In this document: positions 1 to 64,000 of the stretch, piece by piece
How the letters are laid out: every line of letters starts with the position of its first letter
How positions within the stretch are numbered: position 1 is the stretch's first letter
From: Bdellovibrionales bacterium
GTDB lineage: Bacteria > Bdellovibrionota > Bdellovibrionia > Bdellovibrionales > Bdellovibrionaceae
NCBI GenBank assembly: GCA_005793345.1
Contig: SXSU01000022.1
Span: 62,001-126,000, forward strand
DNA length: 64,000 nt
Direction of reading: 5' to 3'
The notes under the pieces: generated by a model
What the model saw: only the letters and a program-made list of their open reading frames with translations
The model's database searches: none
Told to the model about the DNA's origin: nothing
Made by a program: the position numbers and the translations under genes

Positions 1-29
1 GAGATTAAATATTGTGAAAGGCTGACGGG

Positions 30-1409
30 ATGAAGAAAAAAGTTTATGTAAACAGAACCTTAAATTTAAAGAGAATAAAGTATATTGGATTAGATATGGA
101 TCATACTCTAATTAAGTATAATTCTGAAGCATTTGAACAACTCTCCCACTCGATTATGGTGACTAAATTAGTTAGTTCCAGAGGATACCCTGAAATTGTT
201 AAAGATCTTAAATTTCATTTTGATAAAGCAATTCGCGGATTAGTAATTGATCGAAAAAAAGGAAATTTAATAAAAGTAAATAGACATTGTTCTATTAAAG
301 CAAGCTTTCACGGAACCCAAGCAATTGATTTTAAAACTCAACAAAAAATGTATAAATCAACTTATATTGATTTGGGTGATTCAGATTATATGGCTGTAGA
401 CACCACATTTTCAATTTCATTGGCAATATTATATGCTCAGCTTGTAGATTTGAAGAACCATAATCCTACACTAAAATTTCCAGATTATGCAATTATGGCA
501 GATGATGTACTTGCGGTTTTGGACGAGAGTCATCGTGATGGGTCACTAAAGATTGAAGTCAAAAATAACTTAAGTAAATATATTGTAAAAGACGGAAAAG
601 TTGTAACTGATTTAGAAAAATATAAAAAGCACGGAAAAAAAATTTTTATTTTAACAAATTCAGATTTTTATTACTCAAAACTACTTTTAGACTATGCAAT
701 AAATCCATTCTTAAAAGACCATCAAAGTTGGGAAAATTTATTTGAGTTAGTAATTACTTTTGCACAAAAACCAAAATTTTTCTTTAGTGATTATAAGTTT
801 TTACAAATTGATCCCAAAACAGGACTAATGTCGAATTTTGATAGCAAATTAATTCCAGGTATTTACCAAGGTGGCAATGCGACTAAGTTTACAACTGACC
901 TCGGTGTTCAGGGGGATGAGATACTCTATGTTGGCGATCATATTTATGGAGATATTTTGCGTTTAAAAAAAGACTGTAACTGGCGAACAGCAATGGTTAT
1001 CGAGGAATTAGATACTGAAATGAAAAGTGATTTGAGAGCTCAAACAATTAATGATGAAATTGAATTATTAATGAAGAAAAAAGAACCTTACGAAGATGAG
1101 CTAACTGAGATTGTAACTTTAAAAATTGAATCAGGCTCTAGCGTGGATGAAACAAAAATAAATGAGTTGCAAAAATTAATTAACGACATTGACGGGCAAA
1201 TTAGCAACTTAATAAAAAAACAAAACTCATTATACAATCCAACCTGGGGTCAGTTAATGAGAGCCGGCAACGAAGAAAGTTATTTTGCCTATCAAGTCGA
1301 TAGATATGCTTGCGTTTACATGACAAAATTGGGAGATTTATTGGAATTATCACCAAGATCGTATTTTCGCGCACCGCGTAGGCTTTTAGCTCATGAACTC
1401 AATGAATAA
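30..1409 (+). CDS. HAD-superfamily 5'-nucleotidase (cytosolic purine type, HAD-IG)
   Basis: Probable cytosolic hydrolase of purine 5'-mononucleotides, 459 aa. The HAD catalytic motif DMDHT lies at residues 22-26 (nucleophile Asp22, acid/base Asp24). The ILTNS motif II is near residue 208 and the acidic motif YVGDHIYGD near 300, in the order expected for the HAD-IG family. A charged helical insert follows (about 330-400, Lys/Glu-rich), and the C-terminus holds the conserved-looking block around 'WGQLMRAG'. Length suits the family, which runs about 450-550 aa. AAAGG precedes ATG at 30. It lies 66 bp ahead of rplU on the same strand. Family assignment is firm; the exact substrate is inference. 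Confidence 0.85.
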   Translation: MKKKVYVNRTLNLKRIKYIGLDMDHTLIKYNSEAFEQLSHSIMVTKLVSSRGYPEIVKDLKFHFDKAIRGLVIDRKKGNLIKVNRHCSIKASFHGTQAIDFKTQQKMYKSTYIDLGDSDYMAVDTTFSISLAILYAQLVDLKNHNPTLKFPDYAIMADDVLAVLDESHRDGSLKIEVKNNLSKYIVKDGKVVTDLEKYKKHGKKIFILTNSDFYYSKLLLDYAINPFLKDHQSWENLFELVITFAQKPKFFFSDYKFLQIDPKTGLMSNFDSKLIPGIYQGGNATKFTTDLGVQGDEILYVGDHIYGDILRLKKDCNWRTAMVIEELDTEMKSDLRAQTINDEIELLMKKKEPYEDELTEIVTLKIESGSSVDETKINELQKLINDIDGQISNLIKKQNSLYNPTWGQLMRAGNEESYFAYQVDRYACVYMTKLGDLLELSPRSYFRAPRRLLAHELNE

Positions 1410-1475
1410 GTCATTGACAGCACTGAAGCATGGTGGCAAATACCTTTCCTTGTGCTGATGTTTTTGGAGGTATCA

Positions 1476-2066
1476 ATGTACGCAATTATTCGTGCAGGTG
1501 GCAAACAATATAAAGTTCAACCGGGCGACGTTGTTCGTGTAGAAAAATTAGATCAACAATTAGGTGCTGAGTTTGATTTAACTGAGGTTTTAATTCTTGG
1601 TGGAGATAAAACTCTTCTAGGGCAACCACTAGTTCAAAATGCTAAAGTAACTGTTGTTGTTACTAAGCAAGCAAGAGCGCCTAAAGTTATTGTTTTCAAA
1701 AAAAGAAGAAGACAAGGTTATCGTAAAACCCAAGGTCATAGACAATATTTTACTGAGTTATTTGTTAAATCAATTACATCTCCAGATGGAGTAGTAACAA
1801 AAACAGAAGCTCAACCAAAAGTAGTTGATATTGTTGCTGAGAGAGCAAATAAAATTATTGAGAGAACTAAACCAACTCGCAAAGAAAAAATCTTAGCGGC
1901 TAAATCTGGTTCTGAAACTGAAGTTAAAAAAGCGACAGTTGCTAAAAAAACAAAAAAAGTAGCAAAAGCTGCGGCTCCTAAAAAAGCTAAAACAGCTCTT
2001 GCATCAAAGGCTGCTAAAGCAACCAAAAAAGTAGCAACCAAAAAAGTAGCAAAATCTAAAGATTAG
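1476..2066 (+). CDS. rplU: 50S ribosomal protein L21 with Lys/Ala-rich C-terminal extension
   Basis: Large-subunit ribosomal protein bL21, which contacts 23S rRNA. The canonical start MYAIIRAGGKQYKV and the RNA-binding block KKRRRQGYRKTQGHRQ are present in the first ~105 residues. The start is ATG at 1476 because GGAGG at 1466-1470 is correctly spaced; an in-frame GTG at 1452 would only add eight residues. bL21 is normally about 103 aa, but this one is 196 aa. The extra ~90 residues are an Ala/Lys repeat tail (KKATVAKKTKK, AAPKKAKT) like histone H1 or AlgP tails. The sequence between the 5'-nucleotidase and rplU may be an untranslated leader. rpmA follows after a probable terminator. Confidence 0.95.
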   Translation: MYAIIRAGGKQYKVQPGDVVRVEKLDQQLGAEFDLTEVLILGGDKTLLGQPLVQNAKVTVVVTKQARAPKVIVFKKRRRQGYRKTQGHRQYFTELFVKSITSPDGVVTKTEAQPKVVDIVAERANKIIERTKPTRKEKILAAKSGSETEVKKATVAKKTKKVAKAAAPKKAKTALASKAAKATKKVATKKVAKSKD

Positions 2067-2109
2067 TTTTTTAATATGAAACTGTAAAGTTTAGATTTAT
2101 GTTGCTCGT

Positions 2110-2140
2110 AATTAGAGCGGTTTATTATCGCTCTAATTTT
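2110..2140 (+). terminator. Hairpin after rplU
   Basis: A 10-bp perfect stem AATTAGAGCG / CGCTCTAATT (2110-2119 and 2129-2138) with a 9-nt loop is followed by a short T-rich stretch. It sits 43 bp after the rplU stop. It could end rplU transcripts partially or mark a processing site before rpmA; the T tract is short. Confidence 0.55.
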
Positions 2141-2232
2141 AAACAAAAAATACTTATGTTTGTGTCTAGAGAAATTTCTTGCCACAGCGAACGTAGTACA
2201 AAAGATTAATTAAATTTTAAATGGAGTAAACA

Positions 2233-2490
2233 ATGGCATCGAAGAAAGCTGGCGGTAGTACCAAGAACGGTCGTGATTCCCACGGCCAAAGATTAGGTGT
2301 TAAAAGATTTGGCGGAGAAAATGTACTTCCTGGAACAATTATAGTTCGTCAAAGAGGAACCCAATTTTTAACAGGTAATAATGTTAAAATCGGAAGAGAT
2401 TTTACAATTTATTCTGCTATCGAAGGAAAAGTTAAATTTGAAAGATTCACTAAACAAAAATTTAAAATCAGCGTATATCCTGCTGCTTAA
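2233..2490 (+). CDS. rpmA: 50S ribosomal protein L27
   Basis: Ribosomal protein bL27, 85 aa, normal length. Its N-terminus [16 protein letters not shown] reaches the peptidyl-transferase centre in bacterial ribosomes. The motif [17 protein letters not shown] and the '[14 protein letters not shown]' region are family hallmarks. There is no N-terminal Firmicute-type pre-sequence. GGAG lies 7 nt before ATG at 2233. It sits between rplU and obgE, the usual bacterial order, but with intergenic gaps of about 165 bp on each side and a strong terminator downstream, so the three genes are probably not one simple operon. Confidence 0.97.
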
Positions 2491-2534
2491 TTTTTTAAAT
2501 ATAGATTTTTCAAATTAATAAATTATTTTCATTT

Positions 2535-2570
2535 AAAAGGGAGCTTCTTTGCAAAGGGCTCCCTTTTTGT
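2535..2570 (+). terminator. Rho-independent terminator after rpmA
   Basis: Stem AAAAGGGAGC / GCTCCCTTTT (2535-2544 and 2558-2567) with a 13-nt loop and a T5 run. It lies 44 bp downstream of the rpmA stop codon. Confidence 0.9.
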
Positions 2571-2657
2571 TTATAATCAGTATCGCCAGCCTGATTATCT
2601 TACTACATTTTAATTTTCCAAGACTAAAAAAATATAAATACGAGAGAAACATAAAAT

Positions 2658-3689
2658 ATGAAATTTGTTGATGAAGTAAAAATCAAAGTAGCCTCTGGAA
2701 AAGGAGGCCCTGGTGCGGTTAGCTTTAGACGAGAAGCAATGGTTGCTCGTGGTGGACCAGATGGCGGAGATGGGGGACGTGGTGGAGATGTTGTTTTTAA
2801 AATTGCTCCTCATCTTAATTCACTTATGGATTTTAGAGTTGCCAAAACATATTCTGCAAAAAATGGTCAACAAGGATCTGGCTCAAACATGTTTGGCGCA
2901 GATGGTGATGATTTAGTTTTAAAAGTTCCACGAGGGACATTAGTGCGAAATAGTGAAACTGGAGAAGTTATTGTGGACATGACTGGAGTTGATGATTTCA
3001 AAATTCTAAAGGGTGGCAGAGGGGGAAAGGGAAATACTTTTTTTAAAACGAGTATAAACCAAGCGCCTGAACATGCCCAACCTGGAGAATCAGGACAAGA
3101 TTTAGAATTAATTTTAGAATTAAAATTAATTGCAGATGTCGGAATAATTGGTTTTCCTAATGCGGGTAAATCTACTTTAATCTCTCGCATATCAGCTGCT
3201 CGGCCAAAAATCGCAGATTACCCTTTTACAACATTAGTCCCTAATCTTGGGGTTGTTAAAGTTGGTGATTATCATTCATTTGTGGTTGCTGATATTCCTG
3301 GTTTAATAGAGGGTGCAAGTAAGGGTACAGGACTTGGTATTCAATTTTTAAAACACATCGAACGAACAAATTTATTTTTACATGTGGTAGATGTGTCTGG
3401 TCACTCCGGTCGTGACCCAATATCTGATTTTGAAATTATCAATAATGAATTAAAACAATATGACGAATTAAATAAAGATAAAGAAGATTTTTATCCGTTA
3501 AGCACTAGAAACCAAATTGTTGTTTTAAACAAAATTGATATTTTAAGTGAGCAAGAAAAACAAAGTTGGATGAGAAAATTTAAAAAACTTACTTTTAATG
3601 AGCCAATTTTAATATCGGCTGCAACTGGCTTGGGCACAAAAGAATTAGTGCAAATTGTGAGTGGCTTAATTTTGAATAAACCATTATAA
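2658..3689 (+). CDS. obgE: Obg family GTPase (ObgE/CgtA)
   Basis: Ribosome-associated GTPase acting in late 50S assembly, 343 aa. The Gly-rich Obg fold occupies residues 1-158 (GGRGGKGN, 'QPGESGQ'). The G domain follows: P-loop GFPNAGKST at 165-173, switch II DIPGLIEGA near 212, and NKID near 293. There is no C-terminal OCT domain, as in many proteobacterial Obg proteins. Start MKFVDEVKI is canonical. Its stop codon (3687-3689) overlaps by two bases the start of the dispersed hairpin repeat at 3688. A slight change of the native C-terminus by repeat insertion is therefore possible. nadD-rsfS follows on the other side of the repeat. Confidence 0.95.
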   Translation: MKFVDEVKIKVASGKGGPGAVSFRREAMVARGGPDGGDGGRGGDVVFKIAPHLNSLMDFRVAKTYSAKNGQQGSGSNMFGADGDDLVLKVPRGTLVRNSETGEVIVDMTGVDDFKILKGGRGGKGNTFFKTSINQAPEHAQPGESGQDLELILELKLIADVGIIGFPNAGKSTLISRISAARPKIADYPFTTLVPNLGVVKVGDYHSFVVADIPGLIEGASKGTGLGIQFLKHIERTNLFLHVVDVSGHSGRDPISDFEIINNELKQYDELNKDKEDFYPLSTRNQIVVLNKIDILSEQEKQSWMRKFKKLTFNEPILISAATGLGTKELVQIVSGLILNKPL

Positions 3690-3896
3690 TAACTGCTTAT
3701 GAATATGTCTGATATAATCGGCGCAAGCTGATCAGACTTAATCATGAGCAGTTATTATGAAAATACAAACTTTAGTTTGGATTTTCATAATACGGGATGA
3801 TTGAAAATCGCCCCAAACAAAAAGGAAAATAACTGCTTATGAATATGTCTGATATAATCGGCGCAAGCTGATCAGACTTAATCATGAGCAGTTATT
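3688..3896. repeat. Composite hairpin repeat, order A-B-C-A
   Basis: Two nearly identical 69-bp copies of module A (3688-3756 and 3828-3896) flank module B (about 3754-3791) and module C (about 3792-3814). A begins AATAACTGCT and ends AGCAGTTATT and folds into one long hairpin with a GCAA loop. B is ATTATGAAAAT…ATTTTCATAAT with one mismatch. C pairs GGGATGATT with AATCGCCCC around a GAA loop. The same modules recur at 33067, 49375 and 51143. The array fills the gap between obgE and nadD-rsfS. Confidence 0.9.
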
Positions 3897-3956
3897 TTAT
3901 TAATTTAAAAATAATAAATGAATAAAAAAATTTAAAACTCGATGGATGTATAAAAT

Positions 3957-4973
3957 ATGGAACAAATTAATAAACAAAATAAAATTGGAATTTTTGGAGG
4001 AAGCTTTAATCCACCACATTTAGGACACATTAATGCCGCAACAACTGTTTTAAAAAAATTGGGATTAGATGAAGTAATAATTATTCCAGCGTTTCAAAAT
4101 CCGTTAAAAAGCCCGGTTGAGGGAGCTTCTCCAGAAGATAGATTAGAAATGACTAAACTGGCATTTGAAAGTTATGGCACAAGCTTTACTGTTGATGATA
4201 GAGAGATATTAAAAAAAGGTAAAAGTTATACGATTGAAACCATCAACGAATTAAAATCTGAAAACCCAGAACATAGCTATCATCTAATTGTTGGGATGGA
4301 TACATTTGAATCGATTGGTTTGTGGAAGGATTATGAAAAAATATTAGAAAATGTTAATCTTGTTGTAGTCACTCGACCAGGAAGTCAAATTCCCAATGGA
4401 ATTGATGAATTACCCGAAAAAATTAAGTCATTAGTTGCAATCTATGATTTTAACACAGTCGACTTAAATACTGGAAAAAGTATTCAATTTATTAATCTAA
4501 ATGATATTGAAGTTTCTGGATCAGACTTAAGAAAAAAAATCCGATCTGAGAGAAATACGGAGAAGTTTTTACCACTAGCTGTTGAAAAATATATTAATGA
4601 TAAAAATCTATATAGAGCTTTAAAAACAAAGCTTGGTGATTTTGATAAATTTACCCAGTTTTGTAAAAACTTTTTAGACAGTAAAAAATCAATCAATACA
4701 AAAGTTTTTAATCTCAGTGAAATTCAAGCTCCATCGGAGTATGCTATCATAACTTCAGGTACAAGTACTCGGCATGCAGTTTCTTTAGCAGAAAATCTAG
4801 TTCAAGCCGTTAAAGATGAATATGGCGTTTATCCTCAAGGAATAGAAGGCGTTCAAGAAGGAAGATGGGTTTTGGTGGATTACGGTTCACTCATTGTGCA
4901 TGTATTTTATGATTTTGTTCGTCAAGAGTATCAATTGGAAAAATTATGGAAAGCGGGAAAAGAATTAATCTAA
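3957..4973 (+). CDS. nadD: Fused nicotinate-nucleotide adenylyltransferase / ribosome silencing factor (NadD-RsfS)
   Basis: The N-terminal half (about 1-210) is NadD, which converts nicotinate mononucleotide to deamido-NAD. It has the nucleotidyltransferase motif GGSFNPPHLGH at 14-24 and the second motif VSGSDLRKKI near 184-193. The C-terminal part (about 225-338) matches RsfS (Iojap/DUF143), which binds uL14 and blocks subunit joining: 'AIITSGTSTRHA', 'EGVQEGRWVLVDYG' and 'VHVFYDFVRQEYQLEKLW'. The two genes are usually adjacent but separate; here one reading frame covers both without a stop. The ribosome-binding site is weak. The 3' end overlaps the convergent gene at 4970 by 4 bp. Confidence 0.92.
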   Translation: MEQINKQNKIGIFGGSFNPPHLGHINAATTVLKKLGLDEVIIIPAFQNPLKSPVEGASPEDRLEMTKLAFESYGTSFTVDDREILKKGKSYTIETINELKSENPEHSYHLIVGMDTFESIGLWKDYEKILENVNLVVVTRPGSQIPNGIDELPEKIKSLVAIYDFNTVDLNTGKSIQFINLNDIEVSGSDLRKKIRSERNTEKFLPLAVEKYINDKNLYRALKTKLGDFDKFTQFCKNFLDSKKSINTKVFNLSEIQAPSEYAIITSGTSTRHAVSLAENLVQAVKDEYGVYPQGIEGVQEGRWVLVDYGSLIVHVFYDFVRQEYQLEKLWKAGKELI

Positions 4974-6955
4974 GCTTTTTTTCTTCGAATTAAATTTGCT
5001 TCTTCGGCAGCTTTTAATTCATATTCATCAATTTTATTGTTTAAATAATTTTGCGCTGAATATTTTTTTGCCTCTTGAACTTCATTTTTTTTCATGTGCA
5101 TTTGACTGATGCCCTTTGATTTAAGTCTACCTTTTTGATTTCCAAAAAAGGTAGAGCCTTTAGGAGTGTATAAAATATATTTATTATTAGTGGGCAAGTA
5201 GATATAGACATCAAACATCACTTCTATATCACCCTCAAGATCATCAATATTTATTGACACCATATCTTCTTTTACTGATTCAGATATTTCGGGACCAGTT
5301 TTTTGCGTCGGGAAAAAGGCCATTGCAACTTCATCACCATTATGAACAGATTTCTTTAAAAATTCGGCCTGCTCCAATGCCCAGCCTTCAAACTCAACTG
5401 GTTTAATTTTAATTTCAAGAGCGTCTTCATCATCAACACTCTCGCCTTGTTTTTTTAAAAAATCAAAAAGTCTTTGTTGAATGTTTTTCATGAAGTCATC
5501 ATCAAATCTTCTGTTTTTTCCAAGTGCCGCAATCAAGTACCCTTGAAATCGAGTAGAATCTATAACAATGCAAAGACAATTTTGATTTATAGAAACTTTT
5601 TCCGTAGGTTCACTTACATTTTTTTTAGTTGATTTGACAGAAGCTGAATCGAGGGCATGTTGAGTTCCTTTTACTATAATCGATTCAGAGTTCATTTTAG
5701 ATTTAGAGCTGAATTTTAAAGTCGATGAATTTGATATTTTGCTTTCATTATCTAAATTTCTATCACCATCAGATACATGATTATTTTTAGTTCCTGGTTT
5801 TTTTAACAGAAAATGAGAGCGCTTAGATTCATCTAAATTCATATTTGGCTTTTTTGAGCTTGAATTTATTTTAGCTTCTTGTTCATTGCGCATTCTTTCT
5901 TCATATTCCGCAAAAGATTCTCCAGAATTTGGATCGTGAGAAGAGTTACTATTGTCTTGAGAAATAGCACTATTTCCCGAGATATTAGAGTTATTTTGAT
6001 TTATTCCATGGTGATAATTATTATTATTAGTTCTATTTATATGGGAGTTATTTATTGCAGATGAATTATTTACATCATTTGAAAAACCTGAAAGGGCCGC
6101 TAAATTTTCATTTTTTATACCTTGCTCTTCATTGCCTTGCAAAGCTGAAAATTCATTTTGATCGTTACTTATATTACTATCGCTCATCGCAAAGTTTGAT
6201 CCCTGGCGATGAGTTTCACTTGATCCTGATGGCATATAAGCAGGTCCAGATTGAGAGCCTGAAGAACTATTTCCACTGCCATTATTTGTTGGAATATATG
6301 TTTGCCCCCTTGGGCCTGTAGTATCTTTTGAATTCGTAAAAATTGTGTTTGGAGTTTTTTCTCCAGATTTATTAAATATGATTGGACCTGATTCTGAAGA
6401 TTCGCTATTTGTTGAAAGTAATGCTGCTCCATCTTCATTTTCATTTTCACTGGCTGAAGACATAAATTGTGATAATGATTTTCGCGCATCTTCACTGCTA
6501 AGAGGTTTGGTAACAGAATAAGATCCTATATCTTCGGTAGACAAACGTGATTGCTGTTCTTTTCTTTGGAGTTCATCTTTTTCAAATTTAAATATTGCTC
6601 GCTCAATTGCAGGACCACTTACTGGGGGTAAAATTTGAGCCTTAATCCCAAACTCTTGCATTAAACTCATGTTCAGAGCGCTTGCAATGTCGACATAAAC
6701 AAGAGTTTTTACTGTAAATGCAGAAGCTAAAACTTTAGGAAGTTGTTTAACTTTTTTATGAGGATGATTTGCACAGATAAGAAAATATTCAGGATTTTTA
6801 GTTAATATTGTTGTGATTGCATCTTTAAGTGAAACCGAAGATGTTACTTCCCAATCACGGGCACGCAAAAAATTTTCAGCAGCTTGAAGTGTCATCGGAT
6901 TAGACTTCAAAATAAAGATACTTTTTCGAATACCAGTTGCTTGATCACTACTCAT
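4970..6955 (-). CDS. Unrecognised protein with receiver-like N-terminus and long Asn/Ser-rich linker
   Basis: 661 aa, function not recognised. Residues 1-125 ('SIFILKSNPMTLQAAENFLRA', 'KTLVYVDIASALNMSLMQEFGIKAQILPP') look like a CheY-type alternating alpha/beta receiver fold, but I see no typical phospho-acceptor context. Residues ~130-440 are low-complexity and rich in Asn, Ser and Gln, with stretches such as NNNNYHHGINQNNSN. Residues ~450-661 form a folded, charged domain ending in a Lys/Glu-rich helix. No signal peptide or membrane segment, so it is probably cytoplasmic. It is convergent with nadD-rsfS. A signalling or scaffold role is only a guess. Confidence 0.75.
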   Translation of the reverse strand: MSSDQATGIRKSIFILKSNPMTLQAAENFLRARDWEVTSSVSLKDAITTILTKNPEYFLICANHPHKKVKQLPKVLASAFTVKTLVYVDIASALNMSLMQEFGIKAQILPPVSGPAIERAIFKFEKDELQRKEQQSRLSTEDIGSYSVTKPLSSEDARKSLSQFMSSASENENEDGAALLSTNSESSESGPIIFNKSGEKTPNTIFTNSKDTTGPRGQTYIPTNNGSGNSSSGSQSGPAYMPSGSSETHRQGSNFAMSDSNISNDQNEFSALQGNEEQGIKNENLAALSGFSNDVNNSSAINNSHINRTNNNNYHHGINQNNSNISGNSAISQDNSNSSHDPNSGESFAEYEERMRNEQEAKINSSSKKPNMNLDESKRSHFLLKKPGTKNNHVSDGDRNLDNESKISNSSTLKFSSKSKMNSESIIVKGTQHALDSASVKSTKKNVSEPTEKVSINQNCLCIVIDSTRFQGYLIAALGKNRRFDDDFMKNIQQRLFDFLKKQGESVDDEDALEIKIKPVEFEGWALEQAEFLKKSVHNGDEVAMAFFPTQKTGPEISESVKEDMVSINIDDLEGDIEVMFDVYIYLPTNNKYILYTPKGSTFFGNQKGRLKSKGISQMHMKKNEVQEAKKYSAQNYLNNKIDEYELKAAEEANLIRRKKA

Positions 6956-7013
6956 TACTTAATAGTAGTTTTTTGAATTGTAAATTGCAATCCAACCAAA
7001 GGCTATTTTACTT

Positions 7014-7634
7014 TTAGTCCAGCATTGAAAAAAAGTTTAATTGCTTAGGTTGTCTGGTTATCTGAGGAAATTTGATTTCTTGTTTCCCATTTAGGGTCAG
7101 CAAATTGGCTAATGGTATAGTAGATGTAGGTCCTACTAGTTTATTTACAAGATGAATAAATAGTTTACCACAATATGTAGCGTCTTCTTCAGCTCTATGG
7201 AAATCTCCGGATTCAATTTTTAAATGTTGTACTAATGTGCCCAATTTATAATTCGGCAAACCAGGTAAAACCTTTCTTGAGATAGCTAAAGTATCTATAA
7301 CATGTCCACGCGGTGCTTTCGATTCGAATTTTTTAATTGCAGATGAAAAAAACTGAACATCAAAGGGAGCATTATGCGCAACCATAATGTCATCACCACA
7401 AAAATCTGCAAAAGAATCCAATAGAGTTTGAATTGTAGGTTTTCCTTTAACCATGTCATCTGTAATACCATTTACGTGGCTTGCGCCTGGGGGTATAGGT
7501 CTTTGAGGATCCACAAGAGTTGAAAAAACAGACTCAACTTGGCCATCTAAAAAACGAACGGCACCTATTTCCACAATACTATCAACACCTGGTACTGTTC
7601 CAGTTGTTTCAACGTCAAAAGCTATAAATTTCAT
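7014..7634 (-). CDS. DnaQ-like 3'-5' exonuclease (DEDDh)
   Basis: 206 aa single-domain exonuclease of the DNA polymerase III epsilon family. ExoI motif DVETTG at residues 7-12, ExoII around 'AHNAPFDVQFF', and ExoIII HRAEED with His146 and Asp151 give the full DEDDh set, so it should be active. The length suits a stand-alone proofreading subunit or a DnaQ-like repair nuclease; I cannot tell which. The C-terminus 'QPKQLNFFSMLD' ends in a hydrophobic peptide reminiscent of clamp-binding QxxLxxFF sequences, which is inference. It lies 58 bp upstream of the 4970 gene's start and faces the ferredoxin gene divergently. Confidence 0.88.
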   Translation of the reverse strand: MKFIAFDVETTGTVPGVDSIVEIGAVRFLDGQVESVFSTLVDPQRPIPPGASHVNGITDDMVKGKPTIQTLLDSFADFCGDDIMVAHNAPFDVQFFSSAIKKFESKAPRGHVIDTLAISRKVLPGLPNYKLGTLVQHLKIESGDFHRAEEDATYCGKLFIHLVNKLVGPTSTIPLANLLTLNGKQEIKFPQITRQPKQLNFFSMLD

Positions 7635-7722
7635 ATTGATCCTCGTTTACTTAGTAGGGATTTTGATCATATACTTAAAAATTAAAAGTAAATCAAACAG
7701 ACGATAACAAAAGCAATGTGTC

Positions 7723-7741
7723 AGTTCTTTGCTTAAGAACT
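7723..7741. promoter_or_regulatory. Short inverted repeat in the divergent exonuclease/ferredoxin intergenic region
   Basis: AGTTCTT and AAGAACT (7723-7729 and 7735-7741) are separated by 5 bp, about 86 bp before the ferredoxin start. A dyad in a divergent promoter region could be an operator, but no regulator is known from the sequence. Confidence 0.3.
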
Positions 7742-7826
7742 AGAGGATTAAATTAAATAGCGTCGAATAAAATCATAAAACTTTTGTTTTGTATATATAA
7801 AAAATTTTTGGAATTTGGAAAATTGT

Positions 7827-8135
7827 GTGAAATCAAAAACTTATTTATCGATAAATGAAAAAAAAATTGAAGTTGATACAGAGAAATCAATTTTAGAAAA
7901 TGCTCTATTACATAAAATTAAAATAAATCATAGCTGTGGGCAAATGGGAACCTGCGGAACATGCCGAGTTGAAGTATTAAATTTTGATGAACAGATAATT
8001 CAAAATCTACTTGCTCCCAGAAATGAAATCGAAAATGAAATGGCAAATGATCGAGGGTTTAATGATAATGAAAGACTATCATGTCAAACATATCCTGTTG
8101 CAGATTTAAAAATAAAGACTAGTGATCATAGTTAA
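7827..8135 (+). CDS. 2Fe-2S ferredoxin
   Basis: 102 aa small electron carrier. Cysteines at 37, 43 and 46 (CGQMGTCGTC) and at 86 (RLSCQ) form the pattern C-x5-C-x2-C-x39-C. That first spacing is closer to the adrenodoxin/ISC type than to the plant type (C-x4-C). The start is taken as GTG at 7827, since GGAA is spaced 6 nt before it; TTG at 7815 is in frame but lacks room for a Shine-Dalgarno. No redox partner gene is adjacent, so the acceptor is unknown. The gene is convergent with the methyltransferase gene at 8165. Confidence 0.85.
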   Translation: MKSKTYLSINEKKIEVDTEKSILENALLHKIKINHSCGQMGTCGTCRVEVLNFDEQIIQNLLAPRNEIENEMANDRGFNDNERLSCQTYPVADLKIKTSDHS

Positions 8136-8164
8136 GTCTCAAAAAAACGCACAATTGAAAAGAA

Positions 8165-8974
8165 TTAATTATGTTGAGTTAATTTTCGAATTGTTTGTTG
8201 AATTACAGCTTCTAAGATTCTAACTTCTTTGGTCGTAGGAATATTTTGGAGCATTAATCTTTTTAAAACGGTATAAGCATTGACTTTGTTATGTGTATTT
8301 AAATCAAAGCCTAGAGTTTCTAGCCACAATTTAATTGATTGATCTGGTAAAAGATTTGATTGACCAGGAGAGGTGGCTTTTAATTTTTCTTTTAAATCGC
8401 GAGGGCGGTTTTGTCCATCGAGTGTAGTTCTTGTGCCGCCAAGAGTGTCTCTTAAAATAAAAAGAGTAAGGAGGACAGCTTGTGATAAGTTTAAACTCCA
8501 ATTTTCACCGTAAGTGGGCAGAGAACAACAGTAATGACAATTTTGAATATCTTCTTGAGATAGGCCACTATCTTCAGTCCCAAAAAATAAATAGATAATA
8601 TTAGGAGTTTGAAATTCTTCCACTTCTTTAATTACAGATTGATCATTAGTTAAATTTACTAGTTTATTTTTTAAAGTTTCTAATGTTGATTTAAAATCAT
8701 AAACTTTGCGAGCCCGTCCGTCCCTGGCGGTCATTGCTATTCTGATGCCATTAGGTTCATTTTGATAAAACTCTTCTAAATTTTTATATTCTAATCTGTT
8801 CTCTAGAGGACGCTGTCCGCTTGCAGCAGCTTGATGAGTGGCAAAATCGATTTCACAATTTTTGTTGACGAGAATTAATTGAGCTGCACCCATATTTGTC
8901 ATGGCTCGGGCGGTAGAGCCAATATTCGATGCATAGAGAGTTTTAATGAGTACCACTCTTATTTCATAATTCAT
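8165..8974 (-). CDS. SpoU/TrmH-family RNA 2'-O-methyltransferase, TrmJ-like
   Basis: 269 aa. The SPOUT trefoil-knot motifs are all visible: motif 1 NIGSTARAMTNMG (17-29), motif 2 FGTEDSGL near 155 and motif 3 SLNLSQAVLL near 185. The N-terminal catalytic domain followed by a short helical C-terminal extension, plus length, fits TrmJ, which methylates position 32 of tRNAs. Other TrmH-family targets cannot be excluded. It starts 16 bp after the end of hldD on the same strand and is probably cotranscribed with it. Confidence 0.85.
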   Translation of the reverse strand: MNYEIRVVLIKTLYASNIGSTARAMTNMGAAQLILVNKNCEIDFATHQAAASGQRPLENRLEYKNLEEFYQNEPNGIRIAMTARDGRARKVYDFKSTLETLKNKLVNLTNDQSVIKEVEEFQTPNIIYLFFGTEDSGLSQEDIQNCHYCCSLPTYGENWSLNLSQAVLLTLFILRDTLGGTRTTLDGQNRPRDLKEKLKATSPGQSNLLPDQSIKLWLETLGFDLNTHNKVNAYTVLKRLMLQNIPTTKEVRILEAVIQQTIRKLTQHN

Positions 8975-8990
8975 AATTTCAATGCCTAAT

Positions 8991-9959
8991 TTACATTATT
9001 TTGTGATCGAGCAAATATTTTTCTACAGTGTCCTTAATGCCCACTTCAAGAGGCCATTGTGGGGCACTCATACCTGCTCGATTCCACTTGTTCATATCTG
9101 ATTGAGTAAAATATTGGTATTGATTTCTAATATTTTCTGGGATTTCAATCCAATTTATTTTTATTGATTTTTGGAGTGCAGAAAATACACCATTTGCTAA
9201 ATCCAACCAACTTTTGGCAGCTCCGTACCCCATGTTGTAAATACCATTTTCTGGTTTATTAGTCATGAGTTCAAGAATCCATCGAGTTATATCTTTTACG
9301 TAAATAAAGTCTCTCAGTTGTTTTCCATCTTCATAATTTGGGTTATGACTTTTAAAAAGTTGAAGAGAGTTGGTTTTTTGTATTTCATGAAAAGCTTTAT
9401 GAACAACACTGGCTTGAGGGCCTTTAAAATATTCATTTGGACCATAGACGTTGAAAAACTTTAAACCATACCAGTTTTTTGGAGTTAAAGTTTGGTGAAG
9501 TGCCCATTGATCAAATAACAATTTTGATTTTCCGTAAAGGTTTAGTGGGGTAAGTAAATCTGGATGGGTTACATCACTAAAACCTTTTTCTCCGGCACCA
9601 TAGGTGGCGGCACTACTTGCATAAATGTAATTTGCATTATTTTCTTTACACCATGTAAATAATTTTTCTGTATATTTCGTGTTATTTTCGAATAAAAAAT
9701 CCCAATTTGTTTCTGTAGTTGAAGAGCAAGCGCCCATGTGAATTATCCATTGAATATTTTTTGCTAGTGGTGAAGTTTTTAAAAAATCCCATACTTCATT
9801 GGTGAGTAAAAATTGAGTGAATTTTTTATTTTGAAGTAAGTCTGGGCGAGTTTGGTTAGAAATCGTATCAACACAGATTATATCATGAATCCCTTTATTG
9901 TTAAGCTCCCAAACAATAGAACTACCTATAAACCCATTTGCTCCTGTTACCATAATCAT
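8991..9959 (-). CDS. hldD: ADP-L-glycero-D-manno-heptose 6-epimerase
   Basis: Last step of ADP-heptose synthesis for the lipopolysaccharide inner core. It is an extended short-chain dehydrogenase: dinucleotide motif TGANGFIGSS at residues 5-14, 'ASSAATYG' for the catalytic Ser/Thr region, and YGKSK with Tyr142 and Lys146. The start is ATG at 9959, since GAGG lies 9 nt upstream; a TTG at 9974 is in frame but is itself where the Shine-Dalgarno lies. Size (322 aa) is normal. The partner adenylyltransferase hldC is about 15 kb away at 24659, so the pathway genes are scattered. Confidence 0.92.
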   Translation of the reverse strand: MIMVTGANGFIGSSIVWELNNKGIHDIICVDTISNQTRPDLLQNKKFTQFLLTNEVWDFLKTSPLAKNIQWIIHMGACSSTTETNWDFLFENNTKYTEKLFTWCKENNANYIYASSAATYGAGEKGFSDVTHPDLLTPLNLYGKSKLLFDQWALHQTLTPKNWYGLKFFNVYGPNEYFKGPQASVVHKAFHEIQKTNSLQLFKSHNPNYEDGKQLRDFIYVKDITRWILELMTNKPENGIYNMGYGAAKSWLDLANGVFSALQKSIKINWIEIPENIRNQYQYFTQSDMNKWNRAGMSAPQWPLEVGIKDTVEKYLLDHKIM

Positions 9960-10125
9960 AAATAAAAACCTCAATATATAGTTTGTGTGTTCTATCTAAC
10001 AACAAGGTGTTGTCTTTGTCTACGCAGCTGGCGAAATGATTAATGCATCTAAACAATTTCCATATTAGTCGTTAGAGGTATGTTAGGTACTTTAAAAAAT
10101 TATTTTATGCAAGTCGCTTATTTTG

Positions 10126-11037
10126 TTAATTAAATCTATTCTTGAAAGTACATTTTTGACAAAGCTCTTCGCAGGCTTTGTTTTTTTTAAAACTTGAAAT
10201 AATTTTTTGTGCTTTATTAGAGTAAATAATTTCAGACAATTCAGTTTCTAAAACATTGCCGAGATTAATTTTTGCTTCTTTATCAAGGCAACAAGGGACA
10301 ACAGTACCATCAGACAAAATTCCAATATGTTGTGTGAGTCCATGACAATAACCATCTGTGGATAAGTTTGTGGAATCTAGGGATGGCCATTCAAATCTTG
10401 TATCCCAATGGATTCTGATTTTATGAGTAAGACGCCAAGATTTTTTTTCTGTAATAGATAGTTGTTGTGGTAACGAAACAGAAAATTGATTTTCAAAAAA
10501 TTCAATTATGGATTTAGATTCTGAAGGTATTAAATTGGTTTCAAGTGCGTTCCAAAGTCGGAAGTTTATAAATAAATTTGGATTTAAGGCAGTTATTTTT
10601 TGACTAAAATTAACAAGAGATTGAAGATAGTTATCTGGATTTTTATTAGGGAAATTATCAAGAAAACTTTGAATACTAAAATTAATTTGCTTAAGACTTG
10701 TTGAATTATTTAAAAATAAATCTTCATAACGAGACAATAACAGACCATTTGTTGTTAGCTGCAGTGGGATTTTTTGATCTGATGCTATTTCGTATAGTTC
10801 TTTAAATTGTGGATGAGCTAGGGGCTCGCCCATTAGATGCATTGTAATTTCTTTGGTATGATTTTTAATTCTCTCCAAAATATTTTTAAATGTAGCAGGA
10901 GGCATTATTTTTTTATCACGCAAAACCTCTGGGCAAAAAGTACATTGAAGATTACAGATATTACTGACCTCAATATAAATTTTTGGGAAGTATACAGATG
11001 ATATCGTGCTTAGATTATTTTCATTTATTTTTTGCAT
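10126..11037 (-). CDS. Radical SAM protein with SPASM-type C-terminus
   Basis: 303 aa. CNLQCTFC gives the 4Fe-4S cysteines C28, C32 and C35 of the CxxxCxxC radical SAM motif. 'HLMGEPLAHP' matches the GGEP-like SAM-binding segment. The C-terminal part contains 'GILSDGTVVPCC', then 'CEELCQKC', consistent with a SPASM/Twitch auxiliary cluster. Such enzymes modify peptides or sugars or mature other enzymes; the substrate is not evident and there is no partner peptide gene beside it. ATG at 11037 follows an in-frame TTG. A long gene-poor stretch lies upstream. Confidence 0.85.
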   Translation of the reverse strand: MQKINENNLSTISSVYFPKIYIEVSNICNLQCTFCPEVLRDKKIMPPATFKNILERIKNHTKEITMHLMGEPLAHPQFKELYEIASDQKIPLQLTTNGLLLSRYEDLFLNNSTSLKQINFSIQSFLDNFPNKNPDNYLQSLVNFSQKITALNPNLFINFRLWNALETNLIPSESKSIIEFFENQFSVSLPQQLSITEKKSWRLTHKIRIHWDTRFEWPSLDSTNLSTDGYCHGLTQHIGILSDGTVVPCCLDKEAKINLGNVLETELSEIIYSNKAQKIISSFKKNKACEELCQKCTFKNRFN

Positions 11038-11318
11038 CAATTGACCGCTTCTTTTGGCGTGAGTTTAGCAGAGTCTTAAGGGTACTTCAACCTATACTTG
11101 TTGCGACTATAGATTAGGTTTTTTAAAAAAGAAATTTTACTATTTAGGCGTAAATAAAGTGACCTTGTTGGCAATCCTTGCAATGAATTATCTCCCAATA
11201 TTTTTCCAATCCCTGATCGAGTTAGAATATTAGTTATTGTTTATAACAACAAACGTACAGCAAGCCAAATATCAGAAAATACGTTCCTCTAAAAAAGATC
11301 AAAAAGGTATTTTAAAAT

Positions 11319-11423
11319 TTACAAAATTAACAATATTAATTTCAATATCCTATTAAGTTTTTTCCAATTATGACGATTAACAATCCAGCGGTTAGACTGA
11401 GATTTAATGTTAAAATTTATCAT
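11319..11423 (-). CDS. Possible small protein, 34 aa
   Basis: Short reading frame starting ATG-ATA-AAT with a strong ribosome-binding sequence AAGGAAAGG about 6 nt upstream (complement of 11430-11438). The product is basic with two Trp in the middle ('NRWIVNRHNWKK') and a hydrophobic C-terminus of Leu/Ile, a shape seen in small membrane peptides. It follows another short open frame (11455-11622) by 31 bp on the same strand. No family recognised; coding is unproven. Confidence 0.3.
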   Translation of the reverse strand: MINFNIKSQSNRWIVNRHNWKKLNRILKLILLIL

Positions 11424-11454
11424 AATGACCTTTCCTTCTTTAGTGTGGGGGAGG

Positions 11455-11622
11455 TCATCGCCTTTTAAAGCCAACAAGGTCAACACAACCAGGTGCATAA
11501 CCTAAACCAATATCCAAACTCATTTTAAGCAGTGCTAAAGAAAGATAAAGTTTATAGTTATCCAATAATATTCGGATTTGATTTTTTAAAATGTCGCGGT
11601 GCCAGCTTATTTTATCGAGCAA
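11455..11622 (-). CDS. Possible small protein or gene remnant, up to 55 aa
   Basis: Open frame on the minus strand, possible TTG start at 11622, stop at 11455-11457. The translation is protein-like: 'LLDNYKLYLSLALLKMSL' followed by 'GYAPGCVDLVGFKRR'. It has no ATG start and no clear Shine-Dalgarno. It may be the end of a decayed gene or a real small protein upstream of the 34-aa frame. Confidence 0.25.
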   Translation of the reverse strand: MLDKISWHRDILKNQIRILLDNYKLYLSLALLKMSLDIGLGYAPGCVDLVGFKRR

Positions 11623-11690
11623 TTTATTGAATTTTAGACCGTTTGTAATTTAAATAGATTCAAAGACAATTGAATAACAAAGAGGAGTCT

Positions 11691-12923
11691 ATGAAAAAAA
11701 TAAAAGTTGCAAATCCTGTTGTAGAATTAGATGGCGATGAAATGACGAGAATCATCTGGAAGATGATTAAGGATAAATATATTCACCCTTATCTTGAACT
11801 TGATATAAAGTATTTTGATTTAGGAATGGAGTATCGAGATAAAACTGAAGATAAAGTTACTGTCGATGCTGCAGAAGCTATTAAAAAGTATAATGTTGGA
11901 ATTAAATGTGCAACGATCACGCCGGATGAAGCGCGTGTAAAAGAATTTAATTTAAAAAAAATGTGGAAATCTCCAAATGGAACTATCAGAAATATTTTAG
12001 ATGGAACTGTATTTAGAGAGCCAATTATTTGTAAAAATGTTCCACGTTTAGTACCTAACTGGACAGCTCCTATTTGTATTGGTCGTCATGCTTTTGGTGA
12101 TCAGTATCGAGCAACCGATTTTGTAACAAAAGGCCCTGGAAAATTAACAATTACTTTTCAACCTAAAGATGGATCTACGCCAATTTCTCATGAAGTGTAT
12201 CAATTTGAAGGCGATGGCGTTGCAATGGCAATGTATAACACTGATGAATCTATTAAGGGTTTTGCACGTTCATGTTTCAATATTGCACTTTCAAAAAAAT
12301 GGCCACTTTACTTTTCATCAAAAAATACAATTCTTAAAAAATACGATGGCAGATTTAAAGATATTTTTGAAGAATTATACAATACTGAATTTAAAACTCA
12401 ATTCACAGCTGCAGGCATTACTTATGAACATCGTTTGATTGATGACATGGTTGCAAGCGCTTTAAAATGGAATGGTAATTTTGTTTGGGCATGTAAAAAC
12501 TATGATGGAGATGTTCAATCTGATACAGTCGCACAAGGTTTTGGTTCGCTGGGATTAATGACGTCTGTGCTTATTACTCCAGATGGAAAAACTATGGAGT
12601 CCGAAGCAGCTCATGGAACAGTTACACGTCACTATAGAATGCATCAACAAGGCAAACCGACATCTACTAATCCAATAGCATCGATATTTGCTTGGACAAG
12701 AGGCTTAGCATTCAGAGGTAAATTGGATAATAATCCGGAGTTAATAAAATTTTGTGAAACATTAGAGCATGCTTGTGTTTCTACTGTTGAGAGTGGCAAA
12801 ATGACAAAAGATTTAGCAGTTTGTATTCATGGTGAAAAAGTATCTGATAAAGATTATTTAACAACTGAAGCATTCATGGAAGCTATTGATCAAACACTTA
12901 GAAAAAATTTAAATCTTAATTAA
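11691..12923 (+). CDS. icd: NADP-dependent isocitrate dehydrogenase (eukaryote-like type)
   Basis: TCA-cycle enzyme, isocitrate to 2-oxoglutarate. The sequence is of the homodimeric 'type II' class shared with eukaryotes: [13 protein letters not shown] near the N-terminus, '[14 protein letters not shown]', '[20 protein letters not shown]', '[10 protein letters not shown]' and '[12 protein letters not shown]'. Active-site Tyr, Lys and Asp residues of this class fall in these blocks. ATG at 11691 is chosen because GAGGAG lies at 11681-11686; the frame is open further upstream from 11670. 410 aa, normal. It is convergent with murF. Confidence 0.93.
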
Positions 12924-12954
12924 TTAATTTTTATTACTTATGATTCACTATTAA

Positions 12955-13038
12955 AAGTAACTGCTCTTGATAAAATACAATTTTCAATTCATTGAATTGT
13001 GTTGTGTTAAATCTTTGGTAGTTACTTCCTTATTTTTT
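12955..13038 (+). terminator. Long imperfect hairpin between icd and murF
   Basis: AAGTAACT (12955-12962) pairs with AGTTACTT (13020-13027) around an inner ACAATT/AATTGT dyad, followed by CC and a T-rich run to 13038. It lies between convergent genes and probably ends icd transcripts. The long internal loop makes it weaker than a classic intrinsic terminator. Confidence 0.4.
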
Positions 13039-13065
13039 TTAAATGCATTAAATGCTTAAAATGTT

Positions 13066-14508
13066 TTATTTGTTAATGTTGATGTTTAATTCAGTTAAAA
13101 CTTTTTCTAACTTCATTCCTCGAGAGCCTTTTATAACCATTAGGTCATTAGCTTTTAGTTGGGAATTAATTTTTAAACAAATATCGTGATCTACTTCATT
13201 AGAGGTAAAAACTGTTATTTTGTTATTTTTATTTTTTCGAATAAATCCGTTATTGTAAAATTCGCAATGGGGCCCTACAAACCAAACGATATCAAATGGA
13301 GCTGAGGCTACTAATTCTCCTAACTCTTCGTGAAGTATGCAGGATTGATCACCAAGTTCTTTCATATCACCAAAGACACCAATGTATTTTTGACTTGAAT
13401 TTTTAGTGAACAATTTAATATTTTCAATAAGTGCTTTTTGACTATCGGGATTGGCATTATAACCATCAAAGACTACTGTGGCACCAATTTGCGTTTTAAG
13501 AATTTGGTTTCGACCCCAAGTGTTTTTACAATTTGGTAGTGATCTCCAAATTTGATCAGGAGTTAAACCTGTAGATAAAGCAAAACTTACTGCTGCCATT
13601 AAATTAGTAATGTTGTGCGCTCCAAAGATTTCTAATTCACAGGATCCAAAAGTTGATAAGATAGTTCCTTCAATTGAAATGTGACTTACACTAAAAGATT
13701 TAATACTTAATTGAACATCAATATTTTCATTAGGGACATCAGAGTTATATTCTGAAAAAGTAATTATTTTTGATTTGGGATTTTTATTTTTAAAGGGCAC
13801 AAGCATTTTAGCTGTCCAGGGATTATCAAGATTAAAAACGGCATGCTGTGGATTAATTACACTTGAATAGATTTCTTCTTTTGCTAAACTAACTGCTTCA
13901 ATTGAACCTAGCCCTTCAAGATGAGCTCGCCCAACCATTGTAACTCCAACTACATTTGGGCGCGCAATTCCAACAAGCTCGCTAATTTCGTTTGGATGAT
14001 TCATTCCCATTTCACAAATCACTAAATCGTGTTCAGGCATAATACCCAATAGGGTTAATGGAACCCCCCAATGATTATTAAAACTTCCTTGATTGTAATG
14101 AACATTAAAATACGGTTTTAAAATTGCAGCTAAAAACTCTTTAGTTGTAGTTTTTCCATTACTACCCGTAAGCGCTATTACTTTAGCAAGAGCTTGATTG
14201 CGTCGAAAAGTAGATAATGACTGCAGAGCTTTTAATGTATCATCAACCAAAACAATTGTAACTCTACCTTTTAAGTGTTCGTATTCAGGTTCCCACTTGT
14301 GAATTAAAAGAGCTGTAGCCCCTTGCTCAACTGCTTGATCTAAAAAACGATGAGCGTCGTGTGCTTCTCCTTGAAGAGCAATGAAAAGTGTATTTTCTAG
14401 GAGTTGTCGTGAATCGGTTCCGACTCCTGCAAATTCAGTTTGATTTTGTGTGATGACTTTACCATGGGTAGAATTCACAATATCAAATAAGGTTATATAT
14501 TTATTCAT
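13066..14508 (-). CDS. murF: UDP-N-acetylmuramoyl-tripeptide-D-alanyl-D-alanine ligase
   Basis: Cytoplasmic Mur ligase that adds D-Ala-D-Ala to UDP-MurNAc-tripeptide. The P-loop ALTGSNGKTTTKEF lies near residue 112. 'HYNQGSFNNHWGVPLTLL' and 'FDGYNANPDS' are MurF-type motifs. 480 aa, normal. GGGAGC before ATG is a good Shine-Dalgarno. The first 8 bp overlap the end of murE, so translation is probably coupled. In most bacteria mraY and murD follow; here the gene ends against convergent icd. Confidence 0.95.
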   Translation of the reverse strand: MNKYITLFDIVNSTHGKVITQNQTEFAGVGTDSRQLLENTLFIALQGEAHDAHRFLDQAVEQGATALLIHKWEPEYEHLKGRVTIVLVDDTLKALQSLSTFRRNQALAKVIALTGSNGKTTTKEFLAAILKPYFNVHYNQGSFNNHWGVPLTLLGIMPEHDLVICEMGMNHPNEISELVGIARPNVVGVTMVGRAHLEGLGSIEAVSLAKEEIYSSVINPQHAVFNLDNPWTAKMLVPFKNKNPKSKIITFSEYNSDVPNENIDVQLSIKSFSVSHISIEGTILSTFGSCELEIFGAHNITNLMAAVSFALSTGLTPDQIWRSLPNCKNTWGRNQILKTQIGATVVFDGYNANPDSQKALIENIKLFTKNSSQKYIGVFGDMKELGDQSCILHEELGELVASAPFDIVWFVGPHCEFYNNGFIRKNKNNKITVFTSNEVDHDICLKINSQLKANDLMVIKGSRGMKLEKVLTELNININK

Positions 14509-15994
14509 TATAAAGCTCCCAAGCTAATTCATAATCATTAAAATAAAATTTTTCTTTTCCAATAATTTGATAGGTTTCATGACCTTTGCCTGCAATGAGT
14601 ACCACATCATTTATATTTGAAATTTTAAGCGCATGTTGAATAGCTAATTTTCTATTTTCAATTGAATCGTAGTTTTTATCCTTAAAACCAATTTCGATTT
14701 CTTCAATAATTTTTATAGGCTCTTCTGTTCTTGGATTGTCTGAGGTGACAATTACATGATCGGAGTATGTTTCTGCGATTGCAGCCATTAGCGGTCTTTT
14801 GCCTTTATCTCTATCTCCCCCACAGCCAAAAACAGTTATAATTTTAGAATTTAAATGACTTTTCGTTTTTAATTTAACCAAACTTTTTAAAACATTCTCT
14901 AATGCATCTGGAGTGTGGGCATAGTCTATAAAAATAAATTTTTGTTTTTGTGCAGATGTATTTAAAACTAACTGCAATCGACCAGGAATTCCAGTAAAGC
15001 TTTCTAGATTTTTTTTAATCGTAGTAATTTTAATTCCTTTGAATAAGCAGGCGCCAATTGCTCCTACTACATTATATACATTATGAAGACCCACTAGTGG
15101 AGATTTAAAAATTTCAGTTCCCCAAGGCGATATTAATTTAAATTTTGTAAAGCCAAATTCCATTGATAATATTTCAAAATATAAATCATGCTTTGGATTT
15201 TGACCAAAAAAATATTTACTGATTTTAACAGGAACTTCAACTTTTTGAACCCAGGGATCATCTCCGTTTAGGAAGGCCGCTTTTCTTTGTTTTTTTGACT
15301 GGGGCAAAAGATCAGAAAATAATTTATTTTTTGAAGCAAAATAATTTTCCATTGTAATATGGTAATCAAGATGATCGCGGGTTAAATTTGTAAAGATTGC
15401 CACATCAAATTGGAGTTCATTAACTCGAAATTGATCAATAGCATGCGATGAAACTTCTATAGCTAAGGCTTTTGCTCCTTCATTAACAAATTCATTTAGT
15501 CTTTCTTGTAAAGAGATGGGATCTGGAGTCGTGTGTGTAGTCTCCCACATTTTATCTTTTAGATGGTGATTTATTGTTCCAATAACGCCAGTTGAGATTT
15601 GATTTTGATTTAAAAGCCACTCGATAATGTATGTAGTTGAAGTTTTACCATTGGTTCCAGTAACTCCAACACAGAACAACTTTGAAGAGGGGTAGTTATA
15701 AAATCGTGAAGCTAATTCACAAATAAATTTTCTGGTCGATGGTACCTTTGCAATGACTCCAGTATATTTTGAGACAACTATAGAATCGTTTTCAAGCACA
15801 ATAGCTGCCGCTTTTTTATTAATTGCTTCTGAAATAAATTGGTGACCATCGTGACGTATTCCTTTCTCAGCAATAAACAAAGAATTATTATCAATTTGTT
15901 TTGAAGATGAAGTTATTTTTGTAATAGTTTGGGTTAGTTTTTCTTGCCCAGAAATAATTATTGTATCAGAGAGAAGATCTTGAAGTGTTTTCAT
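14501..15994 (-). CDS. murE: UDP-N-acetylmuramoyl-tripeptide synthetase, meso-diaminopimelate type
   Basis: Adds the third stem residue of peptidoglycan. P-loop GVTGTNGKTSTT, 'TTPDP' and 'TNLTRDHLDYH' are visible. The substrate-specificity motif DNPR ('TSDNPRTEEP') is that of meso-diaminopimelate-adding enzymes. The start MKTLQDLL at 15994 matches the family N-terminus; the frame runs upstream to 16036 without a better site. 497 aa, normal. Upstream is a divergent intergenic region shared with the lipoprotein gene at 16202, which breaks the usual division/cell-wall cluster. Confidence 0.94.
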   Translation of the reverse strand: MKTLQDLLSDTIIISGQEKLTQTITKITSSSKQIDNNSLFIAEKGIRHDGHQFISEAINKKAAAIVLENDSIVVSKYTGVIAKVPSTRKFICELASRFYNYPSSKLFCVGVTGTNGKTSTTYIIEWLLNQNQISTGVIGTINHHLKDKMWETTHTTPDPISLQERLNEFVNEGAKALAIEVSSHAIDQFRVNELQFDVAIFTNLTRDHLDYHITMENYFASKNKLFSDLLPQSKKQRKAAFLNGDDPWVQKVEVPVKISKYFFGQNPKHDLYFEILSMEFGFTKFKLISPWGTEIFKSPLVGLHNVYNVVGAIGACLFKGIKITTIKKNLESFTGIPGRLQLVLNTSAQKQKFIFIDYAHTPDALENVLKSLVKLKTKSHLNSKIITVFGCGGDRDKGKRPLMAAIAETYSDHVIVTSDNPRTEEPIKIIEEIEIGFKDKNYDSIENRKLAIQHALKISNINDVVLIAGKGHETYQIIGKEKFYFNDYELAWELYNE

Positions 15995-16201
15995 GGTAAC
16001 TAGTGAACCATATAATCTCGATTCAATCAATAGCACGATCCCAGACTTTAGTATTTAATATTCAGGTCTATTGTCTGTAGGACTATATTTTTTTAAAATA
16101 ATCTTTGCCAGTCAATTATATAAAATTTTTAATTAGATGTGTGGTTAGTTTATATAGATAAATAATAACCTTTCAACGCTTTTGATTATTTTGGAGAATG
16201 C

Positions 16202-16570
16202 ATGAAAAAATTAATTTGTATATCAGGATTATTTTTAACTTTAATTGGTTGTGGTACGACTCAAAAAGCAAGACTCGAAGCAAGAGATAAAGTAATTCAA
16301 CAATCAGGTATGATGTGTGATTTTGTAAATGAAGCAGACTATAAAGATGTTGATATAGAATTAAATATTAGAATGGCAAATAAATGTAATGGTTCAAAAC
16401 CATTCTCTGTATCAGGCTATAAAAGATTTAATGAAAGCCAGGGATTTATGTACTGTTGCAATGTAAAAGAAGGAGTTTCATCAGCTTCCTTAACAAATCC
16501 TCTTGCAGAAGAAAAAGAAAAAACAACGCCTTCAAATAAAGATAAAGATAAAGATAAAGAAAATAAATAA
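16202..16570 (+). CDS. Small lipoprotein of unknown function
   Basis: 122 aa with a lipoprotein signal peptide; the lipobox LIGC puts the lipidated Cys at residue 17. The mature part has paired cysteines (MMCDF, NKCNG, YCCNV) and a very charged C-terminal tail of Asp/Lys/Glu repeats. GGAG lies before the ATG. The gene is followed after 13 bp by ftsW and probably forms the first cistron of ftsW-murG-murC. An envelope role tied to division is suggested only by position. Confidence 0.75.
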   Translation: MKKLICISGLFLTLIGCGTTQKARLEARDKVIQQSGMMCDFVNEADYKDVDIELNIRMANKCNGSKPFSVSGYKRFNESQGFMYCCNVKEGVSSASLTNPLAEEKEKTTPSNKDKDKDKENK

Positions 16571-16583
16571 CGAGGAATTTTCA

Positions 16584-17681
16584 TTGAAGCAAACTTGGGA
16601 TAAAAGTTTACTCATGTCTATTTTGGCTTTAATTGGAATAGGCCTAGTGCAAGTCTATTCTTCAAGTTATATTTTGGCGACCGAAAGGTTTGATGACCCT
16701 TTTTATTTTATAAGAAAACAGTTACTATTTTCAATTTTTGGAATACTTTCAATTTTTATAGGCATGAGTATTCCATGGCATAAAATTGAAAAGAATGCGC
16801 TATTGATTTGGATAAGCGCAACAATATTAATACTTTTAACATATGTTCCTGGAATTGGTGTTAAAGTGGGTGGGGCTCAAAGATGGATAAATATTGGTTT
16901 TGGATTTAGGCTTGAGGCAAGTGAATTGTTAAAAATTTCGTTTCCACTTTTTTTTGCTTGGTATGCAAAAAAGTATCGGGACTTTTCAATTAATCATCAT
17001 ATAATAGCAATCTTATTTTTTATTGGCCCTCTATTAATGTTGCTCAAACAACCTGATTTTGGTTCATGCTTACTCATAGTTCTAGTTGCTGTTAGTTTAT
17101 TATTTGTATCTGGATTACATCTTAAATATTTTGCTGGTTTGACTGCTATACTTTTACCTACTTTCTATTTTTTAGTAATGCAAGTCCCTTATCGTCGAGC
17201 AAGAGTATTGGCTTTTTTAAATCCCTGGAAAGAGTCAGAAGATGGTGGATTTCAACTTTTGCAAAGTCTCCTCAGTTTTAAAAGTGGTGGATTATTTGGT
17301 GAAGGTCTTGGACTTTCACAAGGAAAACTTTATTTTCTGCCAGAAGCTCATACAGATTTTATTTTATCAGTTTTTGCAGAAGAAACTGGGTTTATAGGAT
17401 TTTTTTTACTTTTGATACTTTATGGTTTTGTAATTGTAAGGGGATTTAAAATCGCATCACAAACTGAAGATGCTTTTTCAAAATGGGTAGCCCTAGGTGT
17501 TATTTTGATATTTACTTACTCTGTTTTGATAAATGTTGGTGTTGTATTAGGAATGCTTCCGACAAAAGGTTTAACCCTTCCACTCGTCAGCTATGGAGGG
17601 ACTTCATTAATTGCCTTTTGCTTTGCTTTTGGTATATTGCTAAATATTAATCGACATCAAACTTACCAAAAGCAAATTTAA
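16584..17681 (+). CDS. ftsW: SEDS-family peptidoglycan glycosyltransferase FtsW
   Basis: Multi-pass membrane SEDS protein polymerising septal glycan from lipid II with a class B penicillin-binding protein. Hydrophobic segments run through the whole 365 aa. Family motifs include 'PGIGVKVGGAQRWINIG', 'FKSGGLFGEGLGLSQGK', 'LPEAHTDFILSVFAEE' and 'LPTKGLTLPLVSYGG'. The start is TTG at 16584 with GAGG at 16572-16575. The frame is open further 5' but that part is a Lys-rich overlap with the lipoprotein gene. The murG-murC context favours FtsW over RodA. Confidence 0.9.
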   Translation: MKQTWDKSLLMSILALIGIGLVQVYSSSYILATERFDDPFYFIRKQLLFSIFGILSIFIGMSIPWHKIEKNALLIWISATILILLTYVPGIGVKVGGAQRWINIGFGFRLEASELLKISFPLFFAWYAKKYRDFSINHHIIAILFFIGPLLMLLKQPDFGSCLLIVLVAVSLLFVSGLHLKYFAGLTAILLPTFYFLVMQVPYRRARVLAFLNPWKESEDGGFQLLQSLLSFKSGGLFGEGLGLSQGKLYFLPEAHTDFILSVFAEETGFIGFFLLLILYGFVIVRGFKIASQTEDAFSKWVALGVILIFTYSVLINVGVVLGMLPTKGLTLPLVSYGGTSLIAFCFAFGILLNINRHQTYQKQI

Positions 17682-17729
17682 TTAACATACTAGAAAAAAG
17701 TTGTGTATGATGATTTCAGGAGTTTTAAT

Positions 17730-18830
17730 TTGAAATCTAATAAACAATATAAAAAAATAGTAATTGCAGGCGGAGGCACTGGTGGGCATATTTATCCTGG
17801 GGTTGCAATAGCTAAAACAATCGAAAAGTTGGATAAAAATATTGAAGTTGTTTTTGTTGGATCCGCGCTTGGACTTGAAACAAAAATAATTCCTCGCGAA
17901 GGTTTTTCTTTAGTCTTACTTCCTGCTGGAAAATTAAATTATTCGGGTGGATTTATAAATAAAATAAAAACTTTTTTTAAACTTCCGATGGCATTTGTTA
18001 AATCGGCTTATTGGTTAATTGTAAATCGTCCATTGTTTGTTTTAGGAGTCGGTGGGTATGCTTCGGGCCCATTTGTTGCGGTTGCTTCACTTTTAAAATT
18101 CAAAACTGCAATATGGGAACCCAATGCTCATCCTGGTTTAACTAACAGATGGTTATCGAAAATTGTAAATAAGGCTTATTATGTATTTGATGAATCAGCC
18201 CCCTATTTTAGTTGTCGACAAAAACAAAAAGTTGGTTTGCCTGTCCGGCAAGAACTTGAATCACTAGAGCCTGTTGCTCGTGAAGATAATGATTTTCATG
18301 TATTAGTATTCGGGGGAAGTCAGGGGTCTAAATATCTTAATGATGTCATAGAGAAAATGGTAATTGCAGAGGCTAGTTGGTTACATAAAGGACGATTAAT
18401 ACATCAAACGGGAGTAAATGATTATAGTCAAATAAATGAAAAATATAAACAATCAGTTTTTCACGTCCAAGCTTATGAATACTTGCACGAAATGAACAAG
18501 TATTATGAGTGGGCTGATTTAGTTATTTGTCGAAGTGGTGCCAGTACGGTAGCTGAATTAGCAGCAGTTGGTAAACCGGCAATTTTAATCCCGCTACCAA
18601 CCTCGGCAGATGATCATCAACTTAAAAATGCAAAAGCTGTTGCAGATCAGGGGGCGGCAATACTTCTTGAACAAAAAAATTTAACAGGTGAGCAATTGCA
18701 AAAGATTATTCTGAACTTGCAAAATGATAAAATTAAATTAAAAAATATGTCTGAAAAAATGAAGTCTCTTCATGCAGCAAGAGCTGCAGAAGAAATTTCA
18801 AAAAATATTTTAAAGGAGATCACTCAGTGA
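17730..18830 (+). CDS. murG: UDP-N-acetylglucosamine-N-acetylmuramyl-(pentapeptide) pyrophosphoryl-undecaprenol N-acetylglucosamine transferase
   Basis: Makes lipid II from lipid I at the inner membrane. N-terminal G-loop AGGGTGGHIYPGVA, second G-loop 'VLGVGGYASGPF', 'WEPNAHPGLTNRWL', and the donor-binding region 'VICRSGASTVAELAAVGKPAILIPLP' are all present. TTG at 17730 is preferred because AGGAG is spaced 7 nt before it; a GTG at 17703 is in frame without a site. 366 aa. It overlaps murC by 4 bp (GTGA). Confidence 0.95.
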   Translation: MKSNKQYKKIVIAGGGTGGHIYPGVAIAKTIEKLDKNIEVVFVGSALGLETKIIPREGFSLVLLPAGKLNYSGGFINKIKTFFKLPMAFVKSAYWLIVNRPLFVLGVGGYASGPFVAVASLLKFKTAIWEPNAHPGLTNRWLSKIVNKAYYVFDESAPYFSCRQKQKVGLPVRQELESLEPVAREDNDFHVLVFGGSQGSKYLNDVIEKMVIAEASWLHKGRLIHQTGVNDYSQINEKYKQSVFHVQAYEYLHEMNKYYEWADLVICRSGASTVAELAAVGKPAILIPLPTSADDHQLKNAKAVADQGAAILLEQKNLTGEQLQKIILNLQNDKIKLKNMSEKMKSLHAARAAEEISKNILKEITQ

Positions 18831-20179
18831 AATTGCAACAATCAAGATTTCATTTTGTTGGAGTTGGCGGCATAGGTATGTGCGGTTTAGCGGAACTGTT
18901 GCACAACATGGGAGCCACTGTAACTGGAAGTGATTTATCTGAAAATGCAAACACTGAACGTCTCAAAAAAATGGGAATTAAAGTATTTAAAGGTCATTCA
19001 GCAGACAACGTTGGAGAGACAGATGTTGTTGTATACTCAAGCGCTGTCCAAATGCAAAATCCAGAATTAGCAGCGGCAAGAGCTAAATTAATACCACTAA
19101 TACCCAGGGCAGAGGCTCTTGCTGAGCTTATGCGTATGAAAAGAGGAATTGCTGTTGCAGGAACACATGGCAAGACAACAACAACAAGTATGGTAGCTTC
19201 TATTTTTTTACAGGCAAAATTAAATCCAACTATTGTAGTTGGAGGTCGATTAGATTTAATACAATCAACTGCCCATCTTGGAGATGGTGAGTGGTTAATA
19301 GCAGAAGCCGATGAAAGTGACGGGAGCTTTCGAAAACTATCTCCAGAGCTATCGATTGTAACAAATATTGATTCGGATCATTTGGATTATTATAAAAGTT
19401 TTGAGAATGTTGAAAAAGCTTTCTATGATTTTGCAATGAGAGTTCCATTTTATGGACAATTGATTGCTTGTGGTGATGATCCTTCTGTGAAAAATATTTT
19501 TGCCAATTACCCAAAACGTATTTGTTTATATGGTTTTCAACCTCACAATGATATTGTACTAAAGGGTTCAAATGGAAAATATCAAGTTTCGTTGAATGGG
19601 GAGCTCCTTGGTGAGTTTGAATTGAATGTTCCTGGACGGCATAATGCTTTAAATGCCGCTGCGGCAATAGCTTCAGGGTTAGCTGCAGGTATAAATTTTT
19701 CAGTCTGCAAAGAAGGACTTAAAAAATTTCAAGGTGTAGATAGACGTTTTCATTTTAAGGGTGAGGAAAAAGGGATAATTGTTTATGACGATTATGGACA
19801 TCATCCAACAGAAGTCAGTGCTGTATTAGCTGCTTTCAAAGAAAAATATCCCGATAAAAAACTAACTGTATTATTTCAGCCCCATAGATACTCAAGAACC
19901 CAACATTGTTGGCACGATTTTAAAGCCTGTTTCTCGCAAGCAGATCAACTTTATATCCTGGACATATATCCAGCAGGTGAAGATCCAATTCCTGGAATTA
20001 CCACACAAAACTTAATTCAAGAAATGAATCATCCACATTGTTATCATTTTGACCGCAAAGAAAATAGTATTTTAAATTTGGCGAAAAATAAATTAAATAA
20101 AGGCGATATATTCTTAACTTTAGGTGCGGGTGACTGCTGGAAGGTTGGAATGCAAGTTTTAGAGATACTCAAAAAATAA
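18827..20179 (+). CDS. murC: UDP-N-acetylmuramate-L-alanine ligase
   Basis: First Mur ligase, adds L-Ala to UDP-MurNAc. N-terminal FVGVGGIGMCGLAE, ATP loop VAGTHGKTTTTSM near residue 107, 'DESDGSF', and C-terminal 'DYGHHPTEVSAVLAAF' and 'FQPHRYSRT' are diagnostic. GTG start overlaps the murG stop. 450 aa, normal. It ends the plus-strand cluster; murB, ddl, ftsQ, ftsA and ftsZ do not follow, and a convergent secreted protein gene begins 10 bp later. Confidence 0.95.
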   Translation: MKLQQSRFHFVGVGGIGMCGLAELLHNMGATVTGSDLSENANTERLKKMGIKVFKGHSADNVGETDVVVYSSAVQMQNPELAAARAKLIPLIPRAEALAELMRMKRGIAVAGTHGKTTTTSMVASIFLQAKLNPTIVVGGRLDLIQSTAHLGDGEWLIAEADESDGSFRKLSPELSIVTNIDSDHLDYYKSFENVEKAFYDFAMRVPFYGQLIACGDDPSVKNIFANYPKRICLYGFQPHNDIVLKGSNGKYQVSLNGELLGEFELNVPGRHNALNAAAAIASGLAAGINFSVCKEGLKKFQGVDRRFHFKGEEKGIIVYDDYGHHPTEVSAVLAAFKEKYPDKKLTVLFQPHRYSRTQHCWHDFKACFSQADQLYILDIYPAGEDPIPGITTQNLIQEMNHPHCYHFDRKENSILNLAKNKLNKGDIFLTLGAGDCWKVGMQVLEILKK

Positions 20180-20189
20180 CTAAATTTTT

Positions 20190-22430
20190 TTATTGTAATT
20201 CGACTGCACCCATATCACAGACACCAACAGGTCTTGGTAAGCCTCTTTGGTCAGTTGGTAAACATAGGCTATTATCCCCAGAGTTTTTGGCTGGTGAATT
20301 TGTTGATGGGGCAAGGGTTTTAGTTGCTCCTCCATTTTCTAAAAGTGAACCCAGTTGTGGATTTGTGGAAGTTAAAATTGAAGTTCCAGTTAATCCACAA
20401 GTTGTATCATCAAATAAAGAATAAAATAATTCTACTGGTCGACTTAGTGATACAAAAGCGCAGTTACTTTTTGCTCCATTGTTAACGGCGATGATTGAAT
20501 TAATAAATCTTAACTTTCCAGTGTATGGATCTGGTAAATCAATTATAACGTTACTTCCTGAGGTAGTAGCATTATTGTATAGGGTTGAGTTTTGAATTAC
20601 GAAATCTTCATTTAAATCTATATCAAAATAAAATTTTAATCCATACCCACTATTATTAAAAATTGTAGAATTATCAATAAAACATTTTGAGCATTTATAA
20701 AAATTTATCCCATTACTATTATTTGCAATTAAGCTTGATTTAATTTTCCAGTTAGTACTTACCCCAGTTTGGTAGATTGCGATTCCCGTATTATTTTCAA
20801 TTGAGGTATTACTAATAGTGACTAGAGAAGCTTGGTTTGATCCAATTACTGTATTTGTGTTATTTGTAAATTGGGAATCTACAATTTCAGCTTGATCTAC
20901 TCCACTTAGATTTAATATCCCCTCAATAGTACTACCTGTATTAGTTGTAAAAATATTATTATCAATTACTAATCTAGATAAAGAATGAGTGTTGATTACA
21001 CTGCCCTCATTGCAACAACTGGTTGCATTTTTAAATGTTAAATTATGAAAACTTACATAAGAGTAAACTTGAAATAAAGTAGATTGAGAGTTTCCGTCAA
21101 TGACTGTAGATTGTGGAGTGTTTCCAGTTATGTAAATTTCTTTTTTTAGTGTCGTGTTTGTGGGCCCCAAAATTAAACTTCCACTGGTAAGAGTATATGT
21201 TCCACTTTGAATTACAATAATGGCTGGTTTGCCCCAGTAATAATTAGAACTATCACCATCACCATAATTCGCTTCATCTAAAGCTGCTTTTAAAGAACAT
21301 TGCCCAACTGAATTTGCGCAAACTCCATCACCAATTGAAGCATCATCAGAGTTTGGATTAAGAGTAGTGGTTACTGTAAATTGCGGAGCATATGAGAAAA
21401 CAGTATCATAACTTATGCACGCAGAGGGATTTCCATATGGATCTATTTTTGAAACAGAAAGAGGATAGGATCCATATTGAGTAAAGGAAGGTAAGGTAAC
21501 TTGATTACTTTGAGCGCTAAGAGTTGTTTCGATTATTAAAGAATTACAGCTTGATCCATAAAATATTTTTACTATGTCTCCACCACTTACTCCACCTAAA
21601 TCATATGTTGGATTACTTTGAGTAGAAGGTGAAACTAAGGGTTGTGTAAGTGTAATACTAGTTGGTGGATCAGGTATAGTTGTTCTTTTAAAAAATGTAT
21701 AGGTATCTTCTGCTTGATAAGTATTTGTAGTATCAGTGTGGTTTATGTGAATAGAAAGTAATCCGTCGGTATATGTGCTAAAATTATATGTTTTAGACCA
21801 GGTTGCATTTGTACAAATAACAGCATTTGTAAAGTTCTGAGTACCAATTGTGCCTGTTATAATTACCCCTCCACCTTCATACGAACAACTTCCTTGAATT
21901 ATAAAGTTCGATTGATTTATAGAATTAATATAATAAGATGTGGAGGGGCTTAAAGTTAATTTGGGTTGTACCTCATCTTCTAAAGCAATGAAGTTAAAAA
22001 TAATACTTTTATTAAGGTCAGTATCTAAAGAACTGAGTTGGAGATGCCAATTTGAATCTCCTCGATAAACATAGTCATCTTTTAATTTAAGTGTAAATAA
22101 AACATTTGAGTCTGTTTTAAGTAATGTAATTTGTGTTGGTGGATTTTCAAAAATATCCTGAGCTACAAAACCCTCATCACAGGATAAGTTAATATTAATT
22201 ATTCTATCTTTGGTTTTATTGTCATTAATGGTTGCTGTAAAATTTATTGAATTTCCTTCTCTTAAAGCCATGCCTTCAAAAGTCGAATCAGAAAGAACTA
22301 AGTTTATGTCAAATGAAGAGGGTTCAAGGCTTACAACTTCGCCACGGTAGTAACCACAACTCAGCAATCCAACAGAGAAAATGACTACAAAAACTGATTT
22401 AATTATATTAAATTGAGAGATACGATTCAT
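20190..22430 (-). CDS. Surface lipoprotein with Ig-like and right-handed beta-helix regions
   Basis: 746 aa. The signal peptide ends in a lipobox (LLSC, then GYYRG). The middle part has beta-rich, Ig-like repeats. Around residue ~350 starts a segment with 'SIGDGVCANSVGQCSLKAA', typical of CSLREA/CSLP-type domains that precede beta-helix proteins. Then come Asn/Thr/Ser-rich repeats ('IDNNIFTTN', 'IENNTGIAI') of a parallel beta-helix. The end 'SPAKNSGDNSLCLPTDQRG…CDMGAVELQ' matches the 'choice-of-anchor Q' type terminus. Probably an outer-surface adhesin or glycan-binding protein; this is inference. Confidence 0.75.
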   Translation of the reverse strand: MNRISQFNIIKSVFVVIFSVGLLSCGYYRGEVVSLEPSSFDINLVLSDSTFEGMALREGNSINFTATINDNKTKDRIININLSCDEGFVAQDIFENPPTQITLLKTDSNVLFTLKLKDDYVYRGDSNWHLQLSSLDTDLNKSIIFNFIALEDEVQPKLTLSPSTSYYINSINQSNFIIQGSCSYEGGGVIITGTIGTQNFTNAVICTNATWSKTYNFSTYTDGLLSIHINHTDTTNTYQAEDTYTFFKRTTIPDPPTSITLTQPLVSPSTQSNPTYDLGGVSGGDIVKIFYGSSCNSLIIETTLSAQSNQVTLPSFTQYGSYPLSVSKIDPYGNPSACISYDTVFSYAPQFTVTTTLNPNSDDASIGDGVCANSVGQCSLKAALDEANYGDGDSSNYYWGKPAIIVIQSGTYTLTSGSLILGPTNTTLKKEIYITGNTPQSTVIDGNSQSTLFQVYSYVSFHNLTFKNATSCCNEGSVINTHSLSRLVIDNNIFTTNTGSTIEGILNLSGVDQAEIVDSQFTNNTNTVIGSNQASLVTISNTSIENNTGIAIYQTGVSTNWKIKSSLIANNSNGINFYKCSKCFIDNSTIFNNSGYGLKFYFDIDLNEDFVIQNSTLYNNATTSGSNVIIDLPDPYTGKLRFINSIIAVNNGAKSNCAFVSLSRPVELFYSLFDDTTCGLTGTSILTSTNPQLGSLLENGGATKTLAPSTNSPAKNSGDNSLCLPTDQRGLPRPVGVCDMGAVELQ

Positions 22431-22644
22431 ATAATAATTCTATAATGATTGGGGTTTTTTATAAATAAAGATTCGCATAGATGTCTCTTGTTGAGACGTA
22501 GAATTAGCCTTTTGTTTGTTACCTGTAAAAAATTTAAACATAGATTCAATTGTCCCAATTTGAGAATGCTTAATTAATTGAGTATTATTGGCATTTATCT
22601 ATTGTTTTAAAGTGGCATGAATTATGCCTATCTTAATAATTAAG

Positions 22645-22690
22645 GAATTAATGTTCATGAATTAGTCTGATCACTTGCATGAATTTATTT
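22645..22690. repeat. Possible eroded half of hairpin module A
   Basis: The stretch around 22648-22680 (TGTTCATGAATTAGTCTGAT and following) resembles the first half of module A (TGCTCATGATTAAGTCTGAT) of the dispersed repeat, with a few mismatches and no matching second arm. It lies in the divergent promoter region before the gene at 22723. Confidence 0.3.
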
Positions 22691-22722
22691 AGAAGAAATT
22701 ATAAAAACGGAAAGGAGGAAAT

Positions 22723-23820
22723 TTGAATTTTAATAAAAGAAGCCTAATTTTATTTTTTTCACTCCTCTTTTTGGCAGTTGTTTTTATTAAAAATATTAGC
22801 GGGATTGGTGGAGAAAGTAATGAAGAAAATTTTGAGAAACTTTCTGATTATCTGTATTCGTCACCAGTTTTAAAATCTTTTAGACCAAAGTTTTCATTGG
22901 ATGGAGTTCGTTTAATTGATAAAACAAAATCACAAAACACTAAACTTCAAGTTGTTCAAAATAATATAAAGCCCCCTGTTGTACCACCAGCACCTAGTGT
23001 TTTGCCCTCTCCAACTCCAACAGCAATTCCCAAAAAAATCGCAAAGAAAGAAGAAAAAAAAGAAGATGTAATTGCCAATTCAGGAAATACTTTATTACAA
23101 AATTTGGATACTGAAAAAAATAATCTTGATGATGATTCTGGTGGTGGAAGTATTAATACGAATAATCAAAACAATGGAGCTGGTGGAGGAAGAGGATATT
23201 TAAATAATGAAACAATCAGCGAGTGGTTATATAAATTACAAGTTTCACCAACAAAAGAAAATATGAATGATTTTGTAAGCGAATTTTTTATAAAAAATAT
23301 TACATCACAAGAGTTTTATGAGACTTTAAAACAGCTATTAGAATTAAATGACGAAAGAACTCAGTACATAGCAATTTACGGTCTTGCAGCAGTACCTAGT
23401 ATAAAAAGTTATGAACTACTTGCATTGAAATCCGCAGATAAAAAACTTTACTCAATTAATATTGAATATGCACAGCAAGTTATTGGAATATATAGTCAAG
23501 GAACTTACCTAAAAATTCTTATTGAAGCCCTCAAGCATCCTTCAGAAGATGTAGTTATAGAAGCAATTCATAGTATTAGAAGAATGAAAAAAACAATGAG
23601 TGTTCAAACAACCTTAATTGCAGATAGTGCGGGAACTATTAATCTGAATCGCGTTAGAAGAGGGAGCTCGCAAGTGCCTTCGTCATCTCAAAACTCAAAG
23701 AATAAAGTAAACCTATCTACTTATAAATCTTTAATTAATCAACTTCATCAATTAACACAATCAAGAGATTTTTTAGTTGCTTCGTCTTCGGAGTTGCTAA
23801 TAAAAGAATTTCAACAGTAA
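22723..23820 (+). CDS. Membrane-anchored protein with HEAT-like helical repeats
   Basis: 365 aa, unrecognised. TTG start with a strong AAAGGAGG just upstream. One N-terminal hydrophobic segment (about 6-24) anchors it or serves as an uncleaved signal. A Pro-rich stretch (about 88-105) and a Lys/Glu and Gly/Asn-rich linker follow. The C-terminal half (about 165-300) has alpha-helical repeats resembling HEAT/armadillo units ('RTQYIAIYGLAAVPSIKSYE', 'ILIEALKHPSEDVVIEAIHS'). It is likely an inner-membrane protein with a periplasmic scaffold domain, perhaps paired with the following gene. Confidence 0.65.
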   Translation: MNFNKRSLILFFSLLFLAVVFIKNISGIGGESNEENFEKLSDYLYSSPVLKSFRPKFSLDGVRLIDKTKSQNTKLQVVQNNIKPPVVPPAPSVLPSPTPTAIPKKIAKKEEKKEDVIANSGNTLLQNLDTEKNNLDDDSGGGSINTNNQNNGAGGGRGYLNNETISEWLYKLQVSPTKENMNDFVSEFFIKNITSQEFYETLKQLLELNDERTQYIAIYGLAAVPSIKSYELLALKSADKKLYSINIEYAQQVIGIYSQGTYLKILIEALKHPSEDVVIEAIHSIRRMKKTMSVQTTLIADSAGTINLNRVRRGSSQVPSSSQNSKNKVNLSTYKSLINQLHQLTQSRDFLVASSSELLIKEFQQ

Positions 23821-23868
23821 TTTATTTTTTTATAGACCTACCTCTTAAGAAGTTCCATAATAAATTTC

Positions 23869-24651
23869 ATGAGAAATTGTAAATTTTTAAATAATATTGT
23901 AAAGAAAATATCTTATAAATTTTTTTATAGTAAATTCATTTTTTTCATTTCTTTTTTTTCTTTAATTGCGAACTGCAATATTGAGATCCCAGTGCATTTG
24001 AGTACAAGGGATCTTCATGTAATTTTACAAAATATAGGTCCGGCAACAGCCTCTAGGGTGCTGTCTTCGCCATATCCACTTGGAGGTAATGAGGGGTTAG
24101 AAATTGGATTAACTCGACAAGATTTGGATCTTAGTATTTTATCTAATTTAGGTAATAAAACAAAAATTCAAAATTCTAATTTTTCTTTTCCAACTTTAAC
24201 TTTAGGTAAGGGTCTTTATTATGATTTGGATGTATTTATAAGTTTAATTCCATTTGCACAAAGTTCAAGTTTATCTCATTTTTCTACTCAAATTCGTTCT
24301 AAGCATTGGAAGAGTCCACATTCCCCATTTATAATTTCATCCATTTGGCATGCTGGTTATACAACACTTCAGAATGCAATAAATTTTCAAAATTATGGAT
24401 TTGATATTTTAGGGACTTTTATTTTTCAAAAAACATGTATGTATTTTGGAGTAGGGACATTATTTTCAAATGGACGATTTATTGGAGGAGCTGAGGGGAT
24501 AACCGCATCACTACAAACAGAAACAGTAACTTCAACTCAAGCTCATCGAGTACTGGGTTTAGACTATCGTATAAATGAATATTTTATAGCACTTCAAACT
24601 GATAGTTATGATAAAAAATTTTATTCTATTAAAATTGGATATAGATTTTAA
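23869..24651 (+). CDS. Probable outer-membrane or lipid-anchored beta protein
   Basis: 260 aa, unrecognised. The N-terminus is basic and hydrophobic (about 1-42), with Cys in 'SLIANCNIEI' that could be a lipobox. The mature part is beta-rich with alternating patterns and ends in 'YSIKIGYRF', a terminal Phe as in outer-membrane barrel strands. It starts 48 bp after the HEAT-like gene and ends 7 bp before the convergent hldC. A small barrel is inference. Confidence 0.6.
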   Translation: MRNCKFLNNIVKKISYKFFYSKFIFFISFFSLIANCNIEIPVHLSTRDLHVILQNIGPATASRVLSSPYPLGGNEGLEIGLTRQDLDLSILSNLGNKTKIQNSNFSFPTLTLGKGLYYDLDVFISLIPFAQSSSLSHFSTQIRSKHWKSPHSPFIISSIWHAGYTTLQNAINFQNYGFDILGTFIFQKTCMYFGVGTLFSNGRFIGGAEGITASLQTETVTSTQAHRVLGLDYRINEYFIALQTDSYDKKFYSIKIGYRF

Positions 24652-24658
24652 GAAACTG

Positions 24659-25123
24659 TTAACATTTAGATTTTTCTACTATCTTAGTTGTTGATCTTCC
24701 TTCAATAAATTGGAGAGACTTTACAGCGCCTCCATAAGAAAGAACAAAATCACTTCCTACAATTTCAGAAATTTTCCAATCTCCACCTTTTACAAGTATA
24801 TTAGGGCGAATTTTGTGTATTAAATTAATAGGAGTTTCATCTGAAAAAATGACAGTATGGTCAACGCATTCAAGAGAGGCGAGAATTTCTGCGCGATCAT
24901 TTTCATTCTGGATAGGTCGAGTTGGACCTTTAATTTTTTGTACACTTGAGTCTGAATTAATCCCAACAACTAAAATATCACCATGAGCTTTTGCTTCTTT
25001 TAAATATCGCACATGACCTATATGAAGTAAGTCAAAACACCCGTTAGTAAAAACTATTTTCTTTCCCTGGTATTCGTTTTTAATTTTGCTTAACAAACTT
25101 TCTAAACGAAGAGAATTTCCCAT
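24659..25123 (-). CDS. hldC: D-glycero-beta-D-manno-heptose 1-phosphate adenylyltransferase
   Basis: Nucleotidyltransferase making ADP-heptose for lipopolysaccharide core; also called rfaE2. 154 aa, equal to the stand-alone C-terminal half of HldE. Motifs: FTNGCFDLLHIGHVRYL, 'VVGINSDSSV', 'KGPTRP' and 'ILVKGGDW'. No kinase half is present in the window, so heptose kinase must be encoded elsewhere. It is the last gene of prmA-rsmE-RDD-hldC, 2 bp after its neighbour. Confidence 0.9.
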   Translation of the reverse strand: MGNSLRLESLLSKIKNEYQGKKIVFTNGCFDLLHIGHVRYLKEAKAHGDILVVGINSDSSVQKIKGPTRPIQNENDRAEILASLECVDHTVIFSDETPINLIHKIRPNILVKGGDWKISEIVGSDFVLSYGGAVKSLQFIEGRSTTKIVEKSKC

Positions 25124-25125
25124 AT

Positions 25126-25842
25126 TTACCTATTTGCCCTTTTATAAAGATTTAGTTTAGATATTTTACCTGCGATATCATTTCGTAAAATCATTGAGAG
25201 TAAAGGTAATAATATAACACCAGTCAATAATATAATTACTGTTCTGTATAAAAGTTTAAGCGAGTAATTATAATTAAAGTAATCACCTGTTGTGCCAAGC
25301 TGAAGATCAAAAACAAACTCCCCAAGCGTCGCTCCAGTAAATATTCGACATAAAGTTAAATAAGAAAACATCATGATCAAAAGTATAGATGGAATAACAA
25401 GATTGTTTTCCGCTGCTAAATTAATATTTGCCATAAAATTATAAATATCAACTTCAGTAATTGCCATAGAGACTACAAATGCAAATAAAAACATTGCAAG
25501 AACCATCATTAAATCAATAATGAAAGGTGAAAAATCCCACTTTACTGCTTGTGGTTCAATTGGTTTAGCAACATTCGTTAATTTTTGTGGATTGTTAAAA
25601 TCTAGATGTGGTTGTTTAAAAGTTTCGACCAATTTATCAATTTCTTGAGAAGTTGGTTTGGTTGGATTTTTAGAAGGTAATGGTGTTTTTAGGAGCGGGG
25701 GTGCTGTTGGCAAATCTCTGGTAAGTGCGGCCTTAACGACATTTGAATTTTTCATATCTTGAGATAGGGAGTTAGTTTTTCTGTGGAAGCCAAGGCCCTC
25801 AGTCAGTGGTTTGAATTCAAAATCATTGAGTGGATCCATCAT
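25126..25842 (-). CDS. RDD-family membrane protein
   Basis: 238 aa. The first ~100 residues are polar and Pro-rich. The C-terminal half carries the RDD domain: 'FIIDLMMVLAMFLF' (the family's early Asp), a segment near 'IPSILLIMMFSYLTLCRIFTGATLGEF', and a third near 'VIILLTGVILLPLLSM'. RDD proteins are inner-membrane proteins of mostly unknown role, some linked to ion transport. AAGGAGC precedes ATG. Only 8 bp separate it from rsmE. Confidence 0.78.
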   Translation of the reverse strand: MMDPLNDFEFKPLTEGLGFHRKTNSLSQDMKNSNVVKAALTRDLPTAPPLLKTPLPSKNPTKPTSQEIDKLVETFKQPHLDFNNPQKLTNVAKPIEPQAVKWDFSPFIIDLMMVLAMFLFAFVVSMAITEVDIYNFMANINLAAENNLVIPSILLIMMFSYLTLCRIFTGATLGEFVFDLQLGTTGDYFNYNYSLKLLYRTVIILLTGVILLPLLSMILRNDIAGKISKLNLYKRANR

Positions 25843-25850
25843 TAAGCTCC

Positions 25851-26618
25851 TTATTTAACAAATTCATATTTTATAATTGAAGCTAATGACAGGCAAGCCG
25901 TTTCAACTCTTAAAACCTGATGCCCAAGGGTTACTGGATTTAAGTCGTGTTCAATCAAAAATTGAACCTCAGGCTGTGAAAAGCCACCTTCGCTACCTAC
26001 AATAATATAAATATCGCTAATGATATTTTCATTAGAATTTTTAATTGATGCAAGATAATCCTTTAATGCCATTTTGCATTCACCTTCAAAGGCAAAAATT
26101 CCAAAAGTATTTTTATTATTTTTAAAATTCAGATCCTGAATAGTTTGAGTTAAGGTTTTAGGAGGTAGTAATTTTAGTAAATCACCACGAGCCGATTGCT
26201 GTGTGGCTTGTAAGATAATTTTATTCCAACGAATTTCTTTTTCTTTTGGAAAATTATTGAGAGATTTTATTGAGCTGAAATCGCTAATTATTGGGGTTAT
26301 AGAAGTTACACCCAATTCGACAGCTTTCTCAATTATTGTTTCAAAAGTAGAAATTTTTGGAAAAGAAAGCAACAAGTGAATAAATGGAGGTTGAGTTTTT
26401 GTTAAGATTCTTTTCTCTTTAACAGTTAAAAGGGCAGATTTTTTCTTAATTGCTGTGACTTCAGAAAAAAAAGCGTCACCATTTGGATTTAAAAGTTCAA
26501 ATTTAGAACCGACTTGTTGGCGACAAACATCAAAGATGTGGTGAAACAATTCACCATCAATAGTTATCTGATCACCGATTTCAATATCTGTTATTAAATT
26601 AATAAAATATCTTCTCAT
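25851..26618 (-). CDS. rsmE: 16S rRNA m3U1498 methyltransferase
   Basis: SPOUT methyltransferase of 255 aa. N-terminal PUA-like part ('GELFHHIFDVCRQQVG'), then 'SFPKISTFETIIEKAVELGV', 'QQSARGDLLKLLPP', and the knot motifs 'IIVGSEGGFSQPEV' and 'VTLGHQVLRVETA' are typical. GAGGA lies before ATG. It follows prmA by 86 bp in the same direction; the two ribosome-modifying genes are often neighbours. Confidence 0.93.
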   Translation of the reverse strand: MRRYFINLITDIEIGDQITIDGELFHHIFDVCRQQVGSKFELLNPNGDAFFSEVTAIKKKSALLTVKEKRILTKTQPPFIHLLLSFPKISTFETIIEKAVELGVTSITPIISDFSSIKSLNNFPKEKEIRWNKIILQATQQSARGDLLKLLPPKTLTQTIQDLNFKNNKNTFGIFAFEGECKMALKDYLASIKNSNENIISDIYIIVGSEGGFSQPEVQFLIEHDLNPVTLGHQVLRVETACLSLASIIKYEFVK

Positions 26619-26704
26619 GCAATTGAGTCCTCTTAGATATCAGTGCGCCTCATTATAATAAAATCATATAAAAATCGATATTATCAAATTCTGCAAAAAC
26701 TCCA

Positions 26705-27598
26705 TTAAAAATTGGTTAACCAAAATCCAACCCACTCTTCCTTGGCAAGTCGGCGTTCAATTTTTAAATTTGTATTTTTTAAAAACTCATCAATAAATAA
26801 ATTTTCTCGTTCTTCTAAAATGCCCGTTACTATAATGTGTGACTTGGGCTTCATTGCACGTATCAAATCATCTTTAAGTTTTAATAGAACACCATCAATG
26901 ATGTTTGCTATAACAAGATCAAATTGAGATTTAATATCTTCCAACAATAAGTCACTGACTATGACATTTGAGATATTTGAATTTGCTTTAATGTTTTCAC
27001 GAGCAACTCGAGTTGCTTCCGGATCAATATCAATTGCTATAACATCATTAGCACCTGAGTATTTTGCAATCATCGCAAGAATAGCAGTGCCAGTCCCAAC
27101 ATCAATAACATCAGCTGGTTTATATTTTTGAGGGGCTTGGTAAATACGGTGAATGAGTGCTGCTGCCAATTGTGTTGTGGCATGAGTTCCAGTTCCAAAT
27201 GCCATACCGGGATCAATCCAAAGGGGTGTGACAGCCTCTTTAGGGGCCTTTTCCCAAGAGGGAACAACCCAATAAGGGCCCACAAGCGGAAATGGCTTAA
27301 AGCCTTTTTTCCATTCGGATAACCAATCTTTATGTTCTTCTTCAAAAGTTTCATAACGAATTTGCCAATCAAGTTGTTTAAGTTCATCAAAAAATAATTG
27401 CACTGGTTTTTCATTAAAAAACACATCAATATCTTTATATTTTTGAGAGCGAACCTGAGGATCATATTCCAAGTTTTTTTGAACATAGTTTAGAGCTTCA
27501 GAGATACCTTGCGAGTTATGTTTAAAGCACAATAATGTAACTTCTTCTTCAAGATTTGAGAGAACTTTGTAGAGACGAATGCGATAGTATTTTTCCAT
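26705..27598 (-). CDS. prmA: Ribosomal protein L11 methyltransferase
   Basis: Class I methyltransferase of 297 aa. C-terminal catalytic motifs: 'WIDPGMAFGTGTHATT', 'VIDVGTGTAILAMIAKYSGA', 'AIDIDPEA' and 'VIANIIDGVL'. The N-terminal substrate-recognition part (about 1-95) is present. Codons 2-62 (27413-27594) are duplicated at 29020-29201 on the far side of an ATPase gene, about 91% identical. The present 5' end and promoter may therefore derive from an integration event. First gene of prmA-rsmE-RDD-hldC. Confidence 0.93.
   Translation of the reverse strand: MEKYYRIRLYKVLSNLEEEVTLLCFKHNSQGISEALNYVQKNLEYDPQVRSQKYKDIDVFFNEKPVQLFFDELKQLDWQIRYETFEEEHKDWLSEWKKGFKPFPLVGPYWVVPSWEKAPKEAVTPLWIDPGMAFGTGTHATTQLAAALIHRIYQAPQKYKPADVIDVGTGTAILAMIAKYSGANDVIAIDIDPEATRVARENIKANSNISNVIVSDLLLEDIKSQFDLVIANIIDGVLLKLKDDLIRAMKPKSHIIVTGILEERENLFIDEFLKNTNLKIERRLAKEEWVGFWLTNF
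27413..27594. repeat. Left copy of 182-bp direct repeat (prmA codons 2-62)
   Basis: Matches 29020-29201 without gaps, with about 16 substitutions (about 91% identity). The two copies bracket the ATPase gene 27797-29011 and its hairpin. Confidence 0.9.
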
Positions 27599-27699
27599 TT
27601 CCGTTACTTACATTGAATTAAAACCTTAAGCAAGACTTTAACCCAATTTAAGTTAAAAAAAGGGTCAAGAGAGTTTTGGAAAATCTTTATATTTTTTCC

Positions 27700-27765
27700 C
27701 GACCATTTTCGCGTTACTCGCGAATTTGGTCTTGACTTTTTTCGCGAGTAACGCGAAAATGGTCG
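27700..27765. repeat. Locus-1 ATPase upstream inverted repeat
   Basis: Perfect 25-bp arms (27700-27724 and 27741-27765) with a 16-nt spacer. The left arm begins CGACCATTTTCGCG. Each arm also contains its own small hairpin, TTCGCG-TTACT-CGCGAA and TTCGCG-AGTAA-CGCGAA, so the site can form two small stems or one long one. It lies 31 bp upstream of the ATPase ATG. A diverged relative is at 30479. Confidence 0.92.
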
Positions 27766-27796
27766 CAGGAAACTTCTAAGTAAAAAAGGTAAATCA

Positions 27797-29011
27797 ATGA
27801 AGCGATATATTTTGGATGATGTGCTAACACTTGCGCTAAAGAGAAAAAAAATGGCATTTATATCTGGTCCCAGGCAGGTTGGAAAGACAACATTAGCCAA
27901 AGAAATGCAAAAACAATATTCTGAATCAAAATACTTAAATTGGGACGAAAGTGAATTTAGAAAAATATGGACTAAATCTCCAAATAAAATAAAAGAAAAA
28001 TTTGAACTAGAAAAAATAGATCAAACAAGACTTCTAATTCTTGATGAAATTCATAAATCAAAAAACTGGAAACAAAAACTTAAGGGTCTTTATGATGAGT
28101 TAAATGAGGATCTTCAAATTATTGTTACAGGTAGTGCTCGATTAAATATTTTTAAAAAAGGTGGAGATTCATTGTTGGGACGTTATCTATTATTTCGATT
28201 GCACCCATTTTCATATGGTGAACTACTGAATGCGCCAAAAGTTACACCTGAAGTTTGGAAAAGCAACTTATTTGAAAAAAAGTCCACAATAAAAAATGAA
28301 AGAGAGATTTTGGAACGACTTTATAAATATAGTGGATTCCCTGAACCGTATTTAGCCGCTTCAGATAAAATTTTAAAGATTTGGCGACGAGGACGAAATG
28401 AAAAAATAGTTCGGGAAGATTTGCGAGATTTGAGTCGCCTTCCTGAATTAAGTCGGATAGAAATGTTGACAAGTCTCTTACCTGAAAAAGTAGGAAGCCC
28501 CTTAAGTGTGCAAAGTCTACGAGAGGATTTAGAAGTTGCTCATGACACTGTCACACGTTGGTTAAACTATTTAAACCAACTATATTATTTTTTTGAGCTA
28601 AAGCCTTGGACTAAACAAGTTGCTCGAACAATTAAAAAAGAAGGAAAAATTTATTTATACGACTGGACAAATATAGAAACCGATGGCCCACGCTTTGAAA
28701 ACTTTATTGCATCACACCTGTTAAAAGCATGTCATTTTTGGACAGATACAGGCGAAGGAGATTTTAATTTACACTATTTACGAAATAAGGAGAAACAAGA
28801 AATAGATTTCTTAATGGTAAAAGATAAAAAGCCGTGGTTAATGATAGAATGTAAATGGAGTGATACACAAATTGAGTATAAAAAAATTGAGAAATTTCAA
28901 AACTATTTTAATTGTCCTTTTGTTCAAGTAGTATACTCACCAAATATTTGGCGGCTTACTGAAAATCAATTAGTTTGTAGTGCTGATCGTTTACTAGGAC
29001 AACTTCCTTAA
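27797..29011 (+). CDS. AAA ATPase with C-terminal DUF4143/nuclease-like domain (locus 1)
   Basis: 404 aa. Walker A GPRQVGKTT at 24-32, Walker B LLILDEIHK at 79-87, and sensor-like 'IIVTGSARL' fit the AAA_14 group. The C-terminal region has 'EKQEIDFLM…LMIECKWS' (about 334-353), a PD-(D/E)xK-like pattern as in DUF4143 proteins. The family is widespread in archaea and bacteria with no settled function. AAAGG precedes ATG. The gene sits between prmA and a duplicated prmA fragment and behind a large inverted repeat, which suggests an acquired element. It differs in class from the three other window ATPases, which are DUF234-like. Confidence 0.85.
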   Translation: MKRYILDDVLTLALKRKKMAFISGPRQVGKTTLAKEMQKQYSESKYLNWDESEFRKIWTKSPNKIKEKFELEKIDQTRLLILDEIHKSKNWKQKLKGLYDELNEDLQIIVTGSARLNIFKKGGDSLLGRYLLFRLHPFSYGELLNAPKVTPEVWKSNLFEKKSTIKNEREILERLYKYSGFPEPYLAASDKILKIWRRGRNEKIVREDLRDLSRLPELSRIEMLTSLLPEKVGSPLSVQSLREDLEVAHDTVTRWLNYLNQLYYFFELKPWTKQVARTIKKEGKIYLYDWTNIETDGPRFENFIASHLLKACHFWTDTGEGDFNLHYLRNKEKQEIDFLMVKDKKPWLMIECKWSDTQIEYKKIEKFQNYFNCPFVQVVYSPNIWRLTENQLVCSADRLLGQLP

Positions 29012-29019
29012 ATATTAAT

Positions 29020-29201
29020 ATTAAAAAACACATCAATATCTTTATATTTTTGCGATCGCAATTGGGGATCATATTCAAAGTTTTTTTGAACATAGTTTAG
29101 AGCTTCAGAGATACCTTGAGAGTTATGTTTAAAGCACAATAATGTAACTTCTTCTTCGAGATTTGTGAGAATTTTATAGAAGCGAATGCGACAATATTTT
29201 T
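29020..29201 (-). pseudogene. Duplicated 5' fragment of prmA
   Basis: Copy of prmA codons 2-62 in the same orientation as prmA. The frame is intact with no stops or indels, but the start codon is lost and the rest of the gene is missing. Of 15 changed codons, 9 are synonymous and 6 change the residue (Tyr to Cys, Leu to Phe twice, Val to Ile, Ser to Thr, Val to Leu). Mostly silent or conservative change suggests the copies diverged while functional. It starts 9 bp after the ATPase stop. Confidence 0.9.
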
Positions 29202-29381
29202 TTAAAATTATGATTAATGTTGTTATAACTATTTGAATTAAAAAATAAATTCAAACTAGTGACCTTTATTGTCAGAATGTACAAAACTCTACAGTTTTTT
29301 TATGCTTTAACTTACGCTATATTTTTATCGATATCAAAATGAAATTCAAAAACTTTGCAACTGTATCGGAGAATATTTATT

Positions 29382-30302
29382 ATGAAAAAAATAATGGGTA
29401 CTATTTTTTTAATGTTAGCTCCAAACTTAGTAACTGCAGCTTCAGTTTACCATTGCTCAACAGAAGATAATATTTCAAAAATAAGAATAGAAGTTATTGG
29501 AAATGGTAAAGTCAAAATCAATGAAGTTGATACTGCAAAAATGATTAAAAAGGATATCATAAAAAAAGATGGAGTTACTTTTTATAATTTTGATGGGGAT
29601 TCTACATCAAAAAAAATTACTTCGATTGGAGATGGTGTAAAGGGTAATGAAGTAAAGCTTTATTTAACTGACAAGTTAATTAAAGACAACGCTAATGAAT
29701 CTATTAGTATATTTACCATTAACAAACAAGCCAGTAGTGATTCTTCTAATGAAATATCATTTACTTGTTTACCTAGACAATTTTTAACATTTGACGATAT
29801 TTATTTTAAAACTAGTTCTGAAGCTACGGTTTGGTTATCGAAAAAAAGTAAAAAATATCCCACTCTAGTTAATTTTAAATATGAACATCCATTAATTACA
29901 GGCTCTGAAGTTGATTTGAACTATTATAAAACTTTAAAGTTAGATAGTGAATATTTTGGAAAAGTTCATATTGGTTTATTTGCGGATCAGTATAAATTTG
30001 AGAGCAATTTTTATTTAAGTTTACTTGTTAAAATTGACGACGATAAAACAGAAAAAAGTACTGAAGTGAAAACTATATTAGAAAAAAAATTACAAAAGTT
30101 ATTAGAAAAATTGAAATTGCAAAACACTAAGGGAACATTAAATTCAAAAGTAAGAAAAAATTATAAAAATGAAACAGAGGTGCTTGCATCCTTTATAGCT
30201 CCCTTAATGAATGGTGAAACTGATACAGAAGCGGTTGGTTCAAAAGATTTTTTCTATATTCACGCGGATGAACTATATCATATTAGCAAGATAGCAGATT
30301 AA
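29382..30302 (+). CDS. Secreted protein of unknown function
   Basis: 306 aa. Signal peptide 'KKIMGTIFLMLAPNLVTAAS' with a probable AxA-like cleavage site near residue 20. ATG at 29382 is preferred (GGAG about 10 nt upstream); a TTG at 29355 is in frame. The mature part is Lys-rich with one early Cys (YHCST) and one later (FTCLP), perhaps a disulfide. No family recognised. It lies between the prmA fragment and the orphan hairpin at 30479. Confidence 0.65.
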   Translation: MKKIMGTIFLMLAPNLVTAASVYHCSTEDNISKIRIEVIGNGKVKINEVDTAKMIKKDIIKKDGVTFYNFDGDSTSKKITSIGDGVKGNEVKLYLTDKLIKDNANESISIFTINKQASSDSSNEISFTCLPRQFLTFDDIYFKTSSEATVWLSKKSKKYPTLVNFKYEHPLITGSEVDLNYYKTLKLDSEYFGKVHIGLFADQYKFESNFYLSLLVKIDDDKTEKSTEVKTILEKKLQKLLEKLKLQNTKGTLNSKVRKNYKNETEVLASFIAPLMNGETDTEAVGSKDFFYIHADELYHISKIAD

Positions 30303-30478
30303 AAAGTTACGGGGGTATTTAAATATAATCTTATATTTTTAAAATAAATATATTTGGCATGTACTGATTAGTATTTAAATAACCAATCTAATTCAAGTAG
30401 TAACAATGTCTACTTTAAAGAAAAGGGGAGCTTCCTTTACCTCAGTTTTAGTTTATTTTTTTAAATTGGTTTTATTTT

Positions 30479-30513
30479 CCGAACATTTTCGCGCTACACA
30501 CGAAAATGTTCGG
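30479..30513. repeat. Orphan inverted repeat related to the locus-1 hairpin
   Basis: CCGAACATTTTCG (30479-30491) pairs perfectly with CGAAAATGTTCGG (30501-30513) over a 9-nt loop. Its first 26 bases differ from the locus-1 left arm region (27699 onward) at only about 4 positions. It may be a relic of another copy or the far boundary of the locus-1 element. Confidence 0.75.
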
Positions 30514-30539
30514 GACTAGATTCGCGTCAATAATGAGGT

Positions 30540-31133
30540 TTAAGTTAGAAACTTAAAGTGCTGAATGTTAATAAAACCAGAATCAATATTTTTGGACGCT
30601 GTACTTTTAGGGTAGGATAAGGCTAAATTTGTTCTAGCCTCTTTAACTAACGCTTGAAAATCATTTGTGATCCAATCATTAATTTCATTACAATCACTTG
30701 GAGGTGTATCACTTGTGCAATTAAGAATTGCTTCAGTAAATTTTTTATTTATCTCTTGTTCTTTTTTTATATTTTCATGGAGTAGGTTTAAACATTTTTT
30801 TGCAATGGGTTCACGATTTCTATCATAAAAAGGAACATTAAAATTTATTATCCCTGCCTCGGGGCGGTTGTTAAGAGAATCATCTATTTTTTTATTATAA
30901 TCCACTTTTGCTTGCTCGGTGTTTTCATCAATTATTGGTAATGGATTGCAAGCCTTTAAAAAATATTTTGAAGTGTCTGCAAATTCTTGAAAAAGAATTT
31001 CCTTGGTTGATGTAAAGTCTTCTTTGGAGACAGGTGGGGAATAAACTGGACAGTGATTACTTTGTTCTGATTGCAAATCCAAACTAATTAGTACAATTAT
31101 AAAAATAAAAGATTGGATTTTTAATCTACCCAT
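30540..31133 (-). CDS. Secreted protein of unknown function
   Basis: 197 aa with an N-terminal signal-like segment (about 6-22, 'SFIFIIVLISLDLQ'). The mature part is helical and charged with several Cys (HCPVY, KACNP, KKCLN, LNCTS, SDCNE), so it is probably an oxidised periplasmic or exported protein. It begins 7 bp after the end of the 31141 gene on the same strand and is likely cotranscribed. No family recognised. Confidence 0.6.
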   Translation of the reverse strand: MGRLKIQSFIFIIVLISLDLQSEQSNHCPVYSPPVSKEDFTSTKEILFQEFADTSKYFLKACNPLPIIDENTEQAKVDYNKKIDDSLNNRPEAGIINFNVPFYDRNREPIAKKCLNLLHENIKKEQEINKKFTEAILNCTSDTPPSDCNEINDWITNDFQALVKEARTNLALSYPKSTASKNIDSGFINIQHFKFLT

Positions 31134-31140
31134 TTAGTGC

Positions 31141-31701
31141 CTATTGTTGAAGAGCAATATGCGAAGAATCTTTGGGTTGATCTTTTTGTTCAACATTTTC
31201 AATAAACGATCCTTCCAAATCAATCTTATCTCCGACAAAAACTCCTTGAGCTTCTGTTGTTGGAATTTTTGATAGGTCCGCTGTTGTATGCAATCTGGCA
31301 ATGGCCATGTGTGGTTGTACATATATTATTTTTAGCAAAGCAACTGGAATAATCATTTTAATACCATCTTTGTATTTACCATTTTTTGCAACGATAACTT
31401 CTCTTACTACTTTTAAAACCATGTTCTCTTTTATGCCTGCATCTAACCCGCCAGAAATATAATAATCTTTATAAACTTGGTCGTCGTCATTCATAGAGAT
31501 ATTTCTTTGTGTATTTATGACTTCTAAATTTGAACTTAAATCTGTGTGTTTATATGTCTTATTAAATAGCAAATCAGTGTTGATACTATTATTAATGTTA
31601 TTACTGTTTTTCTCTTTTTTGGCAGCAACAGCAATTGATATTTTAGATAATTGCAAACCCACTATCAAACAATAAACTAACAAAACGTTTCTTTTACTCA
31701 T
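31141..31701 (-). CDS. Exported protein, possibly flagellum-associated
   Basis: 186 aa. Signal peptide 'VLLVYCLIVGLQLSKISIAV' ending near AVA-A. An Asn-rich linker precedes a beta domain: 'DYYISGGLDAGIKENMVLKV', 'MIIPVALLKIIYVQPHMAIARL', 'VGDKIDLEG'. That pattern of a small barrel ending in 'GDKI' resembles the C-terminal region of FlgT-type flagellar proteins. Together with its position divergent from fliC this hints at a flagellar link, but similarity is by eye only. Confidence 0.55.
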   Translation of the reverse strand: MSKRNVLLVYCLIVGLQLSKISIAVAAKKEKNSNNINNSINTDLLFNKTYKHTDLSSNLEVINTQRNISMNDDDQVYKDYYISGGLDAGIKENMVLKVVREVIVAKNGKYKDGIKMIIPVALLKIIYVQPHMAIARLHTTADLSKIPTTEAQGVFVGDKIDLEGSFIENVEQKDQPKDSSHIALQQ

Positions 31702-31912
31702 ATATGCAACCCTTTCCTTGGTTGCAACCTTCCTTAGTCGCTTATTCTCTGAATCCTTCCTTGGGCTTCAAATTAAAGTGTCTTATTTTGATATACTTCT
31801 TTCGGTTCCTGTCAAAATTTATGAAGTCCAGAAGTCTACAATTGAAATAAATTTTTAATCTCGATCAAAGTCCACGACAAAAAAATGACGAAAAAGTGCA
31901 AAATCATGTCCT

Positions 31913-31971
31913 TTGTCTCGTAAAGAGACAATGAACTTCTCCCGAACAAGTTCATGTCAAAAGGATGACAT
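31913..31971 (+). promoter_or_regulatory. Three successive hairpins in the fliC leader region
   Basis: TTGTCTC/GAGACAA (31913-31919, 31925-31931), TGAACTT/AAGTTCA (31932-31938, 31948-31954) and ATGTCA/TGACAT (31954-31959, 31966-31971) lie back to back, about 190 bp before fliC. They could structure a long 5' untranslated region or serve as operator sites. Confidence 0.45.
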
Positions 31972-32163
31972 TTCAAAACTCGTAACAAAAGGAGGCTCAA
32001 GGAAGATTTAACTAAAAAAGGAAAGTTTGCTCTTGCAATGAGGTTGGTTCTAACTTGCAAGAAGGTTTAAAAGGTGAATTTGGATGTTCACTCAAAACAA
32101 TTAACAGGGAGGTCAATATGAATAAAGTAAATTATTATTAATAAACCATAAAAGGGGATAAAA

Positions 32164-32997
32164 ATGGGATTTAGAGTAGCAACAAATCTTTCTGCGATTA
32201 ATGCACAAAGAAGTTTAACTGGTTCACAAAGAAACATCAACAAAAGCATGGGGCAATTATCAAGCGGTAGCAGAATAAATATCGCAGCTGATGATGCCGC
32301 TGGTTTAGCGATTTCAGAAAATATGAAAGCGCAAATCAGATCTGCAAGACAAGCTAACAGAAATGCGAATGATGGTATTTCAATGGTACAAACTGCTGAG
32401 GGTGGATTGAATGAGATTTCAAACATCATTATCAGATTAAGAGAATTGGGTATCCAAGCTGCTTCTGATACTGTTGGTGAAAAAGAGCGTGGATTTCTGA
32501 ATAAAGAGGTTCAACAATTAAAAGATGAAATGCAACGTATAGCAAGCGTTACAACTTGGGGTACAACTAAGTTACTTGATGGCACAACTCCTGCGTTTGA
32601 TTTCCAAGTGGGTATCTATAACAATGATGTTGAAGATCGCATTACTTTTAATGCCTCAGAAAACATTGCAACTTTAGACGCTCTTGGATTAACAGATGTT
32701 GATTATACTACTAAAGAGGGTGCACAAACTGCCCTAGAGTCTTTAGACATTTCACAAACAACTGTGAATGGAATGCGCGCTAATCTTGGAGCTTTACAAA
32801 ACAGATTAACTTCGACAGTAGATAACTTAGCTGTTGCTGAAGAAAACTTAAGTGCTGCAAATTCACGAATTCGTGATACAGATGTAGCTCAAGCTTCTTC
32901 TGAAATGACTAGAAATAATATATTGTTGAATGCTTCTACTGCTACTTTAGCTCAAGCAAATAGTGTTAACCAAATGGCTTTAAAGCTATTAGGATAA
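32164..32997 (+). CDS. fliC: Flagellin
   Basis: Filament subunit, 277 aa, short class. The N-terminal D0/D1 region (MGFRVATNLSAINAQRSL, 'LSSGSRINIAADDAAGLAIS') and the C-terminal D1/D0 region ('ANLGALQNRLTSTVDNLAVA', 'DTDVAQASSEMTRNNILL', 'ANSVNQMALKLLG') are both complete. A reduced variable centre sits between. AAAGGGG lies just before ATG. A tiny upstream frame (ATGAATAAAGTAAATTATTA) with its own GGAGG at 32108-32112 could be a leader peptide. A strong terminator follows. No other flagellar genes are adjacent. Confidence 0.95.
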   Translation: MGFRVATNLSAINAQRSLTGSQRNINKSMGQLSSGSRINIAADDAAGLAISENMKAQIRSARQANRNANDGISMVQTAEGGLNEISNIIIRLRELGIQAASDTVGEKERGFLNKEVQQLKDEMQRIASVTTWGTTKLLDGTTPAFDFQVGIYNNDVEDRITFNASENIATLDALGLTDVDYTTKEGAQTALESLDISQTTVNGMRANLGALQNRLTSTVDNLAVAEENLSAANSRIRDTDVAQASSEMTRNNILLNASTATLAQANSVNQMALKLLG

Positions 32998-33026
32998 TAG
33001 AGTTAAAGGTAATTAATTTAAACAAG

Positions 33027-33058
33027 AAAAAGGCTGTCAAAACTTGACAGCCTTTTTT
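33027..33058 (+). terminator. Rho-independent terminator after fliC
   Basis: GGCTGTCAA (33032-33040) and TTGACAGCC (33044-33052) form a perfect stem with a 3-nt loop, flanked by A5 and T6 runs. Confidence 0.95.
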
Positions 33059-33066
33059 GTTTTCAA

Positions 33067-33347
33067 AATAACTGCTCATGATTAAGTCTGATCAGCTTGC
33101 GCTGATTATATCAGACATAATCATAAGCAGTTATTTTCCTGTTTGTTTGGGGCGATTTTCAATCACCCCGTATTATGAAAATCCAAACTAAAGTTTGTAT
33201 TTTCATAATAACTGCTCATGATTAAGTCTGATCGCTTAGCGATTATATCAGACATAATCACAAGCAGTTATTTTCTTGTTTATTTGGGGCGATTTTCAAT
33301 CACCCCGTATTATGAAAATCCAAACTAAAGTTTGTATTTTCATAATA
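33067..33347. repeat. Composite hairpin repeat, two B-C-A units in reverse orientation
   Basis: Module A at 33067-33135 and 33207-33272, each followed by module C (GGGGCGATT/AATCACCCC) and module B (ATTATGAAAAT…ATTTTCATAAT). Read on the minus strand this is B-C-A-B-C-A. The apical stem of A differs between the two copies (ATCAGC-TTGC-GCTGAT versus ATCGC-TTA-GCGAT) but pairing is kept. It separates fliC from ATPase locus 2. Confidence 0.9.
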
Positions 33348-33361
33348 AAGAAAGCGTACTT

Positions 33362-33490
33362 TATAATCAAATAGATAAAACATCGGATTTATAATTTGAT
33401 TACAAACCCGATGTTTTATCTATTTGATTATACTATTATCTTGCAAAAGTAAAACATCGGATTTATAATTTGATTACAAACCCGATGTTT
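33362..33490. repeat. Locus-2 ATPase upstream hairpin pair
   Basis: Hairpin 1 has perfect 25-bp arms (33362-33386 and 33408-33432) around a 21-nt loop. Hairpin 2 (33452-33490) repeats its inner 39 bp exactly: AAACATCGG and CCGATGTTT around the same loop. The second ends 4 bp before the first possible ATG of the ATPase gene, and AAGG follows it directly. Confidence 0.95.
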
Positions 33491-33500
33491 AAGGATGAGC

Positions 33501-34979
33501 ATGTACATTCAACGAGAAGAAACTGAAAAAATTTTAGAAAGCTACTTATTGAACAAACAGCGAACAGCTAGCCTATGTTTTCTTAGAGGACGTAGACGAA
33601 TTGGCAAATCAACTTTGCTAAAAAGAATTGCAAATACATTAAATGTTCCATCGTTTTATTTTATGGGTGCTGATGATGAACCGCAGGCTCAGTCAGTAGA
33701 TCGTTGGATTACTGAGTGGATTAAAATTTATCCCAAAACAAAACTTCCGATGTACTCAAAAACTAAATTGAGTTGGAAAATAATATTTGAAGAGATTATT
33801 CAGTATGGCATTGAAAATAAAAAAACCACCCTTGGAATTTTTATAGATGAGATACAATGGGTGGCTAAATCAAAATCAGGATTTATTGGACAGTTCAAAG
33901 AAGCATGGTTAGAGCTTGAAAAACTACCAAATTTAAAATTTATTTTTTGTGGGTCCTCAAATAAGTTTTTTTATGATTATTCGGGCGGTGAGGAAACAAT
34001 TTTAAGAGGATTGTGTACCCATGATGATATATGGGTCAGTGATTTTAATTTAAAAGTACTAAGGGAAAATTATGGGAGAGAGTGGACACTAGAAGAAACT
34101 GTATTTTCTTTAATGTCTCTTGGGGGCGTTCCTTACTATTGGAACCAAGTTGTTGAGGAACAGTCATTTATCAACTCGTTTAATATATTGTGCTTCACAC
34201 AAAAAACTATTTTTTTAAAAGAAGCCGCAGAGATGCTCAGGTTAGAATTTAATGAAGCTGGAACAGAAACTGTTTTGAATATTATAAATGCGATAGGTAT
34301 TCACGGAAAAGAATTGAACTCAATAATAGAAAAGACAAATATTCCTGCATCAACAGTTATTGATACAATAAAAAAACTATTAAATTATAAACTAATTCAC
34401 GAAAAAAAGTTTTATGAATTGAGTATGAAAAAAAACAAAAGGGGGACGGTATTTTTAATTTCAGATCCCTACTTAAACTTTTATGTCGAAGTGCTAGTCC
34501 CTCTTCAGAGAAAAATTAAAAACAATTTAGGTAATAAATTGTTATTTGCAGATATCTTAAAATCAAAAAGTGGATACTATATAGAAAACTACTCTGGATA
34601 TGCTTTTGAGAGATTAATAATAAAAATATTGGAAAAGCATACTGACCGAAAAGAAAAAATATTTTCACTAATCGGAATTCAAGACTGCGATTATCATGTT
34701 TCAAATTTAAGTTCAAAAGAAATACAAATTGATATAGTGATTCATAATACTTCAGACAGAGTAATTAGATTAATTGAGTGTCGCTGGACTCAAAGTAGTA
34801 ATAGTATAATTGAATTAGCAAAAAATTATGAGTATAGAGCTCAAATATTTATAAATAAATTTAACATTAAAGAGCCTATAAAAAAATATATAATTACTAA
34901 CTGCGCACTTACATCTGATACAAAGCAAAGTATCAATAAAAGTAAAGTAAAAATTTTAAATTTAGAGACGTTAATCTAA
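33501..34979 (+). CDS. AAA ATPase with C-terminal DUF234/nuclease-like domain (locus 2)
   Basis: 492 aa. Walker A RGRRRIGKST at 29-38, Walker B 'LGIFIDEIQW' near 110-119, 'FIFCGSSNKFF' sensor region, and a winged-helix-like middle. The C-terminus has 'IQIDIVI…LIECRW' (about 408-428), a PD-(D/E)xK-like pattern seen in DUF234 proteins. ATG at 33501 is favoured by AAGG at 33491-33494; ATG at 33495 would be too close. The region is AT-rich with many rare-looking AAA/ATA codons, like a transferred gene. No partner gene is adjacent; the hairpin pair abuts the start. Confidence 0.85.
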   Translation: MYIQREETEKILESYLLNKQRTASLCFLRGRRRIGKSTLLKRIANTLNVPSFYFMGADDEPQAQSVDRWITEWIKIYPKTKLPMYSKTKLSWKIIFEEIIQYGIENKKTTLGIFIDEIQWVAKSKSGFIGQFKEAWLELEKLPNLKFIFCGSSNKFFYDYSGGEETILRGLCTHDDIWVSDFNLKVLRENYGREWTLEETVFSLMSLGGVPYYWNQVVEEQSFINSFNILCFTQKTIFLKEAAEMLRLEFNEAGTETVLNIINAIGIHGKELNSIIEKTNIPASTVIDTIKKLLNYKLIHEKKFYELSMKKNKRGTVFLISDPYLNFYVEVLVPLQRKIKNNLGNKLLFADILKSKSGYYIENYSGYAFERLIIKILEKHTDRKEKIFSLIGIQDCDYHVSNLSSKEIQIDIVIHNTSDRVIRLIECRWTQSSNSIIELAKNYEYRAQIFINKFNIKEPIKKYIITNCALTSDTKQSINKSKVKILNLETLI

Positions 34980-35007
34980 TCTAAAGTAATTACATATCTC
35001 TAAAAAA

Positions 35008-36576
35008 TCAAAATGCATCAATATTTTCTTTGAGGTTATTAATTTCAGTTTGTGTGAATCTTTTTGTAGCATCATCTGTAACAACAAAGACCACAGGCAC
35101 TCTCTCTGGGTTTGCAGATCCTAGTAAACTATAAAGGACATAGCCTGGGTTAGCGAGCTTCCCTTCGATTTGTTCTTGCTTTAAATCAAGAACTTGCCAC
35201 ATCTGTGCAGGAGATTGATTTTGCTGCCATACAAATCCTGTGAGTCGATCTAATCGAGATTCATTTCCAATCAAAGTTACATCTGAAGGGTTATTAGAAA
35301 ACCATCCCCCTGAACTTGCGTTTCCATTTATTGCATTATATGAATTTATATGACCAGTACGAGGGAGTTCTTTTTTAGATTCTGGTACAGTAGGATTATC
35401 TAAATAGGCATAATCGTCTACATTGCCAGGATACATAAATCGCCTAACAATTTTATCACCAATAGGCATATCACCAAACCAATGTGTACAAGAGTTATAT
35501 CCACCCACTGCTTTACAATATTTAGTAAGATCAAATTTATCATCAGTATTTTCTATTTTAGTTTTATATTGATAAGCCCAAGGGTATTTGGTTCTTTTCT
35601 TATCAGATAATTTTCCCAAATCAAAATAATTAATCAAACGTGAGCCTTCATTGGAAGAAAAAATAATTGCTGGCAATATTAAACCAACATTCCTACCGTA
35701 TCTTTCTGGATCAAGGTCTGAGTATTCACGAGTGTAGGTCATGTTTTTTCCCATATAAGTTAACATAAGGGTGCCTTGTTTGTCAGTGTGAAAGTGAGTT
35801 AGAACTTGTGGGTTATTCGATAAAAAATATTTTGCATGTAGAGGTGCAATTCTAGAATCAATTGCAATATATAATCGTTCAGGCCCTTTTTTTCTTGGTT
35901 TATCTGGATCTTTAGCAAATTTTGCCTTAACCATTTTAGGAAATTTTCCTCCTAGAGCATCTCTTGCCTCTAATAAAAATTTCTCTAGCAGCGTAGTTGC
36001 TGTTTGATCCGAATTTGAAAAAAGATTTCTTGTATCGCCTATTATTCCTTTAGAAGATTCTTTAAAATTAACATCCATAAATTCAGTATCTAATTTGTCT
36101 GGTTTTGAAAATCTGGCACTCACAACCTTATTCGCCAATCCCGGACCATAGATATTGGATAAAGCTTCAATAAAATTATTTTTTAATTGTTCTCTCAGAT
36201 TAGTTTCATTTGTACTTTCATTATCAAGTGTGTTTTCGATAACAGTCGATATCACTTTGTGATCCATGGACTTTTCTTCTTTAGATAAAATTGCAACTAA
36301 GTTTTTATACAAAACTCCATTATCAATAGTAGTTAAATTAGGAAATTGCTCTTGGAGTTGTAGTAATTTTTGAAAGGCATTTATATTTGGAGATGCATAA
36401 TCATTATTTAATCGAGCTGTTAATTCTTCAAGCTGTAAGTTGAATTTCTTTTCTATTGATTCAGCTGAAGATAAAAATAACTTGCCACAACTTTTTGGTA
36501 CTGCATCTGAAGTTTGCGAAATTAATAATGCACTTAAAAAAATTAAAGTAAATGTAAATGAGAAAGTGAATTTCAA
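35008..36576 (-). CDS. Large secreted protein of unknown function
   Basis: 522 aa. TTG at 36576 is chosen because GGAGG (36586-36582) is spaced 5 nt before it and a clean signal peptide follows ('KFTFSFTFTLIFLSALLISQ', then 'TSDAVPKSCG'). The frame is open to 36612. The N-terminal third is helical; the rest is mixed with motifs such as 'YIAIDSRIAPLHAKYFLS', 'THWFGDMPIGDKI' and 'RLTGFVWQQNQSPAQMWQV'. No family recognised. It stands alone between ATPase loci 2 and 3, so it may be cargo or a resident gene. Confidence 0.65.
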   Translation of the reverse strand: MKFTFSFTFTLIFLSALLISQTSDAVPKSCGKLFLSSAESIEKKFNLQLEELTARLNNDYASPNINAFQKLLQLQEQFPNLTTIDNGVLYKNLVAILSKEEKSMDHKVISTVIENTLDNESTNETNLREQLKNNFIEALSNIYGPGLANKVVSARFSKPDKLDTEFMDVNFKESSKGIIGDTRNLFSNSDQTATTLLEKFLLEARDALGGKFPKMVKAKFAKDPDKPRKKGPERLYIAIDSRIAPLHAKYFLSNNPQVLTHFHTDKQGTLMLTYMGKNMTYTREYSDLDPERYGRNVGLILPAIIFSSNEGSRLINYFDLGKLSDKKRTKYPWAYQYKTKIENTDDKFDLTKYCKAVGGYNSCTHWFGDMPIGDKIVRRFMYPGNVDDYAYLDNPTVPESKKELPRTGHINSYNAINGNASSGGWFSNNPSDVTLIGNESRLDRLTGFVWQQNQSPAQMWQVLDLKQEQIEGKLANPGYVLYSLLGSANPERVPVVFVVTDDATKRFTQTEINNLKENIDAF

Positions 36577-36714
36577 ATTATCCTCCATGATAAAACGAGT
36601 TAATCCATGCAATCCATGTAAACATTGTGACTATAAATTAATATAATTTTATTTCCATCAAATTAAAAAAAAATGAAAAAAAGTAGCCTACTGTAAATTT
36701 GTTATACAGTTTAA

Positions 36715-38151
36715 TCATTTATCAACTAATGAACCTATGCGGATAATTTTTGTAAAATAAGATTGAATTTTATGGGAATCGTTTGGATCAATTTCACCTT
36801 CATATATTAAAACTGGTCTATATGACCAGTTTCTTTTCTTTGTCATTTTACTTATTTTATTTTCAACTTCTTTAATAATTTTAGAATCAATTCTTCGTTG
36901 AAATTTAATTTCACAAATATAAGCATTTTGATCAGTTGTTTGGATGAGTAAGTCGATTTGGCATGCCCCATTGTTGTGGGTCGTTTTACTTTGAAAATAA
37001 GGAGATGCTGATATTATTAAATTTGCGGAAAGATTCATTTCCTCTAGAAATTCTGTAATGTGATTATATACTAAATTTTCAATTTGAAATCCTACAATTG
37101 AGTGCCAATTTGAAAGCATTTCGAGGGTTGTGAATTCACTATTTAAAGCCTTTGATCTTACTTTCGTATCCTCGATATATTTTAATGAAAACCTCAGAAA
37201 ATTATCTTTAATACGGAAGGTTGATACTCGAGCCTTTTTACTACCGATTTCAAATCGGTAATCTCGGCTTAAAAATCCAGCGATTTCTAAATCTTTTAGA
37301 TCATCTAATAAAGAGGTGGCTAGTTTAAGCTGAAGTTTTTTTGCAATTTCTGCAGCAGATAAATTTTTATTTACTAAACAAGTAATAATTTTTTTATAAG
37401 TTTTAGTTTTTTTTCCAAAAATGTCAGAGAATATTTTATTAAATTCATCATGTAAAAATCCGGAAGGCCTAAAGCAAAGATCTTGAATGTTTTCATCAGT
37501 AGAAATTGCAGGATTAATCTCTTCGAGATACTTTGGAATGCATCCTATTACAGATAATAGTCTCAGCTTCTCATATGAACTGACCTTTGCGCCCCACTCC
37601 TTCCAAAATTTTGAAACTACATTAAGAGGAAGTTCGTTTAGAGTAATGTCCCTTGAGACTCTTCCCACAAAGTTTGTTGAGTTTAAAATATTTTTTTGAA
37701 TCCAAGTTGAAACTGAACCACATAAAACCAGAATCAAATTGTTGTTCTTTTTAAACTTAGTATCCCATACAACTTTTAACTTTCCAGAAAAGTCAGGGTC
37801 ATGGTTTCCCATCCAAGATATTTCATCAAGTAAAACTACAGTTTTTTTCTTCTTGTTTGTATGAGAGGCTAATTCTGAAAAAGCCTCATTCCAGTCTGAA
37901 AAATTAGGGTTTTTTGTTTTAAATTGTTCATTGAATTGAAAAGTAAATTGGTTTAGTTGATCTTGATTCGTTTGCTTTGGTCTTGGAGCAAGACCTGAAA
38001 ATTCAAAAAAGAGCTGACCTTTTTGCGAGCCAAAAAATTCAATTAAGGTACTTTTCCCTATTCTTCTCCGCCCTTTTATTACAACTAAGCTACTAGTTTC
38101 TTTAGTGAGAAGCTTATTTAAGTCACTTAACTCTGAATTTCGGCCCCACAT
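36715..38151 (-). CDS. AAA ATPase with C-terminal DUF234/nuclease-like domain (locus 3)
   Basis: 478 aa. The N-terminus MWGRNSEL matches the family's usual '[FY]xGRExEL' start. Walker A KGRRRIGKST at 26-35, Walker B 'TVVLLDEISWMG', 'LVLCGSVSTWI', and C-terminal 'ACQIDLLIQT…YICEIKFQRR' complete the architecture of P-loop plus PD-(D/E)xK-like domain. ATG at 38151 is chosen; its Shine-Dalgarno GAGG lies in the right arm of the upstream hairpin, followed by five T. An in-frame TTG at 38166 lies inside the hairpin. Clearly related to locus 2 and to the locus-4 fragment. Confidence 0.87.
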   Translation of the reverse strand: MWGRNSELSDLNKLLTKETSSLVVIKGRRRIGKSTLIEFFGSQKGQLFFEFSGLAPRPKQTNQDQLNQFTFQFNEQFKTKNPNFSDWNEAFSELASHTNKKKKTVVLLDEISWMGNHDPDFSGKLKVVWDTKFKKNNNLILVLCGSVSTWIQKNILNSTNFVGRVSRDITLNELPLNVVSKFWKEWGAKVSSYEKLRLLSVIGCIPKYLEEINPAISTDENIQDLCFRPSGFLHDEFNKIFSDIFGKKTKTYKKIITCLVNKNLSAAEIAKKLQLKLATSLLDDLKDLEIAGFLSRDYRFEIGSKKARVSTFRIKDNFLRFSLKYIEDTKVRSKALNSEFTTLEMLSNWHSIVGFQIENLVYNHITEFLEEMNLSANLIISASPYFQSKTTHNNGACQIDLLIQTTDQNAYICEIKFQRRIDSKIIKEVENKISKMTKKRNWSYRPVLIYEGEIDPNDSHKIQSYFTKIIRIGSLVDK

Positions 38152-38155
38152 AAAA

Positions 38156-38251
38156 ACCTCAGTCAACGTATAATTCTCTGTTTACTGAGGTGATTCTATT
38201 CATTGAAAAAACCTCAGTCAACGTATAATTCTCTGTTTACTGAGGTTTTTT
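38156..38251. repeat. Locus-3 ATPase upstream hairpin pair
   Basis: A 36-bp hairpin occurs twice exactly (38156-38191 and 38211-38246, period 55). Arms ACCTCAGT…ACTGAGGT with one internal mismatch. The distal copy is extended by A and T runs (38206-38251) and has the form of an intrinsic terminator for tex on the minus strand. The proximal copy ends in T5 directly before the ATPase start. Confidence 0.95.
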
Positions 38252-38255
38252 GTAG

Positions 38256-40775
38256 CTATTTTTTACTGTTGTTATTTAATAAGGCTGCAAATGGATTATT
38301 GAAAGGGGATCCACCTGGTTTATTACCTTGGTGTTGATGTTGTCCACTTCCAGATCCTCCACCATGCGAAGGTCTTCCTCCACCGCCTTGTTGATGTCGA
38401 GGGTTTTGACCTTGGTAGCCACCACTGCTTCCACTGCGCGCAGGGGATTGTTGAGGTCTTCCTCCTTGTTGAGCACCGCCTCGGTTATCTCGATTATTAT
38501 TACCTTCGAATTTTCTATCACCACGGGGATGTTGCTGCCTTGGTGAAGAAGGGGTCGACGCTCCACCTTGAAAAGATTCACTTGCTGTTTGAGCTTTTGG
38601 TTGAGTTCTTGCCTCAAGTAACATTGAAAATGCAATTTGATTCTTTGCAAGATCAACACTTAATACTCGAACTGTAACTTGATCTCCTGGATTTACAACT
38701 TTTCTTGGATCATCAATAAACTGATGTGACATTTCGCTGATATGAACAAGTCCGTCTTGATGAACACCAACATCAACAAAAGCGCCAAAGTTAGTAACAT
38801 TTGTTACTAATCCAGGGCAAATCATTCCTTCTTTTAAATCTTTGACTTCAAAAATATCTTCTTTAAATTTAAAAACTTTAAATGGGTCACGAGGGTCACG
38901 ACCAGGTTTCTCTAATTCTTTGATAATATCATCAAAAGTATATTCGCCAATAATTGTTGCCCATTTTGTTCTTAAATCTAAAATTTTCTTAGCGCCAGAG
39001 CCAATTAAATCAGTTACATTTACACCCAATTCATTTGCGATATCTTTTACAGCAGGATATCTTTCAGGGTGAATGCCAGTATTATCTAGTGTTACTTTAC
39101 CACCACGAATTCTTAAAAAACCTGCCGACTGTTCATAAATTTTTGTCGAAAATCTTGGAACAGATAATAATTCAGAGCGATCTTGAAAAAGACCTTTGTT
39201 TTTTCTAAACTCAATAATATTTTGAGCAAGTGCTGGTCCAATGCCAGCAACATGAGATAACAAAGGAGCAGATGCAGTGTTTAGATCAACACCCACATTG
39301 TTCACGCAAGATTCAACAACAGCTTCAAGACTTTTCTTCAATGCACTTTGATTAACATCGTGTTGATATTGACCAACACCAATTGATTTGGGATCAACTT
39401 TTACAAGTTCAGAAAGAGGGTCTTGAAGACGGCGAGCAATAGAGATTGCACCTTTTACCGTAAGATCTAAATCAGGAAATTCTTGTCGTGCTAAATCTGA
39501 AGCAGAATAAACACTCGCACCAGATTCATTTACCATGATGACTGGGATTTCTTGGTTAAGTTCTTTAACAAGTTTTCTAAAAAAAGCCTCGGCTTCTCGA
39601 CCTGCAGTTCCGTTCCCAACAGCAATCACCTCAATTTTCATTTTTGATAATACTTCAGAGAACATTGCTTTTGCTTTATCAAAACTATTGTCGCCGGTGA
39701 TATGAACTACAGTATGAGTAATAAATTGTCCTGCTTTATCAACCAGTGCAATTTTACAACCTGTTCTCAAACCTGGATCAACACCTAAAACAACAGATGG
39801 TCCAAATGGAGATCCCAATAAAACTTTTCGAACATTTTCAGCAAAAACTTTAATTGCATCTTCATCGGATTTTTCTTTAAGTGCGCGGTGAACTTCGTTT
39901 ACAACTGATGGAATAACATAAACAGTAAGTGCCATTTTTGCAGCTGATGCTAAAAATTCTCCGGCAGGAGTTGTTGGCGTTGTTGTAGCTTCTTTTGTGT
40001 ACTCAGCTAATAAGGCCTCATCATTACTTTTTATTTCAATTGAAAGCTCTTCTTCTTGCCAGCCTCGTTTCATGGCCATATAGCGATGAGATGATTTTGA
40101 ATCCAATAAGTTTTTTACGGGCTCTTCAAAATCTTCGTACATACTGTATTTAGAGTTTTCTTTGTATTTTTTTGTTTTTGTAGAAGTAATTTTACCAAAC
40201 TTCATATAATCATCATGAACTTTTGATCTTAATTCAGGAGTGTTTGCTAAACGTTCAATGATAATATCCTTTGCCCCAGCTAAGGCGGCATCATAAGTCG
40301 CAACATTATGTTGAATATTTATAAAACCTTTAGCTTTAACTTCTAAAGTTGCCTCATCTTTAATTAAACCATGTCCTAAATCCCAAATCCATTGTGAAAG
40401 TGGTTCTAAGCCCGCTTCTCTTGCGATTGTTGCTTTGGTTTTCTTTTTCTTTTTAAATGGACGATAAATTTCTTCCAGCTCTCCAAGATCGTAAGAAAGT
40501 TCAATTCGTTTTTTGATCTCGTCGGTCAAATTACCTTGTTCGCCGATTTCTTTAACTAAAAAAGCTTTTCGTTTAATTATTTCATTGTAGGTTTCGTAAG
40601 TTTCAATAACCGCACGTATCTGAACTTCATCTAGATTGCCAGTTTTCTCTTTGCGGTATCTTGCAATAAAGGGAACAGTACAACCTTCTGCAACCAGTTC
40701 AATAACAGATTGTGCAGACTTGAATGGGACATCGGTTACGGTTTTTAATAAATAAGACTGAAAAGTCAATTCCAT
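38256..40775 (-). CDS. tex: Tex-family RNA-binding transcription accessory protein
   Basis: 839 aa cytoplasmic nucleic-acid-binding protein. Order: Tex N-terminal helical part ('GCTVPFIARYRKEKTGNLDE'), YqgF/RNase H-like domain ('VLGVDPGLRTGCKIALVD', 'VGNGTAGREAEAFFRKL'), helix-hairpin-helix region ('SHVAGIGPALAQNIIEFR'), and S1 domain ('GMICPGLVTNVTNFGAFVDVG'). A ~115-residue Gly/Gln/Ser/Arg-rich disordered tail follows, longer than in many Tex proteins. MELTFQSYLL at 40775 looks like the true start. The locus-3 hairpin pair begins 4 bp after its stop. Confidence 0.93.
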   Translation of the reverse strand: MELTFQSYLLKTVTDVPFKSAQSVIELVAEGCTVPFIARYRKEKTGNLDEVQIRAVIETYETYNEIIKRKAFLVKEIGEQGNLTDEIKKRIELSYDLGELEEIYRPFKKKKKTKATIAREAGLEPLSQWIWDLGHGLIKDEATLEVKAKGFINIQHNVATYDAALAGAKDIIIERLANTPELRSKVHDDYMKFGKITSTKTKKYKENSKYSMYEDFEEPVKNLLDSKSSHRYMAMKRGWQEEELSIEIKSNDEALLAEYTKEATTTPTTPAGEFLASAAKMALTVYVIPSVVNEVHRALKEKSDEDAIKVFAENVRKVLLGSPFGPSVVLGVDPGLRTGCKIALVDKAGQFITHTVVHITGDNSFDKAKAMFSEVLSKMKIEVIAVGNGTAGREAEAFFRKLVKELNQEIPVIMVNESGASVYSASDLARQEFPDLDLTVKGAISIARRLQDPLSELVKVDPKSIGVGQYQHDVNQSALKKSLEAVVESCVNNVGVDLNTASAPLLSHVAGIGPALAQNIIEFRKNKGLFQDRSELLSVPRFSTKIYEQSAGFLRIRGGKVTLDNTGIHPERYPAVKDIANELGVNVTDLIGSGAKKILDLRTKWATIIGEYTFDDIIKELEKPGRDPRDPFKVFKFKEDIFEVKDLKEGMICPGLVTNVTNFGAFVDVGVHQDGLVHISEMSHQFIDDPRKVVNPGDQVTVRVLSVDLAKNQIAFSMLLEARTQPKAQTASESFQGGASTPSSPRQQHPRGDRKFEGNNNRDNRGGAQQGGRPQQSPARSGSSGGYQGQNPRHQQGGGGRPSHGGGSGSGQHQHQGNKPGGSPFNNPFAALLNNNSKK

Positions 40776-41127
40776 GAAGACTTCCTTTTAACTATAATTG
40801 ATTTTGAATTTGGTTGGGAAATTAATTTCATTGAAGTATTAACTACACTAAAATTAAAAATTGATGGTTTTCATAATTTATAACATTCATATAATATATT
40901 TTAAAAAATATTCTCGATTAAGTTTGTATTGAGTGAAACACTATTGAACCAAACAGAATAAAGATTAATTATTTTCTTTTTAAACACTAAAGCTGCCAAC
41001 CTTTAATTGGCAACGAATTTTTTGTTTTCAATCCAGTTATACTTATCTACAGCAATTATTCTTTCAATACATTTTTAAGAAATCAACAATATACTTTTAA
41101 TATAGAGAATCACTCTATATTAAGTAA
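40776..41127. other. Intergenic region between tex and infA
   Basis: About 350 bp, AT-rich. Two small hairpins are visible: TGCCAA/TTGGCA (40994-41012) and AATATAGAG/CTCTATATT (41099-41121). The second lies 7 bp after the infA stop and may end its transcript, though no good T run follows on the minus strand. The tex promoter must lie near 40800. No reading frame of note. Confidence 0.5.
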
Positions 41128-41346
41128 TTATTTGTGACGGTACATTATAAGGCCATGAGTTGGATCGTAAGGTGAAACACCAACAGTTACTTTATCGCCT
41201 ACAACTACGCGAATATTGAATCGTCTCATTTTACCACAAAGTTTCGCTAGAATTTCAATTTCATTTTCTAATTTTATTTTATAAATACCACCAGCTAAAG
41301 CGTCTACAACTTTGCCATCTAATTGAGCCAAATCCTCTTTTGCCAT
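41128..41346 (-). CDS. infA: Translation initiation factor IF-1
   Basis: 72 aa, the standard length. One OB-fold: 'GKVVDALAGGIYKIKLENE', 'AKLCGKMRRFNIRVVVGDKVTV', 'SPYDPTHGLIMYRHK'. Binds the ribosomal A site during initiation. It follows the Lys/Ala-rich gene by 20 bp, so the two are probably cotranscribed. Confidence 0.96.
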   Translation of the reverse strand: MAKEDLAQLDGKVVDALAGGIYKIKLENEIEILAKLCGKMRRFNIRVVVGDKVTVGVSPYDPTHGLIMYRHK

Positions 41347-41366
41347 ACATTCCTTTTTATATTTTT

Positions 41367-42074
41367 TTACTTTTTATAGTTACTGATTAATTGTTTAGTG
41401 CCAGTTTGAAATAGCACTTCAAGTCTATCATTCACAACAGAAAGTATAAATCCTAATCCTAAAACTTTATGATCGAGTATAGTTCTATCTTTGTATACTT
41501 CTGTCATCTTATAAGATTGTGGCTTTAACCATTTATATTTATCTTTTAATTCTAACCATTTAGATTCTTCATCAGTAGAGCCTTGATATTTCTTAGCAGG
41601 TTTTTTTGCTAGATCTTCTGGAGTAATTCGATCAAGCTCTTCCTTTCGCTCCGCATCAACTTCTTCGGGCTTCTTTTCTTTTTCAACCGTAAGTGGTTGA
41701 GCCAGCGCCTCTTTAAAAGTTCGGACCTTAGAGCTCATAGTTGATTCAATTTCCTCTTTTTCTTTTTCTGGAACGAGTGGTATTGCATCAACAACTTTTA
41801 CGGATTTTGCAATAAGTGGTTTAGCAGCTGGAGTTTTAACTACTGGAGTTTTTGTAGCAGGAGATTTAATCGCTTTTACTTCAACTTTCTTTGAAACTTT
41901 CAATGGAGCTTTAATTGATTTTGACGCAACTTTTTTCTCTGGCTTTACAGCCTTTGCTGGAATAACTTTTTTTGCAGATTTAGCAGCAGATTTTAAAGTT
42001 GGTTTAGTTGCAGCTTTCGCTACAGTTTTAACAGATTTTTTGGGGGCTTCTTTTTTTGAAGCTTTTTTAGCCAT
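41367..42074 (-). CDS. Lys/Ala-rich protein with small C-terminal beta domain
   Basis: 235 aa, no family recognised. The first ~110 residues are an Ala/Lys/Pro repeat tail resembling histone H1 or AlgP, like the rplU extension in this window, so nucleic-acid binding is plausible. A charged middle follows. The C-terminal 60 residues ('DRTILDHKVLGLGFILSVVN', 'RLEVLFQTGTKQLISNYK') look like a compact SH3/KOW-type beta barrel. ATG follows AAGGAG ('aaggagtgatactatg'). Upstream of infA in the same direction. Confidence 0.7.
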   Translation of the reverse strand: MAKKASKKEAPKKSVKTVAKAATKPTLKSAAKSAKKVIPAKAVKPEKKVASKSIKAPLKVSKKVEVKAIKSPATKTPVVKTPAAKPLIAKSVKVVDAIPLVPEKEKEEIESTMSSKVRTFKEALAQPLTVEKEKKPEEVDAERKEELDRITPEDLAKKPAKKYQGSTDEESKWLELKDKYKWLKPQSYKMTEVYKDRTILDHKVLGLGFILSVVNDRLEVLFQTGTKQLISNYKK

Positions 42075-42143
42075 AGTATCACTCCTTAAAAATCACTTTA
42101 ACTTTTGACAAGTTGCCCTGTAATCAGTTTAAGTAGTAGAATT

Positions 42144-43214
42144 ATGATCACGTTCAAACATCTTATTCAAGAACATTCTGATTTATTTATAGAAATTCAA
42201 GGGCCATTAAATCAAGAATTATTTTTAGTTCAACCTCCAGAGTTAGCAAAAAAAAATGAATTTTGTTTTATTTCAAGTCACAAACATTTGGAAGCAGCTC
42301 TGCAAAATATTTCTTCCTGCAAAAACTGGGTGATCCAAGAGAAATTTTTGAATACAATTTCAAAAAATAAAATCCCGACTGATGTTGCTATAATTGCATG
42401 TAAAAATCTTCAAGTGGCAATGGCCATTGCATTAAAATATTTTGATTTTCGTAAAAATAATCTCCCCTTTGTTAATGGAATTTCTTCGCAAACTTTTATT
42501 CATCCAACTTCAAAGCTTGGCAAAGGTGTAACAGTAGCCCCATTCGTTGTGATTGGGCCGAATGTTACTATAGGAGAAAATACAATCATTGGACCCAATT
42601 GTACAATAGAAGGTAACGTTTATATTGGAAGTAATTGTTGGCTTGAATCCCACGTGTTTTTAGGATCCAACACCCAAGTTGGTAGTCATTGTCAATTCCA
42701 ACCTTTTGCGACAATTGGAAGTGATGGATATGGTTTTGCCCCTACAAAAGATGATGTTTTAAAGATTCCACAAATAGGAAAAGTTGTATTAGAAGATTTT
42801 GTCCACGTGGGAGCAAATACATGTATTGATAAAGCAACTTTAACAGAAACACGAATTGGTAAAGGAACAAAGTTTGATAATTTAGTTCATATAGCACACA
42901 ATTGTACAATAGGAAAATATTGTTTGATTACTGCGGGGTTTGCCACAGCAGGATCAACTGTCATCGGTGATCATTTTATATGTGGCGGACAAGTGGCCGT
43001 TTCTGACCATCTACATATTTCAAGTAATGTGACTTTGGCTGGAGGCACTACGGTAACAAGTCATATTGAAGTTCCAGGTGCTTATGGCGGGACACCCGCA
43101 ATGCCTATGAATGATTATTTACGAGCTAAAGCATCAATTCCTTATCTTCCGCAGTTACGAAAACAGATGTCAAAAGTATTAAAACATTTAGGATTAGAAG
43201 ATGAAAAAAAATAA
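42144..43214 (+). CDS. lpxD: UDP-3-O-acylglucosamine N-acyltransferase
   Basis: Third step of lipid A synthesis. 356 aa. N-terminal uridine-binding part (about 1-110), then left-handed beta-helix hexapeptide repeats ('GVTVAPFVVIGPNVTIGENT', 'IGPNCTIEGNVYIGSN'), 'IGSDGYGFAP', and the active-site region 'NLVHIAHNCTIGKYC' with the catalytic His. ATG at 42144 gives the usual N-terminus; the frame is open to 42105. The fabZ-lpxA-lpxB neighbours are absent. The stop overlaps the next gene by 14 bp. Confidence 0.93.
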   Translation: MITFKHLIQEHSDLFIEIQGPLNQELFLVQPPELAKKNEFCFISSHKHLEAALQNISSCKNWVIQEKFLNTISKNKIPTDVAIIACKNLQVAMAIALKYFDFRKNNLPFVNGISSQTFIHPTSKLGKGVTVAPFVVIGPNVTIGENTIIGPNCTIEGNVYIGSNCWLESHVFLGSNTQVGSHCQFQPFATIGSDGYGFAPTKDDVLKIPQIGKVVLEDFVHVGANTCIDKATLTETRIGKGTKFDNLVHIAHNCTIGKYCLITAGFATAGSTVIGDHFICGGQVAVSDHLHISSNVTLAGGTTVTSHIEVPGAYGGTPAMPMNDYLRAKASIPYLPQLRKQMSKVLKHLGLEDEKK

Positions 43215-44295
43215 ATTAGTTATAGAAAAATACAAAAAAATAAATGTTAAGATTGTTAGTTGCGACTTTAGAAAAGTTTTTTTTAATATTTTTTTATTAA
43301 GTCAAATTAGTTTAATTGGTTGTCAAACTTTTAATGTTGCAACTCGAGATGAAGCACATTCGCAAAACCAACAGACTGAAGGTTCAGGCTCTATAAAGTC
43401 CTTACCAATTGATACCGTTCATAAAGCCAACCCAATCGTAGAAATAAATGAAAAAGGGGAAGTTGAAGCACCATCCCAACTACCAACTATTAATTCACAA
43501 ACAGGGAATGAGGTAAACAAAGCTCCAAAGGTTGGAATTATTATCGGCCCAGGTCACTTGCGTAGTTTTATTTCAATAGGTATTCTTCAAGAATTTCAAA
43601 AAGCAAAATTACCCATCCATGCGATTGTGGGTTTAGAGTGGGGATCAATACCGGCATCAATATTTAGTATTCGAGGTCAAGCCAACGAAGCCGAATGGCA
43701 AATGATGAAATTACGATATAGTGACTTGCCCGAAAAAAGTTTATTGGGACAAGCTATATCACCAATAGACGTTTCTCAACTCAATGGTTTTTTTCAAGAC
43801 GCCCTTTCAAATGTTACATTTGATCAAATCAAAATTCCTTTTACCTGTTTGGGACTTGATCTGAAAAATCGACAATATTACTGGATGAAAAAAGGACAAC
43901 TTTCGCAAGTGATTTCAAATTGTGTTGCCCATCCTCCTTATTTTAAAAACAAGGCAAATTTTGTAGGAGCGGTTGATTTAAAACTTGCTAGTGATTATTT
44001 AAAATCAGTTGGTGCAAATTATATAATTTTTATTAATTCGCTTCCAAGTCCTACCGTTGGATCAGTATTTGATAATTCGAATATAGATTTTGAATCTCAA
44101 GCTATTTGGGGTATTCATCAGCAAAATTTAGCTCGCGCCAATAATGGATTAAATGGATCAATTGATTTTGTAGTCGACACTTCAGCTGTTTCAGCTAAGA
44201 GTAATGATTTTGATCAAAGAAGAGAAATGGTTCGAAAAGGCCAAGAAATTGGTTTAACATCAATAAATAAATTATCACAAAAAATTAAATTTTAG
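43201..44295 (+). CDS. Patatin-like lipoprotein lacking the catalytic serine
   Basis: 364 aa. Lipobox LIGC around residue 41, after a long N-region. A linker (about 45-105) precedes the patatin fold: oxyanion loop region 'GIIIGPGHLRSFISIGILQE', then 'HAIVGLEWGSIPAS', where the GxSxG elbow reads GLEWG with Glu in place of Ser. 'FVGAVDLKLASDYLKSVGAN' corresponds to the Asp-dyad segment, with Asp kept. It therefore looks like a non-catalytic or altered patatin/RssA-like protein on the envelope. It overlaps lpxD and precedes pepP by 10 bp. Confidence 0.78.
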   Translation: MKKNKLVIEKYKKINVKIVSCDFRKVFFNIFLLSQISLIGCQTFNVATRDEAHSQNQQTEGSGSIKSLPIDTVHKANPIVEINEKGEVEAPSQLPTINSQTGNEVNKAPKVGIIIGPGHLRSFISIGILQEFQKAKLPIHAIVGLEWGSIPASIFSIRGQANEAEWQMMKLRYSDLPEKSLLGQAISPIDVSQLNGFFQDALSNVTFDQIKIPFTCLGLDLKNRQYYWMKKGQLSQVISNCVAHPPYFKNKANFVGAVDLKLASDYLKSVGANYIIFINSLPSPTVGSVFDNSNIDFESQAIWGIHQQNLARANNGLNGSIDFVVDTSAVSAKSNDFDQRREMVRKGQEIGLTSINKLSQKIKF

Positions 44296-44305
44296 AGGAA
44301 TTAAA

Positions 44306-45628
44306 ATGTCTAATCGTTTGCCACTTGAAAACATGGATTTGTTTTATAATCGAAGAAAAAATATTGCGCAAAAAAATTACGGTTCTGCAATAATTGTTGC
44401 CTCTCAACCAGAACCTGGTTTTTATGGTTCTCATTCGACGTTTAGACAAAATAGTAATTTATATTATTTAACAGGTTTTGAAGAACCAGAATCAATTTTA
44501 GTTTTCAGACCTGGGATGACACCTGAAACTGTTTTATTTACTCGTAAAAAAGATAAAGAAAAAGAAACTTGGGATGGTTTTCGTTTTGGCCCTGAAGGTG
44601 TTGAGACTCATTACAAAATAGATAAAGCCTACACTATAGATGAATTTGAAAAACAAACAGTACAACTCCTTAAAGGTGTTGATAAGCTATATTATCGAAT
44701 GTTTAAAAATTCGATGGCCGATAAACGTGTGCAAACCGTACTTGAAGATTTAAGATTATCGCAAGGTAGAACTGGATACGGGCTCTTACCAATATATGAT
44801 GCCGATGAATTTTTAGGTGAATTTAGACTTTTTAAATCAGATGAAGAATTAGAAATCATGAGAAGTGCTTGTCGTATTTCTGCTGAAGCCCATGTTGAAG
44901 CAATGAAGAATACGCGCCCCGATATGAATGAAAAAGAAATTTTTAATTTAATTACTTATGAAATGTTTAAAAGAGGCGCTACACGTGAAGGTTATAATTC
45001 TATAATAGCTGGTGGTAATAATGCTACGACACTCCATTATGTTTTCAATGACTGTAAATTAAAATCAGGAGAATTGTTGCTTATAGATGCTGGTGCCGAG
45101 TATCGATATTATACTGGTGACATCACACGAACATTTCCTATCAATGGAAAGTTTACAGATGAACAGGCCATTGTTTATGAAGGTGTTTTAAAAATTCAGA
45201 AAACAATTATCAATTACTTAAAACCTGGATTGCCATTTAAAGAGCTTCATGAAATGGCGACATCATTACTTACTGATTTGATGTTAGAACTGGGTCTTCT
45301 AAGTGGTAGAAAAGCTGATATCATAAGTGCTCTTGAGCATAAAAAGTATTATCCCCATGGCGTTGGACACTGGTTAGGATTAGATGTCCATGATGCAGGC
45401 TTATATTATATCAAAGATCAACCACGAACTATTCAACCCAATATGTGTTTTACGATTGAGCCAGGATTATATATTCCTGAAGACGATCATATGGCGCCTG
45501 CGAAATATAGAGGGATTGGGATTAGGATAGAAGATAATATTCGTTTAACAACAACAGGGGCTGAAGTTATGACGACAATGGCTCCGAAAGAAATAGCTGA
45601 TCTCGAAAAAATTATTGGATCGAAATAA
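44306..45628 (+). CDS. pepP: Xaa-Pro aminopeptidase (M24B)
   Basis: Metallo-aminopeptidase removing residues before proline, 440 aa. N-terminal creatinase-like domain ('NSNLYYLTGFEEPESILVF') and C-terminal pita-bread domain. Metal ligands lie in 'LLIDAGAEYRYYTGDITRTF' (two Asp), 'YPHGVGHWLGLDVHD' (His), 'FTIEPGLYIP' (Glu) and 'GIGIRIEDNI' (Glu). GAGG lies before ATG. Same strand as lpxD and the patatin-like gene; the three probably form one unit. Confidence 0.94.
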   Translation: MSNRLPLENMDLFYNRRKNIAQKNYGSAIIVASQPEPGFYGSHSTFRQNSNLYYLTGFEEPESILVFRPGMTPETVLFTRKKDKEKETWDGFRFGPEGVETHYKIDKAYTIDEFEKQTVQLLKGVDKLYYRMFKNSMADKRVQTVLEDLRLSQGRTGYGLLPIYDADEFLGEFRLFKSDEELEIMRSACRISAEAHVEAMKNTRPDMNEKEIFNLITYEMFKRGATREGYNSIIAGGNNATTLHYVFNDCKLKSGELLLIDAGAEYRYYTGDITRTFPINGKFTDEQAIVYEGVLKIQKTIINYLKPGLPFKELHEMATSLLTDLMLELGLLSGRKADIISALEHKKYYPHGVGHWLGLDVHDAGLYYIKDQPRTIQPNMCFTIEPGLYIPEDDHMAPAKYRGIGIRIEDNIRLTTTGAEVMTTMAPKEIADLEKIIGSK

Positions 45629-45632
45629 AGTT

Positions 45633-47408
45633 TTAGTTTTTAAAAAGCTTATCGCAATATAAATTTTTACTTCTAAAGTTAAGACTCGTAATTACATTTG
45701 AAACCGTGGTTGTGGGCAAGAGTTGATTATTTTTTTTAAATAAATCTATCAGCTTAATAAAATATGGCGCTTCAGAAGTACTTAGCTCTGGAATATCCTC
45801 TGCTGAGATATTCGGAGGAGCTTTTGAATACTTTAATATCGAAGAAGATTTTAATGAAATTGGTTTATATAATTTTAAATTAGAAGTGGTTTCTGTGACA
45901 TATCTTTTATTTGTACTATAAGGTAATCCTCGAGACTCTTGTGTTTCAACTTTTATATTTCCAAACTTTGTAAGGCTTGGATCAACTTCAATAGTAATAA
46001 TTTGCTCTGTAAAGTCTGATGTTTCGGAATCAATATGGGTTTGTGTATCATGGTATGTATAGGTATCATTTATAGTAATTTTAAATTGAAGTTTAGAGTT
46101 GTCATATGTGACTTCAACACTTGTTCGCTTATCCATGGGATATGCTGGTACAGAAATTTTATGTGTCCCCTTTTTTAAAATAGCAACACCATTCTCAATC
46201 GTGAAGAAGTCTTGATTAAGAGGAAGTTCAATTCTTTGCGCTTGATAGACGGATTTAGCTGTTAAATTTTTTTCTACCTCTTCCCATAATCCATGGATAA
46301 GCAAATAAAATCCTTTGCTCTTATTTAAGTTAAGTTTATAATTATTACTATCAAAATAATTGAATTGATAATCATTAAAATGAATGGATATTTGTTTTGA
46401 ATTAATCAGATTAAGGTAGCCCATTCCCTTTGTTCCCCGTTGCATTATGCTAAGGACTTTTTCGAAATTTCCAGTTGCGTTTGCAATTAAGCCAACATCA
46501 CTTAATCCTCTTTCTTTTGCGTTCTTAAAGTATAAATATTCAGAAGATCCTGATTCTGCGGGGGCGGATTCGATGTCAAAGTCAAACTTATTATACTTCC
46601 AAATATTACCTTGAGGAGTATCTTTATTACTAAGTGAAAATTGGATTTGATCAGATAAATACTGTTCTAATGAAAATAAGTTTTTAATTTGGAGTGGCTC
46701 GAGAGGCTGATCACTTTGGTAAGTTTGCACATACTCAGCTTTGGTGATTTGTACACTCTTATCAATAGTAGAGTCTGCGTTTCCTAAATAGGGGGGGATA
46801 TAATCGGAGTTAGACATTGTAATATAAGGGCGAGAATAATCAATATTGTATTCGCTCTTTAAATTTATTTTTAATATTGAAATAATATGATCACTTTTAA
46901 CTTGTAAAAAATTAACCAGCTTTAGATATTCTTGGTGATGTGGCTCTAGACTTGGCATCAAATCGCCAAACAAAAGTTCAAATTCATTTAATAATTGAGT
47001 AAATTTTGAATTTATTTCAACTAAGTCGCTTACCTTTTTTTGAAATAATATCTGAGTATTTTTATAAGTAAATTCTCCCCTATTATTTCCTTCAAGGGTT
47101 ACATGGCTTTCATCACGTAGTAGTTTAAATAAATAAGTTCCAAATTTAGTCCTATATTCTAGACTAAAAAAATCTTTTAGTTCATTTAGTCGAGGTAATA
47201 GAGTTTGTAAATCATGATGGGTAGAAATAAATTCATTTATGGAATTTGTAATTTCCTGGAAGTCATTATTTATGGATTCGATTATTTCAGAGGTAGAAAG
47301 TTTTAAAGTAGGTTCAACATTAGAAGTCTGGGCAATTGCTAAATTTGTAATTAGTAAAAGAGTAGTAAAAATTTTCAATATAGTAATTAATATTTTTATT
47401 GTAGCCAT
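45633..47408 (-). CDS. Large secreted protein of unknown function
   Basis: 591 aa. Signal peptide in the first ~27 residues ('LKIFTTLLLITNLAIAQTS', cleavage after AIA). The N-terminal third is helical; the second half is beta-rich with 'HKISVPAYPMDKRTSVEVTY' and alternating Thr/Val strands. No known motif or catalytic pattern seen. It ends 4 bp from the end of convergent pepP and lies 320 bp from aroC. Exported envelope or secreted factor by inference only. Confidence 0.6.
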   Translation of the reverse strand: MATIKILITILKIFTTLLLITNLAIAQTSNVEPTLKLSTSEIIESINNDFQEITNSINEFISTHHDLQTLLPRLNELKDFFSLEYRTKFGTYLFKLLRDESHVTLEGNNRGEFTYKNTQILFQKKVSDLVEINSKFTQLLNEFELLFGDLMPSLEPHHQEYLKLVNFLQVKSDHIISILKINLKSEYNIDYSRPYITMSNSDYIPPYLGNADSTIDKSVQITKAEYVQTYQSDQPLEPLQIKNLFSLEQYLSDQIQFSLSNKDTPQGNIWKYNKFDFDIESAPAESGSSEYLYFKNAKERGLSDVGLIANATGNFEKVLSIMQRGTKGMGYLNLINSKQISIHFNDYQFNYFDSNNYKLNLNKSKGFYLLIHGLWEEVEKNLTAKSVYQAQRIELPLNQDFFTIENGVAILKKGTHKISVPAYPMDKRTSVEVTYDNSKLQFKITINDTYTYHDTQTHIDSETSDFTEQIITIEVDPSLTKFGNIKVETQESRGLPYSTNKRYVTETTSNLKLYKPISLKSSSILKYSKAPPNISAEDIPELSTSEAPYFIKLIDLFKKNNQLLPTTTVSNVITSLNFRSKNLYCDKLFKN

Positions 47409-47728
47409 TTAAAATCTACTTTCTTGCTTATTAAAAAGAGGTAAATCTAATTTATTAACTTATTTCATTTTAAACTATTAAAGAAATTATCACTACTGTT
47501 TAAATATGCAATTTTAAGAGTTACAAAAATTGTCAATTTATTGGGTTATTATTCGAAATAATTTTAATTTTATCTTATTAACTTCTTTTAGATTAGGATC
47601 TGTAAAGTCGTAAGGGAGCTATCAAACTATCTTTGCGCTACAAAAAGAGAATTAGTTATACCTAAGTAATTGGATATAATTAATCAAGTTTATGAGGAGT
47701 TTGAATTTTCGTTGCGATGAAACTTTGA
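47409..47728. other. Intergenic region between the 45633 gene and aroC
   Basis: 320 bp, AT-rich, both neighbours on the minus strand. It must hold the promoter of the secreted-protein gene and the end of the aroC transcript. I see no clear terminator, repeat or small gene. Confidence 0.5.
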
Positions 47729-48772
47729 CTAAAGACTATCTTGTCGTGACCATAATATGTGTTCTGCAATTAAATTCCATGTCATTGCCTCGAGTACAGG
47801 TATTGCGCGAGTTACAATGCAGGGATCGTGTCGCCCTTTTTTTGCTTCATCTAAAACAGTAGATGTTGGTTTAAAAGCAACTCGTGAAATAACAAGTTCT
47901 CCTGTAGTTATGCCACCTCTAATCCCGCCATATTTGGCGGCGCTTGAGTTTGGAGAGTGAAAGTGGCTTCCCTCTGCTTGAATGGATTGAAACCCTAAAC
48001 CAATTTCGATTCCAGTTGTTGCGCCCACACTCATGTAAGACATAGCTAAATCTGATTTAAATTTGTGAAATACAGGTTGCCCTAAATTTTTTGGAATATT
48101 TTTAACCCAAATTTCAGCAAGGCCACCGTAGCTATGCCCCTCAACTTTGGCATTTGATAATAAATCACGCACTTGTTGATTATTTGCAGAAGGAAAACGA
48201 GCTGAAAAATCATCTGGAATAAACACTCCGGACTCGATATTTTTATAATCTTCAATTGATAATTCAATGCCACCAATTTGGCATGAGAATCCAAGGACTT
48301 CACAGGCGGGATAAAGTTCACGTACAAACATTTGAGCTACTGCTCCAGCCATAACTCTTGATACTGTTTCACGACCAGAAGAGCGCCCGCCACCTCTGTG
48401 ATCCACATGTGAGTATTTTGATTTCCAAAGATCATCTGCATGGCCCACTCTCGACTTATTTTGGATGTTGTTATAGTCATTCGATCTTTGATCATGATTT
48501 TTTACGATCATGGCTATTGGGGTTCCAAGGGTTCGTCCATTGTAAACTCCACTTAAGACTTCTACCTTATCTGATTCTTGGCGTGCTGAAACTACACCCT
48601 CACTACTTTTATTATTTCCACCTGGCTTTCTGCGATCTAATTCTCTTTGTAATAGCTGGTAGTCAAAAGAAACTCCTGCAGGGCAACCATCAATAATTGC
48701 GCCTAAGGCTACCCCGTGGCTTTCTCCAAAAGTTGTAACTGTCCACCGTTGTCCTAAAGAATTAGCACTCAT
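47729..48772 (-). CDS. aroC: Chorismate synthase
   Basis: Last step of the shikimate pathway, uses reduced FMN. 347 aa. Signatures: 'GESHGVALGAIIDGCPAGV' near residue 16, 'DHRGGGRSSGRETVSRV' and 'KYGGIRGGITTG…RVAFKPTST'. GGAGG precedes ATG. No other aro genes nearby. Confidence 0.95.
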   Translation of the reverse strand: MSANSLGQRWTVTTFGESHGVALGAIIDGCPAGVSFDYQLLQRELDRRKPGGNNKSSEGVVSARQESDKVEVLSGVYNGRTLGTPIAMIVKNHDQRSNDYNNIQNKSRVGHADDLWKSKYSHVDHRGGGRSSGRETVSRVMAGAVAQMFVRELYPACEVLGFSCQIGGIELSIEDYKNIESGVFIPDDFSARFPSANNQQVRDLLSNAKVEGHSYGGLAEIWVKNIPKNLGQPVFHKFKSDLAMSYMSVGATTGIEIGLGFQSIQAEGSHFHSPNSSAAKYGGIRGGITTGELVISRVAFKPTSTVLDEAKKGRHDPCIVTRAIPVLEAMTWNLIAEHILWSRQDSL

Positions 48773-48877
48773 GCTGCCTCCAGTAATGATGAGAGTTGAG
48801 CCACTTTAACCATAAAAGTGAAACAATCTGAAATTAACGAAGTCAGTATATACTTAATTTACTTTTTATAACTAAAT

Positions 48878-48907
48878 CTAATTTATTTAATAAATTAAAT
48901 AAATTAG
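48878..48907. repeat. AT-rich perfect palindrome upstream of aroC
   Basis: CTAATTTATTTAAT and ATTAAATAAATTAG (48878-48891 and 48894-48907) with a 2-nt loop; weaker pairing AACTAAA/TTTAGTT extends it outward. It may be a regulatory site or bidirectional terminator. Confidence 0.5.
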
Positions 48908-49050
48908 AGCTTTAGTTTGGTAAAAATTGTAATTAAAATCTATTTTAAAACTGACTTTCAGTTATAATTAGATTAAAAGTTGTAAAAATAAACAACAATA
49001 ATTTCAGATATTTTAAAATCTTAAATTTATTATTCAGTGACTCCACAGAA

Positions 49051-49059
49051 TTATCCACA
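49051..49059 (+). promoter_or_regulatory. Perfect DnaA-box-like 9-mer
   Basis: TTATCCACA equals the consensus DnaA box. It stands alone, with no cluster, dnaA, or other origin feature nearby, so a chance match or a single regulatory site is more likely than an origin. Confidence 0.3.
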
Positions 49060-49201
49060 TAATTTTAATTCATTTTCGTTATCAAAGTTGACTATTGGGG
49101 TTTACGAAAACTCTAAGCTAAGGTTGTATTTTTTTGGTCATGAAACAAACATCCGATAATAAATTTTGTTTTTAGCGCAGGAAAATTTTTAAGTACAAGG
49201 A

Positions 49202-49265
49202 ATAACTCAATAAAATTATTGAGGCTTATCCTCTGTGATAAGCCGCAGATAATTTTTTGAGTTAT
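49202..49265. ncRNA. Candidate structured RNA or large hairpin
   Basis: ATAACTCAA… (49202-49219) pairs with …TTGAGTTAT (49249-49265) over about 17 bp with one bulged base. After an internal loop, GGCTTAT/ATAAGCC (49223-49229, 49238-49244) forms an apical stem with an 8-nt loop. No reading frame covers it and no T run follows. A TTGACT box at about 49088 might belong to a promoter. A small RNA is possible but unproven. Confidence 0.35.
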
Positions 49266-49374
49266 GACGATGGAATTATAAAAATTAACAAGCTAAAAAA
49301 ATATTTAATATCGAACTCGCGTTTTAAGTATAAACATTAAATATCAAATAGTTAAATGGATTATAAAAAATATA

Positions 49375-49514
49375 ATTATGAAAATACAAACTTTAGTTTG
49401 GATTTTCATAATACGGGGTGATTGAAAATCGCCCCTAACAAACAGGAGAATAACTGCTTATGATTATGTCTGATATAATCGCGAAGCGATCAGACTTAAT
49501 CATGAGCAGTTATT
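49375..49514. repeat. Composite hairpin repeat, single B-C-A unit
   Basis: Module B (from 49375), module C (CGGGGTGATTGAAAATCGCCC) shortened at its edge, and module A ending at 49514. The apical stem of A is ATCGC-GAA-GCGAT here. This is the cleanest single-unit copy in the window. Confidence 0.9.
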
Positions 49515-49520
49515 TTGTAA

Positions 49521-49586
49521 TATGGAATTGTGCATGGGAAGGTTGGAGAAATTCAAATTGCTGGTTTTGAAGAATCTAAAGAATAA
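49521..49586 (+). pseudogene. Possible 3' remnant of a gene cut by the hairpin repeat
   Basis: The frame from 49521 reads YGIVHGKVGEIQIAGFEESK, then Glu and stop, a protein-like end without a start, beginning 7 bp after the repeat. It may be the tail of a gene truncated by repeat insertion. Only 21 codons, so chance is possible. Confidence 0.2.
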
Positions 49587-49723
49587 TAATTTGAATCAAT
49601 GTTTGTCTTGCCAATTGATTTGGCCATTAGTTTGTTGAACGAAATTGAAATTAATAAAAATAGAATAAAGTAGATCAATAAATTTTTCATGGTTATCTCA
49701 TTTCCCGAAACGGTTTCTCATGA

Positions 49724-50440
49724 TTATAAACTCCAATCAATGGGTTTTTTATTTTTTGACTCTAGGTATGTATTTATTTTTGAAAATGGTTTAGAGCCTA
49801 AAAATCCACGATGTGCTGATAGTGGAGAAGGGTGGGGCGACTCTATTACATAATGTTTTTTTCTATCTATGAAAGCCCCTTTTTTTTGTGCATAGCTACC
49901 CCATAAAATAAATACAATATTTTCTCTTAGGTCATTGATAAGATGAACTATTTTATCAGTAAAAATCTCCCAACCTCTTCCTTGATGGGAATTAGCCTTT
50001 CCGGCTTCAACTGTTAAAACTGCATTTAGTAATAATACTCCTTGGGTAGCCCAACCCATTAAATAACCATCGCCAGATTTTTTACTTATCCCAACATCTT
50101 GTTTTAATTCTTTAAAAATATTCATTAAAGATGGTGGATGGGGTATTGAGGGCTTTACGGAGAATGATAAACCATGGGCTTGATTTGGGCCATGGTATGG
50201 GTCTTGGCCTATGATTACAACTTTAACATCATCAAATGGAGTCGTATTGAGTGCAGCAAAAATATGATTACTTTCTGGATAAATAGTCTTTCCAGCCGTT
50301 TTTTCTGCAATTAGAAAATCTCTTAGATTTTTCAGGTATTCTAAATTAAATTCATCTTCCAATTTGTTTTTCCAAGAGTCTTCAAGTTTAATTTGTGAGT
50401 TCACTTTGGCATGATTCGATGAAGAAAACTCTGTGATCAT
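49724..50440 (-). CDS. ung: Uracil-DNA glycosylase, family 1
   Basis: Removes uracil from DNA. 238 aa. Catalytic water-activating motif [18 protein letters not shown], '[20 protein letters not shown]', 'FILWGSYAQ' and the intercalation motif [11 protein letters not shown] are all intact. The start is ATG at 50440 after AAGGAA; the frame is open to 50470. It follows the small heat-shock protein gene by 37 bp. Confidence 0.96.
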
Positions 50441-50477
50441 TTTTAATTCCTTTTTAAGGCAAACAAGCAAAAAAATG

Positions 50478-51068
50478 TTATTGTTTTGGAAATTTTATAA
50501 CTAATTTGTTTTCAATATAATCCATATGTGCATTATCAAGATCAACTCCTTCTGGTGTGGGATAGGATCTATTAAATGATGAACTTATAAAAGTACCCAT
50601 GGTTTCTTTTTTTTGTGAACCTTCAATTATAACCTGTTGATTTTCAATTTTTACGCTCATTGTATCTTTAGAGACATCACTTAAGGAAAACTCATAAATA
50701 ATAAATTTATCTTCCTCGTGGATGTTTAACTCGGGTCCAGAGCTAAAAACGCTTTCCCAGCTCGGGTCATTTTGTTTATTTTCTTCTTTTTTTGAACTTT
50801 TATTATCATTTGAAAAAAATTCAAAAGGTTTTAAAAAATTTTGCCACCATGAATTGCCATTCGATTTTTGATTATCATTGCGTTGTTCTAGATTTTCAAA
50901 TGGATCGGACCCAAAAAAACCAAAAGGAAAATTAAATTGCATTCCATGTTGATTATAACGATTTTGAAATTCTTTTTCAGCGGCTGATTTTCCCATTTGA
51001 TAACCAACAATCCAGCCAACACAAACACAAACTAGCGCAATAAAAAATTTTTGTTTATTAAATCTCAT
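50478..51068 (-). CDS. Membrane-anchored small heat-shock protein (Hsp20/alpha-crystallin)
   Basis: 196 aa. One N-terminal hydrophobic segment (about 8-25, '[19 protein letters not shown]') directs it to or across the inner membrane. A Phe/Asn-rich linker precedes an alpha-crystallin domain (about 112-196): '[20 protein letters not shown]', '[10 protein letters not shown]', '[14 protein letters not shown]', ending with the A-x-x-x-GVL-like segment '[12 protein letters not shown]'. Typical small heat-shock proteins are cytosolic, so a membrane-tethered one is notable. Confidence 0.78.
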
Positions 51069-51142
51069 AATTATAACTCCAGCGGTTTACAAGTATACCA
51101 AGTGATAAAAGTTTTGAAGTGAAAACAACAATTATAACGCGC

Positions 51143-51240
51143 AATAACTGCTAAAGATTAAGTCTGATCACTTCGCGATTAAATTAAACATATTCTTAAG
51201 AAGTTATTTTCTTGTTTGTTTGGGGTGATTGAAAATTGTA
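51143..51240. repeat. Degenerate composite hairpin repeat (A then C)
   Basis: A decayed module A (51143-51208, AATAACTGCTAAAGATTAAG start, GTTATT end) followed by part of module C (51222-51239). Same orientation as the 33067 array; module B is missing. Confidence 0.8.
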
Positions 51241-51290
51241 TGTGCGCAACGAGTATAGACAAATACTTTAAATAAATTTAAGTTTTTTAA

Positions 51291-52526
51291 ATGATAAAAA
51301 TACTAAATCAAAATCAAAAAATTCAAGAAGCAATTCAACAAAAACATAAATTAGCATTAGCAAGAGTGATTGATGATAAGACCCTTGGGTTTCATCAGGT
51401 TACTCAAAGAGAAAATCTGTGGACAACTTCTCAACAAATTGCAGATGACTTTCGAAAAAAATATAAAACTCTAGTTGTCATGGGAATTGGTGGAAGTGCT
51501 CTTGGCGGAAGAGTTATTAAAGAAGCTCTTGCATTCAAAACTGATCGAGAAATTTTATTCTGGGATAACGTTGATCCAATTTTAATGGATTCACAATTAA
51601 AAAAATTGGATGGAAAATTGGAGACAGTGGGATGGGCAGTGATTTCAAAAAGTGGAAACACTATTGAAACATTAACTCAATGTGATTATGTAGCGCAGTT
51701 TTATAAAGCTAAAAACTTAAATTGGACCAAGCAAGTTGTAGTGATAACTGAGCCTCGCGAAAATCCACTTTCTAACTTTGCAAAAAAATTTGAGATTCCA
51801 CAGTTAGAAGTTCCATTGGATGTGGGTGGAAGATTTTCAGTTCTTACTCCTGTTGGTTTATTTCCAGCAGCATTTTTAGGTTTAAATATAAATCTCCTTA
51901 AGGCTGGTGCAAATAAGGCTTTAGCTGATGTGGAGACTGTAACTGCACTAACAGCATTGAGTGAGCAGAGTTTTATAAATCAAGAATGGATTACAGTTTT
52001 CTGGACGTATTCTGAACTTTTAAAAACTTTTGGCTTTTGGATACAGCAATTATGGGCAGAATCCCTCGCAAAAAAAGTTTGCCGAGATAATAAAACTCAA
52101 GCTCCGCGGGCAAGTACACCAATGCCATGTATGGGGGCAACAGATCAACATTCTATACTTCAACAAATTGCCGAAGGTTATAAAGATAAATTTGTTGTAT
52201 TTATAAGAAGTGAGCAATCAGAGTCTCAAGGGCAAATTATTAATGAATCATTATTTAACAATATGTACCACATGAATGGAAAACCTTTTGGTCAACTTTT
52301 AAAAGCCGAAGCGATTGCGACTCAGGCCGCACTTACTGAACATGGCGTTTCAAATATTACAATTACAACACCATCGATGAACGAAGAATTACTTGGTTAT
52401 TTATTTATGTATTTTGAATTAGTAGTAGCTACAATCGGTGAAAGTATGAATATAAATACATTTAATCAACCAGGTGTGGAATTGGGTAAAGTCATTGCAA
52501 AAGATTTGTTAATTAAAGGACTTTAA
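51291..52526 (+). CDS. pgi: Glucose-6-phosphate isomerase
   Basis: Interconverts glucose-6-phosphate and fructose-6-phosphate. 411 aa, the short bacterial form. Sugar-isomerase motifs 'VVMGIGGSALGGRV', 'VISKSGNTIETLTQ', 'DVGGRFSVLTPVGLFPA', and late 'QSESQGQIIN…' and 'TEHGVSN' regions are present. Start MIKILNQNQ has no clear Shine-Dalgarno. recD2 follows after 17 bp. Confidence 0.93.
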   Translation: MIKILNQNQKIQEAIQQKHKLALARVIDDKTLGFHQVTQRENLWTTSQQIADDFRKKYKTLVVMGIGGSALGGRVIKEALAFKTDREILFWDNVDPILMDSQLKKLDGKLETVGWAVISKSGNTIETLTQCDYVAQFYKAKNLNWTKQVVVITEPRENPLSNFAKKFEIPQLEVPLDVGGRFSVLTPVGLFPAAFLGLNINLLKAGANKALADVETVTALTALSEQSFINQEWITVFWTYSELLKTFGFWIQQLWAESLAKKVCRDNKTQAPRASTPMPCMGATDQHSILQQIAEGYKDKFVVFIRSEQSESQGQIINESLFNNMYHMNGKPFGQLLKAEAIATQAALTEHGVSNITITTPSMNEELLGYLFMYFELVVATIGESMNINTFNQPGVELGKVIAKDLLIKGL

Positions 52527-52543
52527 CGAGTGAACTTCACAAA

Positions 52544-55147
52544 ATGAGTGATATTAAAAAAAATTCGAATTCGAAAACTTCGCAATATCACTCGCTAGGA
52601 CTTGGACAAGAAAAACTTTCGGGAGTCATTGAAAGAGTTACTTACCATAATGAACAAAATGGGTGGTCGGTAATAAAAGTATCTCCATTTCAAAACCCGC
52701 AAAAATTAGTTACTGTTATTGTTCATCAAGCAAAAGTTTTTGCTGGAGCAAGTATGGAGTTTCACGGTCAATGGACTAATCACCCTCAGCATGGTGAGCA
52801 ATTTAAAGCTGATAAAATTATTGAAAAAAAACCAGCAACCACTGCGGCTATCGAAAAATATTTAGGCTCCGGTTTAATAAAAGGTGTTGGTCCTGTAACA
52901 GCTACTCGAATTGTAAAACACTTTAAAGAAAAAACTTTAGATATTTTTGAAAATCATATTGAACTATTAAAAGAAGTCCCTGGAATTGCAGATCGCAAAC
53001 TTGAAGATATAAAAAATTCTTGGACCGAACATAAATCCATTCGTGATGTAATGATTTTTCTACAAGGGTATGGGATTAGCACTTTATTTGCCGTAAAAAT
53101 TTTTAAAACTTATGGTGATAAAGCCATCGAAACAGTTTCGAAAAATCCCTACACATTAGCTCGGGATATTTATGGAATTGGTTTTTTTTCTGCAGATAAA
53201 ATTGCACTTAATATGGGGTTTGAAAAAAATGGAATTCCTCGTGTTGAAGCGGGAATAAAACATGTTCTTGCTAGTTCGCGAGAAGAGGGACATTGCTATT
53301 TAACTCTAAATCAAATTCAGTTACAGACAAAAGAACTTTTAGAAGTAAATGAGCCAGATAAAATAATTGGCGTACTGAAAGATTTACTTGCGCAAAATGA
53401 AATTAAAAAAAGAATTCTTGAAAAAAATAATTTACATGAAGAATGTTTTTATTCAAAAAGTTTATATTATGATGAAGAGACGATTGTAAAAAAAGTTCAA
53501 TCTCTTTTTCATTTAAAAGTAAATATTGATTTGTCTCGTATAGAAGATTGGGTTCAGCGGTATTGCTTGCAACATAAAATCACCTTAAGTGATGAGCAGT
53601 TTCAAAGTGTAGTGCAGATCCCATCTAAATCAATTTCCATTTTAACAGGTGGCCCTGGTTGCGGTAAGACGACTTCAACAAAGGTACTAGTAAAATTACT
53701 TCAAGCCATGAAAAAAAATATTTTACTGGCGGCTCCTACTGGTCGAGCAGCACAACGGATGTCTGAAGTCATTGGGATGGAAGCAAAAACAATACATCGA
53801 TTATTAGAATGGGCCCCAAACAAAAATGGATTTAAAAAAGATGAATCAGACAATATCATAGCAGATTTTTTAATTATTGATGAATGTTCAATGTTAGACG
53901 TGAGTTTGACTGCAGCACTTTTAAAAGCTGTAGGAAAGACTACACAAATATTATTGATTGGTGATCCGGATCAATTACCTTCGGTAGGTGCTGGAAATAT
54001 TCTATTTGATTTATTAGACTCGAACGTTGTTCCAAAATTTCAACTTACAAAAGTTTTTAGGCAAGCTGAATCTTCTTATATTATTAAGTACGCACATATG
54101 ATAAATAAAGGCGTAGTTCCTAAAATATCTTCTCCAATCGGAGAGCCCGATGTTTTTAAAAATAAAGTGGATTGTCTTTTTATAGACTCCGAAGAAGCAA
54201 CTCAAGAACAGGCAAAATTTATTGCAAAAACACAAGTAGCACTTCGTGAAACATTTAAAACAGGGCGAAGCCAATTGATTCAGGTGGGAGAAGAAATTCA
54301 AGGAATGGTTTCAAGGGCTGACTTCCTTGAGGCTGAAAGAAGCGATACTCAATTAAAATTTGAGAAACTTTATATTCCTGATTTTAATAAAGATGATTTA
54401 CAAAAAGAATCTGTGTTGTATATTCCAGAAAAATTTCTTCATGTTAATTTAGAAAAATTGGCTTCAGCAAAGAATGAAGTCGAAGAATTAAAATCTATAT
54501 TAAAAAAAATTCATCCTTGGTCTACCTTACATCATGGTATGATCGCTCAAGATGCTATTTTAAGATTGTATACAAAAACAATTCCAGAGGTGTTGGGTCA
54601 AAAGTGTGAAATTCAAGTTTTAACTCCTCAAGTCCGAGGATCACTTGGAACCGTGAACATGAATTTACAAATTCAACAAACTGTAAATCCTCTTACTCCA
54701 CAAAAAAAGCAAATACAAATTGGCGAAAGAATTTATAGAGAAGGAGATCGAGTTATTCAAACACGTAATAACTATGATCTTGGAGTATTCAATGGTGATA
54801 TTGGCAATATTGAAAGTATAGATACGGATGACTTTAGTTGTTTAATATATTTTGCGGGGCACGATCAAACATTTACGTATGCGCGAGAGGATTTGGTGGA
54901 TGTTCAGCTTGCTTATGCAATTACTATTCATAAGAGCCAAGGATCTGAGTTTGAGGCCGTGATTATTCCTGTTGCAACTCAACATTTTAAAATGTTATTT
55001 CGGAATTTAATTTATACTGGATTAACAAGAGCAAAAAAATTAGCAATTTTTGTCGGAAGCAGAAAAGCACTCAACATGGCTATCCAAACAGTGGATCAAA
55101 GGACAAGACAAACTGGTTTAAAAGAATTACTGCAAATGAAAATGTGA
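52544..55147 (+). CDS. recD2: RecD2-type ATP-dependent DNA helicase
   Basis: 867 aa, 5'-3' helicase of the RecD2 class (no RecBC needed). N-terminal OB-like part ('LSGVIERVTYHNEQNGWSVI'), helix-hairpin-helix repeats ('YLGSGLIKGVGPVTATRIVK'), Walker A TGGPGCGKTT near 369-377, Walker B 'FLIIDECSMLDVSL', 'GDPDQLPSVGAG', and C-terminal 'AYAITIHKSQGSEFEAVIIP' and 'YTGLTRAKKL'. Between about residues 573 and 683 there is a ~110-residue charged segment that I do not recognise from RecD2. Confidence 0.93.
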   Translation: MSDIKKNSNSKTSQYHSLGLGQEKLSGVIERVTYHNEQNGWSVIKVSPFQNPQKLVTVIVHQAKVFAGASMEFHGQWTNHPQHGEQFKADKIIEKKPATTAAIEKYLGSGLIKGVGPVTATRIVKHFKEKTLDIFENHIELLKEVPGIADRKLEDIKNSWTEHKSIRDVMIFLQGYGISTLFAVKIFKTYGDKAIETVSKNPYTLARDIYGIGFFSADKIALNMGFEKNGIPRVEAGIKHVLASSREEGHCYLTLNQIQLQTKELLEVNEPDKIIGVLKDLLAQNEIKKRILEKNNLHEECFYSKSLYYDEETIVKKVQSLFHLKVNIDLSRIEDWVQRYCLQHKITLSDEQFQSVVQIPSKSISILTGGPGCGKTTSTKVLVKLLQAMKKNILLAAPTGRAAQRMSEVIGMEAKTIHRLLEWAPNKNGFKKDESDNIIADFLIIDECSMLDVSLTAALLKAVGKTTQILLIGDPDQLPSVGAGNILFDLLDSNVVPKFQLTKVFRQAESSYIIKYAHMINKGVVPKISSPIGEPDVFKNKVDCLFIDSEEATQEQAKFIAKTQVALRETFKTGRSQLIQVGEEIQGMVSRADFLEAERSDTQLKFEKLYIPDFNKDDLQKESVLYIPEKFLHVNLEKLASAKNEVEELKSILKKIHPWSTLHHGMIAQDAILRLYTKTIPEVLGQKCEIQVLTPQVRGSLGTVNMNLQIQQTVNPLTPQKKQIQIGERIYREGDRVIQTRNNYDLGVFNGDIGNIESIDTDDFSCLIYFAGHDQTFTYAREDLVDVQLAYAITIHKSQGSEFEAVIIPVATQHFKMLFRNLIYTGLTRAKKLAIFVGSRKALNMAIQTVDQRTRQTGLKELLQMKM

Positions 55148-55196
55148 AGAATTAGTTAATTGCCATTTGTTGTATATATACATAAACTTTTACGTT

Positions 55197-55697
55197 ATGA
55201 AGCCAAATCATAATATTAATAAAGAAGAATTATTACAAAAACTCATTTCACAAGTTGAGAAAGAGTTGGCTGTTGCCATACAAGCTGCAAGGACCGCTCA
55301 TGAAGATGCTACAAATGAAGAGAGTAAGCCTGAAAACGAATACGACACTCGTGCACTTGAAGCTTCATATGTGGCGCGAGGCCAAGCAAAGCGTGTTGCC
55401 GATCTCAAAGAAATGTTATTTGAATTCAAAAGAATTAAAATTAAAAATTTTGATGATAACGAACCAATTACAGCTACAGCATTTATTGCAATTGAATCGG
55501 AGCAAAATAAAATTCAAAATTTATTTTTTCTCCCCTTGGGAGGGGGGTTTTCTGTTGAATTAGATGGTGTAAAAGTTCAGGTGGTCACACCTAGTACGCC
55601 ACTCGGCCAAGCCTTGTTGCAAACAAAACTTGGAGATATTATTCAGGTTAATTTAGGTGCGGCTGTTAGAGAGTACGAAATCATTTCGGTGCAGTAA
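55197..55697 (+). CDS. GreA/GreB-family C-terminal domain protein
   Basis: 166 aa. The N-terminal half is helical and may form a coiled-coil ('EKELAVAIQAARTAHEDATN', 'YVARGQAKRVADLKEML'), as in Gre factors. The C-terminal half is FKBP-like beta ('FFLPLGGGFSVELDGVKVQV', 'VTPSTPLGQALLQTKLGDII'), with the P-x-S-P-L-G-x-A-L-x-G/K-x-x-x-G-D pattern. Transcript cleavage or another role cannot be decided. ATG at 55197 avoids a hydrophobic upstream stretch. It overlaps the convergent gene by 17 bp. Confidence 0.82.
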   Translation: MKPNHNINKEELLQKLISQVEKELAVAIQAARTAHEDATNEESKPENEYDTRALEASYVARGQAKRVADLKEMLFEFKRIKIKNFDDNEPITATAFIAIESEQNKIQNLFFLPLGGGFSVELDGVKVQVVTPSTPLGQALLQTKLGDIIQVNLGAAVREYEIISVQ

Positions 55698-56841
55698 CAT
55701 TGTCTATCCAACAACGAACAGCATCTCCTAACTCATAAAACATTGAATTGATATTATTAAGATAGTTTCTTCGTGCGAACGAATCCTGTTTTAGGTTATT
55801 TGTAGTGGTGATCCACCATTTTTCATTCATAAAAGAACCTGAATCTAAATTTGCGTATGAACCAAGGAAAAATGGAAAAAAGCTTATGCTCGCACGACCT
55901 GCTCTTGCAGAGTAGCTATTTGCTAACTCTGACATTAAGACAGTTATTTTTGCAGGACTTAAATTTACATAATTCATTTTATTATTAGCTCGCAGAGAAT
56001 AAATTGGATCGGGATCAATAGTAAAATCTTTATCGTTATTAATTTTTTTGTGAAAAATATAGCTCAGAGTGTCTTCATATGCGAAATGATAGTAGGCGAT
56101 TATATTTGTCATGTTTCCAATAAAGTCTTTACATCCATACGGAGAAAGACATTGGGATAAAACCATGTTTATCATAATTTTACTTGGAACTTGTGAGGAG
56201 TGAAATGGCTGAGCAACGTCTTCAATATAATGGAGAGAGTTTGCAACAAATCTCCAGCCCCAGTAGTTGTGTTTTAGCGTAAAAGCTTGCTGCGCTAAAT
56301 TCATAAATAACTGAGCGCGATTATGAGCTTCTCCCATGGGTTCATTTATTTTTTCGAGTGGTAATTTAAAACTTTGAATTGGATGCTTCCAGTAAAGTTC
56401 TCTCCAATACATGTGTCGAAAGGCTTGTGACGATAAACCTGCTTTGCCTCCCATCATTGAATACTCTGATCTCCATAGTTCTGGATATTGGTCTTCTTTA
56501 AAAAGTTCTTGATCCATACCCCAATCTGGTTCATCGGAGTAAGTTGATAAGATTTCTAAGACCGATAAGGTTAATACAGATTCTTCATGTAGTATGTTTT
56601 TAAATTCATAATTTTTATTTATTTGAATGGAGTTTTTGAATGAGCTCACATTTTCAAAATTTGTAGAACTTAGAAAACTAGTTAAGGGTTCATAGTTAAC
56701 TTTTAAGTTTTCATTAACATGAGCTCTTAATATTTCTTTTGTGATAAGGTGATGATCGGCCCAACCCAATGAAAATTCGCTGAAAGAAAATATCGAAAAA
56801 GTTAAGATAAAGAAACAAGATAAATTAATTTTAATTAGCAT
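55681..56841 (-). CDS. Secreted zinc-dependent phospholipase C / P1 nuclease-like protein
   Basis: 386 aa. A signal peptide is predicted to be cut just before 'WADHHLITKEIL', placing Trp at the mature N-terminus; in the phospholipase C/P1 nuclease superfamily that Trp and nearby His ligate zinc. 'FVANSLHYIEDVAQPFHSSQ' carries the family's HxxxD…H metal-binding pattern, and 'EAHNRAQLFMNLA' another candidate. Overall helical. Substrate (phospholipid or nucleic acid) is open. GAGG lies before ATG. Confidence 0.75.
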   Translation of the reverse strand: MLIKINLSCFFILTFSIFSFSEFSLGWADHHLITKEILRAHVNENLKVNYEPLTSFLSSTNFENVSSFKNSIQINKNYEFKNILHEESVLTLSVLEILSTYSDEPDWGMDQELFKEDQYPELWRSEYSMMGGKAGLSSQAFRHMYWRELYWKHPIQSFKLPLEKINEPMGEAHNRAQLFMNLAQQAFTLKHNYWGWRFVANSLHYIEDVAQPFHSSQVPSKIMINMVLSQCLSPYGCKDFIGNMTNIIAYYHFAYEDTLSYIFHKKINNDKDFTIDPDPIYSLRANNKMNYVNLSPAKITVLMSELANSYSARAGRASISFFPFFLGSYANLDSGSFMNEKWWITTTNNLKQDSFARRNYLNNINSMFYELGDAVRCWIDNVTAPK

Positions 56842-57145
56842 ATATAATACCTCAATGTGATTTGAATCTACTAGTTTTCTATTCGGAGGTAGTTGTTATT
56901 ACTTTAATTAAGAAAAATTCACTTTTGCTTAAGCACGACTAAAGTTTAATATAAATAAAATAAAAAATTGAGTTTTGCAGGCGTCGAGGAATTGCTAATT
57001 AATTTTAATCTTCGACAAAGGTCTAGTCTGTGTATAAATAAAGCGAGTTAAATTAATAATTAGAATTATAGGACATCGCTTCGCAACTTGCTCAAACCTT
57101 CCTTTAGATAGATACTTTTTGGACCAACCATGGAGTATTCATTTT

Positions 57146-58519
57146 ATGTCAAACTTAATTGGTCACCAGATTAATAATTCAGAAAAAATAAATAAACTTA
57201 TTCGCGATCTAGCTCAAGAAGTTCATGCTGAAAATCAAAAGATCACTGGCGTAAAAGACGCTGATCCTTCTTTAGTTGAATCATCAAAAATGCTAGTTGA
57301 TAAAATTGCACAAGTGAGAGGTCGACCTTTAGTTTATCCTTATGTGGGATCAAGTGCGGGAAATGGTGTTTATGTTGAGCTTGAAGATGGCAGCGTTAAA
57401 ATGGATTTAATTAACGGTATTGGAATTCATATCATGGGACATGGTCATCCTAAATTAATTGAAACTGCAATTCGTGCATCATTAAGTGATATTATAATGC
57501 AGGGAAATTTAGAACCCAATAAAGAATATTATAAATTTACTGAGAAATTAGTTTCTTTAGCATCAAAAAATAGTCGACTAAAATATGCATGGCTTGCAAC
57601 TTGTGGAACCATGGCAAATGAAAATGCGTTAAAACTTGCGCGACAAAAAAATACTCCTAAAAGAATGATTGTTGCATTTAAGGATGCTTTTGCCGGTCGA
57701 TCAACAATGATGGCTGAAGTTACCGATAACCCTTCTTATAAAGTAGGCCTTCCTGAATATAATGAAGTGCTTCGTTTACCTTTTTTATCTAAAACAAATT
57801 CAGCAGAGGTAGCACTAAGTAAATTTAAAGAACTTTATGCTCAACATGAAAATAAAATTGGAGTTTTTTCTTTTGAACCAATGCAAGGTGAGGGTGGGTA
57901 TAAAGTTGGAACAAAAGAATTTTTTGTTCCATTATTTGAGTTTTGTCGAGAAAAGAAAATTGCAATTTGGGCTGATGAAGTTCAAACATTTACTCGCACT
58001 GGTGAAATTTTTGCATTTCAAAAATTAGGAATTGGAGACTATGTTGATCTCTGTACCATTGCCAAAACTGCTCAAGTGGGTGCAACTCTTTATACTGAAG
58101 AATATAATCCACAACCTGGTTTAATTGCTGGAACATTTTCAGGATCAACCGTTTCATTGGCTGTAGGAACTGAAATTCTTAGAATTTTAAGTGAAGAAGG
58201 ATACACTGGCTCAACGGGCAGAATTCAAAGCATTCATAATCAATTTGTAGGAATGTTAAAAGAGCTCAATGAAACTACTTGCAAAGGTATGCTCACAGAT
58301 GCTGGTGGCCTAGGGTTGATGATTGCAGTTACTCCTTACGATGGTAGCAAACAAAAAACAGATGATTTATTAAAAAGACTTTTTAAAAATAATATGATTG
58401 CTTTCAATTGCGGAAAAGATCCATATCGTATTCGATTTTTAGTTCCTGCTGTTATTAAAGATTCAGATATAAAGATTGCAAAAAATATTATTGAAAAATC
58501 AATTCTCGAGGGAGTTTAA
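57146..58519 (+). CDS. Class III PLP aminotransferase (acetylornithine/succinylornithine type)
   Basis: 457 aa. PLP-fold type I signatures: 'LINGIGIHIMGHGHPKLIE', 'ATCGTMANENALKLAR', 'FSFEPMQGEGGYKVG', 'WADEVQTFTRTGEIFAFQ', and the Schiff-base Lys probably in 'CTIAKTAQVGA'. The nearby astA-like and astD-like genes suggest it deaminates N-succinylornithine (AstC role), but the Lys motif also resembles lysine 6-aminotransferase. ATG at 57146 is used (GGAG 10 nt upstream); a TTG at 57119 is in frame. First gene of the cluster. Confidence 0.82.
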   Translation: MSNLIGHQINNSEKINKLIRDLAQEVHAENQKITGVKDADPSLVESSKMLVDKIAQVRGRPLVYPYVGSSAGNGVYVELEDGSVKMDLINGIGIHIMGHGHPKLIETAIRASLSDIIMQGNLEPNKEYYKFTEKLVSLASKNSRLKYAWLATCGTMANENALKLARQKNTPKRMIVAFKDAFAGRSTMMAEVTDNPSYKVGLPEYNEVLRLPFLSKTNSAEVALSKFKELYAQHENKIGVFSFEPMQGEGGYKVGTKEFFVPLFEFCREKKIAIWADEVQTFTRTGEIFAFQKLGIGDYVDLCTIAKTAQVGATLYTEEYNPQPGLIAGTFSGSTVSLAVGTEILRILSEEGYTGSTGRIQSIHNQFVGMLKELNETTCKGMLTDAGGLGLMIAVTPYDGSKQKTDDLLKRLFKNNMIAFNCGKDPYRIRFLVPAVIKDSDIKIAKNIIEKSILEGV

Positions 58520-58561
58520 TCAAATACTCGAATAATTTTATTATATAAGGGAGAGTGATTT

Positions 58562-59962
58562 GTGGATTTAATTGATGCTGCCCGAGAGTTAATTGCAATT
58601 GATACTTCGCCAGACAGTGGTACACGAGAAGTAGCTCAATGGTTAAAAACAAAAGCAGAGCAGTTAAATCTAGATTTTCTAGATCAAGAAGATTCGTTCA
58701 ATGGTGTTGAGCAATCAAATGTGATGATATCAGTAAAAGATTTACTTCAAGATGAATCAAAATTTAATGAAGATTTCTTATTAGTATCTCACCTTGACAC
58801 TGTTGATCCTGGTTCGGGTTTATTATGGACAGAAAACCAATTTAATCCGTTTAACTTGATAATTAAAGATGGGTACCTGCACGGTTTAGGAGTTGCCGAT
58901 GGAAAACTTGATTTTTTATGCAAACTCGAGGCCCTATCACAATGGCAAAACTCTGAATATCAGGATCGTAGTACCAAATTGATTCGTCGGCCTGTGCTGC
59001 TTGGGACATACGGTGAAGAAATTGGTATGCATGGTATGCTTAGATATATTAGAAAAAATAAAAATAAAAATAAAGCTAAGTATGCATTGATTGGTGAGAC
59101 AACAGATCTTAATATTATTCATGGCACAAAAGGGTATGCGGTAATAGAAATAAAAATTCCATTTTCTAAAGAAGAGCAAGCTTATCGTTCTCAACATGAT
59201 TTATCTGAATCAGCAACTACTCAAACAAGAATTTTTAATGCTACAAACTTGAAAGAAAAAGGCGGTTATTGGTCTACTAAAGAAAATGCCATTGATAAAA
59301 TATTTAAATATTTACTTCAAATTCCTGAAGGCATTGTACTAATGGAAGTAGATGCAGGAGTAAGTCATAATGTTTTTCCACTGCATGGAATGGTTGAATT
59401 TGATGTTGTAAGCGGTATTCAAAATACTATGGCACAAAAGCTTAAACAATTATATTATTCATTGACTGAACTTCGAGGGCAATTTTTGAGATTTAATGAT
59501 GCTGAGTTTTCACCCTCGCAACCTCAATTAAATATATCAACTATTAAAACAGTTGAGGGAGAATTATATTTAACTGCTATGTTTTTGTTCCCACCATTAG
59601 TTACAGAAATTGATTATCAAAACTGGCTAAACCAAATTAAAGATTATGTCCAACTTAATTTGAATGGAGATATTAGATTAGTAGATTACAAAAAACCATA
59701 TAAAATATCTAAAGATTCTGATTTTATCAAAAAATGTTTAGAATTATCTAAGGAAAATAATTTATCATGTGATTTAATTACTTTACCTAAAACAAATGAA
59801 TCAAGTTTATTGAGTCGCATTGGTGTTGAGTGTATTTCGTTTGGTGCTGGCATAAGAGAAGGCAATACGCATTCGCCTTCCGAAATGGTCAAAATAAGTG
59901 ATTTAAATTTATCTGTTGAGTTTTATAAGAAGGCGTTATCTAAATTTTGTATAGGAGAGTAG
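58562..59962 (+). CDS. M20-family metallohydrolase (deacylase/desuccinylase-like)
   Basis: 466 aa. M20 motifs: 'LLVSHLDTVDPGSG' (metal His), 'GLGVADGKLDF' (bridging Asp), 'GTYGEEIGMHG' (catalytic Glu-Glu), 'LIGETTDLNIIHGTKGY', and near the end 'GNTHSPSEMVKI' (metal His). A dimerisation domain lies between. In an arginine-succinyltransferase context it may replace AstE, the usual M14-type succinylglutamate desuccinylase; that is inference. GTG start with GGGAGAG upstream. It ends 1 bp before astA. Confidence 0.8.
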   Translation: MDLIDAARELIAIDTSPDSGTREVAQWLKTKAEQLNLDFLDQEDSFNGVEQSNVMISVKDLLQDESKFNEDFLLVSHLDTVDPGSGLLWTENQFNPFNLIIKDGYLHGLGVADGKLDFLCKLEALSQWQNSEYQDRSTKLIRRPVLLGTYGEEIGMHGMLRYIRKNKNKNKAKYALIGETTDLNIIHGTKGYAVIEIKIPFSKEEQAYRSQHDLSESATTQTRIFNATNLKEKGGYWSTKENAIDKIFKYLLQIPEGIVLMEVDAGVSHNVFPLHGMVEFDVVSGIQNTMAQKLKQLYYSLTELRGQFLRFNDAEFSPSQPQLNISTIKTVEGELYLTAMFLFPPLVTEIDYQNWLNQIKDYVQLNLNGDIRLVDYKKPYKISKDSDFIKKCLELSKENNLSCDLITLPKTNESSLLSRIGVECISFGAGIREGNTHSPSEMVKISDLNLSVEFYKKALSKFCIGE

Positions 59963-59963
59963 A

Positions 59964-61013
59964 GTGGGGTTTTTAATTCGCGCTATCCGAAGTGATGATA
60001 TTCATCAAATGACTGATCTTACTAAACAGTTTCATCTCATGAATTTACCAGGGGAACGAAAAGTTTTATCCGATAAAATTGAAAGAAGTGTTGCTTCATT
60101 TGCTGGGGATTTACCAAAAGAAAAATCTGAATATATTTTTGTAATAGAAGATACTGAAGAAAAATTAATAGTTGGAAGTTCGCTAATTATTGCAAAACAT
60201 GGCAATGAAGATGTGCCTCATACTTTTTTTAAAGTAATCAAAAAAAATCATTTCAGTGAAGATTTAGGTATTGGATTTATTCATCAGATTCTTCGATTTC
60301 AAATGGACATGGATGGTCCTTCAGAAATTGGTGGACTACTCATTGATAAATCTTATCGACGAAGACCTGAAAAATTAGGTAAACAAATTAGTTTTGCAAG
60401 ATTTAATTATATTGGATTGTTTCCAGACCGATTCGAAGAGCGTTTACTTTGTGAGCTTACTCCTCCACTTACAGATGAGGGTCGAAGTGAATTCTGGGAA
60501 GCCTTAGGTCGAAGATTTACTGGGCTCCCTTATCAGGAAGCAGATTTGCTGAGCCAAAGTCATAAAGAATTTATTCAAAGTTTATTTCCCGAAGAAGATA
60601 TTTATGTATGTTTACTTGAAACAAAAGCACGTACAGTCATTGGTCGAGTCGGTGAAGCTACAAAACCCGCTCAGTACTTGCTAGAGAGCGTAGGTTTTAG
60701 GTATCTTGAAGAAGTAGATCCTTTTGATGGAGGACCTCATTACGGAGTGCAAACTAAAGATTTAATTCCAATTCAAACTGGAGTGAAAGCCCAAGTAACA
60801 GAATTTAAAGATGCTGTTTACAAGCACCACGGTTTGGTTGGCTTAGATACTGATTATTATCGTTGTACACATACTCCTTTTGATTTGCGTGGTAATGAGA
60901 TTGCACTTCCTCCGCAAACTTTAAAATTGCTCGAGGTTGAACAGGAGCAAGAAGTTTATATCAATTCATGGTCTGCAGTAAGTTCAAATCATAAGAGAGA
61001 GGGTGCTTTGTGA
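59964..61013 (+). CDS. astA: Arginine N-succinyltransferase
   Basis: Transfers succinyl from succinyl-CoA to arginine, first step of the AST route. 349 aa, near the 344 aa of the enterobacterial enzyme. Motifs: 'IRAIRSDDIHQMTDLTKQ', 'SEIGGLLIDKSYRRRPEKLG', 'LLCELTPPLTDEGRSEFWEA', 'GRRFTGLPYQEADLLSQ' and 'YLLESVGFRYLEEVDPFDGG'. GNAT-like fold. GTG start after GGAGAG. It overlaps astD by 4 bp. Confidence 0.9.
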   Translation: MGFLIRAIRSDDIHQMTDLTKQFHLMNLPGERKVLSDKIERSVASFAGDLPKEKSEYIFVIEDTEEKLIVGSSLIIAKHGNEDVPHTFFKVIKKNHFSEDLGIGFIHQILRFQMDMDGPSEIGGLLIDKSYRRRPEKLGKQISFARFNYIGLFPDRFEERLLCELTPPLTDEGRSEFWEALGRRFTGLPYQEADLLSQSHKEFIQSLFPEEDIYVCLLETKARTVIGRVGEATKPAQYLLESVGFRYLEEVDPFDGGPHYGVQTKDLIPIQTGVKAQVTEFKDAVYKHHGLVGLDTDYYRCTHTPFDLRGNEIALPPQTLKLLEVEQEQEVYINSWSAVSSNHKREGAL

Positions 61014-62533
61014 GTGATATATTAAACAAAAAAAATAAATTTGAAACAAGATATAAAGGTGATTACATCGACGGAATATTTAAGGCACCTGAATTTGAAA
61101 GCGGGTCCTTTAATGATGTGTCGCCTTCAGATACTTCTGATATTTTAATGAATGTTGTTTTTGGGTATGATCATGTTGATGAAGCTTGCCATATTGCTAA
61201 AAAAGCCTTTTTAAAATGGTCAAGACTTACACAACCTCAAAGGTCTGAGTATTTATTAAAACTAAAAGAAGTCTTTATTGCCCATGAAGAGCAAATGGCT
61301 GAATGTATTTCTCGTGATACAGGAAAACCTTTATGGGAGGCTATGACCGAAGCAAAAGCACTTAGTCAAAAAATAGATGTTACCCTTCAACACTCTATGA
61401 AATTGGTTCAAACTGAAATTATTCAAAATGCATTACCTCAAGTTGATGGAGTCATCCGATATAAAGCCAGAGGAGTTATGGCTGTTGTTGGACCATTTAA
61501 TTTTCCTGCACATTTACCAAACGGTCATATTATTCCTGCGCTTGCAATGGGTAACACTGTGGTCTTTAAACCTAGTGAGCAAACACCAGCAGTTGGACAA
61601 TTATATGCTGAATTGATTCATAAGGCAGGATTGCCCCAAGGGGTTTTTAATATGGTTCAAGGAGATGGAGAGTGTGGACGAAAGCTTGTCATTAACGAAG
61701 ATATAAGTGGAATTTTATTTACCGGAAGTTATGATGTTGGTTTAAGAATTAAACAAGAAACCATGACTCATTATTGGAAGATTTTAGCTCTTGAAATGGG
61801 TGGAAAAAATGCCACTGTAGTTTGGGAAGATGCTGATTTAGACAAAGCTGTTTATGAAACTTTGATTGGATCTTTTTTAACGGCTGGTCAAAGATGTTCT
61901 TGCACGAGTCGAGTAATATTACATGATAAAATTGCCGAAGAATTCACCGAACGCTTTTATCAAGCTGCAAAAAAAATCTCAATTGGCCACTGGAGTGAAA
62001 ATGTTTTTATGGGACCATTAATTAATGGAGTAGCTGTAGAAAAATACTTACGATTTCAGGAGATCGCGAAAAGAGAAAATTGTGAAAGCTTAATGCGTGG
62101 GAAAACATTAGAAATGCCACATAAAGGTTTTTATGTAACTCCAAGTATATATCTTGTGAATGGGTTTAATAAAGAATCTGTTTATCAAAAAAGTGAAATT
62201 TTTGGTCCTAATGTAGCAATATATAAATCAAATGATTTTAATGAAGTAATGAATATCGTAAACTCAACAGGATATGGTTTAGTACTAGCCCTGTTTTCAA
62301 AAAATAAAAGCTTATATGAAGAAGCAGTTGTGCAAGCAAATGTTGGACTTTTAAATTGGAATAGAACAACAAATGGAGCAAGTTCACGATTACCTTTTGG
62401 CGGAACTGGAAAATCAGGAAATGATCGTCCATCTGCACATTTTGCAATTCAATATTGTACAGTTCCAATGGCGAATCTCGAAGACCCAACTCCATTTGAT
62501 CCTTCCAAAGTAATGCCTGGTTTGGGATTTTAA
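61010..62533 (+). CDS. astD: N-succinylglutamate 5-semialdehyde dehydrogenase
   Basis: Aldehyde dehydrogenase, 507 aa. 'VVGPFNFPAHLPNGHIIPAL', 'GNTVVFKPSEQTPAVG', 'ILFTGSYDVG', the catalytic Glu in 'ALEMGGKNATVV' and catalytic Cys in 'TAGQRCSCTSR' are intact; the 'GPFNFPAHLPNGHI' block is typical of AstD. GTG start overlaps the astA stop, so translation is coupled. mltG starts directly at its stop codon. Confidence 0.92.
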   Translation: MSDILNKKNKFETRYKGDYIDGIFKAPEFESGSFNDVSPSDTSDILMNVVFGYDHVDEACHIAKKAFLKWSRLTQPQRSEYLLKLKEVFIAHEEQMAECISRDTGKPLWEAMTEAKALSQKIDVTLQHSMKLVQTEIIQNALPQVDGVIRYKARGVMAVVGPFNFPAHLPNGHIIPALAMGNTVVFKPSEQTPAVGQLYAELIHKAGLPQGVFNMVQGDGECGRKLVINEDISGILFTGSYDVGLRIKQETMTHYWKILALEMGGKNATVVWEDADLDKAVYETLIGSFLTAGQRCSCTSRVILHDKIAEEFTERFYQAAKKISIGHWSENVFMGPLINGVAVEKYLRFQEIAKRENCESLMRGKTLEMPHKGFYVTPSIYLVNGFNKESVYQKSEIFGPNVAIYKSNDFNEVMNIVNSTGYGLVLALFSKNKSLYEEAVVQANVGLLNWNRTTNGASSRLPFGGTGKSGNDRPSAHFAIQYCTVPMANLEDPTPFDPSKVMPGLGF

Positions 62534-63673
62534 ATGAGAATTTTTTTAAGCTTTATCGTAGTGATCTTTGGTTTGCTGGGTGGTTTCTATTATTTTATCA
62601 CCCAAGACTATTACGTAAGAAGTATTTCAAAAGATAAAACACCTATTATTTTTGAAGTCAGTAGTGGTGAAAGTTTTATTGAAATCGCAAGAAATCTTGA
62701 ACTAAAAGGTTTAATTGATAATCAACATTTATTTAATTTAGTGGCTAAGTTAAAAAATCTTCGCTCAAAAGTAAAAGCTGGTGAATATCAACTTACGCCT
62801 TCGATGACACCAAAAGAAATTCTTCAAGTGTTAATAAGTGGAAAAAGCATATTGCATACGTTTACTGTTTCAGAGGGACTCAATATTTATGAAGTGGGCT
62901 TAGCTTATGAAAAACAAGGCTATGGCCGCAAAGATTTATTTTTGGAAGCCTGTTTTGATAAAGAATTATTAAAAAGAATTTTAGGTGAAGAACTGTATAG
63001 TTGCGAAGGATATTTGTTTCCTGAAACATATAACATTGATAAAAAAACATCGGCAAGTCAGTTGGTAGAAATCATGTTAAAAATGTTTGTTAAAAAATAT
63101 ACTGAATCCACTCAGGATTTAAATTTAGTGGGATGGACCCGTCATCAAATTGTAACTCTTGCAAGTATTATTGAAAAAGAAACTGGAGCAAAGGAAGAGC
63201 GACCTATTATTTCTTCAGTATTTCACAATCGCTTAAAAAAGAGAATGAAATTACAAACTGATCCAACGGTTTTGTATGGAATTTTAGATCAAACAAAATC
63301 TTATCGCGCAAATATAACTAAAAAAGATTTAACCACACCTACTCCATTTAATACGTACACAAATGAAGGGTTACCATTTGGTCCGGTCTCAAATCCTGGT
63401 GTTGAGGCGGTAAGGGCAGTGTTTAATCCTGCGGAAACTTCGTATTTATTTTTTGTAAGTAAAAATGATGGTACTCATGTTTTTTCAGAAAGGTATGAAG
63501 ATCATTCAAAGAGTGTAACTCAATTTCAAATTGATAAAAAAGCAAGAGAAGGAAAATCATGGCGAGATCTTAGTGATAAAAAAGAAGATGCTGTCATATC
63601 CATTTCAAAAGAAAAAAAGTCTGGAAAAGACAAAACGAGCGCGACCACCAAAAATAAGAAAACAAAAAAATAA
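62534..63673 (+). CDS. mltG: Endolytic murein transglycosylase MltG
   Basis: Inner-membrane enzyme cutting nascent glycan strands. 379 aa. One N-terminal transmembrane segment (about 3-22), LysM-like part ('SGESFIEIARNLELKGLI'), and the YceG catalytic region: 'LASIIEKETGAKEERPIISS' with the catalytic Glu, 'LQTDPTVLYG' and 'TYTNEGLPFGPVSNPG'. A Lys-rich C-terminal tail follows. It begins at the base after the astD stop, an odd partner for arginine catabolism, and lies ahead of the locus-4 hairpins. Confidence 0.93.
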   Translation: MRIFLSFIVVIFGLLGGFYYFITQDYYVRSISKDKTPIIFEVSSGESFIEIARNLELKGLIDNQHLFNLVAKLKNLRSKVKAGEYQLTPSMTPKEILQVLISGKSILHTFTVSEGLNIYEVGLAYEKQGYGRKDLFLEACFDKELLKRILGEELYSCEGYLFPETYNIDKKTSASQLVEIMLKMFVKKYTESTQDLNLVGWTRHQIVTLASIIEKETGAKEERPIISSVFHNRLKKRMKLQTDPTVLYGILDQTKSYRANITKKDLTTPTPFNTYTNEGLPFGPVSNPGVEAVRAVFNPAETSYLFFVSKNDGTHVFSERYEDHSKSVTQFQIDKKAREGKSWRDLSDKKEDAVISISKEKKSGKDKTSATTKNKKTKK

Positions 63674-63700
63674 CCTTAACTTGATAGACTTTCAAAGTTA

Positions 63701-63792
63701 CCCTATAAAAAGAGAAAAAATCTTTTTGTAGGGGAGAATATATATGATACTATCTCCCCTATAAAAAGCAAAAGGTTCTATTTATAGGGGAG
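63701..63792. repeat. Locus-4 ATPase upstream hairpin pair
   Basis: Hairpin 1: CCCTATAAAAAGA / TCTTTTTGTAGGG (63701-63713, 63721-63733), one mismatch. Hairpin 2: CTCCCCTATAAA / TTTATAGGGGAG (63754-63765, 63781-63792), perfect. The shared motif recurs with period 56. The right arm of hairpin 2 supplies GGGGAG, followed by T5 and ATG at 63798. Confidence 0.93.
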
Positions 63793-63797
63793 TTTTT

Positions 63798-64000
63798 ATG
63801 ACATCTAAACCATCACTGTCCATCTAGGGACGAGATAATGAGCTTAAAAAACTAATGTTATTGAAGCAAAAAAATACCTCAAGTCTAGTAGTAATGATGG
63901 GGCGACGTCGAATTGGAAAGAGTTATTTACTAAAAAAATATGCCGAAAGCTTCTCAAAAGTTTTTTTATTTGATGGATTAGCCCCACATGAAAAACAGAC
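63798..64000 (+). pseudogene. AAA ATPase fragment with early amber codon (locus 4), continues past window
   Basis: From ATG at 63798 the tenth codon is TAG (63825-63827). The frame then continues GRDNELKKL, 'SSLVVMMGRRRIGKSYLL' (Walker A) and 'LFDGLAPHEKQ' to the window end, closely like locus 3 (WGRNSEL, KGRRRIGKST, SGLAP). The TAG sits exactly where locus 3 has the Trp codon TGG, so one base change created it. Either the gene is dead, or it starts later at an in-frame ATG without a ribosome site. Confidence 0.8.

Follow-up and report, generated by a model that had tools for sequence, protein, structure and literature searches.

Duplication of the prmA 5' end across an inserted candidate defense gene in a Bdellovibrio relative fits addition of foreign DNA by homologous recombination

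Codons 2-62 of prmA, the gene for ribosomal protein L11 methyltransferase, stand on both sides of an inserted ATPase gene in an uncultured bacterium related to predatory Bdellovibrio, and the 3' end of a second gene in the same genome is repeated across an inserted peptidase gene. The pattern fits foreign DNA added by ordinary homologous recombination, not by a specialized mobile element. Read in this way, accessory genes (a candidate defense gene and a peptidase gene) would have been gained naturally beside housekeeping genes without an integrase, and twice in one genome. The stranded gene end would be a datable scar that can be found by computer, and such scars offer a measure of how often plain recombination adds single genes to bacteria. 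The assembly is 3.96 Mb in 138 contigs, with 83% completeness and 5% contamination. The window is the whole stretch of 64,000 nucleotides that was analyzed, and the positions given below refer to it unless another locus is named.

The prmA gene is intact at 26705-27598 on the minus strand and encodes 297 amino acids (PF06325, E 1.5e-57). Its product also matches TIGR00406 (E 5.6e-50) at 170 bits, which is under the 183-bit cutoff of that model. The protein is 62% identical to its counterpart in the nearest relative, G017; a scan of GTDB genomes for a nearer PrmA gave a best match of 39%. The two copies of the gene end form repeat family D1, in which copy A (27413-27594, minus strand) is the 5' end of the working gene and copy B (29020-29201, minus strand) is the stranded end. 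As the preliminary description had it, codons 2-62 recur in the same orientation and without gaps across the ATPase gene; the repeat finder gave 182 nt for each copy, 91% identity, 16 differences, and a spacing of 1607. BLASTN recovered the pair within the 64-kb window at E = 1e-68, and in the whole 3.96-Mb assembly the prmA 5'-end sequence occurs in only these two places (E 6.6e-91 and 3.1e-69). The copies are homologous as far as the prmA start codon at one edge; at the other, the similarity breaks off abruptly at codon 62, 8 nt past the ATPase stop codon (29011). The flanks beyond either edge cannot be aligned. Copy B has no start codon, since TTA stands at the position of the prmA ATG. A new prmA promoter would have to sit in the intergenic stretch between prmA and the ATPase gene (27599-27796), where the promoter scan found no minus-strand sigma-70-like site.

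The usual upstream neighbor of prmA in relatives, a conserved gene, is at 31141-31701 on the minus strand and marks the right edge of the inserted region. In 26 of 31 relatives (24 of 29, plus two further loci) its orthologue is the immediate same-strand neighbor upstream of prmA, and none of the relatives compared has the ATPase gene or the two ORFs that lie between prmA and this gene here. Because prmA adjoins the orthologue in relatives without any of the three, 27599-31140 is an insertion, and the relatives have the empty site; the integration at prmA that was first proposed is upheld in this respect. Here 3.5 kb of non-native DNA separates prmA from its old neighbor. The first of the two ORFs (29382-30302, plus strand, 306 aa) has a signal-peptide-like start and 27% GC, and the homologue search found no counterpart in 65 other family genomes. 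The second (30540-31133, minus strand, 197 aa) has weak homologues, 22-31% identical, in 3 of those 65. Searches of ORFs, domains, and profiles revealed no recombinase, integrase, or phage gene in 27599-31140.

The inserted ATPase (27797-29011, plus strand, 404 aa) is an AAA_14-DUF4143 protein (PF13173, E 3e-30; PF13635, E 2e-26). It matches the PADLOC model PDC-S01 (E 2.9e-52), which makes it a candidate virus-defense gene, and it bears a nuclease-like EIDF...IECKW motif. PDC-S01 is a common candidate defense family in which an ATPase is fused to a PD-(D/E)XK domain (PMC12988326); the inserted ATPase resembles it in its model matches and in having both the AAA_14 and the DUF4143 domain. Orthologues 63-67% identical were found in four other genera (G020, G052, G023, and G003), all at different loci, and no genome other than this one had an orthologue beside prmA. 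The G020 orthologue is 67% identical, compared to 52% for PrmA. Since the orthologues sit at other loci and are nearer to the inserted gene than PrmA is to its own counterpart, the ATPase gene has moved horizontally. A sequence search for a solved structure resembling the ATPase returned none, and a literature search on AAA_14 ATPases as mobile genes returned nothing.

At the columns where the two prmA ends differ, copy A carries residues that are common among relatives. Copy B carries Y5C and L43F, each present in 0 of 28 relatives, and L9F, present in one of 28. These atypical residues mark copy B as decaying and non-functional; copy A is the working prmA end. The layout agrees with the preliminary description, in which the 5' end of the working gene lay on the insert side and a second 5' end was stranded beyond it. 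The accompanying claim that the duplicate shows little damage was not sustained, as copy B lacks the ATG and carries all three substitutions. Polarizing A against B with relatives was tried and dropped, G017 being too distant at 62% identity. Summed over the differing codons, G017 shares 24 nt with A and 25 nt with B; because it matches the two alike, a comparison of native with foreign has no power, and neither copy can be assigned as foreign from the present relatives.

The codon comparison gave 9 synonymous changes, 6 amino-acid-changing ones, and 0 stops between A and B inside the repeat, the same counts as originally reported, or 9 synonymous to 7 nonsynonymous with codon 2 included. P values for these changes were computed with a simple binomial model in which the mutation biases were assumed. 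Under that model, pure neutral drift of copy B was rejected for the 9:7 split (P = 0.006-0.02), purifying selection on both copies fit marginally (P = 0.025-0.066), and a duplication with A constrained and B neutral was not rejected (P = 0.10-0.22). The probability that 16 neutral changes would hit no stop is 0.3-0.5, and clustering of the differences along the repeat was not significant (P = 0.22). The earlier argument that a drifting duplicate would show more damage is weak against these figures, and neither the excess of synonymous changes nor the absence of stops is enough to separate duplication and decay from a foreign gene end.

These results indicate more than one possible origin. The copies could have arisen in place and in one lineage, either through template switching at a break in prmA or through a tandem duplication followed by insertion, after which A was selected and B decayed. 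The lost start codon and atypical residues of copy B agree with such a history, as does the fit of the 9:7 split to a constrained A and a neutral B. However, a random duplication does not need a repeat edge at the start codon, and at a second locus, built in the same way, drift of the stranded copy is rejected. We consider in-place duplication a serious contender, but an unlikely one.

That second locus was found in a search of about 1,200 ORFs, which covered approximately one third of the genome and gave one further clear gene-end duplication besides prmA. Most other direct repeats in the sampled third are intergenic, and two clean cases from that portion are a small sample. At L095:3514-6810 (contig C73), an FAA-hydrolase gene has its 3' end duplicated on the far side of an M1-peptidase insert: the last 241 nt are repeated past the peptidase gene at 95% identity, and homology ends 4 codons before the stop. 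Of the 12 codons that differ, nine are synonymous, and the reading frame of the stranded copy is intact, with its own stop. Duplication with drift was rejected here (P = 0.007-0.022, same binomial model). The FAA gene of the nearest relative stands next to the orthologue of a gene that here lies beyond the M1-peptidase insert. Both FAA gene ends seem to have been functional during their divergence, that is, to have diverged in different lineages. The preliminary proposal that one gene end came from another lineage is accordingly favored by the FAA locus, but at prmA itself the equal match of both copies to the nearest relative lends it no help. Because the FAA locus contains an M1-peptidase gene only, the gene-end duplication layout needs no ATPase. 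This genome contains about 36 DUF4143 genes, and none of the 35 other loci has a gene-end copy across it, which likewise argues that the ATPase is not required for the duplication.

The best account, in which we place somewhat better than even confidence, is that a recircularized fragment of a related donor integrated additively by a single crossover. DNA with a related prmA 5' end and the ATPase gene would have arrived from another member of the lineage, and would then have been trimmed and circularized so that the end of the ATPase gene was joined to prmA codon 62. The circle would have entered the resident prmA through one RecA-type crossover inside the common gene end, producing a complete prmA with the copy A end, the ATPase gene, and copy B, the stranded prmA end, which would have decayed afterwards. 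The accessory genes at 29382-30302 and 30540-31133 may have been present between prmA and its old neighbor beforehand, or may have been acquired later. We infer a donor, a circle, a single crossover, and a foreign origin for one of the two gene ends. The decay of copy B and the lack of a recombinase gene are observed. The unique repeat, the empty site, the non-native inserts, and the ATPase-free FAA locus are also observed and count in favor of the account, as do layouts in two other family genomes, G060 and G019. At both prmA and the FAA gene, the target segment is directly duplicated on the two sides of the insert in the same orientation; at prmA, homology is confined to the common segment, and foreign DNA lies between. 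The homology ends where the gene does, at the start codon of prmA and 4 codons short of the FAA stop, as would be expected if two orthologous ends, each with its own unrelated flank, were joined. Counted against a single crossover are the length and identity of the repeat, since 182 nt at 91% is a short and imperfect RecA substrate, and the compatibility of the prmA pair, taken alone, with duplication and decay.

A precedent comes from E. coli, in which linear DNA homologous at one end is trimmed, recircularized, and integrated by a single crossover (PMC3240628). A duplicated target segment was present in 56 of 60 screened clones and measured 109-950 bp in the 14 that were sequenced (PMC3240628). 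The product there, as here, is an insert between direct duplications of a target-gene end, and the repeats of 182 and 241 nt fall within that range and match this duplication product. In contrast, the E. coli system used an engineered plasmid, 1 kb of lacZ homology, and identical copies, whereas the copies here are natural and 91-95% identical. On balance, the layout is probably a case of this known kind, additive Campbell-type integration.

In G060, a 94-nt repeat surrounds a DUF4143 ATPase gene, with a cytochrome-like gene after the second copy and an empty site in congeners; copy A alone is detectable in 2 of those congeners, at 74-77%. The same genome has a 70-nt decayed gene end beyond an aldolase gene. 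In G019 (L219:1956-4449, contig C7), an inserted DUF6088/AbiEii pair is flanked by a regulator-like gene and by a decayed copy of that gene with an internal deletion; the duplicated gene looks like an Rrf2-type regulator.

Homology-facilitated illegitimate recombination (HFIR) of a linear donor, with homologous exchange inside prmA and illegitimate joining at codon 62, is improbable here. HFIR is recognized by loss of resident DNA and by microhomology at the joint. It would account for a donor gene end, a new gene, and a stranded resident end, and it has been proposed for Vibrio cholerae effector arrays, where stepwise displacement of effector genes in T6SS clusters is attributed to it (PMC5361080). 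Those clusters resemble the prmA locus in that an accessory module is added at a conserved anchor and older pieces are moved outward. However, they are immunity-gene arrays at a secretion cluster (PMC5361080), whereas the anchors here are housekeeping genes whose own end is duplicated and retained. True HFIR made up 4 clones in the E. coli experiments, and its product deletes resident DNA without duplicating the homologous segment (PMC3240628), in contrast to the duplication found here.

An assembly artifact, in which two metagenome strain haplotypes (prmA-ATPase and prmA-ORF 29382) were written in series, is slightly less probable still. Concatenated alleles would yield the same layout, and the fragmentation, completeness, and contamination of the assembly leave room for such an error. 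On the other hand, copy B without a start codon is not a working allele, the region contains no run of N, and comparable layouts occur in the separate assemblies of G060 and G019.

Within the one family, DUF4143 genes number from 0 to 38 per genome, with 17 in G060 and none in most of its congeners. The promoter of the inserted ATPase gene contains a perfect palindrome (27700-27765, repeat I6) with 25-bp arms and a 16-nt loop, predicted to fold into a hairpin of -34.3 kcal/mol (z -10.2); the promoter scan placed a promoter-like TTGACT/GAAAAT site inside it. An upstream palindrome score of at least 14 was found for 31% of 84 DUF4143 genes compared to 5% of 239 control ORFs (Mann-Whitney P ~1e-8). 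Near-perfect palindromes with arms of up to 33 bp, all different in sequence, occur no more than 170 nt upstream of the DUF4143 ATPase genes at L064, L078, L068, L091, L224, and L232, several with TTGAC in the loop. They are possibly private operators or break-prone sites. DUF4143 genes, each with its own promoter palindrome, could be solo selfish genes, with breakage by palindrome or nuclease provoking recombination and insertion beside new genes and sometimes dragging along the end of a neighboring gene. The patchy spread, unique palindromes, and cross-genus transfer are compatible with this reading, but gene-end copies are exceptional and the FAA locus has no ATPase, and we regard it as very unlikely.

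Gene-restoring integrative elements, such as e14 and phage 21 in icd and SXT in prfC, encode an integrase and have an att core. They share with the prmA locus an intact gene on one side, a stranded end on the other, mostly synonymous divergence, and an empty site in relatives, and the preliminary description had favored a dedicated element of this kind that restores prmA. Such an element, with a replacement gene end and its integrase since lost, is the most doubtful origin, because no recombinase or phage gene was found in the insert and the layout is missing at the 35 other DUF4143 loci of this genome; the repeat is 182 nt and not an attachment core, and the FAA locus holds an M1-peptidase gene only.

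Further repeats were seen near these genes. The ATPase palindrome has a related hairpin at 30478-30512 (repeat D5; fold -14.1 kcal/mol, z -4.7), and a 14-mer common to both hairpins (at most 1 mismatch) occurs genome-wide at only these two sites. Together the hairpins enclose the ATPase gene, copy B, and the ORF at 29382-30302. Elsewhere in this genome, at L082:4963-5975 (contig C73), direct repeats of about 100 nt, 97% identical, enclose a run of small ORFs, about 800 nt long, immediately upstream of another DUF4143 ATPase gene. In the window, tandem and inverted repeats with 108-, 53-, and 41-nt units (33054-33490) lie directly upstream of a second, PDC-S27-like ATPase gene (33495-34979).

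Follow-up and report, generated by a model that had tools for sequence, protein, structure and literature searches.

Why would the members of a bacterial gene family each be preceded by a pair of inverted repeats whose sequence differs from one member to the next? The question is raised by a 64,000-nucleotide stretch of contig SXSU01000022.1 from a Bdellovibrionales bacterium (hereafter the window), in which the initial annotation described hairpin pairs 5' of four ATPase genes. This observation is confirmed here and is larger than first described, as the genome carries about 50 copies of two ATPase-nuclease families, designated the DUF4143 class (class A) and the DUF234 class (class B).

Four loci in the window

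Inverted-repeat and unit coordinates place a palindrome pair upstream of an ATPase gene at all four positions. Locus 1 (plus strand) contains a perfect inverted repeat with 25-bp arms (27700-27724/27741-27765; 100% complementary), and this palindrome (27700-27765) holds units O1 (27708-27724) and O2 (27741-27757), 33 bp apart. A consensus scan predicted a promoter-like site at 27732-27760, with a -35 element (TTGACT, 27732-27737) between O1 and O2 and a weak -10 element (GAAAAT, 27755-27760). Profile matches and a structure model identify the gene that follows (27797-29011, plus strand) as an AAA_14-DUF4143 gene of 404 aa, and its protein matches the PADLOC family PDC-S01 by HMM (E = 2.9e-52, residues 8-358 of 404).

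At locus 2 (plus strand), a distal palindrome (33362-33432) with 34-bp arms that are 94% complementary contains unit O1 (33376-33416). An identical 41-bp copy, unit O2 (33450-33490), lies 74 bp downstream, and the consensus scan placed the TATAAT of a predicted promoter inside it. The gene (33495-34979, plus strand), which starts at ATG 33495 or 33501, is of the ATPase_2/AAA_14 and DUF234 type by profile matches and belongs to PDC-S27 (E = 3.7e-46).

At locus 3, the pair described earlier stands (38152-38250), whereas the gene position required correction: 36715 is the 3' end of a minus-strand ATPase_2/AAA_14 gene (36715-38151), also of PDC-S27 (E = 9.8e-87). Copy alignment and the genome-wide search delimit distal unit O1 (38207-38250, minus strand), and 40 bp of it (38207-38246) are identical to proximal unit O2 (38152-38191, minus strand), 55 bp away. 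O1 also lies about 5 bp past the tex stop codon and resembles a tex terminator. Locus 4 (plus strand) consists of O1 (63701-63743) and a 77% identical O2 (63757-63799) located 56 bp from it and ending in the ATG of a DUF234-class ATPase gene that continues beyond the window edge (63798-64000). Read from ATG 63798, this gene meets a TAG stop in frame at codon 10, which possibly reflects decay or a true start farther downstream. The initial annotation gave a repeat period of 55-74 bp for the last three loci, measured here as 74, 55 and 56 bp. Among window neighbours, Pfam matches were obtained for PrmA, flagellin, Tex and YceG, and none for the ORFs at 29355 and 35008; no Rfam family matched the window at gathering scores.

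Three of the palindromes were searched for across the 3.96-Mb draft genome. Those of loci 2 and 3 occurred only as their own two copies, and the locus 1 arm matched its own site and one further site with three mismatches, where the reversed control pattern gave one match per strand. The claim that each hairpin is private to its locus is thus borne out for the palindromes of loci 1, 2 and 3, and identical hairpins in front of unrelated genes were not found genome-wide for any of these three.

Palindromes across the two gene classes

Profile searches of the own-genome DNA covered here recovered 41 ORFs of class A and 14 of class B. Upstream DNA of 160 bp without N was required, which left 38 usable genes in class A and all 14 in class B; eight PF13173 matches and seven further PF01637 matches beyond the first 38 and the 14 did not serve as seeds. 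Inverted repeats were scored from -150 to +20, with a score of at least 12 as the strict threshold. This score was reached by 20 of the 38 DUF4143-class genes (53%; dinucleotide shuffles, 3%) and by 13 of the 14 DUF234-class genes (93%; shuffles, 2%), compared with 7% of 240 control genes of the same genome and 10% of the 146 controls with at least 100 bp of intergenic DNA. In other genomes, 34% of 116 DUF4143-class genes passed and about two thirds fell below, these 116 being best-scoring matches rather than a random sample (drawn from 80 regions in seven genomes, 30 search loci and, across several phyla, 13 loci of named MAGs). Homologues in related genomes without upstream hairpins, which the initial annotation named as refuting its reading, are thus found in part, by this strict threshold. 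The corresponding DUF234-class set used in the upstream and spacing comparisons comprised 13 of 14 loci.

Although palindrome sequences differ between paralogues, the spacing of units is conserved. The spacing and promoter counts treat the first ATG as the start codon, incorrectly in a few cases such as locus 4. On this basis, we found a 31-33 bp spacing in 32 of the 40 DUF4143-class genes scoring at least 12 (154 scanned; shuffles, 0/1). In the DUF234 class, a spacing of 54-59 bp was found in 18 of 22 genes scoring at least 14 (9/12 from this genome and 9/10 from others), with 54-56 bp in 15 of the 22. Comparable scores were seen in 7 of 277 controls, and their spacings were scattered. Strict helical phasing is not claimed: distances of 31-33, 74 and 85 bp come close to an integral number of turns, and 55 bp is about 5.2 turns. 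Of 20 plasmid homologues, 8 show a 21-23 bp spacing, a count matched by none of 300 shuffle sets; seven DUF234-class plasmid homologues yielded only one 54-bp pair. As a set, the named plasmids share a dyad centre about 18.5 bp 5' of the annotated start (symmetry 0.50 versus a background of 0.27). When related plasmids were merged, leaving 13, the symmetry at the best shared centre (0.432) was still slightly above the highest value among 200 shuffle sets (0.426).

The palindrome follows protein lineage in part of the gene set. Five DUF234-class pairs from different genera, with 44-73% protein identity, share palindromes. Against such a link, the best upstream partner was also the best protein partner in only 11 of 27 genes of this class, and none of 15 DUF234-class pairs at 46-60% identity shared upstream DNA at a Smith-Waterman score of at least 18. 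Co-variation with the palindrome, comparing the winged helix with other domains, gave a partial r of 0.13.

Predicted protein domains

The structure model of the locus 1 protein predicts a AAA+ domain, a lid, a winged helix and a PD-(D/E)XK nuclease. Residues D337, E351 and K353, which we take to be the nuclease motif residues, are invariant in a 13-row alignment. Structural alignment of the predicted winged helix gave matches to IscR, TtgV and an Rrf2 regulator (Z 6.3-7.0; rmsd 1.5-2.0 over 51-56 residues). The predicted nuclease matched McrC and CRISPR ancillary nucleases (Z 6.4-8.2), Z values below 8 being weak, and its fold in the model is nearest to chains of Can1, Can2 and Card1. Foldseek returned no match for the C-terminal half of the model at E ≤ 0.001, the whole-model search clearly matched the AAA+ part alone, and the search for solved relatives by sequence gave weak, chance-level matches only. 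Can/Card proteins carry CARF sensors, and no CARF match was found in Pfam or PADLOC for the window DUF4143 protein. McrBC also combines AAA+ with a PD-(D/E)XK nuclease, split over two proteins. The locus 1 protein had no match among viral_contigs; remote homologues occur in two phage-collection records.

The initial annotation regarded these families as lacking an established function, and this can now be sharpened in that both are PADLOC candidates. In the passages of PMC12988326 consulted, PDC-S01 and PDC-S27 are single-gene phage-defence candidates in which an ATPase and a domain of the PD-(D/E)XK superfamily are fused, as here. Among the defences of prokaryotes, PDC-S01 is ranked there as fourth in frequency, and most candidates of this kind are said to await validation. 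The main text has no occurrence of "promoter" or "palindrom", and those passages describe no upstream operators like the putative ones reported here.

Predicted promoters and possible roles of the palindrome pair

In the consensus scan, a predicted -10 element ended 4-10 nt 5' of the ATG in 64 of 154 DUF4143-class genes (16/38 in this genome and 48/116 in others, versus 24/278 controls). A Shine-Dalgarno core preceded 13% of the own and 9% of the other DUF4143-class genes, versus 37% of controls. Where the -10 element adjoins the ATG, the DUF4143-class message is therefore probably leaderless. Among genes with both a pair and a scored promoter, the predicted -35 element fell between the unit centres in only 13 of 23 DUF4143-class genes, and in five of six DUF234-class genes. 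The position of palindromes over their own predicted promoter is thus seen as an enrichment and not in every gene.

We consider it fairly probable that each of these genes is a one-gene system whose ATPase-nuclease represses its own expression and is kept apart from its paralogues by a private operator pair, with a role that is perhaps defensive. One chain would combine the AAA+ ATPase and the nuclease with a winged helix of the repressor type, and the putative operators would flank the core promoter, with O1 upstream and O2 nearer the gene. The protein would bind its own O1 and O2, probably as paired dimers at a distance set by the protein assembly, and would thereby shut off its own promoter. 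Loss of repression, for example upon phage entry or DNA damage, would release a burst of ATPase-nuclease. With about 50 paralogues in a cell, copies would shut each other down unless their operators diverged, and this would account for palindromes that are private in sequence yet conserved in spacing. The self-recognition or autoregulation proposed in the initial annotation is supported, as it fits the promoter overlap, the conserved spacing and the predicted repressor-type winged helix.

Control at the RNA level, in which a leader hairpin blocks translation or ends transcription, is unlikely, although the DUF234 class lends it some substance. In that class, a large part of O2 often lies downstream of the predicted transcription start and so within the leader, half of its 14 genes have a Shine-Dalgarno core, and the distal copy of locus 3 is terminator-like; O2 may be partly transcribed and may have an RNA role there. 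However, no leader hairpin would form in the DUF4143-class genes whose -10 element lies 4-10 nt before the ATG, and in this often leaderless class the palindrome would act as DNA. O1 is also about as symmetric as O2 (medians of 10 versus 8 and 10.5 versus 10.5 of 14, with the centre chosen on O1, which favours O1), and the conserved spacings of 31-33 and 54-56 bp have no evident RNA-level reason.

It is similarly doubtful that the genes are selfish mobile or homing elements with palindromes as insertion or cleavage sites for nuclease-driven movement. In favour of this reading, copy number is very uneven, at 0-38 DUF4143 genes in 59 genomes (38 in this one) and, for example, 2, 24, 2, 0 and 2 within one genus. 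The DUF234 class is found in this genome and three of 98 others, with 4-14 matches each, and wherever the tex locus of another genome was inspected, no DUF234-class gene followed tex; this comparison yielded no precise empty site. Against movement, the unit recurs within 2 kb downstream in one of 52 genes, the three searched palindromes have no empty-site occurrence elsewhere in the genome, and the Pfam scan revealed no transposase-like domain in window proteins. On the same downstream count, transposon ends flanking the gene were rejected, and the earlier suggestion of a recombination system is not supported.

Since autobinding by the ATPase is itself deduced, the palindromes could belong to separate regulators, but we judge this quite improbable: one private operator per gene would demand one regulator each, the Pfam-scanned window neighbours include no regulator family (29355 and 35008 being without a match), and the palindrome tracks the ATPase across genera in the five pairs. 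A replication-initiator-like activity of AAA+ and winged helix on phased repeats, as in plasmid Rep or Orc1/Cdc6, with repression as a by-product, would suit the best alignments of the predicted AAA+ domain (clamp-loader/ORC-type folds, Z 9.8-12) and the phased repeats of about 22 bp in some plasmid homologues, which we take to resemble iterons, but is very improbable given tens of dispersed chromosomal copies and invariant nuclease motif residues.

The proposed self-repression has partial parallels in known systems. Restriction-modification controller proteins, lambda cI and tetR autoregulate via palindromes over their own promoters, some of them leaderless; these regulators are small and carry neither an ATPase nor a nuclease domain. 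In an E. coli defence island, RptR likewise binds as a repressor to a palindromic site within direct repeats of a defence promoter and, in the portion of PMC12255303 consulted, this small protein is a regulator in its own right whose single conserved site is short. Unlike RptR, the repressor-like domain and the nuclease would here be one protein, with its own site for each paralogue.

Because the putative operator pair follows the protein lineage, keeps its geometry and surrounds the gene's own promoter, it offers a way into the binding targets of these proteins and the timing of their production. A family of "function unknown" thereby becomes open to simple binding and reporter assays, and one genome supplies many candidate orthogonal repressor-operator pairs. 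A more specific possibility, which we hold to be rather unlikely, is that PDC-S01 and PDC-S27, which rank with the most frequent uncharacterised prokaryotic genes, are one-protein repressor-nuclease switches. The palindrome pair would then serve as off-switch and self-mark at once: the site in the cell's own DNA would keep the nuclease silent, and gene loss or a flood of incoming DNA would free it. If so, each copy would be an insulated sentinel or addiction unit, with tens of orthogonal ones per genome.

Gene classes and their palindromes

PF13173 matches 60 places in all in the draft genome containing the window (3.96 Mb, 138 contigs), where the analysable genes number 38 in class A and 14 in class B; PADLOC names the two classes PDC-S01 and PDC-S27, respectively. 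The 27797 gene belongs to class A (AAA_14 and DUF4143 in a Pfam scan), and named matches of its protein come from Oligoflexia and Bdellovibrionales MAGs as well as other phyla, so that the genome probably belongs to the Bdellovibrionota. Class B (ATPase_2/AAA_14) includes the 33495, 36715 and 63798 genes, of which the 33495 protein gave a Pfam DUF234 match above the cut-off and the 63798 gene was assigned by genome searches. The 63798 ATPase has an in-frame TAG at codon 10 (63825-63827), beyond which the frame is open from a downstream ATG. Divergent class A pairs with a common intergenic region occur on contigs C135 (loci L004/L015, 49386-50506), C102 (2578-3633) and C116 (34823-35857).

The initial annotation had placed palindromes at each of four ATPase loci, and all four have them, the gene of locus 3 (36715) lying on the minus strand with its start at 38151. 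The palindromes had also been described as private. A genome-wide search of the draft, covering loci 1, 2 and 3, bore this out: the palindromes of loci 2 (33495) and 3 occur only as their own two copies, and that of locus 1 (27797) occurs there only, plus one 3-mismatch match at control level. Inverted repeats scoring at least 12 between -150 and +20 of the gene start were found in 53% of the 38 class A and 93% of the 14 class B genes of this genome, in 0-3% of shuffles, and in 7% of 240 control genes here and 2% of 151 elsewhere. The expectation that hairpins precede homologues in other genomes held for 34% of 116 class A genes at this score and failed for the remainder. Twelve controls of this genome were listed at a score of at least 14: seven are dispersed-repeat copies, one has its palindrome in common with a divergent ATPase, and one encodes an ATPase from a third AAA family, which leaves three unexplained. 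A second measure, requiring symmetry at 11 or more of 13 positions, was reached by 13/38 class A and 10/14 class B genes of this genome, 29/116 class A genes of others and 7/20 named plasmid genes, versus 11/278 controls.

A dispersed palindromic repeat of ~137 bp (AATAACTGCTCATGATTAAGTCTGAT...ATCAGACATAATCA with GGGGCGATTTTCAATCACCCC) lies at 33060-33348, where roughly two copies in tandem come shortly before the 33495 ATPase, and also at 3731-3871 and 49415-49489; 47 half-element matches were found in the 425.5 kb of this genome scanned. A third AAA ATPase set comprises L046 (C73:39220), L043 (C57:36835) and L041 (C88:50433), of 374-380 aa and without a DUF4143 or DUF234 match. Upstream of L046 and of L043 lies a private palindrome, and upstream of L041 there are direct repeats in tandem.

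Spacing and lineage of the repeated units

The repeated unit is a short palindrome in its own right. Among 154 class A genes scanned, units were spaced 31-33 bp apart in 43 of the 72 with a repeat score of at least 9 and 32 of the 40 scoring at least 12, while a shuffled set twice as large gave this spacing in 2/42 and 0/1, respectively; locus 1, at 33 bp, falls within the rule. Class B spacing was 54-59 bp in 18 of the 22 genes scoring at least 14 (27 scanned), including 15 at 54-56 bp, and the four exceptions measured 74, 85, 85 and 63 bp. Seven of 277 controls reached this score, with scattered spacings. Conserved spacing of units whose sequence diverges suggests a protein assembly with a fixed reach.

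In a mixed set, the upstream DNA of genes whose proteins are less than 50% identical is hardly more similar than background: Smith-Waterman scores of at least 20 were found in 2/3675 pairs at 25-50% protein identity, rising to 7/96 at 50-60%, 7/29 at 60-70% and 1/3 above. Five cross-genus class B pairs (44-73% protein identity) have palindromes in common, and their alignable upstream DNA is mainly palindromes. Counting against linkage to lineage, palindromes are shared by none of the 15 class B pairs with 46-60% identity, and only 11/27 class B genes have the same best partner for upstream DNA as for protein.

Twenty class A homologues from named plasmids, with starts as annotated, come from hosts including Rhizobium, Mesorhizobium, Runella, Spirosoma, Thioflavicoccus, Thiothrix, Pseudomonas, Treponema and Thermus. 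Taken together they have a common dyad centre ~18.5 bp upstream of the start (mean symmetry 0.50 vs 0.27 background), at which the best inverted repeat of seven lies exactly, and several have the repeat CCTTGCA...TGCAAGG in common. Collapsing such relatives left 13 genes, whose best common centre (0.432) narrowly exceeded all 200 shuffle sets (maximum 0.426). The best spacing was 21-23 bp in 8/20, some of them low-scoring, which was matched in 0/300 shuffle sets. Five of seven class B plasmid homologues (one haloarchaeal) have an upstream inverted repeat scoring 9-15; of the other two, one has a repeat (score 12) that overlaps the start of the gene and the second lacks a repeat. Three of the seven reach 12. 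Because a 54-bp pair was found in just one of the seven, the 55-bp rule is evidenced within this order only. The class A gene of a Roseivivax plasmid (L212) has four phased, iteron-like direct repeats of ~22 bp; after the gene come one for a restriction endonuclease and qatA.

Promoters and predicted protein structure

Predicted sigma70-like sites scoring at least 15 precede 43% of 169 ATPase genes, compared with 9% in shuffles and 13% among 253 controls. The end of a predicted -10 lies 4-10 nt upstream of the ATG in 16/38 class A genes of this genome and 48/116 of others (controls 24/278), and a Shine-Dalgarno core is present in 13% and 9%, respectively, vs 37% of controls. Given the -10 so close to the ATG and the scarcity of Shine-Dalgarno cores, many class A mRNAs are probably leaderless, and in an mRNA of that kind the palindrome cannot be present as a leader hairpin. 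In class B, the -10 is so placed in only 1/14 genes and 50% have a Shine-Dalgarno core; here an RNA role is possible for O2, the unit nearer the gene. Where a gene has both a unit pair and a scored promoter, the -35 lies between the two unit centres in 13/23 cases in class A and 5/6 in class B. At locus 3, the best-scoring predicted -35 is inside the inner arm of O1, the farther unit, and the -10 is between O1 and O2. The distal copy there (38207-38250) lies ~5 bp past the stop codon of tex, for which it may also serve as terminator.

AlphaFold models of the 27797 protein (mean pLDDT 79.2, five models 45.8-79.2; C-terminal half alone 86.9) predict an AAA+ part resembling clamp loaders (Z 12.0, rmsd 2.9 over 123), a helical lid, a winged helix and an alpha-beta nuclease core. 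Structural matches of modest Z place the winged helix near IscR, TtgV and an Rrf2-family regulator, and the nuclease near a type III CRISPR DNA nuclease (6sce; Z 8.2, rmsd 3.4 over 124), Can2, Card1, McrC and restriction enzymes. Foldseek returned no match at E <= 0.001 for the C-terminal half of the model. The class B 33495 protein weakly matches the C-terminal parts of the CRISPR regulator profiles CARF3 (E 6.8e-6) and Csa3 cas_HTH (E 0.0045, far below its cut-off).

Distribution and proposed autorepression

DUF4143 was found in 32/59 genomes (0-38 copies) and class B in 4/99 (14, 9, 7 and 4 matches, fragments among them), this genome included in both; DUF4143 matches exceed 20 in each of the three class B genomes in which they were counted (this one, G023 and G034). 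All 39 genomes searched for tex have the gene, and none of 25 tex loci compared matched the 33495 protein; G023 is the only other genome of that comparison with any class B gene. This uneven copy number and the absence at the compared tex loci indicate frequent gain and loss of the ATPase genes, each on its own and in most cases with no repeats flanking it. Their immediate neighbours in the window are housekeeping genes (PrmA, flagellin, Tex and YceG) and two genes without a Pfam match (29355 and 35008).

Full-text searches on DUF4143, DUF234, AAA_14 and PDC-S01/PDC-S27, with papers on the domain names judged by title, turned up no account of palindromic operators at such genes among the matches listed. 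Nor did one on autorepression together with palindromes, ATPase, nuclease and phage defence, which led to a paper on HicA; subscription papers and preprints were outside the scope of these searches. On the best explanation, each gene probably encodes an ATPase-nuclease that would repress itself through an insulated pair of operators private to it.
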